From assembly GCF_037038585.1 (NCBI RefSeq), contig NC_092525.1:5682969-5746968 (forward strand): a stretch of DNA of 64,000 nucleotides, given 5' to 3'. The notes under the pieces were generated by a model. The model saw only the letters and a list, made by a program, of their open reading frames with translations. It had not been told where the DNA came from and searched no databases. Below, piece after piece: positions 1 through 64,000 of the stretch (the stretch's first letter is position 1; every line of letters starts with the position of its first letter). The translations under genes and the position numbers were made by a program. The DNA is from Patagioenas fasciata (Eukaryota; Chordata; Aves; Columbiformes; Columbidae).

Positions 1-161
1 GATTGAATCACACGTCTCTTGTGATAAAGATCAAGATGACACGATCCAGCTCCAGGTGCACTGACTCATACTCTGCTGTTGTGTTCTGTTTAGTTTGTCT
101 GGACCACTATGAAGCAACAGGAAAAAACACCCATACACAACAACAGAACATCAGTGATGCC

Positions 162-167
162 TTTATT
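162..167 (-). terminator. Polyadenylation signal AATAAA, copy 1
   Basis: AATAAA on the minus strand is followed within about 30 bases by a U/GU-rich run (TGTTGTTGTGTATGGG, then six T). This is the usual layout of a vertebrate poly(A) site. It would end a transcript containing the exon at 405-632. Confidence 0.45.
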
Positions 168-404
168 TGTTTTTAATGTATACATTATGTACACCCGAAT
201 ACTTCCAACTAGTCACAGAGGTAGAGACAAACTCACATTCTTTGAAAAAGGTATTGGCTGACTTCTACCCATTTAATCTGAGAAATTCGCTTTTCTTAGC
301 AAAATCCTTGAGAAAAACATCACTATCATAATAAAGATTATTTCCACTACGTGTCACCTGGCAAATAATTACAATTCAAACAGATTGAGTCACGTTGCAT
401 ACTT

Positions 405-632
405 TCACAGATTAGAAAGAAAGTGTTTTAACATAAATTGAATATGATGCATTAAAAATAAACTACTACTTAGTTGAATACACTCAGAAAACCAAAGACG
501 GTAAATGTCAAATGAGGGTTCCAGGTTAGAGTACCCTACAGATTTGAAGCGCGCTTTGGGGACACCCAGCGCCTCCTGTTCACTGTACATTATGTGAACT
601 GCAGCAGCTGAGACCCTGGGATGTGTGACCTG
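405..632 (-). CDS. Candidate 3' exon of an unrecognised minus-strand gene, copy 1
   Basis: On the minus strand a pyrimidine-rich stretch ends in TTTTTGCAG, a good 3' splice site, directly before a frame open for 75 codons that begins V-T-H-P-R-V-S and includes FDIYRLWFSE. The first 50 or so residues look protein-like; the rest reads like translated UTR. Two readings fit. It may be a terminal exon, because an AATAAA with a GU-rich downstream element follows at 162-167. It may instead be internal, using a donor A|GTAGT near 480 that is in phase with the exon at 46885-46952 in the tandem arrangement. I do not recognise the protein family. Confidence 0.35.
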   Translation of the reverse strand, partial: QVTHPRVSAAAVHIMYSEQEALGVPKARFKSVGYSNLEPSFDIYRLWFSECIQLSSSLFLMHHIQFMLKHFLSNL

Positions 633-1099
633 CAAAAACCATGAACATTAAAGTAACGTTTATAAATCACAAACATGTTATTTGGCTTCCTTATGGACTG
701 AAAGTGACAGGAGTGAAGCATCTAAACGTGATCTGTCCCATATTCATTCTTCACCACTCTGCAGCGGTTCTAGCAGGAGCTTCACACGTTTTCCCCCATT
801 TAAGAGTTTAGATGCCAAAATATCCCAATAAGAACCATAATGCTTGTTTACATCTAGAATTGTCTTAAATATACGTCCTCCTATGCATGTTACAGAACAC
901 TGTAACCCTGCTTTGTATATTAACATGTAATACATGCCACTAAAACCGTATCAATTAACTGACTAGACAAAGTTTTCCTCTGGAATTTAACACGTGCATT
1001 AAAACTCCTCCAAACCGAAGCCCAGCTCTACTAGGCCGTCCCACAAGCGCAGGGCTTGAGCTCTGGTTTGAGCCTGATGCCGCACTCCCCGCGCCGGGC

Positions 1100-1133
1100 T
1101 GCAGTACTGCGCTGTGGCCACCGGGCGGCAGCA
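1100..1133 (+). promoter_or_regulatory. CTCF-type site 1, copy 1
   Basis: The upstream module TGCAGTACT starts at 1100 and the core CCACCGGGCGGCAGCA lies at 1118-1133. The core resembles the CTCF consensus (CCASYAGRKGGCRSYV) with two deviations. The module-to-core distance of 18 bases is the same at the two other sites in the unit. Confidence 0.6.
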
Positions 1134-1182
1134 CCAGCGACACCCGGCGGCCGGTGCACCGCGGGAGCACCGGGGCGCCACC

Positions 1183-1192
1183 GCGCATGCGC
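1183..1192. promoter_or_regulatory. NRF-1-type palindrome GCGCATGCGC, copy 1
   Basis: This is an exact GCGCATGCGC palindrome, the core of the NRF-1 consensus, inside a CpG island 50 bases from the CTCF-type core. It is retained at 48381-48390. Confidence 0.55.
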
Positions 1193-1381
1193 GGAACCGG
1201 GGCTGAACGTCCGCGTGCGTGCGGGGGTGACCTGCACCGGGGTGACCACCCGGGATCACCCACAGCAAACGAGCCACCCGGGACAACGCGGAACAGAAAA
1301 TCCGCTCTAGAGAACCACCCCACCCAGAGAACCCTCCTCGGCGGAACCTCCCGGCGGCCCGTTCGAGCTCTCTAGTGCCCT

Positions 1382-1558
1382 ATTTGCGTAGCCACGCCTC
1401 TGATTTGCATTTCTCCGCCCCATCCTCGCCCCGCCTGTCGTTCCCACGCGCCCCGCCCCTCCTCTTATCTCTCGCAATCTGATTTGCAGGCTTCGAATCT
1501 CAATTTGCATTCTCCCCGCCTACTCACCTCCCTGCCCAAGCCCCGAGGAGATTTGCAT
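1382..1558 (+). promoter_or_regulatory. Octamer (POU-factor) motif cluster, copy 1
   Basis: ATTTGCAT occurs exactly at 1403, 1503 and 1551. One-base variants are ATTTGCGT at 1382 and ATTTGCAG at 1482. The pairs 1382/1403 and 1482/1503 each have 21-base spacing and lie exactly 100 bases apart, so a two-octamer module appears duplicated. GC boxes follow each pair. Octamers bind POU/Oct factors; binding here is inferred. Confidence 0.5.
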
Positions 1559-1795
1559 ATCCGGCACGACGCTCTGCTCTGTTCTGTTTCTATTCGACCC
1601 CATCTATTTCTATTATTTCTACTTCTATTAATTCTCGTTCTATTTCTTTTCCTGTTTTCTGTTTCTTTCCCTGCGAAGTACAAACCACACCTGATCTCAC
1701 AGATGTCCAGTGTAACCTGTAGCTGCTTTTGGTAAATATGAGCAGAACTTTACAGCACACGGTTTTCCCAGCAACATGAAGCGGAGAGCGTATTC

Positions 1796-1814
1796 AAAAA
1801 AAAAAAAAAAAAAC
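1796..1814 (+). repeat. Poly(A) run, copy 1
   Basis: A simple run of A of about 19 bases. The copy 2 equivalent near 48997 is interrupted by a C and is shorter. Confidence 0.9.
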
Positions 1815-2229
1815 AAACCACAAACACAAAGACGACACACAGCCTTGTAAGTCGGGTGATTAATTCTATTCAGTACGCTTTTACTTAAGTTAGATTACAA
1901 GAAAACTAAATTGGGCTTGCCCAGTGCCCTGTGAGTAGTAAAAACCATCACCACACAGTCACTCAGCAGAGAGCTCGCAGCAGCTCCCCGGCTGCCGCAG
2001 TTATGGAACGAAGCGTCTGGCTCGCACACAGAGCCCCCCAGCCCCTGCTCCCACCGCTGAGCAGGTGCGGGTGCCGTTCTGCTCCCTGGGGGCAGCTCAG
2101 GCCTTTCCCTCAAGTGCACCCGCCAGAGACATTTCCGGGTAAGGATGAGTTTTTTAATCCTTTCTATAAACAGAATTTCTTTGCATTTTAAAAACCTTGT
2201 ACATCACTGACATTGACTCCTATGTCTCT

Positions 2230-2550
2230 TTTTACACATACGTATGTATTTAGGGAATATATTTGATTCATAGATATCATCTATTTCCACTGTAATATAT
2301 ATCTACTTAGACATCTACACACTTGCGTATGCATTTACATGTATATATCTGCTTAAACTTATACAGAATATCTGTTTATGCTTATATATATCACCACTTA
2401 TTATCTAGAATATCCATTTATACTTACGCACCTGTTTAGCCTTCTCTTTGGACACAAATATCTTTCTAGACTTGCAGATGTTGGCATATTGTTACAATCA
2501 TATTATTACATTTATGTATATTTAGACAGAGCTATCGATTCACACTTGGC
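2230..2550 (+). repeat. AT-rich degenerate tandem repeat, copy 1
   Basis: A loose repeat of about 20-24 bases runs through this block, with phrases such as ATATCTGCTTAAACTTATAC and ATATCTGTTTATGCTTATA. No gene is seen. The copy at about 49450-49760 is almost the same. Confidence 0.45.
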
Positions 2551-3173
2551 GTGTGGCACGATGAGCAGTGACACGTGGCCAGCTGCACGGCTCAAGCACG
2601 AGGGACACCCCGACCTGCCAGGGAAAAGCGCCACTGAGAGCCAGACAGAAACAAAGTACGTCAGAGCACGCTGTCAGATATTGGGGAAACACTCATAGCA
2701 TCCAGTTGCCTCTCTTTTTCAGTTTTTAGAACAAATACCCATCTGCTTAAGTACACCTAATAAATTATATGCTGCACCTACTCAACAATTACTCTTAACT
2801 ATGGAAGTCAACATGTAAATTAGACCATTTTATTTGCTTTAAGTTTCATTGATAGGAAAATCAGTGAGATAGAAGACATGGGTTTACTTTAAAAAATAAA
2901 TAAATATCCCCATTCCTGCAGTGCAGCATAAGGCTACGAAAAAGGAGCGTCAGACTCACGAACACTTTTGGCTGCACTGCAGCACACAGGGGAACACGTT
3001 TCTGTGACCGTGACAGCTCGACTGTCGCAACCGGGAACCCAAAGCCCAGCGGTGCCACCAACCTTTGCCAGGCCTGCTGTGCTGGGCTCTGCGGAAGGAA
3101 ATGGACTTTGGTTGGTTGTTTCAAAGAAAATGAACAGTCCTGTTGTTGATGAGGCCACTGCCCACTACATCAC

Positions 3174-3259
3174 CTGGGAAGATCCACTCGGAGGGCAGGT
3201 TCATAAAATGCAGCTTCTTGGAATGAGGAATGCTGCCGTTTTGGAAGATTTCTTACCAA
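3174..3259 (-). CDS. Candidate internal exon (86 bp), copy 1
   Basis: On the minus strand an acceptor TCTGACTTCAG is followed by 86 bases ending CCCAG before a donor GTGATG. The frame L-V-R-N-L-P-K-R starts in phase 0, is open throughout (including FYEPALRVDLP) and ends with two bases left over. It is in phase with the 88-bp candidate upstream (3384-3471). The family is not recognised. Confidence 0.3.
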
Positions 3260-3383
3260 CTGAAGTCAGAACTACACACTGTAGGTTAAGAGAAAAAAGT
3301 CACTATTGAAACAATAACTCATCCAAACCACACATGGACTCACCGCCACCAGTTACGAGGCTGAAAGTGCTTCTTGGGAACAC

Positions 3384-3471
3384 CTGGCAAACACGCAGAA
3401 CAAAACCGATTTGCCCAGGTGCCTGTATCTCTGTCAGCTTTTTGAGTACTATTCTAAGATATTTTAAAAAC
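3384..3471 (-). CDS. Candidate internal exon (88 bp), copy 1
   Basis: The minus strand shows acceptor TTTTTCACTCAATAG and donor CCAG|GTGTTC; copy 2 has CCAG|GTGATC. The frame containing FLKYLRIVLKKLTEIQ is open and needs two bases from the previous exon, which the 99-bp candidate at 3820-3918 can supply. It ends in phase 0, as the 86-bp candidate requires. The pyrimidine tract is moderate. Confidence 0.3.
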
Positions 3472-3819
3472 CTATTGAGTGAAAAAGAACAAAGCATTTG
3501 TCATTGAATCAGGTTGTTTCTTCTGGACATCTGAACTCTTACAAACACCTCCTTTCCTCTTTTAGTACAAAATCATTTCCATAGTATCATCCAATAGTAA
3601 GCCCACAGAAACAGAAGATTACGCTTTCAGGAAGAGAAAATAACCAGAGGGAGGTGAGCTCTGCACAGGTGTACCGTGCTCCAGAACAGGCCTTATTTTT
3701 AGTACTTCTGGTAAAATATTTCGTATTAAAAATATAGAAGGAAAGTCGGTGCATTCTTAATGTTAAAGTCCACTCTACAAATACCTTAGGAAAAACGCAG
3801 ACACGCGTCCTAGCCGTAC

Positions 3820-3918
3820 CTTGTACGGGCAGACCGCTCTGGATTCCTTCTGTCTGTCTGGTACTTCTGTAGCAGAAGACGGGGCAACCGCGGTGAAACG
3901 GTGGCAGCAGACATCCAG
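3820..3918 (-). CDS. Candidate internal exon (99 bp), copy 1
   Basis: The minus strand has a strong acceptor (CTTTTCCTCTTTCAG) and a plausible donor (ACAAG|GTACGG) around 99 bases. All three frames are open. The frame containing RLLLQKYQTDRRNPE links in phase to the 88-bp and 86-bp candidates, giving a three-exon chain. The function is not recognised. Confidence 0.33.
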
Positions 3919-4329
3919 CTGAAAGAGGAAAAGCCCTTCAGAACAAAGCTGGAGAGGAACCTGACACTTCCTTTTTTCTTGCGAAGGCTACAGCTGAGTG
4001 GAGAAAAAAGTATTTTGCACCATCTTCAGTACAGCTGTTGATACGGCCACTGGAGCGTTTGCGTTTTTTGGATAACCAGGCCATTTTTGACTCATTGGCA
4101 GTCTGAGTTCCCTAGAACAAATTTTCCCAGATACACACAGAACACAGACATCACCCAAGTATAGCCAAGATTTCCTTCCTCGCCCTGGATGCTGTCATTG
4201 AAGAGCCCAGCAGCCCATCCGTCCTCGTGAACCGCCCCACTGAAAAAAAAAAAAAATTATCTTTTCCAGGCTGTTTCTTCAAAGGGTAAAGATATTTTAA
4301 ATTGCAGTTATCTTTTCCAACAAAGTGAT

Positions 4330-5150
4330 TTTGTGATTCCTTTGAAAAGGAGGGTAAGCTTGCCAGAGAAAGATAGCGACAGGGAGCAAGACAAGGTGAC
4401 ACAGAGAGAGGGGCAAAAGGGCCAGGGAGCAGGGCAAAGGGAAGAAGAGGCCAAAATGAGAGACAAGGAGCAGGAGACAGAGACGGTGGGAAAAATCCTA
4501 GAATGGGCAGTGGGAGAGACAGACAAAGGAGAAGTGAGCGCCGGGCTGCGGGACAGAGACAGGAAGGAGGAAACGCAGTGACAGGGAGCAGGGCAGAGCG
4601 ACAGAGAAACAAAAACAAAGAGGGAAGAGGACAGAGAAACCAGGAGTAAGACAAGGAGAAGGGCAGAGAAACAGGAACCGGGGTGGGTAGGGAGCAGGAC
4701 CAAGAGATGGGGCGAGGATGGAGATGGAGGAAGAAACCTGGGATGGCCAACAGGACAGGGAAGAATATGACTGTCGGTAGGGAGCAGGACACAGGGATAC
4801 AGCGAGAAACAATGGGACAGGGAGCAGCATTAAAGGTCAGAAAGAATAAGAGATGAACAGGAAGGAGGAATGGAACGCCGAGATGCTGAACAAAAAACAC
4901 CAGCAACAGTGAGCGAGACAAACGAATAGAGAGAGAAGGGCAAGGCAGGAAGAAGAGAGATAGGAAGGTGGGAGATAAGAGCTGCACGTACAGGTACTGA
5001 GAAGAAAAGAACAGCAGGGAACAGGCCAGAGAAACTGTGGGGAAAAAAAGAGACTGATGCAGATCAAGACAAAGATATGGAAAAGGGAAAAACAGCCATA
5101 GAAGATGGAGCAGGAGACAAAAATAAAGAGAAAAGGAGAGGTATAGGGAA
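4330..5150 (+). repeat. Purine-rich (GA) low-complexity tract, copy 1
   Basis: About 800 bases of plus-strand purine-rich sequence are built from variants of GACAGGGAGCAGGACA and GAGAAACAGG. Long open frames on both strands here (Arg/Glu/Gln-rich on plus, Ser/Pro/Leu/Cys-rich on minus) follow from the composition. Strand asymmetry of this kind can favour triplex or non-B DNA. Confidence 0.7.
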
Positions 5151-5219
5151 GCAAAATTTTAAAATAATAATAATAAACCAAAACCTCCACCAAGGAGGGG
5201 CAGGGAGGCACTAGGACGT

Positions 5220-6200
5220 GCAAGTGGGGGATGAGGCCCTGAGGGCCAGGGACTCACAGCGGCTCTCACTTTCGGTGGCTGCCACGAGGCTTCTAACAGC
5301 TCAGACGCTCCCGTCTCCTTCTCTCCTCCCTTCCTCTCCGGTAACTCGGGGCGCTCGGCCGTCCTCAGCCTAGGAGAACACGGTGGGGTGTCAGGGCTCC
5401 TACGAGACGAGGCTTCGGGGACATGGAGCCTCGCTGGCTCGCTCGCCAGGCAGCCGTCCCGCTCCAGGATACGCGCACGGACCCTGCCGCGCACGTTGGC
5501 CCCCGGCCTGCCGCACGCCGCGCAGAGGGAGCCTTCGCCACCCGGAGAGAGGGGCTCGCTCTCTCGCCCGCTGCAGGAAGCGGACATTGGGCCGACGGCC
5601 CCGCATTTCTTCCTCTTTACCTCTCCCCAACCTCTCTGGCTCCAGCAGCAGCAGCCCCCGTCCACGCACGGGACGTGCTCCCCTGTCCCTTCTCCCGCCA
5701 CGCTGTCAGACGAGCCTCGCCAGCCCGAGGCGGGCGCAGCCAACGGCATCCCCCCGGCTGGGAGTGAACGGCCACATCCTCAGCGCGGCCTCTGGGAGAG
5801 GGAGAGAAGAAGCAGCGGCCGTTAGCACCGTAGCTCACCCCTGCCCCAGCCTGCTCCTTCCGCAGGGGCCACCGGAGAGGTGCCGAGGGCCGGCTTGCCG
5901 CCTTCACGACGGGGCTTGGGAGCGGCCCAGGAACACGGGACGGGTTCGCAGGAGCTGCCGGAGCTGGGGGCGGCTGCACGGAGCGAGCGGGGCCGCGGGA
6001 GGAGGCTCGGCGGGAGCTCTGGCGAGCTGGGGACGCACCCGGCATCTGCCCCCGGCCGGCTGTCGCCTCCTGCTCCTCTGCCGCACGCTGGGGACGGAGG
6101 ACGGCGCCGCGTCTCCCACCTGGGCGCTGCTCCCCAGGTTCCATTCCCCGCCTGGGCTGGGGGGTCTGCTGAGCATCGGGCGTTCACAGCTCCCCCTCAG
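5220..6200. promoter_or_regulatory. CpG island, copy 1
   Basis: This is a GC- and CpG-rich block of about 1 kb with open frames in most of the six frames, as expected for GC-rich non-coding DNA. No convincing exon was identified and no TATA box is seen. It may be a promoter or a GC-rich first exon. Confidence 0.5.
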
Positions 6201-6916
6201 AAACACAGAAATTCCAAATTAGAGTTCAGCCTCTGAAAAAAATAGAGCAGGAGAAAGCAGAGGAATTAGTCAGAAGAAGGGACAGGAGAGCAGCTGAGCT
6301 AACGGAGGATTCGAGGGAAACGGGCCACCTCAAAACACAAGGCATCCTCAAAAAACCAGAGCAACTGCAGCAACGCCAGACAGCATTAAGACAAACTGAC
6401 ACCGTTTAGGACACGCTCAGCATAAAAGCAAACACATCCACCGGTGCAGGAAAGCATCTCACCCCTTCCCCACAGCACCGCCACAGGACACAGCCCTGTG
6501 AGGCCACGGGATGGGCTAGTACTGACACGGAGAAATAAGCTTGACAGCAGAGTCAATTACACCGTTAAGCAGGCAATGTTTCTTTCATCTGCACTGGGGA
6601 GCTCTGGGGGTCGTCCTCTGTAAGTGCTCCCACGACTGGATACTCTTGCATTGCTTATAGTCACACAGCTGCTACATATTAATTACAATTGTTTTAAATT
6701 TTGAACATACAATATATCTAGCCTAAGAAATAATTGATGAAGTTACTTATAAATGTTTAGTTTCTCACTCACAACACATCTATTAGTTAAATATAAACTA
6801 AGCTCTCAGCTTCTAAACAATGTGTTATTAAATCTTCTGTCTCCCTCTTGTCGTGCAGAAGGATCTAAAAGGTGAAAAACATCCCCTCATCGTGCAGGCG
6901 GTCAGAAAGCATTTAC

Positions 6917-7040
6917 CTCACGTGAACCGGTTAATGAAGGGTACATCTTCTATAACTTCATCGCAGTATACATTAACTTGGTAGCTTCTCTTGAATTTCC
7001 CCCTTTTCAATATACTTGCAAACTCTTTGGCAGTATAAAT
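6917..7040 (-). pseudogene. Candidate coding exon with a premature stop, copy 1
   Basis: On the minus strand an acceptor ATTTCGTAG precedes 124 bases ending before a donor GAG|GTAAAT. The frame starts I-Y-T-A-K-E-F and reads protein-like through RSYQVNVYCDEVIEDVPF, but its last full codon is TGA. In the second copy (54113-54236) the same codon is TGG. Either this copy is inactivated or the splice boundary differs. The exon ends with one base beyond codon 41. I do not recognise the family. Confidence 0.4.
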
Positions 7041-7248
7041 CTACGAAATATTATCATTTGTTACCCACTAGCAGTACCAAACAGAACACTGTAGCGTAAT
7101 GTAAGTAAAAACGACTAGCATCAAAATCAGAGTCCTAAGATCAATGCTGACAGAACTGCGAAGCCGCAGCTCCTGCCGGTTCTGGCGTTGGTTTCTGGCA
7201 CTTCTGACCGCTTCGGGTCAAACGGCGCCTCTTCCCCCGGCCGTGCGC

Positions 7249-7282
7249 TGCAGTACCCGAGTTTCGCCACAGGGCGGCAGCA
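7249..7282 (+). promoter_or_regulatory. CTCF-type site 2, copy 1
   Basis: The upstream module TGCAGTACC is at 7249 and the core CCACAGGGCGGCAGCA at 7267-7282. Orientation and 18-base spacing match site 1. Confidence 0.6.
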
Positions 7283-7892
7283 CTGAGACCGCCGCGGCAG
7301 CGCCGGGCGAGCGGTCGTGCCGCGTTTCGCGGGAACCCCGCAAAATAAACCCCAGAAAACAAACGCGACAAAACAAAAAAGCACACAGAGAGCCGCGGAA
7401 CGAAAGCCGCACGTACAGGACACAGAACCCGCCGGGCCTCGCCCCGAGCTCCCGGCGAAGCGGCGCCCGACCCGCCACGCCACCGAGCCTGCAACCGCGC
7501 CTTCGCTCCCACCAGCTTCGCCAGCTCGGCCGTAAGGGCAGCGGGAAAACCGAACCGAACGCCTCCTCACCGCGCCGGCCCATCCCACTCCCCCCGTTCC
7601 AACGGCACGGTCACCCTCGCCGCGGACGCAGTCACCTGCCGCCTCTTTCGCCGCTCCGTTCCCCTCGCACTCTCCCACCGTCCCGCGGCGGGAGGCCCCC
7701 GGCTGTCGCCTCCTTCCCCTCTGCCTTTCTGCCGCCTCCGGGGACCTCACAAAGGGCTGCCCTGAGCCGCCTACCTCCAGGTCCCCGGGCGCCGGTTGCA
7801 GCAACCGCTCCGCAACCGCCCCGACCCGCGTTCCCGTTAATTCCCGGTACCCACCCCGAGACACCACAGACCCGCTCGCCAGGACCCGCGCT

Positions 7893-8284
7893 GATTGGCT
7901 GCTTTCCACCCCATCACGCTGTCCTCCTATTGGATGCTCCGTCCGGCGCCCAGAGGCCCGCAACGCCCGCCCCTCCGGCAAAATGATAGCCTGCCTAGGC
8001 ACGTCAATCACCATTTTCTCCGCCTATCAGAGCTCGCAGTGAGGGCAGGCGCAGTAGGGAGAGAGCAGCACCCGCCCCTTTCCGCAACACGATTGACTGC
8101 CGAAGACAAGTCAATCATCATTCTCTTGGCCCATCAGTACTCGCAGTTTGCTCATGCGCAGTACGGAGCGTCCGACACCCGCCCCTCCGGCAATCTGATT
8201 GGCGGACAGAATGGCAATTGACGTGCCTTGGCAGCCTATCAGCGATCCGCCCCCCCCCCCAGCCTTCCCGCGCCATCTGATTGG
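7893..8284 (+). promoter_or_regulatory. CCAAT-box (NF-Y) cluster with 105-bp tandem promoter modules, copy 1
   Basis: ATTGG (inverted CCAAT) occurs at 7894, 7929, 8198 and 8280, with a decayed ATTGA near 8092. Modules beginning CCCGCCCCT start at 7966, 8071 and 8178, a period of 105-107 bases. They share a GC box, a CCAAT or CAATCA element, a CC(T)ATCAG element and GCAGTA. A near NRF-1 motif (CTCATGCGCA) lies at 8151-8160. Confidence 0.5.
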
Positions 8285-8706
8285 CCCGCTCTGCACCCTC
8301 ACCCGTCTGCTCTCCGCCCTGCCGGGACCCCCACGCCCTTTGCCCGCGCGGCTTCCAGCAGCCGCGTTTGAAAGGAAACAACAAACCGCGCTCCTTTGCT
8401 TTACGCTGACAAGGGGGGCGGGTGGTCACCTACCCTTAAATTCATTGTGAACAGAGAGAGCCCTAAGGAGCTCCGGCCGGCAGGTTTCTCTCCCCTGTGC
8501 CCGGGACCGAGGAGACGCCGCCGCCTCCTGCTGCCGCCTCGCCCGTTCCTCTCGCAGCGGGGCCGCCCCGGGAGAGCCGGGCGCCTCTTTTTTTCCCGGC
8601 GGCTCGTCCGACCGCTGCCCCCCCCTTTCTGACGGGCACGACCTCGGTCGCAGCGGCAGCGCCCCCCTCTTACCCCCGGCACGGGCACCGGGCGCCGCTC
8701 CCCAGC

Positions 8707-8740
8707 TGCAGTTCCGGGCTGTGGCCACCAGACGGCAGCA
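8707..8740 (+). promoter_or_regulatory. CTCF-type site 3, copy 1
   Basis: The upstream module TGCAGTTCC is at 8707 and the core CCACCAGACGGCAGCA at 8725-8740. It matches the CTCF consensus at all but one core position and is the strongest of the three. It has the same orientation and 18-base spacing as the others. Confidence 0.68.
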
Positions 8741-8869
8741 CCGAGCGCGGTCACGCAGCGCCCACGGGCCCCGCAGCGCGGGCGCTTTTTCTTGACCCGT
8801 GGGCAGCCTGAGCTCCCCGAACGCGCTTTCCCAGAGCCGCGCACATGGCAGACACACTGATAAAAGATA

Positions 8870-10300
8870 ATAGCCCGACATTGCTAAAATGTGTTTTTTT
8901 CCTAAAGATGCCTTCTGTCCTAATAAAATACATTGCCTCTCCCTGTGCCCCGTGCCTTGTCTGCAGCAGTAACTCGGCTCGCCCGCAGCTGCGGCAGCTC
9001 TGCTGCTGTTACAGGGTCAGTTCCAGCCCTTACCCTCGGCTGAGCAGCAGCCGGGCAGGCGCTGCTGCTCTGGGCGCTGCGCATCCTTCAGGAATGGTTC
9101 TCAAACGATCCTGTGCAACGATGTCCAGAGCCAGGACCCCGCGGCGGGGGGACAGGAGCACACGGCCGGGCCCTTCCCGGCTCGGGGCTGTTTCCGCAGT
9201 CGCTGTGAGTTGGTCCGTGAGCTGGAACCAACCTCCCCATGCCCCGGCCCGGCCCTTTGTCCCCGGCTTTCCCAGGGCAGCGCAGCGGGCTGGGTCACAC
9301 CAACTGTTCTCTGCTGGCACCACCCAGCCGGGTCACCTGTGTCTGCGGTTGTGGGGACACCCCACGGGCTCCCTGGAAACGGACATCACAGCACTGAGAG
9401 GGGGCGTTCAGGAGCCTCTGCGCTTTTGGGTTGGTTTGTTTGGGGTTTTTTTCCTTTTGTTGTTTTGATCGTTAGCTTCTTGTTGTCGGTTGGTTTGTTT
9501 TTAAGCTGTTACTCTATATAGCTCATCCATGGTGCTTATAGAGCATGGGTAAATCTACCCTGCTTCCTCACAGGAGACAACCATCTCGCTTTACAACAGG
9601 TGATTGAATCTGCTATAGAAAAGTTCAACCACCTCCTGTACAGCAAAGGATAAAAGAAAGTATGGATTTTTGTTGCATCTAATCCCCAATGCAAGTACCC
9701 ATTAACAATACATTAGCAGTGGGTTCCTTCAAATATTCACAGTGAAGGTAGTTCCTGGCACGATTGTATTAGCGTTCTTACTATTTTACGGGAGAAACAC
9801 AGGGCACAGCTGATTTTGCCCACGTGCAGCGCAGTGATCACACGGGTGCGGTGAACCGGGTGGAAGGCCCTAGAAAAGGAAAATCAGCCTCCGTGTGCAG
9901 GGCCAAAACAGAAATCCTTTTCAAACTGTGCCATTTTAAAAAGCTACCAGGGGTATAAAGCAGAAAAAAGAGCAGTGAATGTGTATAATGACACAATTCG
10001 ATGGTTCTCCAGTTCCATGATGTGCTCTTTTACTAACAGTGTCTGCTGGAGTGGATACCCTGGACACCAACAAGCGGGTCCTGGTGCTGTGCCCATGGTG
10101 ATTCATCCACTGTGGCCGTGGGTGTCAGGCCCTGATACAATAGACACAAAACCTTGGGAGGGAGGTGATCACAGTAGAACGCTTAAAGATAATGAGCTAG
10201 CAGACTTGATTTAATCTTTATTTAAAAATACACATGGCTGCTGTCTTTTCTACAGTTTAGGTAGGACGGGCTCCAATATCTCTATGAATTACAATACATG
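8870..10300. other. No gene recognised, copy 1
   Basis: Moderately GC-rich sequence runs to about 9400, followed by a T/G-rich stretch (9425-9510) and AT-rich DNA. No splice-bounded exon or mobile element was identified. The matching stretch is 56260-57680, where copy 2 lacks 15 bp. Confidence 0.5.
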
Positions 10301-10307
10301 ACAAAAA

Positions 10308-10583
10308 TTAAAGGGGGAAAGCTCTATTTTTACAATGGTAAATACAGTCTAAATCAATTTGGGAAACAGGTAAAGGGGTGTAGCAAATGAGGCACAGACG
10401 ATCCTGTTTTATCTCAGAAGGCTTTGGCGTATTTACAGCTTTAGGCACAGCGTGTCCAATCCCGTATAAAATGCACTGTCCATACCAATTCAGCCTGTCC
10501 CCCGATATAAGGACATCAGGATGCCACCCTGCATTCACCAAGGGACAATCCTGATCTAATGTTCTCTGTGTATTGTACACCAA
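10308..10583 (-). other. Unrecognised open frame, copy 1
   Basis: A 91-codon minus-strand frame with even composition (contains GDRLNWYGQCILYG) lies about 0.6 kb downstream, in the retroviral direction, of the fused retrovirus remnants. It could be a decayed retroviral fragment or chance. Copy 2 (57685-57918) keeps most of it, with an Asn-to-Thr change. No family was recognised. Confidence 0.15.
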
Positions 10584-11189
10584 TATCTGTTCGTCAACAA
10601 ACCTTTTACTGGTTTCAATTTCTTTCTCTGATTATGCTTTTTCAAATACAATGCATATCTAACATTTTGTATTGTGTAATATGCATTATATAATAGACAA
10701 TATATGATTTAAAACATATCTCATTATATATTGCATGTAGTGCATTGCTATACTACACATCTCGGGTATACCCACCCAGACCTGTGCAGCATATTAATAT
10801 TATTTACAGTGGCCACCATTAATTACAATATTCCCTGGTTGCTGTTCCCCAGGGAGTCAAACGATCCTTTTCCAATATCACAAAACACAGCCCGGGCGGG
10901 ATTTCTTCCGAATCGCTCCTGTCCATTGTCCACTACCTATTTTACAATCACAATAACAGACAATTGGTGAGCCATAAGTATTGGACTACAAAATCACCCA
11001 AGACACAAGTAACAACAACAACAAATCACTAAAGACACAAACAATCATACAATTGCTAAGGCACAAACAGCAAAATCACTAAAGGTACCTTTATCAAATT
11101 ACTGTTCCCTCGTTTTTCTCTTTTATTGTTTTCTCATTTTCCTCTTTAGTTTTTTATTTCTTTTTAATTTACCCAATTTACCAAAACGC

Positions 11190-11545
11190 GCAGACCCAAC
11201 GCGCTGGTGTCGCCCACGTCTCGCGCAGGCAGCCTGCAAACAAACCAGACAATGAAAGTGCCTTATCTCATTGATGGGGTTTTACCCACGTCCCGAGCTG
11301 GCCCGAGGATCTGTGATCCCTTCCGGGAATTCCCCGGTGCCGGCACAAGGTCCCAGAGATCCTGGGGTCCACGGGAGGTCAGGCAGATTATCCCATCCTC
11401 GTCGCCAGAAAATGATACCGAAAAGTCGGCAAACAGACTCTCTAACACTGTTTTGAAAGTGTTAAAAAGCAGGCACTTTTATTACGGCGCGCTGGGCACT
11501 CGGGGGATCGCTCCTCTAATCCAGCGTGCGTTCCGCTTTCCTCTG
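11190..11545 (-). mobile_element. Retroviral fragment B: R-U5 LTR end, primer site and leader, copy 1
   Basis: On the minus strand an AATAAA (11478-11483) lies in an LTR-like stretch ending in TATCA at 11413. A 5-base spacer and a primer-site-like TGGCGACGAGGATGGGAT (11390-11407) follow, then a GC-rich leader to about 11200. The primer site differs from that of element A, so this is another retrovirus family; the tRNA is not assigned. It abuts the integrase of element A, so its U3 is missing or replaced. Confidence 0.5.
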
Positions 11546-11559
11546 GTTTTACATATCCT

Positions 11560-12450
11560 GGAACTCCTGAAACAGCAAAACACGCCAACCACTGTTTACA
11601 GACGTCCCGTGCTCTTTCACCAGTGCGTGCAGCCGCAACGAGAAATCTGGAATGAGCGTCTACAGAAACACGTACGTATTTACCCACTTCAGAACAACGC
11701 GTTACATCAGCTGGCCGTACTTGTCAGTAATCCCTCCTGGATTAACACCCTCTTTGGATGGCACGGGTGCCGACTGTTGGCAATCAGGGCAGGACATAAG
11801 AACGCTCCTGGCCTGATCCGTTGTAATTTGAAATTGTCGTTTTAATGACTTTGCATTCTGGTGAAAGAGTTTATGTGATAATTTAGCTTGCTCCAAGGCT
11901 TTAGGCACAGTAAGCGGCACAGCTCGTGCATCGGCCCTCCTATTGCCTTCCGCAAGAGGTCCTGGAAGAGCAGCGCGAGAGCGGATGTGCGCTGCATAAA
12001 AACCATGACGTCTATGATTTATTAGGAACCATAGCATTCTCAATTCAGCCATCAAAAGAGGATTATCCTCTTCCTTCAGAAAAGAAGCTTCCAGGCGGTT
12101 AAGTATGCCAGCTGCATAATATGAGTCAGTTACAACATTCAAAGGCTCATTACAGAACACTCAAAAGCGATCCTAACAGCTGTCAGCTCAAGAACTTGTT
12201 TGACCCTTGGTCTCCTTTTTCTACCTTGTGTTTGGAACACTGGGTATCTGAGTTTAGCCACATAATTACAACTTTACGTGAGCGACCAAAGGCATCAGTA
12301 AATACAGTCTTGTCACTTACTGGTCGTTGCTGACAGCAGCATTTGCCCTACAACGGTAAATTACCAATTTCAGCCCACAGTTTATGTTGGGGGTAATAAA
12401 CTGATATGTTCCCTGCATATGTTGCCAATGCAATCTGGAAATTCACATCT
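11560..12450 (-). pseudogene. pol: RNase H and N-terminal integrase remnant of retrovirus A, copy 1
   Basis: A 152-codon frame (11702-12160) covers the end of RNase H and the integrase HHCC zinc-binding domain (two His three residues apart, then C-P-D-C). A second frame (11442-11687) starts the integrase core with V-S-V-D-A, holding the first catalytic Asp. It runs into fragment B sequence before the remaining catalytic residues. Confidence 0.75.
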
Positions 12451-12599
12451 TCAGTTAATTACCATTGCAAATTCTCCTTTGTTGTAGGAATAAATATACA
12501 TTCAAAGTCTGTCCCATACATAGCATACAAACATTCTCTGCCTTTAATTATTGGTTTTGCATACATTTCTTTTATTATCCAAACTGTTTTCATTGGTGT

Positions 12600-13330
12600 G
12601 TGAGCTAGAAAAACCCATTCCAACTCTTAAAGAATCACTTAATGACTTGTCCCATTGAAACGGTACTGCAAACGGTTGGACGGTATTGGCTATGAGTGCC
12701 AGCCAAACTGGCAGCTGCAAATTGCGTCCCCATCCCTATTTTTGTTCAACAGCATCGAATACTTTCTATATGGCCTGCTGAGCTTTGTCATCCAATACCT
12801 GAGTAGACAATAAATTCAGGTCTCCTTTCAAAAGTGTAAAAAGTAGACACAGTTCCTCTGTGGCAATGCCCAAAATAGGTCGGAGCCAATTTATGGCTCC
12901 TAGCAATTTTGTAAGTCATTTAAGGTCATGATATTATGGAATTTAAGAGTTACTGGCTAAGGAATGATTTCTTGTTCTGTTATTTGCCACCCCAAATATT
13001 TCCATGGAGCAGTTTTCTGAATTTTTTCTTGTGCAATTTGTAATCTAGCCTTTTGTATAGCGTTACATAGGACTTGCATTACTTGTTGTAGTTCCTGCTC
13101 TTATAACATGACAAGCAAGATATCATCCATATAACGACAGATACAAGCTGCGGGGTACAGCTTCCTCACAGGTTGTACAGCTGCTGCAACTACTGTCTTG
13201 CAAATGGTTGGACTATTTCTCATCCCTTGTGGTGATACCACCCAATGCTATCTCTTCATAGGCTCCTCTTGATTAAGTGAAGGAACACAAAATGCAAATC
13301 TGGGGGCATCCTCAGGATGTAGCAAGGTGG
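12600..13330 (-). pseudogene. pol: Reverse transcriptase remnant of retrovirus A, copy 1
   Basis: The catalytic YMDD motif is encoded at 13122-13133 on the minus strand, preceded by a conserved W-V-V-S-P-Q-G-M segment of the palm domain. Stops interrupt the frame on both sides. Confidence 0.78.
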
Positions 13331-13560
13331 CACAGGTGTCCATGCCATAATTTTGATTTCACCTTGATAATCAGAGTCAATTACTCCAGGTAAAACAAAC
13401 AAACCCAATTTGGTAGTAGATGATCAACCTATTAACAAAGCATGCACACTAGGCACTAAAGGCCCCCACACTCCTCTGGGAATAAGCAATACCACAGCAG
13501 TAATTAATTATCATCACTGACGGGCTGGCAGCCAAGTCCAGCCCTGCACTTCCAGCTGTT
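13330..13560 (-). pseudogene. dUTPase-like region of retrovirus A pro, copy 1
   Basis: Minus-strand translation shows a dUTPase-type motif (GVIDSDYQGEI) preceded by a glycine-rich segment. This is typical of the dUTPase fused to protease in betaretroviruses. In-frame stops are present. Confidence 0.65.
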
Positions 13561-13599
13561 CCAGGGAAGAGATCTCGGGTCATGAGTTTAGACTTGAAT

Positions 13600-15180
13600 T
13601 TATTTGATGGGGGTGGGGGAAGTCCTGTCCCCCACCTCCTGGGAAGGGTTAATTGGCTCCCCCTTTACATTAATCCTTGAATGATGTTCACTCACACAGT
13701 GCTTGCCCTTTCCCCATTTTGGACGATCTCTGGGAGGTACAGCCTTCGAAGTCTGGCGTGCATACTTTGTGTAATCTTTCTTTACACAACCCAGTGTCCC
13801 ACAACAAAAACAATTCGATTTCAGTTCTGTTCCCAATACTTGTAACTGTGCTGCTAAAGCAGCAGCTAGAGAGCTGGTATAATGTTCAGTTGACTTATGT
13901 TTTGACACACTCTCATATCTGCTATAGTACACCTTTCCCTATTCCCCAAATCCTGCAACACACGCTGACAATCAGCATTAGCATTCTCAAAAGCCAATTA
14001 TTTTAGTAACAACTCATGCGCTGTGTCATTATCAATTTGTCTCTCCAAAGCAGTTTGCAAGCGGTCTAAAAACAGCGCATAAGGTTCCTGTGATCCTTGC
14101 AAGATTTTTGAAAAGGACGTATTGGCATCTCTCCCAACCTCCAGTAACTTCCGAACCACTTTCATTGCTAGTTTTGCTATTACACCACATATATATCTCT
14201 CTGGGTTACGCAACTTGATTATCTGGCAAAGCATGGGCACATTCCCCAGCTAAAGGACTGCAATCAATCCATCTCATCCGATATGCATTATCAACGGTCT
14301 CTATAGTACAGTTCTCCCAAAAATCAGATAACTACTAGTCAATATACTGTATGGTTAAGATCATTTTCAACAAAGAACGCCAGTCATGTGGAGTAAGTTC
14401 GTAAGAGGAGCTTAATGCTTCAAAAATGTATAACAAATGATAAAGTAACCCCATTTTCTTTAGCTAATGTTGGTAATTCCTTTACAACATCATATGGTAG
14501 CTGCTGAAAGCCTGGAGATTGCTGTTCACAACAGATCACTGGCCATGCCGTAACCACTTTCGAGTCTCCTGTTTTCAAAGCCTCTTCTCTACATTTATCC
14601 CACATGGTTTAATTAGTGTGCACTTTCGGTTGCAAAGTAAGATCCGGGGGGAATAAATCAGGCTCTTACTCTGGGTCCATCGGGCCAGGATCAAGGGGCT
14701 TGTCAGGCGACTCCCACAAACCATCATTTGCCAAAAGTGTTCACTGTAGTGTACATGCAGGGGCTTTGTTATCAGCCAATCCTTTATCCACTACTACATC
14801 TGTGGTCAGTGCATTTTTGCCTAATCTATCTACAGGATCCCCCTCCTTCCCTGGCAAGGGAGGAGCAGAAGGTTCACAATTAGTTGCAACCCGCGCAACT
14901 ACTTCCTTCTGAGTCGCTATTAAAGCAGACATAATTTTTGCCCAAGTAGATAAATATTCACAAGCAGCTTTATCTCCAGTTGCTGCCTGTTCATATAATT
15001 CTCGTTCAACTTTCTGCCATGCCTCCAACTAAAATGTACCAGTTGTAGGAAAGTCCAGCACATGATCAGCAAGCCTTTCTTATAAAGTCATTAATCGGAC
15101 TACTGGTACATTGTGATTTTGCTTTCTTAATAAAAGTTGAAGGACATCTAGGGTTTGTTTGGTTCAAGGGATAACTTCCC
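13600..15180 (-). pseudogene. gag: gag remnant of retrovirus A (matrix, capsid, nucleocapsid), copy 1
   Basis: The initiator is lost: the codon before Gly-Gly-Lys reads ATA where the related plus-strand elements have ATG. A matrix-like helical region lies at 14741-15028 and a capsid N-terminal region at 14420-14605. The capsid C-terminal region with the major homology region (ILQGSQEPYALFLDRL) is at 13998-14240. The nucleocapsid at 13600-13932 has one zinc-knuckle-like C-x2-C-G motif, with the His position replaced by Cys (Arg in copy 2) and the last Cys by Tyr. Several frameshifts and stops separate the parts. Confidence 0.75.
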
Positions 15181-15318
15181 TCCTATGGTTCCAAATTGCT
15201 CATCTTTTCTTGCTGATGGGCGCACGCTGTGGTTTCTGTTTCCTGGCTCTGTTTCCCTGTCCTTGTTCAATTGGGCTTTGCCACCAGAACGGCTGCTGCC
15301 TTTACAGCCGCACTCAAA

Positions 15319-15336
15319 GTCCCTGTTCGGGTGCCA
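15319..15336 (-). other. tRNA-Lys primer-binding site of retrovirus A, copy 1
   Basis: TGGCACCCGAACAGGGAC on the minus strand differs by one base from the lysine-tRNA primer site TGGCGCCCGAACAGGGAC. It lies two bases after the LTR end. Confidence 0.8.
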
Positions 15337-15338
15337 TT

Positions 15339-15683
15339 TGTAGTGAATGTGGCACCGACTCTCTTTTAAGGTGAGACAAGAGACATTTGTTACAAACTCA
15401 GGTTTGCATTTATACTCGCTATGATGCTTGCTCAAGCATTTGCTGATTTGGTAAGTTCGTCATAACATAAGTGATATATTGTTACTGCCATAAAAGCATC
15501 GTTGTCTATACCACAAGCTACCCCCGTCATCCCCCTTGATGTATCATTCCTGTACCAATCCCTCTGTCCTCGATGTATCACGTAGCATACAGTACTTGCT
15601 TCTTGTGTTATTCCACTAATGATTGTTCTCACGCTGTCAACTCTCACAGTTTCTCATAGGCCCAATGTCAGAATACTGCCACA
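15339..15683 (-). repeat. 5' LTR of retrovirus A, copy 1
   Basis: About 345 bases on the minus strand start TGTGGCAGTATTC and end CACTACA, with a TATAAA box preceded by an inverted repeat (ATGCTTG-AG-CAAGCAT). It is homologous to the plus-strand LTRs at 20882, 27915 and 36541. Confidence 0.75.
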
Positions 15684-16612
15684 ATCAACTTTCTCCTTCC
15701 TTGAGCTCTCCTGACCTGCGGTTCCACCACCGTTGTCTTCTTTCTTGATCCCTCTTGACTCACAGGTGCCCTCCAATCCTCTTTCTCGATCACTATTCCT
15801 CACAGGTTCGCCTCCTTCCTTGCTTTTCCTTTGCACGCTGCTCCACCTGAAGAGAAACACACAGAGGACTGAGCTACATCAGCCCCAGGGCACTACAGTC
15901 AGACGGGGGCTGAATCTGGGGGCTGACACCTCCCCACACCCCACAGCGTGCCCACCTTGCCTTGGCCCCGGCCCCTCACACAGCCCTTCCCCTCAGCTCT
16001 GCCCCTCCGCTGCAGCACAGCTTCCGCACATGCCCTGCTCAGGCTGGACCCCAGTTTCATGGGTTAGAGATATCATAGCTCAGTACAAATCCCCACGGTC
16101 CTCACCTGCTGTTTGGTGCTTGCGGAGGGTCACACTCACTGTGCCCCAGGACACTGGCCCTGCCCGGCCCTGCGGGAGTGTCTGGAGCTGCCGGCTGGTT
16201 CTCCAGCTTTAGCGTCACCCGCAGAAGCCCGCTCTCCTCAGCTCTGCACACCCATCCAGTTGCGCCGCCCAGGCAAAGTCAGCTTCACCCTCTGCTCTAC
16301 ACCTCACCTGCAAACAACCAACTTTCAACTGACAACTGTCCAAAACCCACCGACAAACTCTCCAAATCTCAGCCTTTCGCTTGCAACTGCTGCCTCTAGT
16401 GCATCTCACAGACAAGCCTTCAAAATCCCCTCATCCTGCAATAACACTCCAGCACTGATCACCTGCGGGAACAACTACCACAATACCAGGCAAACACCAA
16501 CCAGTTCTGGCACGGAAATATCACTTTCTCCTCAAGATTCCACCCTACACCAACTGCTGACAAACACACGCTGTCCTCACCAAAGCCAAACGCTGTAACA
16601 ACCAGCGACAAC

Positions 16613-16867
16613 TCAAATTTGCGTGGGCGGTGCAAAATTGCAGGGGTGAGCTAACGCAGAGCTGGGCTTGAAAGCTGCAGAGTGTGCACCCTGTGGTATA
16701 ACGTGGCGAGCTACTGCCATTCTGCCTTCTCCCTGGGAGAAGCGCGTGAGCAGAGGCTGCTTCAAGGCACGATGGGAACGGTTTGGTTCTCCGGGTCTCT
16801 CAGGGCGAGAGCGATAAATGTGATCTGTGTCGTGGCGCAGGAACTTCCCGTACACTTGCTCCTCCAT
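16613..16867 (-). other. 84-codon conserved open frame, array unit 1
   Basis: The minus-strand frame begins MEEQVYGKFLRH, with a splice-acceptor-like TCTCTTGCAG just upstream. It is identical in units 1-3. In unit 4 it stays open at the same length with about ten amino-acid changes. Many of the nucleotide changes alter residues, so there is no clear sign of coding constraint. Not recognised. Confidence 0.25.
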
Positions 16868-17089
16868 TCGGTCTCGGGTGCTGCAAGAGAGGGAGCGAGA
16901 GATTCAGGGCAAGATTGACAACCTCGGCGTCCCCGTCCCAGCCACGGGTCACCCAAACCTGCAGACATCCCGGGAGGCCCCCTAAGATTTACACTGCCCT
17001 ATGCCCCACCCTTGAAGCCTGGACATCGCCAGAACCATAGAGCAAGTATTTCTTGAGGAGGCACCCAAAGGGTCCGTGTTCTCTTTCAG

Positions 17090-17136
17090 GCAGATGCTAG
17101 CGCAAGATTGCAAATCATCTCACAGCTACCAGGAAG
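17090..17136 (+). other. Mini-exon-like segment in array unit 1
   Basis: A plus-strand acceptor (TGTTCTCTTTCAG) and donor (GGAAG|GTAAAA) flank 47 bases. The surrounding frame (17076-17354) stays open in units 2 (23089) and 3 (30122), where a 3-base deletion keeps the frame. Weak evidence only. Confidence 0.18.
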
Positions 17137-17879
17137 GTAAAAAACAACGTCTTGAAATGGGAAAGGAACAGGTATTGTTTCTCTTCATCACCTCCCTCAT
17201 TGCCACGTTATCAAGGTCTCCCGCAATGTTCCACAGGAAACTTGAAGCTTGGAATTCCTGGTATTCTGAACCTGGGCAAGAAAGGAAGAAAAGCATGAGA
17301 CTGATCATAAAGAGGGTGGCTGCTCGTAACATGGAAAGAGCAGTAACAAGGTAAAAAGATATCACTTTTCCTTAGAGAGCTCTCAAAGCTGCCTGTTAAG
17401 GACAAGAAAAACAAACTTGTGACGGACCATTACTTAAAATCCAAGGCCCAGGGAGCGATCTAATGTACATTGAAACGCGGGCCACGAGACAGTGGAAGTG
17501 CCACGAGCTGAGACTGAAGGGACAGAGGATGAATTTCCAAAGAAGTTTAGGTTTCGATGTCAAAACGGAAAATTCTACGTCATTAAAATATAATGCAAAA
17601 GTCAGTGTAAAATCAAGTAAGGCAACGACTCTAAATGAACTCCCAGGCGCTTCAGTCACTCAGGAGATCAAAAATGCGGATCATTTCTCACCTGCCCACC
17701 TCCCAAACCCCAGCCTATGTCCCCTGCTTCCAGCTTACCTGAGCCCAGATTAAAGGAGGATTTCAGAGGCCATGCCAAGTTCTGCTGCTCCTCGTTCGGG
17801 TTGCCAGTCTTCCTCCTCGCTCTGGAATTGCAGGTCAACCGCCTTCCTGTTCTTCTTTGATTGACGCTGAGCTGCCGCG

Positions 17880-19118
17880 TTACCCGCTGCCGTCTGAGCG
17901 GATCTCGGGGAGCCTCTGGAACCGCCAGAGCGCTCCCCCCACCAACATTCTCTTGCCTTGTTTTCGGGGTTCCTCTTCACCAGCTGAGGCGCCCTCCCAC
18001 CCCCCGCCGCCCTCTTACCTTTTTCTAGAGGTCTCTTGAGCCACCAGCAAGCTCCCCCGCACCTTCCCTCAGCGATCTTGGCCCGCCAGAGGCCTGCCCC
18101 TCGCCAGCCTCCTCCCCTTTTCCTGGGTGCTGCTTGAACCACTGGTGGGCTCCCCTCCACCATCCTCTCGTCCTTTGTAGGGCAGTCTCGTGACTCACCA
18201 GAGCGCTCTCCGCCGTTGCCTTGCTGGGGTTATTGACACCGCTTGACTTGCCAGAGCGCTCCCCCTCGCAGTTCTCTTGTTGGATTTCTTGGGACCTTTT
18301 GAACCGTTGGAACAACGGGAATGCTCCCCCCCACTGTGACCTTGCCTTTCTTCAGTGCGATCTTGACGTGCTGGAGCACTTCCCCGCGCCGTCCTCTTGC
18401 CTTTTACTGGGGAGTCTCTTGAATATCCACAGCACTCCCCCCTGCCATCCTTTACCAGATTTTTTGACACTTCTTGACATCTCGGAGTGCTCTCACTCAC
18501 CCTTGTCTTGCCTATTTTCAGGGCGCTCCTGTCCCGCTGGATGCTCCTCCCTGCCATCCTATTGCCAGATTGAGAATTCTCGACCTGTCCCAGCGCTACC
18601 CCACCGTCCTTCTGCCTTCTACCTGGGAAGTCACTTGAAGAACTGGAGCACTCCCCCCTGCTGTCCTCTTGCCTTTCTTCACTGAGATTTTGGCCTGCCA
18701 GAGCACTCCTCCCTGTTGTCCTCTTGCTGGATTTCTCGGTACCTCTTGACCCACTGGGTCTCTCCTCCTGCCGTCCTTTTGCCTTTCCTTAGTACATTCT
18801 TGGTCTGCTGGAGTGCTCCCCCCCACCATCCTCTTGCTGGATTTCTCGGGACCCCTTGTCCCATATAGGACATTCCCCCCCACCACCATCCTGTTGTGTT
18901 TTTTAGGAGAGTCTTGTGATCGACCAGAGCGCTCCCCCCTTGACATCCTCTTCCCCTTTTTCTGGGTGACTTTTGAACCACTGGTGAACTCTCCCCCATC
19001 ATCCTCTTGCCACATATATTGAGACTTGTTGATCCGCCAGAGCGCTTCCCCCACTGTCCTCTTGCCAGATTTACTGATACCTCTTGTCCTGTCAGAGCGC
19101 TCCCTCTCGCAGTCCTCT
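17880..19118. repeat. 57-bp minisatellite, unit 1 (about 22 monomers)
   Basis: The monomer on the plus strand runs from CTTGCTGGATTTCTTGGGAC through a Ccc/Gcc-AGAGCGCTC palindrome to a C-rich CCGTCCTC end. The period is exactly 57 bases over long stretches, and the minus strand translates as 19-residue repeats (K-[SG]-K-R-[TM] start). Stops and frameshifts break each frame into pieces of 100-220 codons. No known protein family was recognised. Confidence 0.85.
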
Positions 19119-19319
19119 TTGTTCAGTTTGTAGGGTAGGAGGGGGGATCTCTGATTACAGAAAGGTCCCTTTGTTCTAGGAGACATTCCCTTGCTCCATG
19201 CTTCAGGTTGCCCATCTTCCCTCTCATTTTCAATATGCACGTCCATCACCTTCCTCCTCTTCTTTCTTGATCCCTCGACTCCCGGATGAACTCAAATCCT
19301 CTTTCTTGATCACTCTTTC

Positions 19320-20880
19320 TCATAAGTTCACAACCTTACTTTCCTTTCTTGCTTTCGCCTTTGTGAGCTGCTCCACCCAAACCGAAATGCCCTGAAGACA
19401 GAAATACACCCACCCCAAGCCCGTACAGTCACATAGGGGGTGAGTCCGCTCGCTGACGCATCCCCACATCCCACAGCAAGCCCACCTTGCCTTGGCCCCG
19501 GCCCCTCGCACAGGCCTTCCCACCAACCCAGCCCCTCCGTAGCAGCACAGTTTCCCAGCATGCACCCCACAAAGACTTTCTTTGCCAGTCACCCCTGGCA
19601 CTTACAGCAACACACCACATCAGCATCAAGAGCCCTGGGAGTGGAGAGCTGGCCAGGCCCTCACCCCGGCAGGATCCTCTTCCCCCTCCTTTAGCTGATG
19701 GCAGACAGACAAGACACCTCCCAAGAGGTGTCCAGCCCTCTCTCTCAACCACTCATGAGTACAAAAGCCCAGCCTCTACTCACCCACCCCGCCTCCCAAA
19801 ACCCCACCAGCAGCCCCTGGTCCCAGCTGAACAGCAGCCAGTGCTGAAGATCTGGCTCGTGTTGTCGGACACAACCTTCCCATGGATGTCTGGGCCCCTG
19901 AGCACTTTCCAGGGGTGGGAGGGCGCAGTCCTGATTACAGGGAGGTCCCTGTCCCAAGGGGGACATTTTCTTCCTCCTCACTCCTGACTCGCAGCTCCAT
20001 CACCTTCCTCCTCTTCTTTCTTGATCCCTCCTGACTCGCAGGTCTACCACCGTCATCTTCTTTCTTGATCCCTGTTGACTTGCAGATGCACTCCAATCCT
20101 CTTTCTTGATCGCTCTTCCTCGTAGGTTCACCACCTTCCTCTTCTTTCTTGCTTTCGCCTTTGCGAGCTGCTCCACCCGAACAGAGATGCACAGAAAACA
20201 AAAATATACCCACCCCAGGCCCCTACAGTCACACCAGGGGGCGAGTCCGGTCGCTGACGCATCCCCACACCCCACCACAAGGCCACCTTGCCTTGGCCCC
20301 AGCCCCCCGCACAGGCCTTCCCACCAACCCAGCCCCTCCGTAGCAGCACAGTTTCCCAGCATGCACCCCACAAAGACTTTCTTTGCCAGTCACCCCTGGC
20401 ACTTACAGCAACACACCACACCAGCATCAAGAGCCCTGGGAGTGGAGAGCTGGCCAGGCCCTCACCCCGGCAGGATCCTCTTCCCCCTCCTTTACCTGCT
20501 GGCAGACAGACACCTCCCAAGGGATGACCACCCTGCTCCCTTAACTGCTCCCAAGTCCAAGAGCCCAGCCCCTGCTCACCACCCCCACCTCCCAAAACAC
20601 AGCCAACAGCCCCTGCTCCCATTTTACCACTTTACCCCCGAGCACGGTTTCTAGGGGTGGGAGGGGGATGCACTAATCACAGATCGTTCCCTGTGCTTAA
20701 GGATACATTCTCCTTCTCGCTGGCTCAGCCTGCCCATCTTCCTCCTCACTCTTGACTCGTAGCTCCATCACCTTTCTCCTCTTTTGTCCCCTCCTGACTC
20801 ACAGGTCCACCACTGTCATCTTCTTTCTTGACTCTGCTTGACTCACAGGTGCGCTCCAATCCTCTTTCGTGATCGCTCTT
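19320..20880. repeat. 801-bp tandem duplication, unit 1
   Basis: Two copies offset by 801 bases (for example 19487 and 20288) of a block with a C-rich segment ending CCTTGCCTTGGCCCC and short KKE/KKRRK-encoding minus-strand repeats. A related short segment recurs near 15840-16020 and 21910-22060. Confidence 0.7.
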
Positions 20881-20881
20881 C

Positions 20882-21861
20882 TGTGTCAGTACACGGAAGA
20901 CCGGGCACATGAGAAACTGCAAGAGTCAACAGCATGAGAACAAGCATTAGTGGAAAAATACAAGAACAAAGGACTGTATGCTATGTGATACATCAAGGAA
21001 AGAGGAGTTGATACAGGATTGATGCATCAAGGACAGAGGGACAGCTTGTGATAGACAAAAAAGGTGTTTATGGCAGTGACTTTGGTGGGAACACAAAACA
21101 CATCACTTATGTAATGACTAACTTAGCTAATCAACAAATGCTTGAGCAAGCATCATAGCGAGTATAAACGCAAGCCTGAATTTGTAATAAACATCTCTCA
21201 TTGCACCTTAAAAGAGAGTCCGTACTGCATTCGCTACAAAAGGCGCCCTGGAACAGGGACTTTCAGCGTGCCTATAAAGGCAGTAGCCGCTCTGGTAGCG
21301 AAGCCCAATCGAACCAGGAAACAGGACCGGGAACCAGGACAGTGCGCGCCCACCACCAACGAAAGGTGAGCGATTGGGAACCATGGGAGGGAAGTTATCC
21401 CTTAAGCAAAGACAAACCCTGGATGTCCTTCAACATGCGCTACAAACGCAAAATCAGGATGTATCAGGGGTCTGATTGGTGAGTTTATTACAATGGATTG
21501 CTAATCATGTGCTAGACTTTCCTACAACTAGTACATTTCAATTGGAGACATGGCACAAAGATGAATGAGAATTATATGAACAGGTAACGACTGGAGATAA
21601 AGCTGCTTGCAAATATTCATCTACTTGGGGAAAAATTATGACTACTAAGATACAGGATACAGGACTGATACATCAGGGACAGAGGGACAGCTTACTATAG
21701 AAAAAAATGCGTATATGGCAGTTACATCGCTCATGTCATGTCTAACTTAGCTAAAGAGCAAATGCTTGAGCAAGCATCATAGCGAGTATAAATGCAAACC
21801 TGAGTTTGTAATAAATGTCTCTCATGGCACCTTACCGTGAGTCCACGCCAGATTCGCTACA
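20882..21861 (+). mobile_element. Short internally deleted retrovirus remnant, unit 1
   Basis: The 5' LTR is 20882-21238 (starts TGTGTCAG, ends CGCTACA, TATAAA at 21163, AATAAA at 21186). A lysine-type primer site with small changes follows at about 21239, then a splice-donor-like AAAG|GTGAGC. A gag start at 21383 (Met-Gly-Gly-Lys) meets a TGA after about 30 codons; more matrix remnant and a 5'-truncated 3' LTR (about 21650-21861) follow. The 6-base duplication CTCTTC flanks it at 20876-20881 and 21862-21867. It is a relative of retrovirus A in the opposite orientation. Confidence 0.82.
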
Positions 21862-22625
21862 CTCTTCCTCATAGGTTCACCACCTTCCTCTCCTTCCTTG
21901 CTTTTCCTTTGCATGCTGCTCCACCTGAAGAGAAACACACAGAGGACTGAGCTACACCAGCCCAAGGGCACTACAATCAGACAGGGGCTGAGTCCGGGGG
22001 CTGACACCTCCCCACACCCCACAACGAGCCCACCTTGCCTTGGCCCCGGCCCCTCGCACATGCCTTAGAGATATCATAGCTCAGTACAAATCCCCACAGT
22101 CCTCACCTGCTGTTTGGTGCTTGCGGAGGGTCACACTCCCTGTGCCCCAGGGCACTGGCCCTACACGGCCAAGCTCGGCAGCGGGACTGTCTGGAGCTGC
22201 CGCTGGCTGGTTCTCCAGCTTTAGGGTCACCCGCAGAAGCCCGCTCTCCTCAGCTCTGCACACCCATCCAGTTGCGCCGCCCAGGCAAAGTCAGCTCCAC
22301 CCTCTGCTCTACACCTCACCTGCAAACAACCAACTCTTCAACTGACAACTGTCCAAAACCCACCGACAAACTCTCCACACCTCAGCCTTTCGTTTGCAAC
22401 TGCTGCCTCTAGTGCATCTCACAGACAAGCCTTCAAAATCCCCTCATCCTGCAATAACACTCCAGCACTGATCACCTGTGGGAACAACTACCACAATACC
22501 ATGCAAACACCAACCAGTTCTGGCACGGAAATATCACTTTCTCCTCAAGATTCCACCCTACACCAACTGCTGACAAACACACGCTGTCCTCACCAAAGCC
22601 AAACGCTGCAACAACCAGCGACAAC

Positions 22626-22880
22626 TCAAATTTGCGTGGGCGGTGCAAAATTGCAGGGGTGAGCTAACGCAGAGCTGGGCTTGAAAGCTGCAGAGTGTGC
22701 ACCCTGTGGTATAACGTGGCGAGCTACTGCCATTCTGCCTTCTCCCTGGGAGAAGCGCGTGAGCAGAGGCTGCTTCAAGGCACGATGGGAACGGTTTGGT
22801 TCTCCGGGTCTCTCAGGGCGAGAGCGATAAATGTGATCTGTGTCGTGGCGCAGGAACTTCCCGTACACTTGCTCCTCCAT
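22626..22880 (-). other. 84-codon conserved open frame, array unit 2
   Basis: Same frame as in unit 1, with no amino-acid change. Confidence 0.25.
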
Positions 22881-23892
22881 TCGGTCTCGGGTGCTGCAAG
22901 AGAGGGAGCGAGAGATTCAGGGCAAGATTGACAACCTCGGCGTCCCCGTCCCAGCCACGGGTCACCCAAACCTGCAGACATCCCGGGAGGCCCCCTAAGA
23001 TTTACACTGCCCTATGCCCCACCCTTGAAGCCTGGACATCGCCAGAACCATAGAGCAAGTATTTCTTGAGGAGGCACCCAAAGGGTCCGTGTTCTCTTTC
23101 AGGCAGATGCTAGCGCAAGATTGCAAATCATCTCACAGCTACCAGGAAGGTAAAAAACAACGTCTTGAAATGGGAAAGGAACAGGTATTGTTTCTCTTCA
23201 TCACCTCCCTCATTGCCACGTTATCAAGGTCTCCCGCAATGTTCCACAGGAAACTTGAAGCTTGGAATTCCTGGTATTCTGAACCTGGGCAAGAAAGGAA
23301 GAAAAGCATGAGACTGATCATAAAGAGGGTGGCTGCTCGTAACATGGAAAGAGCAGTAACAAGGTAAAAAGATATCACTTTTCCTTAGAGAGCTCTCAAA
23401 GCTGCCTGTTAAGGACAAGAAAAACAAACTTGTGACGGACCATTACTTAAAATCCAAGGCCCAGGGAGCGATCTAATGTACATTGAAACGCGGGCCACGA
23501 GACAGTGGAAGTGCCACGAGCTGAGACTGAAGGGACAGAGGATGAATTTCCAAAGAAGTTTAGGTTTCGATGTCAAAACGGAAAATTCTACGTCATTAAA
23601 ATATAATGCAAAAGTCAGTGTAAAATCAAGTAAGGCAACGACTCCAAATGAACTCCCAGGCGCTTCAGTCACTCAGGAGATCAAAAATGAGGATCATTTC
23701 TCACCTGCCCACCTCCCAAACCCCAGCCTATGTCCCCTGCTTCCAGCTTACCTGAGCCCAGATTAAAGGAGGATTTCAGAGGCCATGCCAAGTTCTGCTG
23801 CTCCTCGTTCGGGTTGCCAGTCTTCCTCCTCGCTCTGGAATTGCAGGTCAACCGCCTTCCTGTTCTTCTTTGATTGACGCTGAGCTGCCGCG

Positions 23893-26151
23893 TTACCCGC
23901 TGCCGTCTGAGCGGATCTCGGGGAGCCTCTGGAACCGCCAGAGCGCTCCCCCCACCAACATTCTCTTGCCTTGTTTTCGGGGTTCCTCTTCACCAGCTGA
24001 GGCGCCCTCCCATCCCCCGCCGCCCTCTTACCTTTTTCTAGAGGTCTCTTGAGCCACCAGCAAGCTCCCCCGCACCTTCCCTCAGCGATCTTGGCCCGCC
24101 AGAGGCCTGCCCCTCGCCAGCCTCCTCCCCTTTTCCTGGGTGCTGCTTGAACCACTGGTGGGCTCCCCTCCACCATCCTCTCGTCCTTTGTAGGGCAGTC
24201 TCGTGACTCACCAGAGCGCTCTCCGCCGTTGCCTTGCTGGGGTTATTGACACCGCTTGACTTGCCAGAGCGCTCCCCCTCGCAGTTCTCTTGTTGGATTT
24301 CTTGGGACCTTTTGAACCAGTGGAACAACGGGAATGCTCCCCCCCACTGTGACCTTGCCTTTCTTCAGTGCGATCTTGACGTGCTGGAGCACTTCCCCGC
24401 GCCGTCCTCTTGCCTTTTACTGGGGAGTCTCTTGAATATCCACAGCACTCCCCCCTGCCATCCTTTACCAGATTTTTTGACACTTCTTGACATCTCGGAG
24501 TGCTCTCACTCACCCTTGTCTTGCCTATTTTCAGGGCGCTCCTGTCCCGCTGGATGCTCCTCCCTGCTGTCCTATTGCCAGATTGAGAATTCTCGACCTG
24601 TCCCAGCGCTACCCCACCGTCCTTCTGCCTTCTACCTGGGAAGTCACTTGAAGAACTGGAGCACTCCCCCCTGCTGTCCTCTTGCCTTTCTTCACTGAGA
24701 TTTTGGCCTGCCAGAGCACTCCTCCCTGTTGTCCTCTCACTGGATTTCTTGGGACCTCTTGACCCACTGGGTTTCTCCTCCTGCTGTCCTTTTGCCTTTC
24801 TTTAGTACAATCTCAGCCTGCTGGAGCGCTCCCCCTCGCCGTCCTCCTGCTGGATTTCTTGGAACCTCTTGACCCCTTAGGGCGTTCCCCCTGCCACCCT
24901 CTTGTGGTTTTTGGGGGAGTCTTGTCATCAACCAGGCCGTTTCCCCCCACCATCCTCTTCCCCTTTTCCTGGGTGCTTCTTGATCCACCAGAGTGCTCTC
25001 AAAGCTGCCTGTTACCATCCTCTAACCATTCTCTTGCCTTTTTTGGTGGAGTCTTGTGACTCACCGGAGCGTTCTCCACCATTGTCTTGCTGGATTTGTT
25101 GACATCGCTTGACCTGCCGGAGCGCTCCCCCTCACAGTTCTCTTCCTGGATATCTTGGGACATTTTGAACCACTGGGGGGCTCCCCCCCGCCATCCTCTT
25201 ACCGCATTTATTGAGACGTCCTGATCTGCCAGAGCGTTCCCCCTCGCCGTCCTTTTGCTGGATTTCTTGGGATGCCTTAAACAACTGTGGGGCTCCCACC
25301 CACCATCCTCTAACCGCATTTATCGAGATTTCCTGATCTGCTGGAGCGCTCCCCCTTGCCGTCCTCTTGCTGGATTTCTTGGGATCTCTTGGACCACTGG
25401 GGGGGCTCCCACCCGCCCTCCTCTTACCGCATTTATTGAGACTTCCTGATCTGCTGGATTGCTCTCCCCCTGGCCTTCCTCTTGCACTTTTTTGGGGGAG
25501 TCTTCTTCACACATCCGAGCGCTCTCCCTCACCCTTGTCTTGCCTCTAGTCAGGGCGCTCTTCTCCCGCTGGAACGCTCCTCCCCGCCATCCTATTGCCA
25601 GACTGAGAATTCTTGACCTGCCGCAGTCCTGCCCCGCCATGCTCCTGCCTTCTGCCTGGGAAGTCACTTGAAGAACTGGAGCGCTCTCCCCCGCTGTCCT
25701 CTTGCCTTTCCTCAGTGGGATTTTGGCCTGCTAAAGAGCTCCTCCCTGTCGTCCTCTTGCTGGATTTCTCGGTACCTCTTGACCCACTGGGTCTCTCCTC
25801 CTGCCGTCCTTTTGCCTTTCCTTAGTACATTCTTGGTCTGCTGGAGTGCTCCCCCCCACCATCCTCTTGCTGGATTTCTCGGGACCCCTTGTCCCATATA
25901 GGACATTCCCCCCCACCACCATCCTGTTGTGTTTTTTAGGAGAGTCTTGTGATCGACCAGAGCGCTCCCCCCTTGACATCCTCTTCCCCTTTTTCTGGGT
26001 GACTTTTGAACCACTGGTGAACTCTCCCCCATCATCCTCTTGCCACATATATTGAGACTTGTTGATCCGCCAGAGCGTTTCCCCCACTGTCCTCTTGCCA
26101 GATTTACTGATACCTCTTGTCCTGTCAGAGCGCTCCCTCTCGCAGTCCTCT
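23893..26151. repeat. 57-bp minisatellite, unit 2 (about 40 monomers)
   Basis: Same monomer. It differs from unit 1 by a block of about 18 extra monomers, roughly 24730-25750. Confidence 0.85.
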
Positions 26152-26352
26152 TTGTTCAGTTTGTAGGGTAGGAGGGGGGATCTCTGATTACAGAAAGGTC
26201 CCTTTGTTCTAGGAGACATTCCCTTGCTCCATGCTTCAGGTTGCCCATCTTCCCTCTCATTTTCAATATGCACGTCCATCACCTTCCTCCTCTTCTTTCT
26301 TGATCCCTCGACTCCCGCATGAACTCAAATCCTCTTTCTTGATCACTCTTTC

Positions 26353-27913
26353 TCGTAAGTTCACAACCTTACTTTCCTTTCTTGCTTTCGCCTTTGTGAG
26401 CTGCTCCACCCAAACCGAAATGCCCTGAAGACAGAAATACACCCACCCCAAGCCCGTACAGTCACATAGGGGGTGAGTCCGCTCGCTGACGCATCCCCAC
26501 ATCCCACAGCAAGCCCACCTTGCCTTGGCCCCGGCCCCCCGCACAGGCCTTCCCACCAACCCAGCCCCTTCGCAGCAGAACAGTTTCCCAGCATGCACCC
26601 CACAAAGACTTTCTTTGCCAGTCACCCCTGGCACTTACAGCAACACACCACATCAGCATCAAGAGCCCTGGGAGTGGAGAGCTGGCCAGGCCCTCACCCT
26701 GGCAGGATCCTCTTCCCCCTCCTTTACCTGCTGGCAGACAGACAAGACACCTCCCAAGAGGTGTCCAGCCCTCTCTCTCAACCACTCATGAGTACAAAAG
26801 CCCAGCCTCTACTCACCCACCCCGCCTCCCAAAACCCCACCAGCAGCCCCTGGTCCCAGCTGAACAGCAGCCAGTGCTGAAGATCTGGCTCGTGTTGTCG
26901 GACACAACCTTCCCATGGATGTCTGGGCCCCTGAGCACTTTCCAGGGGTGGGAGGGCGCAGTCCTGATTACAGGGAGGTCCCTGTCGCAAGGGGGACATT
27001 TTCTTCCTCCTCACTCCTGACTCGCAGCTCCATCACCTTCCTCCTCTTCTTTCTTGATCCCTCCTGACTCGCAGGTCTACCACCGTCATCTTCTTTCTTG
27101 ATCCCTGTTGACTTGCAGATGCACTCCAATCCTCTTTCTTGATCGCTCTTCCTCGTAGGTTCACCACCTTCCTCTTCTTTCTTGCTTTCGCCTTTGCGAG
27201 CTGCTCCACCCGAACAGAGATGCACAGAAAACAAAAATATACCCACCCCAGGCCCCTACAGTCACACCAGGGGGCGAGTCCGGTCGCTGACGCATCCCCA
27301 CACCCCACCACAAGGCCACCTTGCCTTGGCCCCGGCCCCCCGCACAGGCCTTCCCACCAACCCAGCCCCTCCGGAGCAGCACAGTTTCCCAGCATGCACC
27401 CCACAAAGACTTTCTTTGCCAGTCACCCCTGGCACTTACAGCAACACACCACACCAGCATCAAGAGCCCTGGGAGTGGAGAGCTGGCCAGGCCCTCACCC
27501 CGGCAGGATCCTCTTCCCCCTCCTTTACCTGCTGGCAGACAGACACCTCCCAAGGGATGACCACCCTGCTCCCTTAACTGCTCCCAAGTCCAAGAGCCCA
27601 GCCCCTGCTCACCACCCCCACCTCCCAAAACACAGCCAACAGCCCCTGCTCCCATTTTACCACTTTACCCCCGAGCACGGTTTCTAGGGGTGGGAGGGGG
27701 ACGCACTAATCACAGATCGTTCCCTGTGCTTAAGGATACATTCTCCTTCTCGCTGGCTCAGCCTGCCCATCTTCCTCCTCACTCTTGACTCGTAGCTCCA
27801 TCACCTTTCTCCTCTTTTGTCCCCTCCTGACTCACAGGTCCACCACTGTCATCTTCTTTCTTGACTCTGCTTGACTCACAGGTGCGCTCCAATCCTCTTT
27901 CGTGATCGCTCTT
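26353..27913. repeat. 801-bp tandem duplication, unit 2
   Basis: Same structure as in unit 1: matching points are 26520 and 27321, 801 bases apart. Confidence 0.7.
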
Positions 27914-27914
27914 C

Positions 27915-28894
27915 TGTGTCAGTACACGGAAGACCGGGCACGTGAGAAACTGCAAGAGTCAACAGCATGAGAACAAGCATTAGTGGAAAAATACAAGAAC
28001 AAAGGACTGTATGCTATGTGATACATCAAGGACAGAGGAGTTGATACAGGATTGATGCATCAAGGACAGAGGGACAGCTTGTGATAGACAAAAAAGGTGT
28101 TGATGGCAGTGACTTTGGTGGGAACACAAAACACATCACTTATGTAATGACTAACTTAGCTAATCAACAAATGCTTGAGCAAGCATCATAGCGAGTATAA
28201 ACGCAAGCCTGAATTTGTAATAAACATCTCTCATTGCACCTTAAAAGAGAGTCCGTACCGCATTCGCTAAAAATGGCGCCCTGGAACAGGGACTTTCAGC
28301 GTGCCTATAAAGGCAGTAGCCGCTCTGGTAGCGAAGCCCAATCGAACCAGGAAACAGGACCGGGAACCAGGACAGTGCGCGCCCACCACCAACGAAAGGT
28401 GAGCGATTGGGAACCATGGGAGGGAAGTTATCCCTTAAGCAAAGACAAACCCTGGATGTCCTTCAACATGCGCTACAAACGCAAAATCAGGATGTATCAG
28501 GGGTCTGATTGGTGAGTTTATTACAATGGATTGCTAATCATGTGCTAGACTTTCCTACAACTGGTACATTTCAGTTGGAGACATGGCACAAAGATGAATG
28601 AGAATTATATGAACAGGTAACGACTGGAGATAAAGCTGCTTGCAAATATTCATCTACTTGGGGAAAAATTATGACTACTAAGATACAGGATACAGGACTG
28701 ATACATCAGGGACAGAGGGACAGCTTACTATAGAAAAAAATGCGTATATGGCAGTTACATCGCTCATGTCATGTCTAACTTAGCTAAAGAGCAAATGCTT
28801 GAGCAAGCATCATAGCGAGTATAAATGCAAACCTGAGTTTGTAATAAATGTCTCTCATGGCACCTTACCGTGAGTCCACGCCAGATTCGCTACA
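27915..28894 (+). mobile_element. Short internally deleted retrovirus remnant, unit 2
   Basis: Same structure and same flanking CTCTTC (27909-27914 and 28895-28900) as in unit 1. The shared insertion point shows it was carried by unit duplication. Confidence 0.82.
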
Positions 28895-29658
28895 CTCTTC
28901 CTCATAGGTTCACCACCTTCCTCTCCTTCCTTGCTTTTCCTTTGCACGCTGCTCCACCTGAAGAGAAACACACAGAGGACTGAGCTACACCAGCCCAAGG
29001 GCACTACAATCAGACAGGGGCTGAGTCCGGGGGTTGACACCTCCCCACACCCCACAACGAGCCCACCTTGCCTTGGCCCCGGCCCCTCGCACATGCCTTA
29101 GAGATATCATAGCTCAGTACAAATCCCCACAGTCCTCACCTGCTGTTTGGTGCTTGCGGAGGGTCACACTCCCTGTGCCCCAGGGCACTGGCCCTACACG
29201 GCCAAGCTCGGCAGCGGGACTGTCTGGAGCTGCCGCTGGCTGGTTCTCCAGCTTTAGGGTCACCCGCAGAAGCCCGCTCTCCTCAGCTCTGCACACCCAT
29301 CCAGTTGCGCCGCCCAGGCAAAGTCAGCTTCACCCTCCGCTCTACACCTCACCTGCAAACAACCAACTCTTCAACTGACAACTGTCCAAAACCCACCGAC
29401 AAACTCTCCACACCTCAGCCTTTCGTTTGCAACTGCTGCCTCTAGTGCATCTCACAGACAAGCCTTCAAAATCCCCTCATCCTGCAATAACACTCCAGCA
29501 CTGATCACCTGCGGGAACAACTACCACAATACCATGCAAACACCAACCAGTTCTGGCACGGAAATATCACTTTCTCCTCAAGATTCCACCCTACACCAAC
29601 TGCTGACAAACACACGCTGTCCTCACCAAAGCCAAACGCTGCAACAACCAGCGACAAC

Positions 29659-29913
29659 TCAAATTTGCGTGGGCGGTGCAAAATTGCAGGGGTGAGCTAA
29701 CGCAGAGCTGGGCTTGAAAGCTGCAGAGTGTGCACCCTGTGGTATAACGTGGCGAGCTACTGCCATTCTGCCTTCTCCCTGGGAGAAGCGCGTGAGCAGA
29801 GGCTGCTTCAAGGCACGATGGGAACGGTTTGGTTCTCCGGGTCTCTCAGGGCGAGAGCGATAAATGTGATCTGTGTCGTGGCGCAGGAACTTCCCGTACA
29901 CTTGCTCCTCCAT
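29659..29913 (-). other. 84-codon conserved open frame, array unit 3
   Basis: Same frame as in units 1 and 2, with no amino-acid change. Confidence 0.25.
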
Positions 29914-30922
29914 TCGGTCTCGGGTGCTGCAAGAGAGGGAGCGAGAGATTCAGGGCAAGATTGACAACCTCGGCGTCCCCGTCCCAGCCACGGGTCACCC
30001 AAACCTGCAGACATCCCGGGAGGCCCCCTAAGATTTACACTCCCCTATGCCCCACCCTTGAAGCCTGGACATCGCCAGAACCATAGAGCAAGTATTTCTT
30101 GAGGAGGCACCCAAAGGGTCCGTGTTCTCTTTCAGGCAGATGCTAGCGCAAGATTGCAAATCATCTCACAGCTACCAGGAAGGTAAAAAACGTCTTGAAA
30201 TGGGAAAGGAACAGGTATTGTTTCTCTTCATCACCTCCCTCATTGCCACGTTATCAAGGTCTCCCGCAATGTTCCACAGGAAACTTGAAGCTTGGAATTC
30301 CTGGTATTCTGAACCTGGGCAAGAAAGGAAGAAAAGCATGAGACTGATCATAAAGAGGGTGGCTGCTCGTAACATGGAAAGAGCAGTAACAAGGTAAAAA
30401 GATATCACTTTTCCTTAGAGAGCTCTCAAAGCTGCCTGTTAAGGACAAGAAAAACAAACTTGTGACGGACCATTACTTAAAATCCAAGGCCCAGGAAGCG
30501 ATCTAATGTACATTGAAACGCGGGCCACGAGACAGTGGAAGTGCCACGAGCTGAGACTGAAGGGACAGAGGATGAATTTCCAAAGAAGTTTAGGTTTCGA
30601 TGTCAAAACGGAAAATTCTACGTCATTAAAATATAATGCAAAAGTCAGTGTAAAATCAAGTAAGGCAACGACTCCAAATGAACTCCCAGGCGCTTCAGTC
30701 ACTCAGCAGATCAAAAATGCGGATCAATTCTCACCTGCCCACCTCCCAAACCCCAGCCTATGTCCCCTGCTTCCAGCTTACCTGAGCCCAGATTACAGGA
30801 GGATTTCAGAGGCCATGCCAAGTTCTGCTGCTCCTCGTTCGGGTTGCCAGTCTTCCTCCTCGCTCTGGAATTGCAGGTCAACCGCCTTCCTGTTCTTCTT
30901 TGATGGACGCTGAGCTGCCGCG

Positions 30923-33900
30923 TTACCCGCTGCCGTCTGAGCGGATCTCGGGGAGCCTCTGGAACCGCCAGAGCGCTCCCCCCACCAACATTCTCTTGCC
31001 TTGTTTTCGGGGTTCCTCTTCACCAGCTGAGGCGCCCTCCCACCCCCCGCCGCCCTCTTACCTTTTTCTAGAGGTCTCTTGAGCCACCAGCAAGCTCCCC
31101 CGCACCTTCCCTCAGTGATCTTGGCCCGCCAGAGGCCTGCCCCTCGTCAGCCTCCTCCCCTTTTCCTGGGTGCTGCTTGAACCACTGGTGGGCTCCCCTC
31201 CACCATCCTCTCGTCCTTTGTAGGGGAGTCTCGTGACTCACCAGAGCGCTCTCCGCCGTTGCCTTGCTGGGGTTATTGACACCGCTTGACTTGCCAGAGC
31301 GCTCCCCCTCGCAGTTCTCTTGTTGGATTTCTTGGGACCTTTTGAACCGTTGGAACAACGGGAATGCTCCCCCCCACTGTGACCTTGCCTTTCTTCAGTG
31401 CGATCTTGACGTGCTGGAGCACTTCCCCGCGCTGTCCTCTTGCCTTTTACTGGGGAGTCTCTTGAATATCCACAGCACTCCCCCCTGCCATCCTTTACCA
31501 GATTTTTTGACGCTTCTTGACATCTCGGAGTGCTCTCACTCACCCTTGTCTTGCCTATTTTCAGGGCGCTCCTGTCCCGCTGGATGCTCCTCCCTGCTGT
31601 CCTATTGCCAGATTGAGAATTCTCGACCTGTCCCAGCGCTACCCCACCGTCCTTCTGACTTCTACCTGGGAAGTCACTTGAAGAACTGGAGCACTCCCCC
31701 CTGCTGTCCTCTTGCCTTTCTTCACTGAGATTTTGGCCTGCCAGAGCACTCCTCCCTGTTGTCCTCTCACTGGATTTCTTGGGACCTCTTGACCCACTGG
31801 GTTTCTCCTCCTGCTGTCCTTTTGCCTTTCTTTAGTACAATCTCAGCCTGCTGGAGCGCTCCCCCTCGCCGTCCTCCTGCTGGATTTCTTGGAACCTCTT
31901 GACCCCTTAGGGCGTTCCCCCTGCCACCCTCTTGTGGTTTTTGGGGGAGTCTTGTGATCAACCAGGCCGTTTCCCCCCACCATCCTCTTCCCCTTTTCCT
32001 GGGTGCTTCTTGATCCACCAGAGTGCTCCCCTGCACCATTCTCTTGCCTTTTTTGGTGGAGTCTTGTGACTCACCGGAGCGTTCTCCACCATTGTCTTGC
32101 TGGATTTGTTGACATCGCTTGACCTGCCGGAGCGCTCCCCCTCACAGTTCTCTTCCTGGATATCTTGGGACATTTTGAACCACTGGGGGGCTCCCCCCCG
32201 CCATCCTCTTACCGCATTTATTGAGACGTCCTGATCTGCCAGAGCGTTCCCCCTCGCCGTCCTTTTGCTGGATTTCTTGGGATGCCTTAAACAACTGTGG
32301 GGCTCCCACCCACCATCCTCTAACCGCATTTATCGAGATTTCCTGATCTGCTGGAGCGCTCCCCCTTGCCGTCCTCTTGCTGGATTTCTTGGGATCTCTT
32401 GGACCACTGGGGGGGCTCCCACCCGCCATCCTCTTACCGCATTTATTGAGACTTCCTGATCTGCTGGATTGCTCTCCCCCTGGCCTTCCTCTTGCACTTT
32501 TTTGGGGGAGTCTTCTTCACACATCCGAGCGCTCTCCCTCACCCTTGTCTTGCCTCTAGTCAGGGCGCTCTTCTCCCGCTGGAACGCTCCTCCCCGCCAT
32601 CCTATTGCCAGACTGAGAATTCTTGACCTGCCGCAGTCCTGCCCCGCCATGCTCCTGCCTTCTGCCTGGGAAGTCACTTGAAGAACTGGAGCGCTCTCCC
32701 CCGCTGTCCTCTTGCCTTTCCTCAGTGGGATTTTGGCCTGCTAAAGAGCTCCTCCCTGTCGTCCTCTTGCTGGATTTCTTGGGACTTCTTGACCCATTAG
32801 GGCGTTCCCCCTGCCACCCTCTTGTGGTTTTTGGGGGAGTCTTGTGACCAACCAGGCCGTTTCCCCCCACCATCCTCTTCCCCTTTTCCTGGGTGCTTCT
32901 TGATCCACCAGAGTGCTCCCCTGCACCATTCTTTTGCCTTTTTTGGGAGAGTCTTGTGACTCGCCGGAGAGTTCTCCACCATTGTCTTGCTGGATTTCTT
33001 GACATCGCTTGACCTGCCGGAGCGCTCCCCCTCGCAGTTCTCTTGCTGGATTTCTTGGGACGTCTTAAACAACTGAGGGGCTCACACCCACCATCCTCTA
33101 ACTGCATTTACCGAGATTTCCTGATCTGCCGGAGCGCTCGCCCCTGCTGTCCTCTTGCTGGGTTTCTTGGGACCTCTTGACCCACACGAGCTCTCCTCCC
33201 CACCGTCTTCTTGCCGGACTTATTGAGACTTCTTGACCCGCCAGAGTGTTCCCCCTCATCATCCTCCTGCCTTTTTCTGGGGATTCTCTTCAACAACTGA
33301 AGAGCTCCCCCGCACTGTCCTCTTCCCTTTTTTCTGGGTGATTCGTGAATCACCGGTGAGCTTCTCCTTACCACCCTCTTGGGCTTTTTTCAGAGCAACC
33401 TTGACCCATCAGAGCACCCCCTCACCGTCCTCTTGCCAGATGTACTGAGGGTTCTTCATCTGCCACAGCGCTCCCCCACGCCGTCCTCTTGCTGGATTTC
33501 CTGGAACCTTGTGAACCACTGGGGGGCTCCCACCCACCATCCTTTTACCGCATTTATTGAGACGTCCTGATCTGCCAGAGCGCTCCCCCTCGCCGCCCAC
33601 TTGCTGGATTTCTTGGGACCTCTTGGACCACTGGGGGCCTCCCACCCACCATGCTCTTACCGCATTTATTGAGACTTCCTGATCTGCTGGAGCGCTCCCC
33701 CTCGCCGTCCTCTTGCTGGATTTCTTGGGTCCTCTTGACCCATTAGGGCGTTCCCCCTGCCACCCTCTTGTGTTTTCTGGGGGAGTCTTGTGACCAACCA
33801 GAGTGCTCCCCCCCACCATCTTCTTCCCCTTTTCCTGGGTGCTTCTTGATCCACCAGAGTGCTCCCCTGCACCATTCTCTTGCCTTTTTTTGGGGGAATC

Positions 33901-34773
33901 TTGTGACTCACCGGAGCGTTTTCCACCATTGTCTTGCTGGATTTCTTGACACCGCTTGACCTGTTGGAGCGCTCTCCCTCACAGTTCTCTTGCTGGATAT
34001 CTTGGGACCTCTTGAACCACTGGGGAGCTCCCACCTGCCACCTTCTTACCGCATTTATTGAGACTTCCTGATCTGCTGGATTGCTCTCCCCACCGGCCTT
34101 CCTCTTGCACTTTTTGGGGGAGTCTTCTTGACACGTCCGAGTGCTCTCCCTCACCCTCGTCTTGCCTCTAGTCAGGGCGCTCTTCTCCCGCTGGAACGCT
34201 CCTCCCCGCCATCCTATTGCCAGACTGAGAATTCTTGACCTGCCGCAGTCCTGCCCTGCCATGCTCCTGCCTTCTGCCTGGGAAGTCACTTGAAGAACTG
34301 GAGCGCTCTCCCCCGCTGTCCTCTTGCCTTTCCTCAGTGGGATTTTGGCCTGCTAAAGAGCTCCTCCCTGTCGTCCTCTTGCTGGATTTCTCGGTACCTC
34401 TTGACCCACTGGGTCTCTCCTCCTGCCGTCCTTTTGCCTTTCCTTAGTACATTCTTGGTCTGCTGGAGTGCTCCCCCCCACCATCCTCTTGCTGGATTTC
34501 TCGGGACCCCTTGTCCCATATAGGACATTCCCCCCCACCACCATCCTGTTGTGTTTTTTAGGAGAGTCTTGTGATCGACCAGAGCGCTCCCCCCTTGACA
34601 TCCTCTTCCCCTTTTTCTGGGTGACTTTTGAACCACTGGTGAACTCTCCCCCATCATCCTCTTGCCACATATATTGAGACTTGTTGATCCGCCAGAGCGC
34701 TTCCCCCACTGTCCTCTTGCCAGATTTACTGATACCTCTTGTCCTGTCAGAGCGCTCCCTCTCGCAGTCCTCT
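30923..34773. repeat. 57-bp minisatellite, unit 3 (about 68 monomers)
   Basis: Same monomer. A segment of about 1.6 kb is repeated inside it: 32330-32677 reappears at 33942-34289, offset 1612. This explains the extra length over unit 2. Confidence 0.85.
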
Positions 34774-34974
34774 TTGTTCAGTTTGTAGGGTAGGAGGGGG
34801 GATCTCTGATTACAGAAAGGTCCCTTTGTTCTAGGAGACATTCCCTTGCTCCATGCTTCAGGTTGCCCATCTTCCCTCTCATTTTCAATATGCACGTCCA
34901 TCACCTTCCTCCTCTTCTTTCTTGATCCCTCGACTCCCGGATGAACTCAAATCCTCTTTCTTGATCACTCTTTC

Positions 34975-36539
34975 TCGTAAGTTCACAAGCTTACTTTCCT
35001 TTCTTGCTTTCGCCTTTGTGAGCTGCTCCACCCAAACCGAAATGCCCTGAAGACAGAAATAAATACACCCACCCCAAGCCCGTACAGTCACATAGGGGGT
35101 GAGTCCGGTCGCTGACGCATCCCCACATCCCACAGCAAGCCCACCTTGCCTTGGCCCCGGCCCCCCGCACAGGCCTTCCCACCAACCCAGCCCCTCCGTA
35201 ACAGCACAGTTTCCCAGCATGCACCCCACAAAGACTTTCTTTGCCAGTCACCCCTGGCACTTACAGCAACACACCACATCAGCATCAAGAGCCCTGGGAG
35301 TGGAGAGCTGGCCAGGCCCTCACCCCGGCAGGATCCTCTTCCCCCTCCTTTAGCTGATGGCAGACAGACAAGACACCTCCCAAGAGGTGTCCAGCCCTCT
35401 CTCTCAACCACTCATGAGTACAAAAGCCCAGCCTCTACTCACCCACCCCGCCTCCCAAAACCCCACCAGCAGCCCCTGGTCCCAGCTGAACAGCAGCCAG
35501 TGCTGAAGACCTGGCTCGTGTTGTCGGACACAACCTTCCCATGGATGTCTGGGCCCCTGAGCAGTTTCCAGGGGTGGGAGGGCGCAGTCCTGATTACAGG
35601 GAGGTCCCTGTCCCAAGGGGGACATTTTCTTCCTCCTCACTCCTGACTCGCAGCTCCATCACCTTCCTACTCTTCTTTCTTGATCCCTCCTGACTCACAG
35701 GTCTACCACCGTCATCTTCTTTCTTGATCCCTGTTGACTTGCAGATGCACTCCAATCCTCTTTCTTGATCGCTCTTCCTCGTAGGTTCACCACCTTCCTC
35801 TTCTTTCTTGCTTTCACCTTTGCGAGCTGCTCCACCCGAACAGAGATGCACAGAAAACAAAAATATACCCACCCCAGGCCCGTACAGTCACACGAGGGGG
35901 CGAGTCCGGTCGCTGACGCATCCCCACACCTCACCACAAGGCCACCTTGCCTTGGCCCCGGCCCCCCGCACAGGCCTTCCCACCAACCCAGCCCCTCCGT
36001 AGCAGCACAGTTTCCCAGCATGCACCCCACAAAGACTTTCTTTGCCAGTCACCCCTGGCACTTACAGCAACACACCACACCAGCATCAAGAGCCCTGGGA
36101 GTGGAGAGCTGGCCAGGCCCTCACCCCGGCAGGATCCTCTTCCCCCTCCTTTACCTGCTGGCAGACAGACACCTCCCAAGGGATGACCACCCTGCTCCCT
36201 TAACTGCTCCCAAGTCCAAGAGCCCAGCCCCTGCTCACCACCCCCACCTCCCAAAACACAGCCAACAGCCCCTGCTCCCATTTTACCACTTTACCCCCGA
36301 GCACGGTTTCTAGGGGTGGGAGGGGGACGCACTAATCACAGATCGTTCCCTGTGCTTAAGGATACATTCTCCTTCTCGCTGGCTCAGGCTGCCCATCTTC
36401 CTCCTCACTCTTGACTCGTAGCTCCATCACCTGTCTCCTCTTTTGTCCCCTCCTGACTCACAGGTCCACCACTGTCATCTTCTTTCTTGACTCTGCTTGA
36501 CTCACAGGTGCGCTCCAATCCTCTTTCGTGATCGCTCTT
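34975..36539. repeat. 801-bp tandem duplication, unit 3
   Basis: Same structure: matching points are 35146 and 35947, 801 bases apart. A 4-base insertion (AAAT) sits near 35062. Confidence 0.7.
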
Positions 36540-36540
36540 C

Positions 36541-37521
36541 TGTGTCAGTACACGGAAGACTGGGCACATGAGAAACTGCAAGAGTCAACAGCATGAGAAC
36601 AAGCATTAGTGGAAAAATACAAGAACAAAGGACTGTATGCTATGTGATACATCAAGGACAGAGGAGTTGATACAGGATTGATGCATCAAGGACAGAGGGA
36701 CAGCTTGTGATAGACAAAAAAGGTGTTTATGGCAGTGACTTTGGTGGGAACACAAAACACATCACTTATGTAATGACTAACTTAGCTAATCAACAAATGC
36801 TTGAGCAAGCATCATAGCGAGTATAAACGCAAGCCTGAATTTGTAATAAACATCTCTCATTGCACCTTAAAAGAGAGTCCGTACCGCATTCGCTACAAAT
36901 GGCGCCCTGGAACAGGGACTTTCAGCGTGCCTATAAAGGCAGTAGCCGCTCTGGTAGCGAAGCCCAATCGAACCAGGAAACAGGACCGGGAACCAGGACA
37001 GTGCGCGCCCACCACCAACGAAAGGTGAGCGATTGGGAACCATGGGAGGGAAGTTATCCCTTAAGCAAAGACAAACCCTGGATGTCCTTCAACATGCGCT
37101 ACAAACGCAAAATCAGGAGGTATCAGGGGTCTGATTGGTGAGTTTATTACAATGGATTGCTAATCATGTGCTAGACTTTCCTACAACTAGTACATTTCAA
37201 TTGGAGACATGGCACAAAGATGAATGAGAATTATATGAACAGGTAACGACTGGAGATAAAGCTGCTTGCAAAATATTCATCTACTTGGGGAAAAATTATG
37301 ACTACTAAGATACAGGATAAAGGACTGATACATCAGGGACAGAGGGACAGCTTACTATAGAAAAAAATGCGTATATGGCAGTTACATCGCTCGTGTAATG
37401 TCTAACTTAGCTAAAGAGCAAATGCTTGAGCAAGCATCATAGCGAGTATAAATGCAAACCTGAGTTTATAATAAATGTCTCTCATGGCACCTTACCGTGA
37501 GTCCACGCCAGATTCGCTACA
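36541..37521 (+). mobile_element. Short internally deleted retrovirus remnant, unit 3
   Basis: Same structure, with one extra A. CTCTTC flanks it at 36535-36540 and 37522-37527. The primer site reads TGGCGCCCTGGAACAGGGAC (36900-36919), a lysine-type site with two added bases. Confidence 0.82.
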
Positions 37522-38700
37522 CTCTTCCTCATAGGTTCACCACCTTCCTCTCCTTCCTTGCTTTTCCTTTGCACGCTGCTCCACCTGAAGAGAAACACAC
37601 AGAGGACTGAGCTACACCAGCCCAAGGGCACTACAATCAGACAGGGGCTGAGTCCGGGGGCTGACACCTCCCCACACCCCACAACGAGCCCACCTTGCCT
37701 TGGCCCCGGCCCCTCGCACATGCCTTAGAGATATCATAGCTCAGTACAAATCCCCACAGTCCTCACCTGCTGTTTGGTGCTTGCGGAGGGTCACACTCCC
37801 TGTGCCCCAGGGCACTGGCCCTACACGGCCAAGCTCGGCAGCGGGACTGTCTGGAGCTGCCGCTGGCTGGTTCTCCAGCTTTAGGGTCACCCGCAGAAGC
37901 CCGCTCTCCTCAGCTCTGCACACCCATCCAGTTGCGCCGCCCAGGCAAAGTCAGCTTCACCCTCTGCTCTACACCTCACCTGCAAACAACCAACTCTTCA
38001 ACTGACAACTGTCCAAAACCCACCGACAAACTCTCCACACCTCAGCCTTTCGTTTGCAACTGCTGCCTCTAGTGCATCTCACAGACAAGCCTTCAAAATC
38101 CCCTCATCCTGCAATAACACTCCAGCACTGATCACCTGTGGGAACAACTACCACAATACCATGCAAACACCAACCAGTTCTGGCACGGAAATATCACTTT
38201 CTCCTCAAGATTCCACCCTACACCAACTGCTGACAAACACACGCTGTCCTCACCAAAGCCAAACGCTGCAACAACCAGCGACAACTCAAATTTGCATGGG
38301 CGGTGCAAAATTGCAGGGGTGAGCTAACGCAGAGCTGGGCTTGAAAGCTGCAGAGTGTACACCCTGTTGTTTAACGTGGCGAGTCACTCCCATTCTGCCT
38401 TCTCCCTGGGAGAAGCGCATGAGCAGAGGTTGCTTCAAGGCACGATGAGAACGGTTCGGTTCTCCGGGTCTCGGAGGGCGAGAGTAATAAATGTGGTCTG
38501 TGTCGTGGCGCAGGAACTTCCCGTACACTTGCTTCTCCATTCAGTCTGGTGCTGCAAGAGAAGGAGAGAAAGAAAAAGTTAGGACCGAGTTAACAACCTC
38601 ATCATCCCTGACCCCTAATCTGCAGGAATCCTAGGAGGCCTGATATAATTTTGCTCATCTCCCTGTCTTTGCTGGAATACTTTACTGTAGAAATTTCTGT
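37522..38700. repeat. Array unit 4, partial and diverged
   Basis: 37522-38285 is nearly identical to the start of unit 2. From about 38290 the sequence drifts quickly and homology fades near 38700, before the 57-bp minisatellite would begin. This is the right edge of the array. Confidence 0.82.
38286..38540 (-). other. 84-codon open frame, diverged unit 4
   Basis: Begins MEKQVYGKFLRH and keeps the full length despite about ten replacements. The adjoining sequence holds an intact octamer ATTTGCAT and a GC box near 38292 where units 1-3 have ATTTGCGT. Confidence 0.25.
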
Positions 38701-38744
38701 CATCAACATTCTCTTAACCGATCTGATGTGTTCATAGTTCCTAG

Positions 38745-39215
38745 CCCAGCATCCTTTCCTCAAAGTACCTCAGCATTTCCCTTTGAAACCACACCTTAGT
38801 GCCATCCCGTCCCAGAGCTACCTCAGCATTTCCCACTGCAGCCTCTGCGATGCCATCTCCTCCCTGAGGTACCTCAGCCTTTACCACCAAAACCTCTCTC
38901 CCTTCCGTCCTCTCCTTTAAGTCCCTCACCCTTTCCCGCCAAAGCCTCCCCCGATGTCATCTCCTCCCCGAGGTACCTCAGCCTTTCCTGTCAAAGCCTC
39001 CCCCGATATCATCCCCTCCCCGAGGTACCTCAGCCTTTCCCATCAAAGCCTCCCCCGATATCATCCCCTCCCCGAGGTACCTCAGCCTTTCCTGTCAAAG
39101 CCTCCCCCGATATCATCCCCTCCCCGAGGTACCTCAGCCTTTCCTGTCAAAGCCTCCCCCGATATCATCCCCTCCCCGAGGTACCTCAGCTTTTCCCGCC
39201 TAAGCTCCTCCCGCG
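38745..39215. repeat. 52-bp minisatellite, nine monomers
   Basis: The anchor around GTACCTC recurs at 38763, 38816, 38867, 38919, 38971, 39023, 39075, 39127 and 39179, a period of 52 bases with two one-base shifts. The right-hand monomers are almost identical and carry the palindrome GAGGTACCTC and a GATATC; the left ones are decayed. 52 is not a multiple of three, so the frame is not kept. Confidence 0.9.
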
Positions 39216-39990
39216 CCGTCCCGCCCTCAGGTTCCTCCGCCGCTCCCTCCGTTCCCGGCCCCCCCCGCCCCTCGCGCCCCCCCTTGGCGCTCCCGACCCG
39301 CCGCTGCCCCCTCCCGCTCGCTTTCCTCCCTCTGTCCTGTGTCACTACGGGGGCTCCCCCTCCGCCCCACGGCCCCGCCCGAGCCCCGCGCAGCGCTCAG
39401 CGCGGGGCTCCCTTCCCTCACAGCCGCCCGCGTGTTTCCCCCTCGCCCCGGCCTGGGGCCGCGCTGTTGCGGCTGGCTGCCCCTCGCCTTCCTCCTTCCG
39501 AAACCAGCCCGTCTGTCACCCTCCAGCCTCGCCCCTCAGCCGGTCCCGGGCCGGCCCCGTCCAGCCTCCCCGCTGTCCGCCCGCCCCTCGCTCACCGCCG
39601 GCCCCGCCGTTCCTCGCGCGCTGCTCCAGCCGCCGCACCTCCGGCACGCGCTCCGCGGCCCGCGCACTTACGCAGCGTGTCCCCGCCCATCCCGCGCAGG
39701 AGCCAATCCCGTCCGCGTCCGCCACCGGGCTGCGCCCCCCCCCCCCCCCGCCTCCGCGTCCGGCACTGGCCCCCCCTGCCCCTCGCCTCCCGTCCCGGAG
39801 CCACCGGCGGCCGCAGAGCGGCGCTGTCCGCCCGCAGGGCGGGGCCGGGAGCTTTCAGGCTGCGTCTGCCCGGGACCGAGGGCTCTGCCGCCTGCCCGGG
39901 ACAGCCTGGGACCGAGGGCTCCGCCGCTGCAGCCCGTTTCGTGCCGTTTGCACTCCCCAGGTTACACGGCTGCAGCCTTCCTGCTGGTTT
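39190..39990. promoter_or_regulatory. CpG island at the right edge of the array
   Basis: A very GC-rich block with many CpG and GC boxes and a run of 15 C (39735-39749). No TATA box or CTCF-type site was seen. It lies directly upstream of plus-strand exon candidates at 40.0-41.6 kb and could also fire leftward into the array. The long plus-strand frame through it (38954-40123) mixes minisatellite and GC-rich sequence and is not accepted as a gene. Confidence 0.6.
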
Positions 39991-40024
39991 AGCTCACACA
40001 CCTTTCTTCTTTCTAACTGCACAG

Positions 40025-40123
40025 CAGTTCACACTCACAAAAGTTCGTGCTGGTTGGCATAAGAGTATCTGCATAAGAATTTACAAACATTACAAAGATA
40101 TACCACAGACCACAGCTTTCTAA
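40025..40123 (+). CDS. Candidate terminal exon (short alternative end)
   Basis: A strong acceptor (TTTCTTCTTTCTAACTGCACAG) precedes a phase-0 frame that starts Q-F-T-L-T-K-V and stops after 32 codons. AATAAA follows at 40150-40155, with GU-rich sequence after it. It could be an alternative 3' end for a transcript starting in the CpG island. Not recognised. Confidence 0.3.
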   Translation, partial: QFTLTKVRAGWHKSICIRIYKHYKDIPQTTAF

Positions 40124-40149
40124 GCTTTCAAGTTAAAGTTCCATGTTTA

Positions 40150-40155
40150 AATAAA
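40150..40155 (+). terminator. Polyadenylation signal AATAAA
   Basis: Lies 27 bases after the stop codon of the exon candidate at 40025-40123, with a U/GU-rich stretch (CTGTCGTCTTTGTTC) downstream. That stretch doubles as the pyrimidine tract of the next acceptor. Confidence 0.3.
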
Positions 40156-40201
40156 ACAGACAATACCAGTAGAGCTGTGTACCTCTGTCGTCTTTGTTCA
40201 G

Positions 40202-40256
40202 AAAGAAGTGACAACACCAGAAAACACATTGACAGCCAGTGCTTTGAACAGTGAAG
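40202..40256 (+). CDS. Candidate exon a of a plus-strand gene
   Basis: The acceptor TCTGTCGTCTTTGTTCAG precedes a 55-base exon ending in donor GTGAAG|GTGGGA. The frame K-E-V-T-T-P-E-N-T-L is phase 0 at the start and leaves one base, as exon b needs. If the donor is skipped the frame continues to a stop at 40391-40393 (63 codons), so this could instead be a terminal exon. Confidence 0.38.
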
Positions 40257-41182
40257 GTGGGATCTACAAAAGTCTGATTAAACTAAACAGCCTCAGGTCT
40301 TTATCAAGCTGCAGATCTGCCAGGAATGCTGAAATGCAAGAGTTTACTCCTGCAATATTCCACGATGGAACAGCCACTTCATATCAAATATAATCTCAAA
40401 GTTCCAAACCAGTACATTAAAAAGCTACCGGTAAGTATTAGAAGACCACTGCAAGATCTTATTGCTTTTTGAGTTAAATAATAATTTTTCAATAAACCAA
40501 AACCCAAACAGGTTCTCAAATCTGTTGCTTATCATCCTGTTCATTCATTAGCACTGCAGCAATCAGTTTTTATACAATGTGTCAACAGAGGCGTCTAAAA
40601 AACCCCAAACAAAACTTATTCAAGTCCACGGACACACCCGCCCTCCTTGCCCCCCCTCACCCTGAGCCCCACGATCACCACTTGGTGCGGGAGAGGAGCA
40701 CAACTCGACAGACAGAACCAGAAATCCGACTGCGGTAAGAAGGAAACATCGAGGTAGTTACAGCTTCCTTAAACATTCAAAATCTGATGTCTTCCAAAAC
40801 AAAGCACATCATCCTCATCATTTAAAAAGCAAAGTTGCTTTGTACGTCTCTGATCCTCACACCAGCTGAGTGGTTCTCAAGTCCGCTGAGCTCCACTGTG
40901 CAGCCACCCCCACGTCTGTGTCGCCTTGTCTGGAGTCCCCAGTCGCGGGACAGTGAGTGGGGTTGGACTCCAGTGATAAAGAAAAACACAAAGAGTCAAA
41001 TTGGAAAAGTAATTAAAACAGAAGATCTGAAAGCCAGTTTAATTTTAATAACTTATTTGTACACTGCTATAAGCATATGAAGTATGGGGGTCACGAACTC
41101 TTGCTACCACATATGTGCCTTATTACAATAAGCACAGGAAACAAGGAAGTAGCATTCCTTCTATTTTTGATGTAATTATGAG

Positions 41183-41302
41183 CTAATACATCTCCTGAGA
41201 TGGCTTCCAGACCTGATTTAGTATCTACACTGTGTTGTACTGCAGATAAATACCTCAGGTCAGCATTAATTGAAGACAATGTGCAGAATGAGCAATATGC
41301 AG
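41183..41302 (+). CDS. Candidate exon b of a plus-strand gene
   Basis: The acceptor (pyrimidine-rich, ATTATGAG) and a near-consensus donor (ATGCAG|GTAAGC) flank 120 bases. The frame contains RPDLVSTLCCTADKYLRSAL and is open in the phase set by exon a. It leaves one base, which exon c completes. Composition is protein-like. Not recognised. Confidence 0.42.
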
Positions 41303-41547
41303 GTAAGCACAAGATCCTGGATTCCTTACAAGAGTCTACTTCTAAAATTGTCTGAAAATGCTGCAGAAATTGTAGCAGATAAACAACAGTAGCCACATTT
41401 TGTCCTATGGCATTTACATAATGTTGATCCACCTGTATTAACTTGTGCCCTTTCGGAACAGAGCTGTAAACTCAGAGTGTCCAAAGACTTCTTTCTTTTG
41501 AATAGAATACGCTTAAACTGGCTGTCTTGAACAGACTGGCTGTGCAG

Positions 41548-41645
41548 ACTTGCAGCAGTTGAATGGAGCATGTGATTCCAGTGAATGGAGACAGAAAGAA
41601 GATCAGCACAAAAGCAGCAATGACAGACCAGAGACACCCACCTAA
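41548..41645 (+). CDS. Candidate exon c (C-terminus) of a plus-strand gene
   Basis: After acceptor ACTGGCTGTGCAG the frame L-Q-Q-L-N-G continues in the phase left by exon b. It ends in a hydrophilic, acidic/basic tail (SSNDRPETPT) at a TAA stop. The pyrimidine tract is weak. A polyadenylation signal follows at 42535. Confidence 0.35.
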
Positions 41646-42534
41646 AGCCTACGGAGACCAAAAAAAGTCGTCGCGTGGGCTTAGCAGTTGGGGAACCAGA
41701 CCAAACAGCCTGGTTATTCTCCACCAGGAGGGTCTTTATCTGGCCATGATCATGTCATCAATGGAGAAACTCACCATCATCAGACAGAGTGCAGGCGTGG
41801 GCAATGAGAGCAGCAAATCCAGCACCGACACGGTGTCAGAGTTTGTACAGACAATGAACACGCTCACGGGTCTTGTTCAATACTTTACACACTATTCTGA
41901 AAAGAGACACTGATTTAACTGTTGCACAGCACATACTGTCACTTTACACAACTTGGAGAAACAAAGCAAGCTCATAAAGTTCATACTCCATACATCAGGA
42001 TAGGAGGTTACTCATAAAATGCAATCATCTCTGCCAGATACAGGCAAATGCACATATTTATTTGAAGCAAATTCCAAGTTTATACCGTCATCTCAGGTCA
42101 AATTCTGCTATCAGACACAGGACACACAGCTCAAATGCCAACAGCTCATAAGAAAGCTTCACAAGAGAATGAACTAAACATACAGCTATGGAATCAAGTG
42201 TGTTTTATCAATACATCAAATGCAACTCTAATTCCCCTAGGCCCTCACGTTAATAGAAACCCCACAGAGTTTCTAGAAAGAATGTCCATAAAATTGACAT
42301 GCGACATTACCCTCAGTGAGTCTCCTGAACCAGACGGCAGAGCAACCGACCCGCAGCAAGGACGACACAGAACAGACAGTTCTGCTGGAAACGCAGGGAA
42401 CGGACTAAAAGTAACCATTCTGCATTACAGAATTAATGCATTGTGTCACTTTGTGTAGATAATTCACCCATAAAAATCAGTAAATATGAAGGCCACCCTT
42501 ACTGATAAATGCCTATATGTTTGTAGTCATGTTT

Positions 42535-42540
42535 AATAAA
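42535..42540 (+). terminator. Polyadenylation signal AATAAA
   Basis: AATAAA is followed by TTTGTGAGGGTTTTTTGG, a good GU/U-rich downstream element, about 0.9 kb after the stop of exon c. Confidence 0.45.
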
Positions 42541-42559
42541 ACACACTTTGTGAGGGTTT

Positions 42560-45140
42560 TTTGGCTCAAGAAGGACACTGGATCAGTGTGCTTTGGGTTA
42601 TTTCTGTAAGGAGCCATAACTCAACAGAAAGATAGCTTTAAGAAAGCGTGCAATTAGCTATTAATTGGACAAAATAAGTGTAGTTAGCACATAATAAATA
42701 GTTTTAAATGGTCTCACAAGTAGTTCATGTGATACATTTCCCTCAGGGTCTCCTGATATCTCTCATTCATTTCTATTAAACCTGCTGAAATGAAGCTGTG
42801 TGTGTTTCATTTCAGTGATCTACAGGGAATTCAAACCAACAATAACAACTTGCCGTATTATCAGAAACAGTTTCTGAAGAGCAAACACAACAATATGGGA
42901 GGGGGGAGTGGAAGAAACACCACCTGGATTCATTTTCCCATATCAATTCTTATGAAAATACCCACAATAGGATGCACTTATCAGCAAGGTATACAACTGC
43001 ACATTTACACACAACATAACTGCATGTAATCGCACATTTTTGACCATATTAACTACAAATTGGGCAGCTATAAAATACGTCAGTTATACCTTCATTTACT
43101 TCCAGAAATCTCCACTGAAATTATTTTGTTTCTTAAATTACTGTATAATGTGCACTTTATTGATGTGTTATACATTAAGTATACAAACATGTTATGAAAA
43201 AACAAATCTAGTCCCAATACCTTTGTGAGTTTTAAAGGACGCCGGTGGGTAACGGTGAACAATCAACAGTCATCCGGGTAAAACACCCATGGGCAGAGCT
43301 GAAACTTGTTTTCATTGGTAGGTTGTGTTTTTCTGCAAGTTGTGTTATCATACCTACATACAGCAAATAAAGATTTGACCCAAATTACATACCTTTATGT
43401 GCATACACACACGCACATGTTTGTGTTGTACAAAGATGCACACTGTTACTGAGATGTATAGGCATTGAATGTGTCAGGTAAGTAACATGACAAGAGGCTT
43501 GAGAGGTGGGTCTGCAGGGAATTCTCTAAGTAACATATTAATGCAACAAATCTGGTGGCATAAAGCTACGGGGGAAAAAAATCCAGCGGAGAATCAGATA
43601 AATTCACGTGTTCTTTAAAGACAGCTCATGCATTCAACCAACTCCCAGGTGGGCCTGGCTGTGGAAAGGAAAGTTTGCTTGAGCGCTTAGCGCCAGTGTC
43701 TGATGAGCAGACAAAACACCAACTGCAGACCGGGGACCCCCAGTTCTCAACCAGTTCATGGCTCTGAGCATCTTCTTTCCACACACTGCGGGTAACGCTT
43801 TACATCTGCAATCCCCTCCCTAAACCCATCTTGTTCCTGGCTGAGAAGATACCAGATGTGGGAACTATTGCATGATAGAAGAATTTGTGCTGTTAAATCA
43901 CAGGATTCTGAGCACTGCAGATGATCACAGTGCGGTGCTGCCCTGAGAAGAAAGGACGAGTGACTCTTGGTGTTCCCTGCTGCTCACTGCCCTGATCCTG
44001 CCCACCCTCATGTTCCAGCCACTCAGACCCCGGCCAGAATGACTGAGACAGGAGGGTCTCTTAAGGATGTTTTGTTTTGTCCAGATACCTTTAATTTGCT
44101 TATATACACAGATTTCATAAGAGGAAGCACTTGATTTCACCGATGACACGATTTCTCCAGTAACGCATCTCACCAAGATTGCCAATTGACAGTCCCCTTA
44201 GGATGAGAGAACGTTCATGTTGAACAAACCATGAACACTTGTAGTGATTGAAACTGGGGGTTTTTCAGACAAGCACCATCTGCCTCCTGCGCCAGAGACT
44301 CAACAGAATTATGTCTCAGACATTATGGCAACAACAGCTCATCCCGCAGCGATGGGTCACTCAGAGCGAAAACGACCCAGAGCGAAAACAATCCCGTATG
44401 GACACCGTGTCCAGCAGCAGATGGGGCACTCAGGAGAAGGTGAATCGCGATTTACATCCCAACACCAGCCGAGGCCCGCAGACAAAGGCCGCGGGCTGAC
44501 ATGGGAGGGGACGGGCCTTTCGTTCTTCTTTGCTTCTCTTTTCCTTTCCTACACCCTTATTTCATCTCCTCTCCCTCTATGAGCAGTATAACCTAAGGCT
44601 TAGAGCCACAAAACTCCTTTGTGTAAACCCTTTGGCTGTTAAACTGTTCACCAATTTGGCTTAAGTAGCGTAAATCTTCCTGCTAATTGGGCCAAGCTGC
44701 AAAATAAAAGGTGTTGGGGTTTTTTTGTTTATGGTCCTTGAGTACCCCATATACTCTTTTCTAACTAAGGGGACCTGAATCGGAGTCACCTCCCCACACA
44801 CGGACAGCTGGGGACGTTCTGCAATGAAAACTTGTATGGAGAGGGGAACACACTGAATAGGTCAATCCAGCATTTAATAAAAGCAATGGAGTTAGCTCTT
44901 GAATTAACATTGATAACATGCTCTGCTATATTGTGGCCAGTTGCGATTGGAAACAGCGCAGTTAAAAGTTCGGTGTGCATGGTCCTCTGTATACACGAAG
45001 ACATCCAGCCAGCTTTAGTCACGCACCTGATCTTTCCTTCGTGTTACAGATCTCTGCAATGAAAGCTGGGAGCAACAAACATTCAGCTTTCTGATGTGTC
45101 ATTAAAGAGATTTTTCTGCATTTACTACAACCTTGACCGA
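42560..45140. other. No gene recognised
   Basis: AT-rich single-copy part of the unit. A minus-strand segment near 44092-44196 has an acceptor-like CCTAAG, an open frame and a donor-like AAAG|GTATCT, but its phase does not fit its neighbours. No transposon or RNA gene was identified. Confidence 0.4.
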
Positions 45141-45148
45141 GCCTGTAC

Positions 45149-45240
45149 CTGATTGCTTTAACTGGCATTAGATAAGTCATTGAGGAAGCAGTCAAGTCAG
45201 CCCGCGAGAAGACACGGAGAGGTGACAAAGTTGTAAGTCC
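45149..45240 (-). CDS. Weak exon candidate (92 bp)
   Basis: The minus strand has acceptor CCAGCATCCTAG (poor pyrimidine tract), a 92-base open frame containing LTASSMTYLMPVKAI, and donor ATCAG|GTACAG. It starts in phase 0, which fits the end of the exon at 46885-46952. Not recognised. Confidence 0.2.
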
Positions 45241-45249
45241 CTAGGATGC

Positions 45250-46880
45250 TGGCACACCAGCACGAACACAGGCAAGCAGAAGCCTCCAACGCATTGGCAG
45301 AAATATCCTACTCAGGTACAGCAGGCAAATGCAACTTATAATGGAACGGTTACAATATGCTTGGTAGAAAAAAGCTGAGGTTCCGCTGCCTCAGGCGCAC
45401 AGCGGTTACTGCTGTGTGTGGTCTAACCCAGATCCAGTAGTGAGCTACACGTGTTTATCTTGGTTTGATATTTGTAGTGCATGTGTTAACGTACAGATCA
45501 ATATACAAGACAAGGTCTGATGAACAAAATCTCTCTCTGAAAGATCCTGAAGTGATCACTGGAGTGATTTTCAAGGCAAAGATTCTGTCTGTCTCCAGCT
45601 CCCAGAAGACTTCAGAGGTGAAATTCTCTATAAATCCTGAGGGGGAAAGAGGGGGTTGTAAGGAACATGAACCTGAAGAACATTCAGTAGCTCTCCCGGG
45701 CGCTCTGTGATGGAGCCTCCCCTGTTCACCAGCTCCTGAGGCTCCAGGGGCTACAACACGGGGCACAACGCGCTCACAGACTGAACCTGCGCTGAGGGAG
45801 AAAATGCCTTCCTGATGAAGCTTTAACATCAACACAGCAACTATTGCTTGTCCTTCAAGGAAACTATCTTGTTATAAGCATTTATAGCTCTATTGTCTAT
45901 TTATGCTTTTAGCAATAAGCGCTTTTATCCACATTTCATTTTGGTGCACCTGGTAAGACATGTGATTGAAGGTGACAGATAAGAGCAGGGCACTCTTTTA
46001 ATCCCTAAGACAGGACCCTGGGAAAACTTCACAGGAATCAGTTCTTCACTACATTGCTGCTCCTTGCATTCACAGCCCAGCAGAAAAGCACGGGCCGAGG
46101 TGAGAACCGCCCGCAGAAGGGGCTGCCAGACACTGTTCTGGCTGATGCTCTGCCAGGACGTGCTTCGTTTTCTGTCCGGTGCTGTGCGGGGGGAACACGG
46201 AACATCTGCACGAAAAACCTGCGCTTGGCTCGTGCAGCGTCTGTGTCACGGGAACCGACAGCCACGTCCCATCGCTGACCTCGCGTGTTCACACAGCTGA
46301 CTCAGTGATCGATACAGGTTTATCTGCATTACAAGCACAGCCGAGCCAGGTCAAGAGTGCTTCTTAAGAACCATTTTCAAAATGATCTTTCTAGACAATA
46401 AAGACTGATTTATCTTAATTTGTCTTACCTAAAAGCTAAGAAAGTATTTAATTTCTAGTAAGAAAGATGCCTAATTTTCTTTTGGCTATTAAAAATTGTA
46501 TTAACCTCCAAAAATAAGAGAGTAAATGTCTGTTAACACTTTTTCCTTTTATGCTGATGTGAAGAAAATTCCTCTCTCATCCCGGTACTGTCAAACAGGA
46601 TGAACATTTACAGAGAATGAGAGTGGGGAGTGATGAAAAAGTCAACAGCTTTTGCAGTCAGTTTGTATAAATTAAGATAAACGTGATATTGAAGCAAACC
46701 CAAATGTTTCTAACGTTCTCCTATAGAATCTCCTGCTGCTGTACAATAAGATACACTCTCAGACTATGACAACATTAGTCCGTGTCTTTGTAAGGCGCAG
46801 TCTTTTTCCTACCATATCATGCATAGGTGCCACACTTCTATATAGCCAGGTAACTGCTCATCTAAGGTGCATTTTGAAAC
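45250..46880. other. No gene recognised
   Basis: AT-rich sequence with isolated splice-like motifs (for example TTTTAG|GTAAGA near 46428 on the minus strand) but no open frame to go with them. Confidence 0.4.
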
Positions 46881-46884
46881 ATAC

Positions 46885-46952
46885 CTTATCCTGCTTTGGA
46901 ACCTGTGCCGAAATGGAAAGCAGTTGCTCTGTATCCAGGAATTTTGAGATAA
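46885..46952 (-). CDS. Candidate internal exon (68 bp)
   Basis: The minus strand has a strong acceptor (TTTACTTTTGTTTTACAG) and donor GATAAG|GTATGT around 68 bases. One frame stays open (ISKFLDTEQLLSISAQVPK). It needs one base from the previous exon, which the exon at 47603-47830 supplies if its A|GTAGT donor is used. The other two frames are open only in part. It lies 246 bases left of the 47-kb junction. Confidence 0.42.
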
Positions 46953-47359
46953 CTGTAAAACAAAAGTAAACAGATCAGAAATTGAATGGAAATCATAACA
47001 AAATCTATTTTTTTTTTTATGAACTTTTGTTAATCTTTGTCTTCCATTCTATCTTCACAAATTATTTACCAGGGAAAAAACAGGTTAAAAATTGCTGCTA
47101 TCTAAATTATGTTGTCATAACTACACAGACTGTACCGAAGCATGTAGCGATTATTTTACAGGTGGACATATATCAATTTGGTAATATTCTTTTAGTGTGA
47201 TTGAATCACACGTCTCTTGTGATAAAGATCAAGATGACACGATCCAGCTCCAGGTGCACTGACTCATACTCTGCTGTTGTGTTCTGTTTAGTTTGTCTGG
47301 ACCACTATGAAGCAACAGGAAAAAACACCCATACACAACAACAGAACATCAGTGATGCC

Positions 47360-47365
47360 TTTATT
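47360..47365 (-). terminator. Polyadenylation signal AATAAA, copy 2
   Basis: Same signal and GU-rich downstream element as at 162-167. Confidence 0.45.
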
Positions 47366-47602
47366 TGTTTTTAATGTATACATTATGTACACCCGAATAC
47401 TTCCAACTAGTCACAGAGGTAGAGACAAACTCACATTCTTTGAAAAAGGTATTGGCTGACTTCTACCCATTTAATCTGAGAAATTCGCTTTTCTTAGCAA
47501 AATCCTTGAGAAAAACATCACTATCATAATAAAGATTATTTCCACTACGTGTCACCTGGCCAATAATTACAATTCAAACATATTGAGTCACGTTGCATAC
47601 TT

Positions 47603-47830
47603 TCACAGATTAGAAAGAAAGTGTTTTAACATAAATTGAATATGATGCATTAAAAATAAACTACTACTTAGTTGAATACACTCAGAAAACCAAAGACGGT
47701 AAATGTCAAATGAGGGTTCCAGGTAAGAGTACCCTACAGATTTGAAGCGCGCTTTGGGGACACCCAGCGCCTCCTGTTCACTGTACATGATGTGAACTGC
47801 AGCAGCTGAGACCCTGGGATGTGTGACCTG
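47603..47830 (-). CDS. Candidate 3' exon of the minus-strand gene, copy 2
   Basis: Counterpart of 405-632, with one amino-acid change (Asn to Tyr) and the acceptor kept. Here the exon at 46885-46952 lies next downstream in the transcription direction, so the internal-exon reading can be tested in this copy. Confidence 0.37.
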   Translation of the reverse strand, partial: QVTHPRVSAAAVHIMYSEQEALGVPKARFKSVGYSYLEPSFDIYRLWFSECIQLSSSLFLMHHIQFMLKHFLSNL

Positions 47831-48297
47831 CAAAAACCATGAACATTAAAGTAACGTTTATAAATCACAAACATGTTATTTGGCTTCTTTATGGACTGAA
47901 AGTGACAGGAGTGAAGCATCTAAACGTGATCTGTCCCACATTCATTCTTCACCACCCTGCAGCGGTTCTAGCAGGAGCTTCACACGTTTTCCCCCATTTA
48001 AGAGTTTAGATGCCAAAATATCCCAATAAGAACCATAATGCTTGTTTACATCTAGAATTGTCTTAAATATACGTCCTCCTATGCATGTTACAGAACACTG
48101 TAACTCTGCTTTGTATATTAACATGTAATACATGCCACTAAAACCGTATCAATTAACTGACTAGACAAAGTTTTCCTCTGGAATTTAACACGTGCATTAA
48201 AACTCCTCCAAACCGAAGCCCAGCTCTACTAGGCCGTCCCACAAGCGCAGGGCTTGAGCTCTGGTTTGAGCCCGATGCCGCACTCCCCGCGCCGGGC

Positions 48298-48331
48298 TGC
48301 AGTACCGCGCTGTGGCCACCGGGCGGCAGCA
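48298..48331 (+). promoter_or_regulatory. CTCF-type site 1, copy 2
   Basis: The upstream module here is TGCAGTACC, closer to consensus than TGCAGTACT in copy 1. The core at 48316-48331 is unchanged. Confidence 0.62.
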
Positions 48332-48380
48332 CCAGCGACACCCGGCGGGCGGTGCACCGCGGGAGCACCGGGGCGCCACC

Positions 48381-48390
48381 GCGCATGCGC
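48381..48390. promoter_or_regulatory. NRF-1-type palindrome GCGCATGCGC, copy 2
   Basis: Exact counterpart of 1183-1192. Confidence 0.55.
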
Positions 48391-48579
48391 GGAACCGGGG
48401 CTGAACGTCCGCGTGCGTGCGGGGGTGACCTGCACCGGGGTGACCACCCGGGATCACCCACAGCAAACGAGTCACCCGGGACAACGCGGAACAGAGAATC
48501 CGCTCTAGAGAACCACCCCACCCAGAGAACCCTCCTCGGCGGAACCTCCCGGCGGCCCGTTCGAGCTCTCTAGTGCCCT

Positions 48580-48756
48580 ATTTGCGTAGCCACGCCTCTG
48601 ATTTGCATTTCTCCGCCCCATCCTCGCCTCGCCTGTCGTTCCCACGCGCCCCGCCCCTCCTCTTATCTCTCGCAATCTGATTTGCAGGCTTCGAATCTCA
48701 ATTTGCATTCTCCCCGCCTACTCACCTCCCTGCCCAAGCCCCGAGGAGATTTGCAT
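48580..48756 (+). promoter_or_regulatory. Octamer motif cluster, copy 2
   Basis: All five octamer or octamer-like motifs of 1382-1558 are present with the same spacing. Confidence 0.5.
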
Positions 48757-49449
48757 ATCCGGCACAACGCTCTGCTCTGTTCTGTTTCTATTCGACCCCA
48801 TCTATTTCTATTATTTCTACTTCTATTAATTCTCGTTCTATTTCTTTTCCTGTTTTCTGTTTCTTTCCCTGCGAAGTACAAACCACACCTGATCTCACAG
48901 ATGTCCAGTGTAACCTGCAGCTGCTTTTGGTAAATATGAGCAGAACTTTACAGCACACGGTTTTCCCAGCAACATGAAGCAGAGAGCGTACTCAAACAAA
49001 AAAAAAAAAAACAAACCACAAACACAAAGACGACACACAGCCTTGTAAGTCGGGTGATTAATTCTATTCAGTACGCTTTTACTTAAGTTAGATTACAAGA
49101 AAACTAAATTGGGCTCGCCCAGTGCCCTGTGAGTAGTAAAAACCATCACCACACAGTCAGTCACTCAGCAGAGAGCTCGCAGCAGCTCCCCGGCTGCCGC
49201 AGTTATGGAACGAAGCGTCTGGCTCGCACACAGAGCCCCCCAGCCCCTGCTCCCACCGCTGAGCAGGTGCGGGTGCCGTTCTGCTCCCTGGGGGCAGCTC
49301 AGGCCTTTCCCTCAAGTGCACCCGCCAGAGACATTTCCGGGTAAGGATGAGTTTTTTAATCCTTTCTATAAACAGAATTTCTTTGCATTTTAAATACCTT
49401 GTACATAACTGACATTGACTCCTATGTCTCTTTTTACACATACGTATGT

Positions 49450-49760
49450 ATTTAGGGAATATATTTGATTCATATATATCATCTATTTCCACTGTAATAT
49501 ATATCTACTTAGACATCTACACACTTGCGTATGCATTTACATGTATATATCTGCTTAAACTTATACAGAATATCTGTTTATGCTTATATATATCACCACT
49601 TATTATCTAGAATATCCATTTATACTTACGCACCTGTTTAGCCTTCTCTTTGGACACAAATATCTTTCTAGACTTGCAGATGTTGGCATATTGTTACAAT
49701 CATATTATTACATTTATGTATATTTAGACAGAGCTATCGATTCACACTTGGCGTGTGGCA
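49450..49760 (+). repeat. AT-rich degenerate tandem repeat, copy 2
   Basis: Counterpart of 2230-2550. Confidence 0.45.
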
Positions 49761-50357
49761 CGATGAGCAGTGACACGTGGCCAGCTGCACGGCTCAAGCA
49801 CGAGGGACACCCCGACCTGCCAGGGAAAAGCGCCACTGAGAGCCAGACAGAAACAAAGTACGTCAGAGCACGCTGTCAGATATTGGGGAAACACTCGTAG
49901 CATCCAGTTGCCTCTCTTTTTCAATTTTTAGAACAAATACCCATCTGCTTAAGTACACCTAATAAATTATATGCTGCACCTACTCAACAATTACTCTTAA
50001 CTATGGAAGTCAACATGTAAATTTAAGTTTCATTGATAGGAAAATCAGTGAGATAGAAGACATGGGTTTACTTTAAAAAATAAATAAATATCCCCATTCC
50101 TGCAGTGCAGCATAAGGCTACGAAAAAGGAGCGTCAGACTCACGAACACTTTTGGCTGCACTGCAGCACACAGGGGAACACGTTTCTGTGACCGTGACAG
50201 CTCGACTGTCGCAACCGGGAACCCAAAGCCCAGCGGTGCCACCAACCTTTGCCAGGCCTGCCGTGCTGGGCTCTGCGGAAGGAAATGGACTTTGGTTGGT
50301 TGTTTCAAAGAAAATGAACAGTCCTGTTGTTGATGCGGCCACTGCCCACTACATCAC

Positions 50358-50443
50358 CTGGGAAGATCCACTCGGAGGGCAGGTTCATAAAATGCAGCTT
50401 CTTGGAATGAGGAATGCTGCCGTTTTGGAAGATTTCTTACCAA
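50358..50443 (-). CDS. Candidate internal exon (86 bp), copy 2
   Basis: Counterpart of 3174-3259 with splice sites and frame unchanged. Confidence 0.3.
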
Positions 50444-50567
50444 CTGAAGTCAGAACTACACACTGTAGGTTAAGAGAAAAAAGTCACTATTGAAACAATA
50501 ACTCATCCAAACCACACATGGACTCACCGCCACCAGTTACGAGGCTGAAAGTGCTTCTTGGGATCAC

Positions 50568-50655
50568 CTGGCAAACACGCAGAACAAAACCGATTTGCCC
50601 AGGTGCCTGTATCTCTGTCAGCTTTTTGAGTACTATTCTAAGATATTTTAAAAAC
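50568..50655 (-). CDS. Candidate internal exon (88 bp), copy 2
   Basis: Counterpart of 3384-3471. The donor is GTGATC instead of GTGTTC. Confidence 0.3.
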
Positions 50656-51009
50656 CTATTGAGTGAAAAAGAACAAAGCATTTGTCATTGAATCAGGTTG
50701 TTTCTTCTGGACATCTGAACTCTTACAAACACCTCCTTTCCTCTTTTAGTACAAAATCATTTCCATAGTATCATTCAATAGTAAGCCCACAGAAACAGAA
50801 GATTACGCTTTCAGGAAGAGAAAATAACCAGAGGGAGGTGAGCTCTGCACAGGTGTACCGTGCTCCAGAACAGACCTTATTTTTAGTACTCCTGGTAAAA
50901 TATTTCGTATTAAAAATATAGAAGGAGAGTCGGTGCATTCTTAATGTTAACTTTAAAGTCCACTCTACAAGTACCTCAGGAAAAGTGCAGACACGCGTCC
51001 TAGCCGTAC

Positions 51010-51108
51010 CTTGTACGGGCAGACCGCTCTGGATTCCTTCTGTCTGTCTGGTACTTCTGTAGCAGAAGACGGGGCAACCGCGGTGAAACGGTGGCAGCAG
51101 ACATCCAG
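51010..51108 (-). CDS. Candidate internal exon (99 bp), copy 2
   Basis: Counterpart of 3820-3918 with unchanged splice sites. Confidence 0.33.
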
Positions 51109-51525
51109 CTGAAAGAGGAAAAGCCCTTCAGAACAAAGCTGGAGAGGAACCTGACACTTCCTTTTTTCTTGTGAAGGCTACAGTTGAGTGGAGAAAAAAG
51201 TATTTTGCACCATCTTCAGTACAGCTGTTGATACGGCCACTGGAGCGTTTGCGTTTTTTGGATAACCAGGCCATTTTTGACTCATTGGCAGTCTGAGTTC
51301 CCTAGAACACATTTTCCCAGATACACACAGAACACAGACACAGATATCACCCAAGTATAGCCAAGATTTCCTTCCTCGCCCTGGATGCTGTCATTGAAGA
51401 GCCCAGCAGCCCATCCGTCCTCGTGAACCGCCCCACTGAAAAAAAAAAAAAATTATCTTTTCCAGGCTGTTTCTTCAAAGGGTAAAGATATTTTAAATTG
51501 CAGTTATCTTTTCCAACAAAGTGAT

Positions 51526-52350
51526 TTTGTGATTCCTTTGAAAAGGAGGGTAAGCTTGCCAGAGAAAGATAGCGACAGGGAGCAAGACAAGGTGACACAG
51601 AGAGAGGGGCAAAAGGGCCAGGGAGCAGGGCAAAGGGAAGAAGAGGCCAAAATGAGAGACAAGGAGCAGGAGACAGAGACGGTGGGAAAAATCCTTGAAT
51701 GGGCAGTAGGAGAGACAGACAAAGGAGAAGTGGGCGCCGGGCTGCGGGACAGAGACAGGAAGGAGGAAACGCAGTGACAGGGAGCAGGGCAGAGCGACAG
51801 AGAAACAAAAACAAAGAGGGAAGAGGACAGAGAAACCAGGAGTAAGACAAGGAGAAGGGCAGAGAAACAGGAACCGGGGTGGGTAGGGAGCAGGACCAAG
51901 AGATGGGGCGAGGATGGAGATGGAGGAAGAAACCTGGGATGGCCAACAGGACAGGGAAGAATATGACTGTGGGTAGGGAGCAGGACACAGGGATACAGCG
52001 AGAAACAATGGGACAGGGAGCAGCATTAAAGGTCAGAAAGAATAAGAGATGAACAGGAAGGAGGAATGGAACGCCGAGATGCTGAACAAAAAACGCCAGC
52101 AACAGTGAGCGAGACAAACGAATAGAGAGAGAAGGGCAAGGCAGGAAGAAGAGAGATAGGAAGGTGGGAGATAAGACCTGCACGTACAGGTACTGAGAAG
52201 AAAAGAACAGCAGGGAACAGGCCAGAGAAACTGTGGGGAAAAAAAGAGACTGATGCAGATCAAGACAAAGATATGGAAAAGGGAAAAACAGCTATAGAAG
52301 ATGGAGCAGGACACAAAAATAGAGAGAAAAGGAGAGGTATAGGGAAGCAA
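51526..52350 (+). repeat. Purine-rich (GA) low-complexity tract, copy 2
   Basis: Counterpart of 4330-5150. Confidence 0.7.
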
Positions 52351-52419
52351 AATTTTAAAATAATAATAATAAACCAAAACCACCACCAAGGAGGGGCAGG
52401 GAGGCACTAGGACGTGCAA

Positions 52420-53396
52420 TTGGGGGACGAGGCCCCGAGGGCCAGGGACTCACAGCGGCTCTCGCTTTCGGTGGCTGCCAGGAGGCTTCTAACAGCTCAG
52501 ACGCTCCCGTCTCCTTCTCTCCTCCCTTCCTCTCCGGTAACTTGGGGTGCTCGGCCGTCCTCAGCCTAGGAGAACACGGTGGGGTGTCAGGGCTCCTACG
52601 AGACGAGGCTTCGGGGACATGGAGCCTCGCTGGCTCGCTCGCCAGGCAGCCGTCCCGCTCCAGGATACGCGCACGGACCCTGCCGCGCACGTTGGCCCCC
52701 GGCCCGCCGCACGCCGCGCAGAGGGAGCCTTCGCCACCCGGAGAGAGGGGCTCGCTCTCTCGCCCGCCGCAGGAAGCGGACGTTGGGCCGACGGCCCCGC
52801 ATTTCTTCCTCTTTACCTCTCCCCAACCTCTCTGGCTCCAGCAGCAGCAGCCCCCGTCCACGCACGGGACGTGCTCCCCTGTCCCTTCTCCCGCCACGCT
52901 GCCAGACGAGCCTCGCCAGCCCGAGGCGGGCGCAGCCAACGGCATCCCCCAGGATGGGAGCGAACGGCCACATCCTCAGCGCGGCCTCTGGGAGAGGGAG
53001 AGAAGAAGCAGCGGCCGTTAGCACCGTAGCTCACCCCTGCCCCAGCCTGCTCCTTCCGCAGGGGCCACCGGAGAGGTGCCGAGGGCCGGCTTGCCGCCTT
53101 CACGACGGGGCTAGGGAGCGGCCCAGGAACACGGGACGGGCTCGCAGGAGCTGCCGGAGCTGGGGGCGGCTGCACGGGGCGAGCGGGGCCGCGGGAGGAG
53201 GCTCGGGGGGAGCTCTGGCGAGCTGGGGACGCACCCGGCGTCTGCCCCCGGCCGGCTGTCGCCTCCTGCTCCTCTGCTGCACGCTGGGGACGGAGGACGG
53301 CGCCGCGTCTCCCACCCGGGCGCTGCTCCCCAGGTTCCATTCCCCGCCTGGGCTGGCGGGTCTGCTGAGCATCGGGCGTTCACAGCTCCCCCTCAG
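52420..53396. promoter_or_regulatory. CpG island, copy 2
   Basis: Counterpart of 5220-6200, with many C/T and G/A differences at CpG sites. Confidence 0.5.
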
Positions 53397-54112
53397 AAAC
53401 ACAGAAATTCCAAATTAGAGTTCAGCCTCTGAAAAATATAGAGCAGGAGAAAGCAGAGGAATTAGTCAGAATAAGGGACAGGAGAGCAGCTGAGCTAACG
53501 GAGGATTCGAGGGAAACGGGCCACCTCAACACACAAGGCATCCTCAAAAAATCAGAGCAACTGCAGCAACGCCAGACAGCATTAAGACAAACTGACACCG
53601 TTTAGGACACGCTCAGCATAAAAGCAAACACATCCACCGGTGCAGGAAAGCATCTCGCCCCTTCCCCACAGCACCGCCACAGGACACAGCCCTGTGAGGC
53701 CACAGGACGGGCTCGTACTGAAACGGAGAAATAAGCTTGACAGCAGAGTCAATTACACCGTTAAGCAGGCAATGTTTCTTTCATCTGCACTGGGGAGCTC
53801 TGGGGGTCGTCCTCTGTAAGTGCTCCCACGACTGGATGCTCTTGCATTGCTTATAGTCACACAGCTGCTACACATTAATTACAATTGTTTTAAATTTTAA
53901 ACATACAATATATCTAGCCTAAGAAATAATTGATGAAGTTAGTTATAAGTGTTTAGTTTCTCACTGACAACACATCTATTAGTTAAAAATAAACTAAGCT
54001 CTCAGCTTCTAAACAATGTGTTATTCAATCTTCTGTCTCCCTCTTGTCATGCAGAAGGATCTAAAAGGTGAAAAACATCCCCTCATCGTGCAGGCGGTCA
54101 GAAAGCATTTAC

Positions 54113-54236
54113 CCCACGTGAACCGGTTAATGAAGGGTACATCTTCTATAACTTCATCGCAGTATACATTAACTTGGTAGCTTCTCTTGAATTCCCCCCT
54201 TTTCAATATACTTGCAAACTCTTTGGCAGTATAAAT
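54113..54236 (-). CDS. Candidate coding exon, intact, copy 2
   Basis: Counterpart of 6917-7040. The last full codon is TGG (Trp) where copy 1 has TGA, and the donor is GGG|GTAAAT. One Lys-to-Glu difference is present. The 22-bp insertion of this copy lies in the adjacent presumed intron (near 54253), not in the exon. Open over its whole 124 bases. Confidence 0.45.
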
Positions 54237-54470
54237 CTACGAAATATTATCATCTCGGGTTGTGGTACAGCACAATTATTTGTTACCCACTAGCGGTACC
54301 AAACAGAACACTGTAGCGTAATGTAAGTAAAAACGACTAGCATCAAAATCAGAGTCCTAAGATCAATGCTGACAGAACTGCGAAGCCGCAGCTCCTGCCG
54401 GTTCTGGCGTTGGTTTCTGGCACTCCTGACCGCTTCGGGTCAAACGGCGCCTCTTCCCCCGGCCGTGCGC

Positions 54471-54504
54471 TGCAGTACCCGAGTTTCGCCACAGGGCGGC
54501 AGCA
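54471..54504 (+). promoter_or_regulatory. CTCF-type site 2, copy 2
   Basis: Same module, spacing and core as 7249-7282. Confidence 0.6.
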
Positions 54505-55285
54505 CTGAGACCGCCGCGGCAGCCCCGGGCGAGCGGTCGTGCCGCGTTTCGCGGGAACTCCGCAAAATAAACCCCAGAAAACAAACGCGACAAAACAAAA
54601 AAGCACACAGAGAGCCGCGGAACGAAAGCCGCACGTACAGGACACAGAACCCGCCGGGCCTCGCCCCGAGCTCCCGCCGAAGCGGCGCCCGACCCGCCAC
54701 GCCACCGAGCCTGCCACCGCGCCTTAGCTCTTGTTTGAAACGTCTCCCCCGACTAACGGGGGCTGCGCCGCTCCCGGAGGGACTGCTGTCCCGGAGGGAC
54801 ACACGGCTCCAGACCGCAAGCCTTCGGCGGACCTGCCCTCGGGGTCACACACCTCCCACCGGCTTCGCCAACTCGGCCGTAAGGGCAGGGGGGAAACCGA
54901 ACCGAACGCCTCCTCACCGCGCCGGCCCCTCCCGCTCCTCCCGTTCCAACGGCACGGTCACCCTCGCCGCGGCCGCACTCACCTGCCGCCTCTTTCGCCG
55001 CTCCGTTCCCCTCGCACTCTCCCACCGTCCCGCCGGGCTCCGCGGGCACCGACACCCGCCGCGCCCCGGAGACCTCCGCGGCGGGAGGCCCCCGGCTGTC
55101 GCCTCCTTCCCCTCTGCCTTTCTGCCGCCTCCGGGGACCTCACGAAGGGCTGCCCTGAGCCGCCTACCTCCAGGTCCCCGGGCGCCGGTTGCAGCAACCG
55201 CTCCGCAACCGCCCCGACCCCCGTTCCCGTTAATTCCCGGTACCCACCCCGAGACACCACGGACCCGCTCGCCAGGACCCGCGCT

Positions 55286-55677
55286 GATTGGCTGCTTTCC
55301 ACCCCCCCACACTGTCCTCCTATTGGATGCTCCGTCCGGTGCCCAGGAGCCAGCAACGCCCGCCCCTCCGGCAAAATGATAGCCTGCCTAGGCACGTCAA
55401 TCACCATTTTCTCCGCCTATCAGAGCTCGCAGTGAGGGCAGGCGCAGTAGGGAGAGAGCAGCACCCGCCCCTTTCCGCAACACGATTGGCTGCCGAAGAC
55501 AAGTCAATCATCATTCTCTTGGCCCATCAGTACTCGCAGTTTGCGCATGCGCAGTACGGAGCGTCCGACACCCGCCCCTCCGGCAATCTGATTGGTGGAC
55601 AGAATGGCAATTGACGTGCCTTGGTAGCCTATCAGCGATCCGCCCCCCCCCCAGCCTTCCCGCGCCATCTGATTGGC
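55286..55677 (+). promoter_or_regulatory. CCAAT-box cluster with 105-bp modules, copy 2
   Basis: Counterpart of 7893-8284. The motif decayed in copy 1 is intact here (CGATTGGCTG near 55482), and an exact NRF-1-type TGCGCATGCGCA is present at 55542-55553. Confidence 0.55.
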
Positions 55678-56098
55678 CCGCTCTGCACCCTCACCCGTCT
55701 GCTCTCCGCCCTGCCGGGACCCACACGCCCTTTGCCCGCGCGGCTTCCAGCAGCCGCGTTTGAAAGGAAACAACAAACCGCGCTCCTTTGCTTTACGCTG
55801 ACAAGCGGGGCGGGTGGTCACCTACCCTTAAATTCATTGTGAACAGAGAGAGCCCTAAGGAGCTCCGGCCGGCAGGTTTCTCTCCCCTGTGCCCGGGACC
55901 GAGGAGACGCCGCCGCCTCCTGCTGCCGCCTCGCCCGTTCCTCTCGCAGCGGGGCTGCCCCGGGAGAGCCGGGCGCCTCTTTTTTTCCCGGCGGCTCGTC
56001 CGACCGCTGCCCCCCCCTTTCTGACGGGCACGACCTCGGTCGCAGCGGCAGCGCCCCCCTCTTACCCGCGGCACGGGCACCGGGCGCCGCTCCCCAGC

Positions 56099-56132
56099 TG
56101 CAGTTCCGGGCGGTGGCCACCAGACGGCAGCA
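56099..56132 (+). promoter_or_regulatory. CTCF-type site 3, copy 2
   Basis: Module TGCAGTTCC and core CCACCAGACGGCAGCA are both unchanged from 8707-8740; one base differs in the spacer. Confidence 0.68.
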
Positions 56133-58564
56133 CCGAGCGCGGTCACGCAGCGCCCCCGGGCCCCGCAGCGCGGGCGCTTTTTCTTGACCCGTGGGCAGCC
56201 TGAGCTCCCCGAACGCGCTTTCCCAGAGCCGCGCACATGGCAGACACACTGATAAAAGATAATAGCCCGACATTGCTAAAATGTGTTTTTTTCCTAAAGA
56301 TGCCTTCTGTCCTAATAAAATACATTGCCTCTCCCTGTGCCCCGTGTCTTGTCTGCAGCAGTAACTCGGCTCGCCCGCAGCTGTGGCAGCTCTGCTGCTG
56401 CTACAGGGTCAGTTCCAGCCCTTACCCTCGGCTGAGCAGCAGCCGGGCAGGCGCTGCTGCTCTGGGCGCTGCGCATCCTTCAGGAACGGTTCTCAAACGA
56501 TCCTGTGCAACGATGTCCAGAGCCAGGACCCCGCGACGGGGGGACAGGAGCACACGGCCGGGCCCGTCCCGGCTCGGGGCTGTTTCCGCAGTCGCTGTGA
56601 GCTGATCCGTGAGCTGGAACCAACCTCCCCATGCCCCGGCCCGGCCCTTTGTCCCCGGCTTTCCCAGGGCAGCGCAGCGGGCTGGGTCACACCAACTGTT
56701 CTCTGCCGGCACCACCCAGCCGGGTCACCTGTGTCTGCGGTTGTGGGGACACCCCACGGGCTCCCTGGAAACGGACATCACAGCACTGAGAGGGGGCATT
56801 CAGGAGCCTCTGCGCTTTTGGGTTGGTTTGTTTGGGGTTTTTTTCCTTTTGTTGTTTTGATCGTTAGCTTCTTGTTGTTGGTTGGTTTGTTTTTAAGCTG
56901 TTACTCTATATAGCTCATCCATGGTGCTTATAGAGCATGGGTAAATCTACCCTGCTTCCTCACAGGAGACAACCATCTCGCTTTACAACAGGTGATTGAA
57001 TCTGCTATAGAAAAGTTCAACCACCTCCTGTACAGCAAAGGATAAAAGAAAGTATGGATTTTTGTTGCATCTAATCCACAATGCAAGTACCCATTAACAA
57101 TACATTCAAATATTCACAGTGAAGGTAGTTCCTGGCACGATTGTATTAGCATTCTTACTATTTTACGGGAGAAACACAGGGCACAGCTGATTTTGCCCAC
57201 GTGCAGCGCAGTGATCACACGGGTGCGGTGAACCGGGTGGAAGGCCCTAGAAAAGGAAAATCAGCCTCCGTGTGCAGGGCCAAAACAGAAATCCTTTTCA
57301 AACTGTGCCATTTTAAAAAGCTACCAGGGGTATAAAGCAGAAAAAAGAGCAGTGAATGTGTATAATGACACAATTTGATGGTTTTCCAGTTTCATGATGT
57401 GCTCTTTTACTAACAGTGTCTGCTGGAGTGGATACCCTGGACACCAACAAGCGGGTCCTGGTGCTGTGCCCATGGTGATTCATCCACTGTGGCCGTGGGT
57501 GTCAGGCCCTGATACAATAGACACAAAACCTTGGGAGGGAGGTGATCACAGTAGAACGCTTAAAGATAATGAGCTAGCAGACTTGATTTAATCTTTACTT
57601 AAAAATACACATGGCTGCTGTCTTTTCTACAGTTTAGGTAGGACAGGCTCCAATATCTCTATGAATTACAATACATGACAAAAATTAAAGGGGGAAAGCT
57701 TTATTTTTACAATGGTAAATACAGTCTAAATCAATTTGGGAAACAGGTAAAGGGGTGTAGCAAATGAGGCACAGACGATCCTGTTTTATCTCAGAAGGCT
57801 TTGGCGTATTTACAGCTTTAGGCACAGCGTGTCCAATCCCGTATAAAATGCACTGTCCATACCAAGTCAGCCTGTCCCCCGATATAAGGACATCAGGATG
57901 CCACCCTGCATTCACCAAGGGACAATCCTGATCTAATGTTCTCTGTGTATTCTACACCAATATCTGTTCGTCAACAAACCTTTTACTGGTTTCAATTTCT
58001 TTCCCTGATTATTCTTTTTCAAATACAATGCGTATGTAACATTTTGTATTGTGTAATATGCATTATATAATAGACAATATATGATTTAAAACATATCTCA
58101 TTATATATTACATGTAGTGCATTACTATACTACACATCTCGGGTATACCCACCCAGACCTGTGCAGCATATTAATATTATTTACAGTGGCCACCATTAAT
58201 TACAATATTCCCTGGTTGCTGTTCCCCAGGGAGTCAAACGATCCTTTTCCACTGTCACAAAATACAGCCCGGGCGGGATTTCTTCCGAATCGCTCCTGTC
58301 CCTTGTCCACTACCTATTTCACAATCACAATAACAGACAATTGGTTAACCGTAAGTATTGGACTATAAAATCACCCGAGACACAAGTAACAACAGATCAC
58401 TAAAGACACAAACAATTGTACAATTGCTAAGGCACAAACAGCAAAATCACTAAAGGTACCTTTATCAAATTACTGTTCCCTTGTTTTTCTCTTTTATTTA
58501 TTGTTTTCTCATTTTCCTCTTTAGTTTTTTATTTCTTTTTAATTTACCCAATTTACCAAAACGC

Positions 58565-58920
58565 GCAGACCCAACGCGCTGGTGTCGCCCACGTCTCGCG
58601 CAGGCAGCCTGCAAACAAACCAGACAATGAAAGTGCCTTATCTCATTGATGGGGTTTTACCCACGTCCCGAGCTGGCCCGAGGATCCGTGATCCCTTCCG
58701 GGAATTGCCCGGTGCCGGCACAAGGTCCCAGAGATCCTGGGGTCCACGGGAGGTCAGGCAGATTATCCCATCCTCGTCGCCAGAAAACGATACCGAAAAG
58801 TCGGCAAACAGACTCTTTAACATGGTTTTGAAAGTGTTAAAAAGCAGGCACTTTTATTACGGCGCGCTGGGCACTCGGGGGATCGCTCCTCTAATCCAGC
58901 GTGCGTTCCGCTTTCCTCTG
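58565..58920 (-). mobile_element. Retroviral fragment B, copy 2
   Basis: Counterpart of 11190-11545. The LTR end is at 58788 and the primer-site-like sequence at 58765-58782. Confidence 0.5.
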
Positions 58921-58934
58921 GTTTTACATATCCT

Positions 58935-60935
58935 GGAACTCCTGAAACAGCAAAACACGCCAACCACTGTTTACAGACGTCCCGTGCTCTTTCACCAGTG
59001 CGTGCAGCCGCAACGAGAAATCTGGAATGAGCGTCTACAGAAACACGTACGTATTTACCCACTTCAGAACAACGCGTTACATCAGCTGGCCGTACTTGTC
59101 AGTAATCCCTCCTGGATTAACACCCTCTTTGGATGGCACGGGTGCCGACTGTTGGCAATCAGGGCAGGACATAAGAACGCTCCTGGCCTGATCCGTTGTA
59201 ATTTGAAATTGTCGTTTTAACGACTTTGCATTCTGGTGAAAGAGTTTATGTGATAATTTAGCTTGCTCCAAGGCTTTAGGCACAGTAAGCGGCACAGCTC
59301 GTGCATCGGCCCTCCTATTGCCTTCCGCAAGAGGTCCTGGAAGGGCAGCGCGAGAGCGGATGTGCGCTGCATAAAAACCATGACGTCTATGATTTATTAG
59401 GAACCATAGCATTCTCAATTCAGCCATCAAAAGAGGATTATCCTCTTCCTTCAGAAAAGAAGCTTCCAGGCGGTTAAGTATGCCAGCTGCATAATATGAG
59501 TCAGTTACAACATTCAAAGGCTCATTACAGAACACTCAAAAGTGATCCTAACAGCTGTCAGCTCAAGAACTTGTTTGACCCCTGGTCTCCTTTTTCTACC
59601 TTGTGTTTGGAACACTGGGTATCTGAGTTTAGCCACGTAATTACAACTTTACGTGAGCGACCAAAGGCATCAGTAAATACAGTCTTGTCACTTACTGGTC
59701 GTTGCTGACAGCAGCATTTGCCCTACAATGGTAAATTACCAATTTCAGCCCACAGTTTATGTTGGGGGTAATAAACTGATATGTTCCCTGCATATGTTGC
59801 CAATGCAATCTGGAAATTCACATCTTCAGTTAATTACCATTGCAAATTCTCCTTTGTTGTAGGAATAAATATACATTCAAAGTCTGTCCCATACATAGCA
59901 TACAAACATTCTCTGCCTTTAATTATTGGGTTTGCATACATTTCTTTTATTATCCAAACTGTTTTCATTGGTGTGTGAGCTAGAAAAACCCATTCCAACT
60001 CTTAAAGAATCACTTAATGACTTGTCCCATTGAAACGGTACTGCAAACGGTTGGACGGTATTGGCTATGAGTGCCAGCCAAACTGGCAGCTGCAAATTGC
60101 GTCCCCATCCCTATTTTTGTTCAACAGCATCGAATACTTTCTATATGGCCTGCTGAGCTTTGTCATCCAATACCTGAGTAGACAATAAATTCAGGTCTCC
60201 TTTCAAAAGTGTAAAAAGTAGACACAGTTCCTCTGTGGCAATGCCCAAAATAGGTCGGAGCCAATTTATGGCTCCTAGCAATTTTGTAAGTCATTTAAGG
60301 TCATGATATTATGGAATTTAAGAGTTACTGGCTAAGGAATGATTTCTTGTTCTGTTATTTGCCACCCCAAATATTTCCATGGAGCAGTTTTCTGAATTTT
60401 TTCTTGTGCAATTTGTAATCTAGCCTTTTGTATAGCGTTACATAGGACTTGCATTACTTGTTGTAGTTCCTGCTCTTATAACATGACAAGCAAGATATCA
60501 TCCATATAACGACAGATACAAGCTGCGGGGTACAGCTTCCTCACAGGTTGTACAGCTGCTGCAACTACTGTCTTGCAAATGGTTGGACTATTTCTCATCC
60601 CTTGTGGTGATACCACCCAATGCTATCTCTTCATAGGCTCCTCTTGATTAAGTGAAGGAACACAAAATGCAAATCTGGGGGCATCCTCAGGATGTAGCAA
60701 GGTGGCACAGGTGTCCATGCCATAATTTTGATTTCACCTTGATAATCAGAGTCAATTACTCCAGGTAAAACAAACAAACCCAATTTGGTAGTAGATGATC
60801 AACCTATTAACAAAGCATGCACACTAGGCACTAAAGGCCCCCACACTCCTCTGGGAATAACCAATACCACAGCAGTAATTAATTATCATCACTGACGGGC
60901 TGGCAGCCAAGTCCAGCCCTGCACTTCCAGCTGTT
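58935..60935 (-). pseudogene. pol: pro-pol remnant of retrovirus A, copy 2
   Basis: dUTPase-like, reverse transcriptase (YMDD), RNase H and N-terminal integrase segments lie in the same order and with the same breaks as in copy 1. Confidence 0.75.
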
Positions 60936-60974
60936 CCAGGGAAGAGATCTCGGGTCATGAGTTTAGACTTGAAT

Positions 60975-62555
60975 TTATTTGATGGGGGCGGGGGAAGTCC
61001 TGTCCCCCACCTCCTGGGAAGGGTTAATTGGCTCCCCCTTTACATTAATCCTTGAATGATGTTCACTCACACAGTGCTTGCCCTTTCCCCATTTTGGACG
61101 ACCTCTAGGAGGTACAGCCTTCGAAGTCTGGCGTGCATACTTTGTGTAATCTTTCTTTACACGACCCAGTGTCCCACAACAAAAACAATTCGATTTCAGT
61201 TCTGTTCCCAATACTTGTAACTGTGCTGCTAAAGCAGCAGCTAGAGAGCTGGTATAATGTTCAGTTGACTTATGTTTTGACACACTCTCATATCTGCTAT
61301 AGTACACCTTTCCCTATTCCCCAAATCCTGCAACACACGCTGACAATCAGCATTAGCATTCTCAAAAGCCAATTATTTTAGTAACAACTCATGCGCTGTG
61401 TCATTATCAATTTGTCTCTCCAAAGCAGTTTGCAAGCGGTCTAAAAACAGCGCATAAGGTTCCTGTGATCCTTGCAAGATTTTTGAAAAGGACGTATTGG
61501 CATCTCTCCCAACCTCCAGTAACTTCCGAACCACTTTCATTGCTAGTTTTGCTATTACACCACATATATATCTCTCTGGGTTACGCAACTTGATTATCTG
61601 GCAAAGCGTGGGCACATTCCCCAGCTAAAGGACTGCAATCAATCCATCTCATCCGATATGCATTATCAACGGTCTCTGTAGTACAGTTCTCCCAAAAATC
61701 AGATAACTACTAGTCAATATACTGTACGGTTAAGATCATTTTCAACAAAGAACGCCAGTCATGTGGAGTAAGTTCGTAAGAGGAGCTTAATGCTTCAAAA
61801 ATGTATAACAAATGATAAAGTAACCCCATTTTCTTTAGCTAATGTTGGTAATTCCTTTACAACATCATACGGTAGCTGCTGAAAGCCTGGAGATTGCTGT
61901 TCACAACAGATCACTGGCCATGCCGTAACCACTTTCGAGTCTCCTGTTTTCAAAGCCTCTTCTCTACCTTTATCCCACATGGTTTAATTAGTGTGCACTT
62001 TCGGTTGCAAAGTAACATCCGGGGGGAATAAATCAGGCTCTTACTCTGGGTCCGTCGGGCCAGGATCAAGGGGCTTGTCAGGCGACTCCCACAAACCATC
62101 ATTTGCCAAAAGTGTTCACTGTAGTGTACATGCAGGGGCTTTGTTATCAGCCAATCCTTTATCCACTACTACATCTGTGGTCAGTGCATTTTTGCCTAAT
62201 CTATCTACAGGATCCCCCTCCTTCCCTGGCAAGGGAGGAGCAGAAGGTTCACAATTAGTTGCAACCCGCGCAACTACTTCCTTCTGAGTCGCTATTAAAG
62301 CAGACATAATTTTTGCCCAAGTAGATAAATATTCACAAGCAGCTTTATCTCCAGTTGCTGCCTGTTCATATAATTCTCGTTCAACTTTCTGCCATGCCTC
62401 CAACTAAAATGTACCAGTTGTAGGAAAGTCCAGCACATGATCAGCAAGCCTTTCTTATAAAGTCATTAATCGGACTACTGGTACATTGTGATTTTGCTTT
62501 CTTAATAAAAGTTGAAGGACATCTAGGGTTTGTTTGGTTCAAGGGATAACTTCCC
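60975..62555 (-). pseudogene. gag: gag remnant of retrovirus A, copy 2
   Basis: Counterpart of 13600-15180. The zinc-knuckle His position is Arg here and Cys in copy 1, consistent with successive changes at one codon. Confidence 0.75.
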
Positions 62556-63174
62556 TCCTATGGTTCCAAATTGCTCATCTTTTCTTGCTGATGGGCGCAC
62601 GCTGTGGTTTCTGTTTCCTGGCTCTGTTTCCCTGTCCTTGTTCAATTGGGCTTTGCCACCAGAACGGCTGCTGCCTTTACAGCCGCACTCAAAGTCCCTG
62701 TTCGGGTGCCATTTGTAGCGAATGTGGCACCGACTCTCTTTTAAGGTGAGACAAGAGACATTTGTTACAAACTCAGGTTTGCATTTATACTCGCTATGAT
62801 GCTTGCTCAAGCATTTGCTGATTTGGTAAGTTCGTCATAACATAAGTGATATATTGTTACTGCCATAAAAGCACCGTTGTCTATACCACAAGCTACCCCC
62901 GTCATCCCCCTTGATGTATCATTCCTGTACCAATCCCTCTGTCCTCGATGTATCACGTAGCATACAGTACTTGCTTCTTGTGTTATTCCACTAATGATTG
63001 TTCTCACGCTGTCAACTCCCACAGTTTCTCATAGGCCCAATGTCAGAATACTGCCACAATCACCTTTCTCCTTCCTTGAGCTCTCCTGACCTGCGGTTCC
63101 ACCACCGTTGTCTTCTTTCTTGATCCCTCTTGACTCACAGGTGCCCTCCAATCCTCTTTCTCGATCACTCTTCC

Positions 63175-64000
63175 TCACAGGTTCGCCTCCTTCCTTGCTT
63201 TTCCTTTGCACGCTGCTCCACCTGAAGAGAAACACACAGAGGACTGAGCTACATCAGCCCCAGGGCACTACAGTCAGACGGGGGCTGCATCTGGGGGATG
63301 ACACCTCCCCACACCCCACAGCGTGCCCGCCTTGCCTTGGCCCCGGCCCCTCACACCGCCCTTATCCTCAGCTCTGCCCCTCCGCTGCAGCACAGCTTCC
63401 GCACATGCCCTGCTCAGGCTGGACCCCAGTTTCATGGGTTAGAGATATCATAGCTCAGTACAAATCCCCACAGTCCTCACCTGCTGTTTGGTGCTTGCGG
63501 AGGGTCACACTCACTGTGCCCCAGGACACTGGCCCTGCCCGGCCCTGCGGGAGTGTCTGGAGCTGCCGCTGGCTGGTTCTCCAGCTTTAGCGTCACCCGC
63601 AGAAGCCCGCTCTCCTCAGCTCTGCACACCCATCCAGTTGCGCCGCCCAGGCAAAGTCAGCTTCACCCTCTGCTCTACACCTCACCTGCAAACAACCAAC
63701 TTTCAACTGACAACTGTCCAAAACCCACCGACAAACTCTCCAAATCTCAGCCTTTCGTTTGCAACTGCTGCCTCTAGTGCATCTCACAGACAAGCCTTCA
63801 AAATCCCCTCATCCTGCAATAACACTCCAGCACTGATCACCTGCGGGAACAACTACCACAATACCATGCAAACACCAACCAGTTCTGGCACGGAAATATC
63901 ACTTTCTCCTCAAGATTCCACCCGACACCAACTGCTGACAAACACGCTGTCCTCACCAAAGCCAAACGCTGCAACAACCAGCGACAACTCAAATTTGCGT
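63175..64000. repeat. Array unit 1 start in 47-kb copy 2
   Basis: This matches 15800-16627. The window ends at the start of the 84-codon frame region. Confidence 0.88.

What the first reader, a model, noticed from the sequence alone, without database searches (positions are those of the whole stretch)
1..64000. 47.2-kb tandem unit carrying its own CpG islands, insulator-type sites and gene fragments
1-16627 is repeated in the same orientation from 47199. A unit this large with several CpG islands and split exons resembles an ampliconic or macrosatellite locus more than a simple satellite. Differences include indels of 3 to about 171 bp, so the copies are not a trivial duplication of one read.
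Basis: seen in the sequence. Interest (0 to 1): 0.8.

Follow-up and report, generated by a model that had tools for sequence, protein, structure and literature searches.

The report
Bird tandem repeat with CTCF-motif CpG islands
A stretch of what is most likely bird DNA, at least 16.6 kb long, is repeated 47 kb further on and carries several CpG islands, two of them with matches to the binding site of the genome-folding protein CTCF; it looks like a large, mostly non-coding tandem repeat of the kind known from mammals, although the window shows only about one and a third copies.

Summary
The repeat is real: 1-16624 recurs head-to-tail at 47199-64000 with 209 mismatches in 16582 aligned bases (1.26%) and 13 internal indels. 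It runs off both window edges, so 47199 is no junction, the phase is unknown, and "47.2-kb unit" is likely but not shown. Inside lies a second array of 6.0-, 7.0- and 8.6-kb units plus a partial one.

The DNA is most likely avian: a broken endogenous retrovirus has its best matches in two pigeons, 76-77% identity. No host gene was recognised: 0 of 255 open frames match Pfam at E 0.01, so "split exons" is unsupported.

The insulator claim holds at motif level. Each copy has three two-part CTCF motifs, all on the + strand, in two CpG islands: 6 matches, 0.01 expected, though one core is weak. CpG-to-TpG/CpA change since duplication is lower in those islands (14/296 sites) than elsewhere (48/421; P=0.0017), as if they stay unmethylated in the germ line.

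Best reading: a CTCF/CpG-island macrosatellite-like array that works like DXZ4. Array length, CTCF binding and chromosome could not be tested; a false haplotype duplication is not excluded.

The parts
1..16624 (+). copy 1 of the repeated segment (left end lies outside the window)
   Evidence: matches 47199-64000, 1.26% mismatches
47199..64000 (+). copy 2 of the repeated segment (right end lies outside the window)
801..1700 (.). CpG island 1 (GC 0.54, CpG o/e 1.0), holds CTCF motif 1; copy 2 at 47951-48900
1099..1134 (+). two-part CTCF motif 1 (core 14.9 bits); copy 2 at 48297-48332, one difference, in the last base of the upstream part
5001..6450 (.). CpG island 2 (CpG o/e 0.73), no CTCF motif found, CpG decay like the non-island part; copy 2 at 52201-53700
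7001..9300 (.). CpG island 3 (GC 0.65, CpG o/e 0.95), holds CTCF motifs 2 and 3; copy 2 at 54201-56950 with 125- and 46-bp insertions
7248..7283 (+). two-part CTCF motif 2 (weak core, 11.2 bits); copy 2 at 54470-54505, identical
8706..8741 (+). two-part CTCF motif 3 (core 18.5 bits); copy 2 at 56098-56133, one difference, in the gap between the two parts
11445..15028 (-). broken class II-like endogenous retrovirus: gag capsid piece, RNase H/integrase zinc domain, weak integrase core; lies in the repeated segment, so also in copy 2
   Evidence: Gag_p24_C 1e-8 and Integrase_Zn 5.6e-13 above cut-off; rve 6e-4 and RNase_H 0.011 below; pigeon POK18 proteins
16058..22058 (+). nested unit U1 (6.0 kb)
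   Evidence: 1.7-4.4% from the other units, by stretch compared
22059..29091 (+). nested unit U2 (7.0 kb)
29092..37718 (+). nested unit U3 (8.6 kb)
   Evidence: 0.35-1.1% from U2
37719..38573 (+). nested unit U4, cut short; first 568 bp 0.2-0.35% from U2 and U3, whole 855 bp 2.6-2.7%
32120..33769 (+). 56/112-bp pyrimidine-rich minisatellite of U3; a shorter one in U2 (25110-25485), related short arrays elsewhere in the nested region
38751..40250 (.). CpG island 4 (GC 0.65, CpG o/e 0.87) with a 52-bp minisatellite at 38803-39213

Best explanation
The window lies inside a head-to-tail array, or at least a tandem duplication, in what is most likely a bird genome, with a period of about 47.2 kb. 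The unit is mostly non-coding for host proteins. Its likely active parts are two CpG islands that together hold three two-part CTCF motifs facing the same way. The islands seem to have stayed unmethylated in the germ line after the duplication while the rest of the unit was methylated. The likely mechanism: CTCF binds the islands, stops cohesin from one side and helps to keep the islands open, so that an array of N copies would give 3N same-facing CTCF sites, a domain boundary or loop anchor of the DXZ4 kind. Shown: the repeat, the motifs, the lower CpG decay. Inferred: array length, CTCF binding, germ-line methylation state, boundary function.
For: Direct repeat reaching both window edges. 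Two-part motif: 6 matches, three per copy, 0.01 expected from 100 whole-window shuffles; with local 500-bp shuffles of 1-47198 the mean was 0.01 and 0 of 200 reached three. All three have a 6-bp gap between upstream 10-mer and 19-mer core; the literature gives 5 bp as the commonest gap and 6 bp as frequent (PMC9004084, passages). Chicken CTCF uses the same two-part motif (PMC5504073, passages). The upstream part is in 13-15% of CTCF sites globally but in most insulator and barrier sites (PMC12885311, passages). CpG<->TpG/CpA differences between the copies: 14 of 296 CpG sites in the two motif islands, 36 of 308 outside islands, 12 of 113 in the island without motif; P = 0.0017 against the other two pooled, 0.0019 and 0.040 against each, while the motif islands pooled are not less diverged overall (1.63% against 1.17%). 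No host protein domain in 255 open frames.
Against: Only 1.35 spacings are visible, so an array of many units is not shown. No ChIP, methylation or contact data. The core of motif 2 scores only 11.2 bits. The core scan alone gives a modest excess: 18 sites of 11 bits or more against 9.2 expected (at most 13 in 20 simulations), 7 of 14 or more against 2.25 (at most 5); of those 7, three are minisatellite copies without the upstream part and four are motifs 1 and 3 in the two copies, and repeats inflate such counts. Counting every CpG change, not only those to TpG/CpA, weakens the contrast to 24/296 against 57/421, P = 0.03, because island 3 has 10 other CpG changes. Promoter-linked CTCF sites are common in vertebrate genomes (recalled), so these may be ordinary sites copied along with the segment.
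Confidence: 0.5

Rival explanations
1. The two copies are the two alleles of one locus, wrongly joined in tandem by the assembler (false haplotype duplication).
For: What is seen fits: one and a third copies, 1.26% mismatches with small indels. No read data and no whole genome were available to test it.
Against: 1.26% is high for two alleles of a bird (recalled general values are mostly below 1%). The same window contains a further tandem expansion, with U2 and U3 0.35-1.1% apart, so the locus does duplicate; this is indirect. Divergence is uneven along the pair, 0.5-2.6% per kb, chi2 62 on 16 df, and 48 with CpG sites left out, which fits a patchy paralogue history somewhat better than alleles but does not prove it.
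Confidence: 0.2
2. An ampliconic unit like the testis-expressed amplicons of chicken dot chromosomes or HINT1W on chicken W, kept for a gene or long non-coding RNA that I could not recognise.
For: [quoted passage not shown] CpG islands 1 and 3 look like promoters. In 5 of 24 two-kb blocks the longest open frame is as long as in at most 1 of 60 shuffles. A lncRNA would escape protein searches.
Against: No Pfam domain at E 0.01 in 255 frames; no HINT1 match (human sequence recalled); no protein homologue for one nested-unit frame or one island frame (only the 7991 candidates sharing most words were scored). Of the 5 long-frame blocks, one is pyrimidine-rich, one holds the 52-bp minisatellite and one has its frame opposite the retroviral pol region.
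Confidence: 0.25
3. Two copies of a segmental duplication of 16.6 kb or more that happen to lie 47 kb apart, with single-copy DNA between them, not a repeating 47-kb unit.
For: 38574-47198 matches nothing else in the window apart from its own 52-bp minisatellite, and 16.6-47.2 kb has no partner at 47-kb spacing within the window.
Against: The match runs off both window edges, so the duplicated block is longer than seen on both sides. The missing partner would lie outside the window in any case.
Confidence: 0.15

Closest known systems
DXZ4 macrosatellite of mammals (PMC3491370, passages)
   Same: Large tandem unit with a CTCF site in each unit; in human GC-rich with a promoter beside the CTCF site; CpG hypomethylated in one state (inactive X).
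   Different: The mouse monomer is 3.8 kb and the human one about 3 kb (the latter recalled), X-linked; here the spacing is about 47 kb, most likely avian, with three motifs per copy, a nested array and unknown chromosome. No homology was tested or is claimed.
Human 1q23.3 tRNA tandem repeat (PMC4041453, passages)
   Same: GC-rich tandem unit with two CTCF sites per unit, proposed as a boundary element.
   Different: 7.3-kb unit with tRNA genes; here ARAGORN found no tRNA.
Chicken dot-chromosome amplicons and HINT1W array (PMC9974502, passages)
   Same: Tandem amplification in a bird; the HINT1W unit is 5.6 kb and its region 53.6% GC, near the nested unit here in size and GC.
   Different: Those carry genes or lncRNAs; no HINT1 match here.
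Chicken Z macrosatellite (named in PMC7397634, passages)
   Same: Large bird tandem repeat, transcribed on lampbrush chromosomes.
   Different: Its sequence was not in hand, so no comparison was made. Its unit length of about 24 kb is recalled.

Membership tests
macrosatellite | kilobase-scale unit repeated head to tail, 47-kb level | tested here: inconclusive
   direct repeat at 47.2-kb spacing, but only 1.35 spacings visible and no complete second unit
macrosatellite | kilobase-scale unit repeated head to tail, nested level | tested here: met
   three units of 6.0-8.6 kb and a partial fourth
macrosatellite | array of many units | tested here: inconclusive
   window too short, both ends open; own genome not held
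macrosatellite | copy number varies between individuals | not testable with these tools
   no reads or population data
DXZ4-type CTCF tandem repeat | CTCF site in every unit | tested here: met
   motif level only and for the two copies seen: 3 two-part motifs in each; binding not tested
DXZ4-type CTCF tandem repeat | CTCF part hypomethylated in at least one state | tested here: inconclusive
   indirect trace only: CpG to TpG/CpA 14/296 in motif islands against 48/421 elsewhere, P = 0.0017; 24/296 against 57/421 if all CpG changes count, P = 0.03
DXZ4 itself | homology to the mammalian X-linked repeat | not tested
   no DXZ4 sequence fetched; membership is not claimed
HINT1W amplicon | holds a HINT1 copy | tested here: not met
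   best tblastn E-value 1.1, a 10-residue match; query was human HINT1 from memory
ampliconic gene family | unit carries a host gene | tested here: inconclusive
   0 of 255 frames match Pfam at E 0.01; short exons and lncRNAs would be missed
tRNA-type tandem repeat | tRNA genes in the unit | tested here: not met
   ARAGORN finds 0; no Rfam match at gathering score or at E 0.5

The most novel reading that the evidence does not exclude
A bird counterpart, by convergence, of DXZ4: a many-copy array with 47-kb units, each with three same-facing insulator-grade CTCF sites in islands kept unmethylated in the germ line, acting as a chromosome-scale loop anchor or boundary, possibly on a sex or dot chromosome.
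Probability: 0.15. Interest if true: 0.75.

Novelty: new variant of a known kind. Interest (0 to 1): 0.42.

Why it matters
CTCF-bearing macrosatellites are known to me mainly from mammals (recalled), where DXZ4 is thought to help fold the inactive X. A search for papers holding CTCF, macrosatellite, tandem and avian listed five, and by their titles and abstract beginnings none describes a bird array of this kind (listings only, and the library lacks most subscription journals). If the array is real and bound by CTCF, one could ask whether large tandem CTCF arrays evolved as folding elements outside mammals. If it is a haplotype artefact, it is a caution for counts of bird segmental duplications.

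Tried and rejected
HINT1W as cargo: rejected. Host genes: Pfam scans of 30 hand-picked frames inside and outside the retrovirus gave retroviral domains and weak matches. The non-retroviral ones were below the curated cut-offs (the best outside the retroviral region was DUF4693 to 42066-42455:+, E 0.029), except one marginal match, DUF1145 to 12547-12735:- (21.4 bits, cut-off 21), which lies inside the retroviral region and was not pursued. Of 753 frames of 48 aa or more in the window, 294 lay in 1-10949, 22059-29091 or 38574-47260. Of these 294, 255 were scanned: 128 of 128 from the left part, 82 of 82 from the right part and 45 of 84 from nested unit U2; the 39 left out lie between 23874 and 27557, minisatellite frames or frames overlapping ones that were kept. 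Protein homologues: a retroviral frame found 10 proteins, of which the 5 named ones are from birds and 5 are unnamed, three of these 81-87% identical over 57-61% of the query; a nested-unit frame and an island frame found none. Structural RNAs and tRNAs: none. Solved structures: none for one island frame. A nested-unit 26-mer in viral and prokaryote contig collections: none. The bird CR1 repeat-end pattern (recalled) was not found, nor were the mammalian repeat patterns I tried, so they did not help to name the host. Coding-potential ranking (recalled tables) gave no frame that I found convincing. Reverse CCAAT boxes in island 3: 4 against 2.8 expected, not pursued. CTCF-like cores in the minisatellites (24892, 31922, 32812) lack the upstream part and were not counted as sites. 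A pairwise BLAST inside one search printed no rows and was replaced. A text search for the upstream CTCF consensus found no paper.
Full report
WHAT WAS CHECKED. The window was compared with itself. Copy 1 (1-16624) matches copy 2 (47199-64000) in the same orientation. A global alignment of the two has 16582 aligned bases, 209 mismatches (1.26%) and 14 gaps, of which the last is only the end trim. The apparent 171-bp difference is two insertions in copy 2, 125 and 46 bp, on either side of a shared piece of about 181 bp. The match begins at base 1 and ends at base 64000, so both ends lie outside. Position 47199 is set by the window edge; there is no junction to see there. What is shown is a segment of 16.6 kb or more at 47.2-kb spacing; a repeating unit of 47.2 kb is the likely reading.

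NESTED ARRAY. Between 16058 and 38573 lies a second tandem array with unit starts at 16058, 22059, 29092 and 37719, that is units of 6.0, 7.0 and 8.6 kb and a partial one. Pyrimidine-rich 56/112-bp minisatellites of differing length lie in it. Over the first 568 bp, U2, U3 and U4 differ by 0.2-0.5%, U1 differs from them by 2.9-3.1%, and U1 of copy 1 differs from U1 of copy 2 by 0.9%, while U1 of copy 2 is 2.3-2.5% from U2-U4. Over longer stretches U2 and U3 differ by 0.35-1.1% and U1 from either by 1.7-2.4%; over 855 bp the partial U4 is 2.6-2.7% from U2 and U3 and 4.4% from U1, so its last part differs. U1 was thus probably a separate unit before the 47-kb duplication, and U2 and U3 are young or homogenised.

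ORIGIN. No genome is held for the window. A retroviral frame (11705-12160, minus) found 10 proteins; the two best are from pigeons, 77% and 76% identity (Caloenas nicobarica and Alopecoenas, now Pampusana, beccarii, both Columbidae), the other three named ones carry bird names, and five are unnamed. The DNA is therefore most likely avian; this rests on the retrovirus alone. Recalled repeat-end patterns of birds and mammals were both absent. The species is unknown. The retrovirus is broken and class II-like: a capsid piece (Gag_p24_C, 1e-8), an integrase zinc domain (5.6e-13), and weak RNase H and integrase core matches below Pfam's cut-offs. Each of the three full nested units holds a piece in the other orientation that is about 80% alike to 14930-15656.

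HOST GENES. None was recognised. Of 294 open frames of 48 aa or more in 1-10949, one nested unit and 38574-47260, 255 were scanned one by one against Pfam; 0 matched at E 0.01. Searches in 5.8 billion proteins with a nested-unit frame and an island frame found nothing (the second scored only the 7991 best candidates). In 5 of 24 two-kb blocks the longest frame was as long as in at most 1 of 60 shuffles, in a sixth in 2 of 60: 4-6 kb (pyrimidine-rich strand), 6-8 kb (island 3), 10-12 kb (opposite the retroviral pol region), 20-22 kb, 38-40 kb (52-bp minisatellite and island 4) and 40-42 kb. These are unexplained in part and keep a hidden gene possible. Short exons and non-coding RNAs would be missed.

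CTCF SITES. A scan with the CTCF core matrix (recalled) gave 18 sites of 11 bits or more against 9.2 expected, and 7 of 14 or more against 2.25, from 20 simulations, a modest excess; of the 7, three are minisatellite copies and four are motifs 1 and 3 in the two copies. The core of motif 2 scores 11.2 bits. The two-part motif stands out more: the upstream part TGCAGTNC followed by the core occurs at 1100, 7249 and 8707 and at the three corresponding places of copy 2, 6 matches against 0.01 expected; with local shuffles 0 of 200 reached three in 1-47198. I wrote this pattern from the recalled consensus after seeing the sites; a stricter earlier one matched only motif 2 in both copies. All three lie on the + strand, have a 6-bp gap and fall in islands 1 and 3. 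Between the copies they differ by one base at the end of the upstream part, by none, and by one base in the gap. Chicken CTCF binds the same two-part motif (PMC5504073, passages); a gap of 5 bp is the commonest and 6 bp frequent (PMC9004084, passages); the upstream part is found in most insulator and barrier sites and in 13-15% of sites globally (PMC12885311, passages).

GERM-LINE METHYLATION TRACE. Methylated CpGs mutate to TpG or CpA. Between the two copies, 36 of 308 CpG sites outside islands and 12 of 113 in island 2 differ that way, 5.7 and 6.2 times the rate of other C/G transitions. In islands 1 and 3 it was 3 of 65 and 11 of 231, only 2.1 and 1.7 times. Pooled, 14/296 against 48/421 gives P = 0.0017; against non-island sites alone P = 0.0019, against island 2 alone P = 0.040. 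The motif islands pooled are not less diverged overall (1.63% against 1.17%), and their other C/G transitions are not fewer (19 of 1404 against 55 of 5443, P = 0.31), so this is not just slower change. If every CpG change is counted, the contrast is 24/296 against 57/421, P = 0.03. The simplest account is that islands 1 and 3 stayed unmethylated in the germ line after duplication. The grouping was made after the motifs were found, the counts are small, and gene conversion between copies could blur them.

READING. The parts fit a mostly non-coding macrosatellite-like unit with a CTCF and CpG-island module, which would work like DXZ4 (PMC3491370, passages) or the human 1q23.3 tRNA repeat (PMC4041453, passages). 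It is not claimed to be a homologue of either. In birds the nearest kinds are the amplicons of chicken dot chromosomes and the HINT1W array (PMC9974502, passages) and the Z macrosatellite (PMC7397634, passages). A false haplotype duplication cannot be excluded here.

Noticed in passing
16058-38573: Nested tandem array of 6.0-, 7.0- and 8.6-kb units; U2 and U3 are 0.35-1.1% apart while U1 is 1.7-4.4% from the others, so either a recent expansion or local homogenisation.
   Followed up: partly
18000-38000: Strong strand asymmetry in parts (GC skew to -0.37, AT skew to -0.42): pyrimidine-rich 56/112-bp minisatellites that would give purine-rich RNA if transcribed leftwards.
   Followed up: no
1-16624 against 47199-64000: Divergence between the copies is very uneven, 0.5% (12-14 kb) to 2.6% (7-8 kb), chi2 62 on 16 df.
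   Followed up: partly
11168-11842: A 225-residue open frame on the + strand opposite the retroviral pol region, longer than in all 60 shuffles of its 2-kb block; a frame of the same length from its first start codon is kept in copy 2.
   Followed up: no
7960-8186: Two diverged copies (about 75%) of a roughly 105-bp module inside CpG island 3, with a 48-bp inverted match at 8194-8241.
   Followed up: no
20903-21640, 27943-28673, 36561-37300: Pieces in each full nested unit that are about 80% alike, inverted, to 14930-15656 at the upstream end of the retroviral region.
   Followed up: no
38803-39213: 52-bp minisatellite at the edge of CpG island 4.
   Followed up: no
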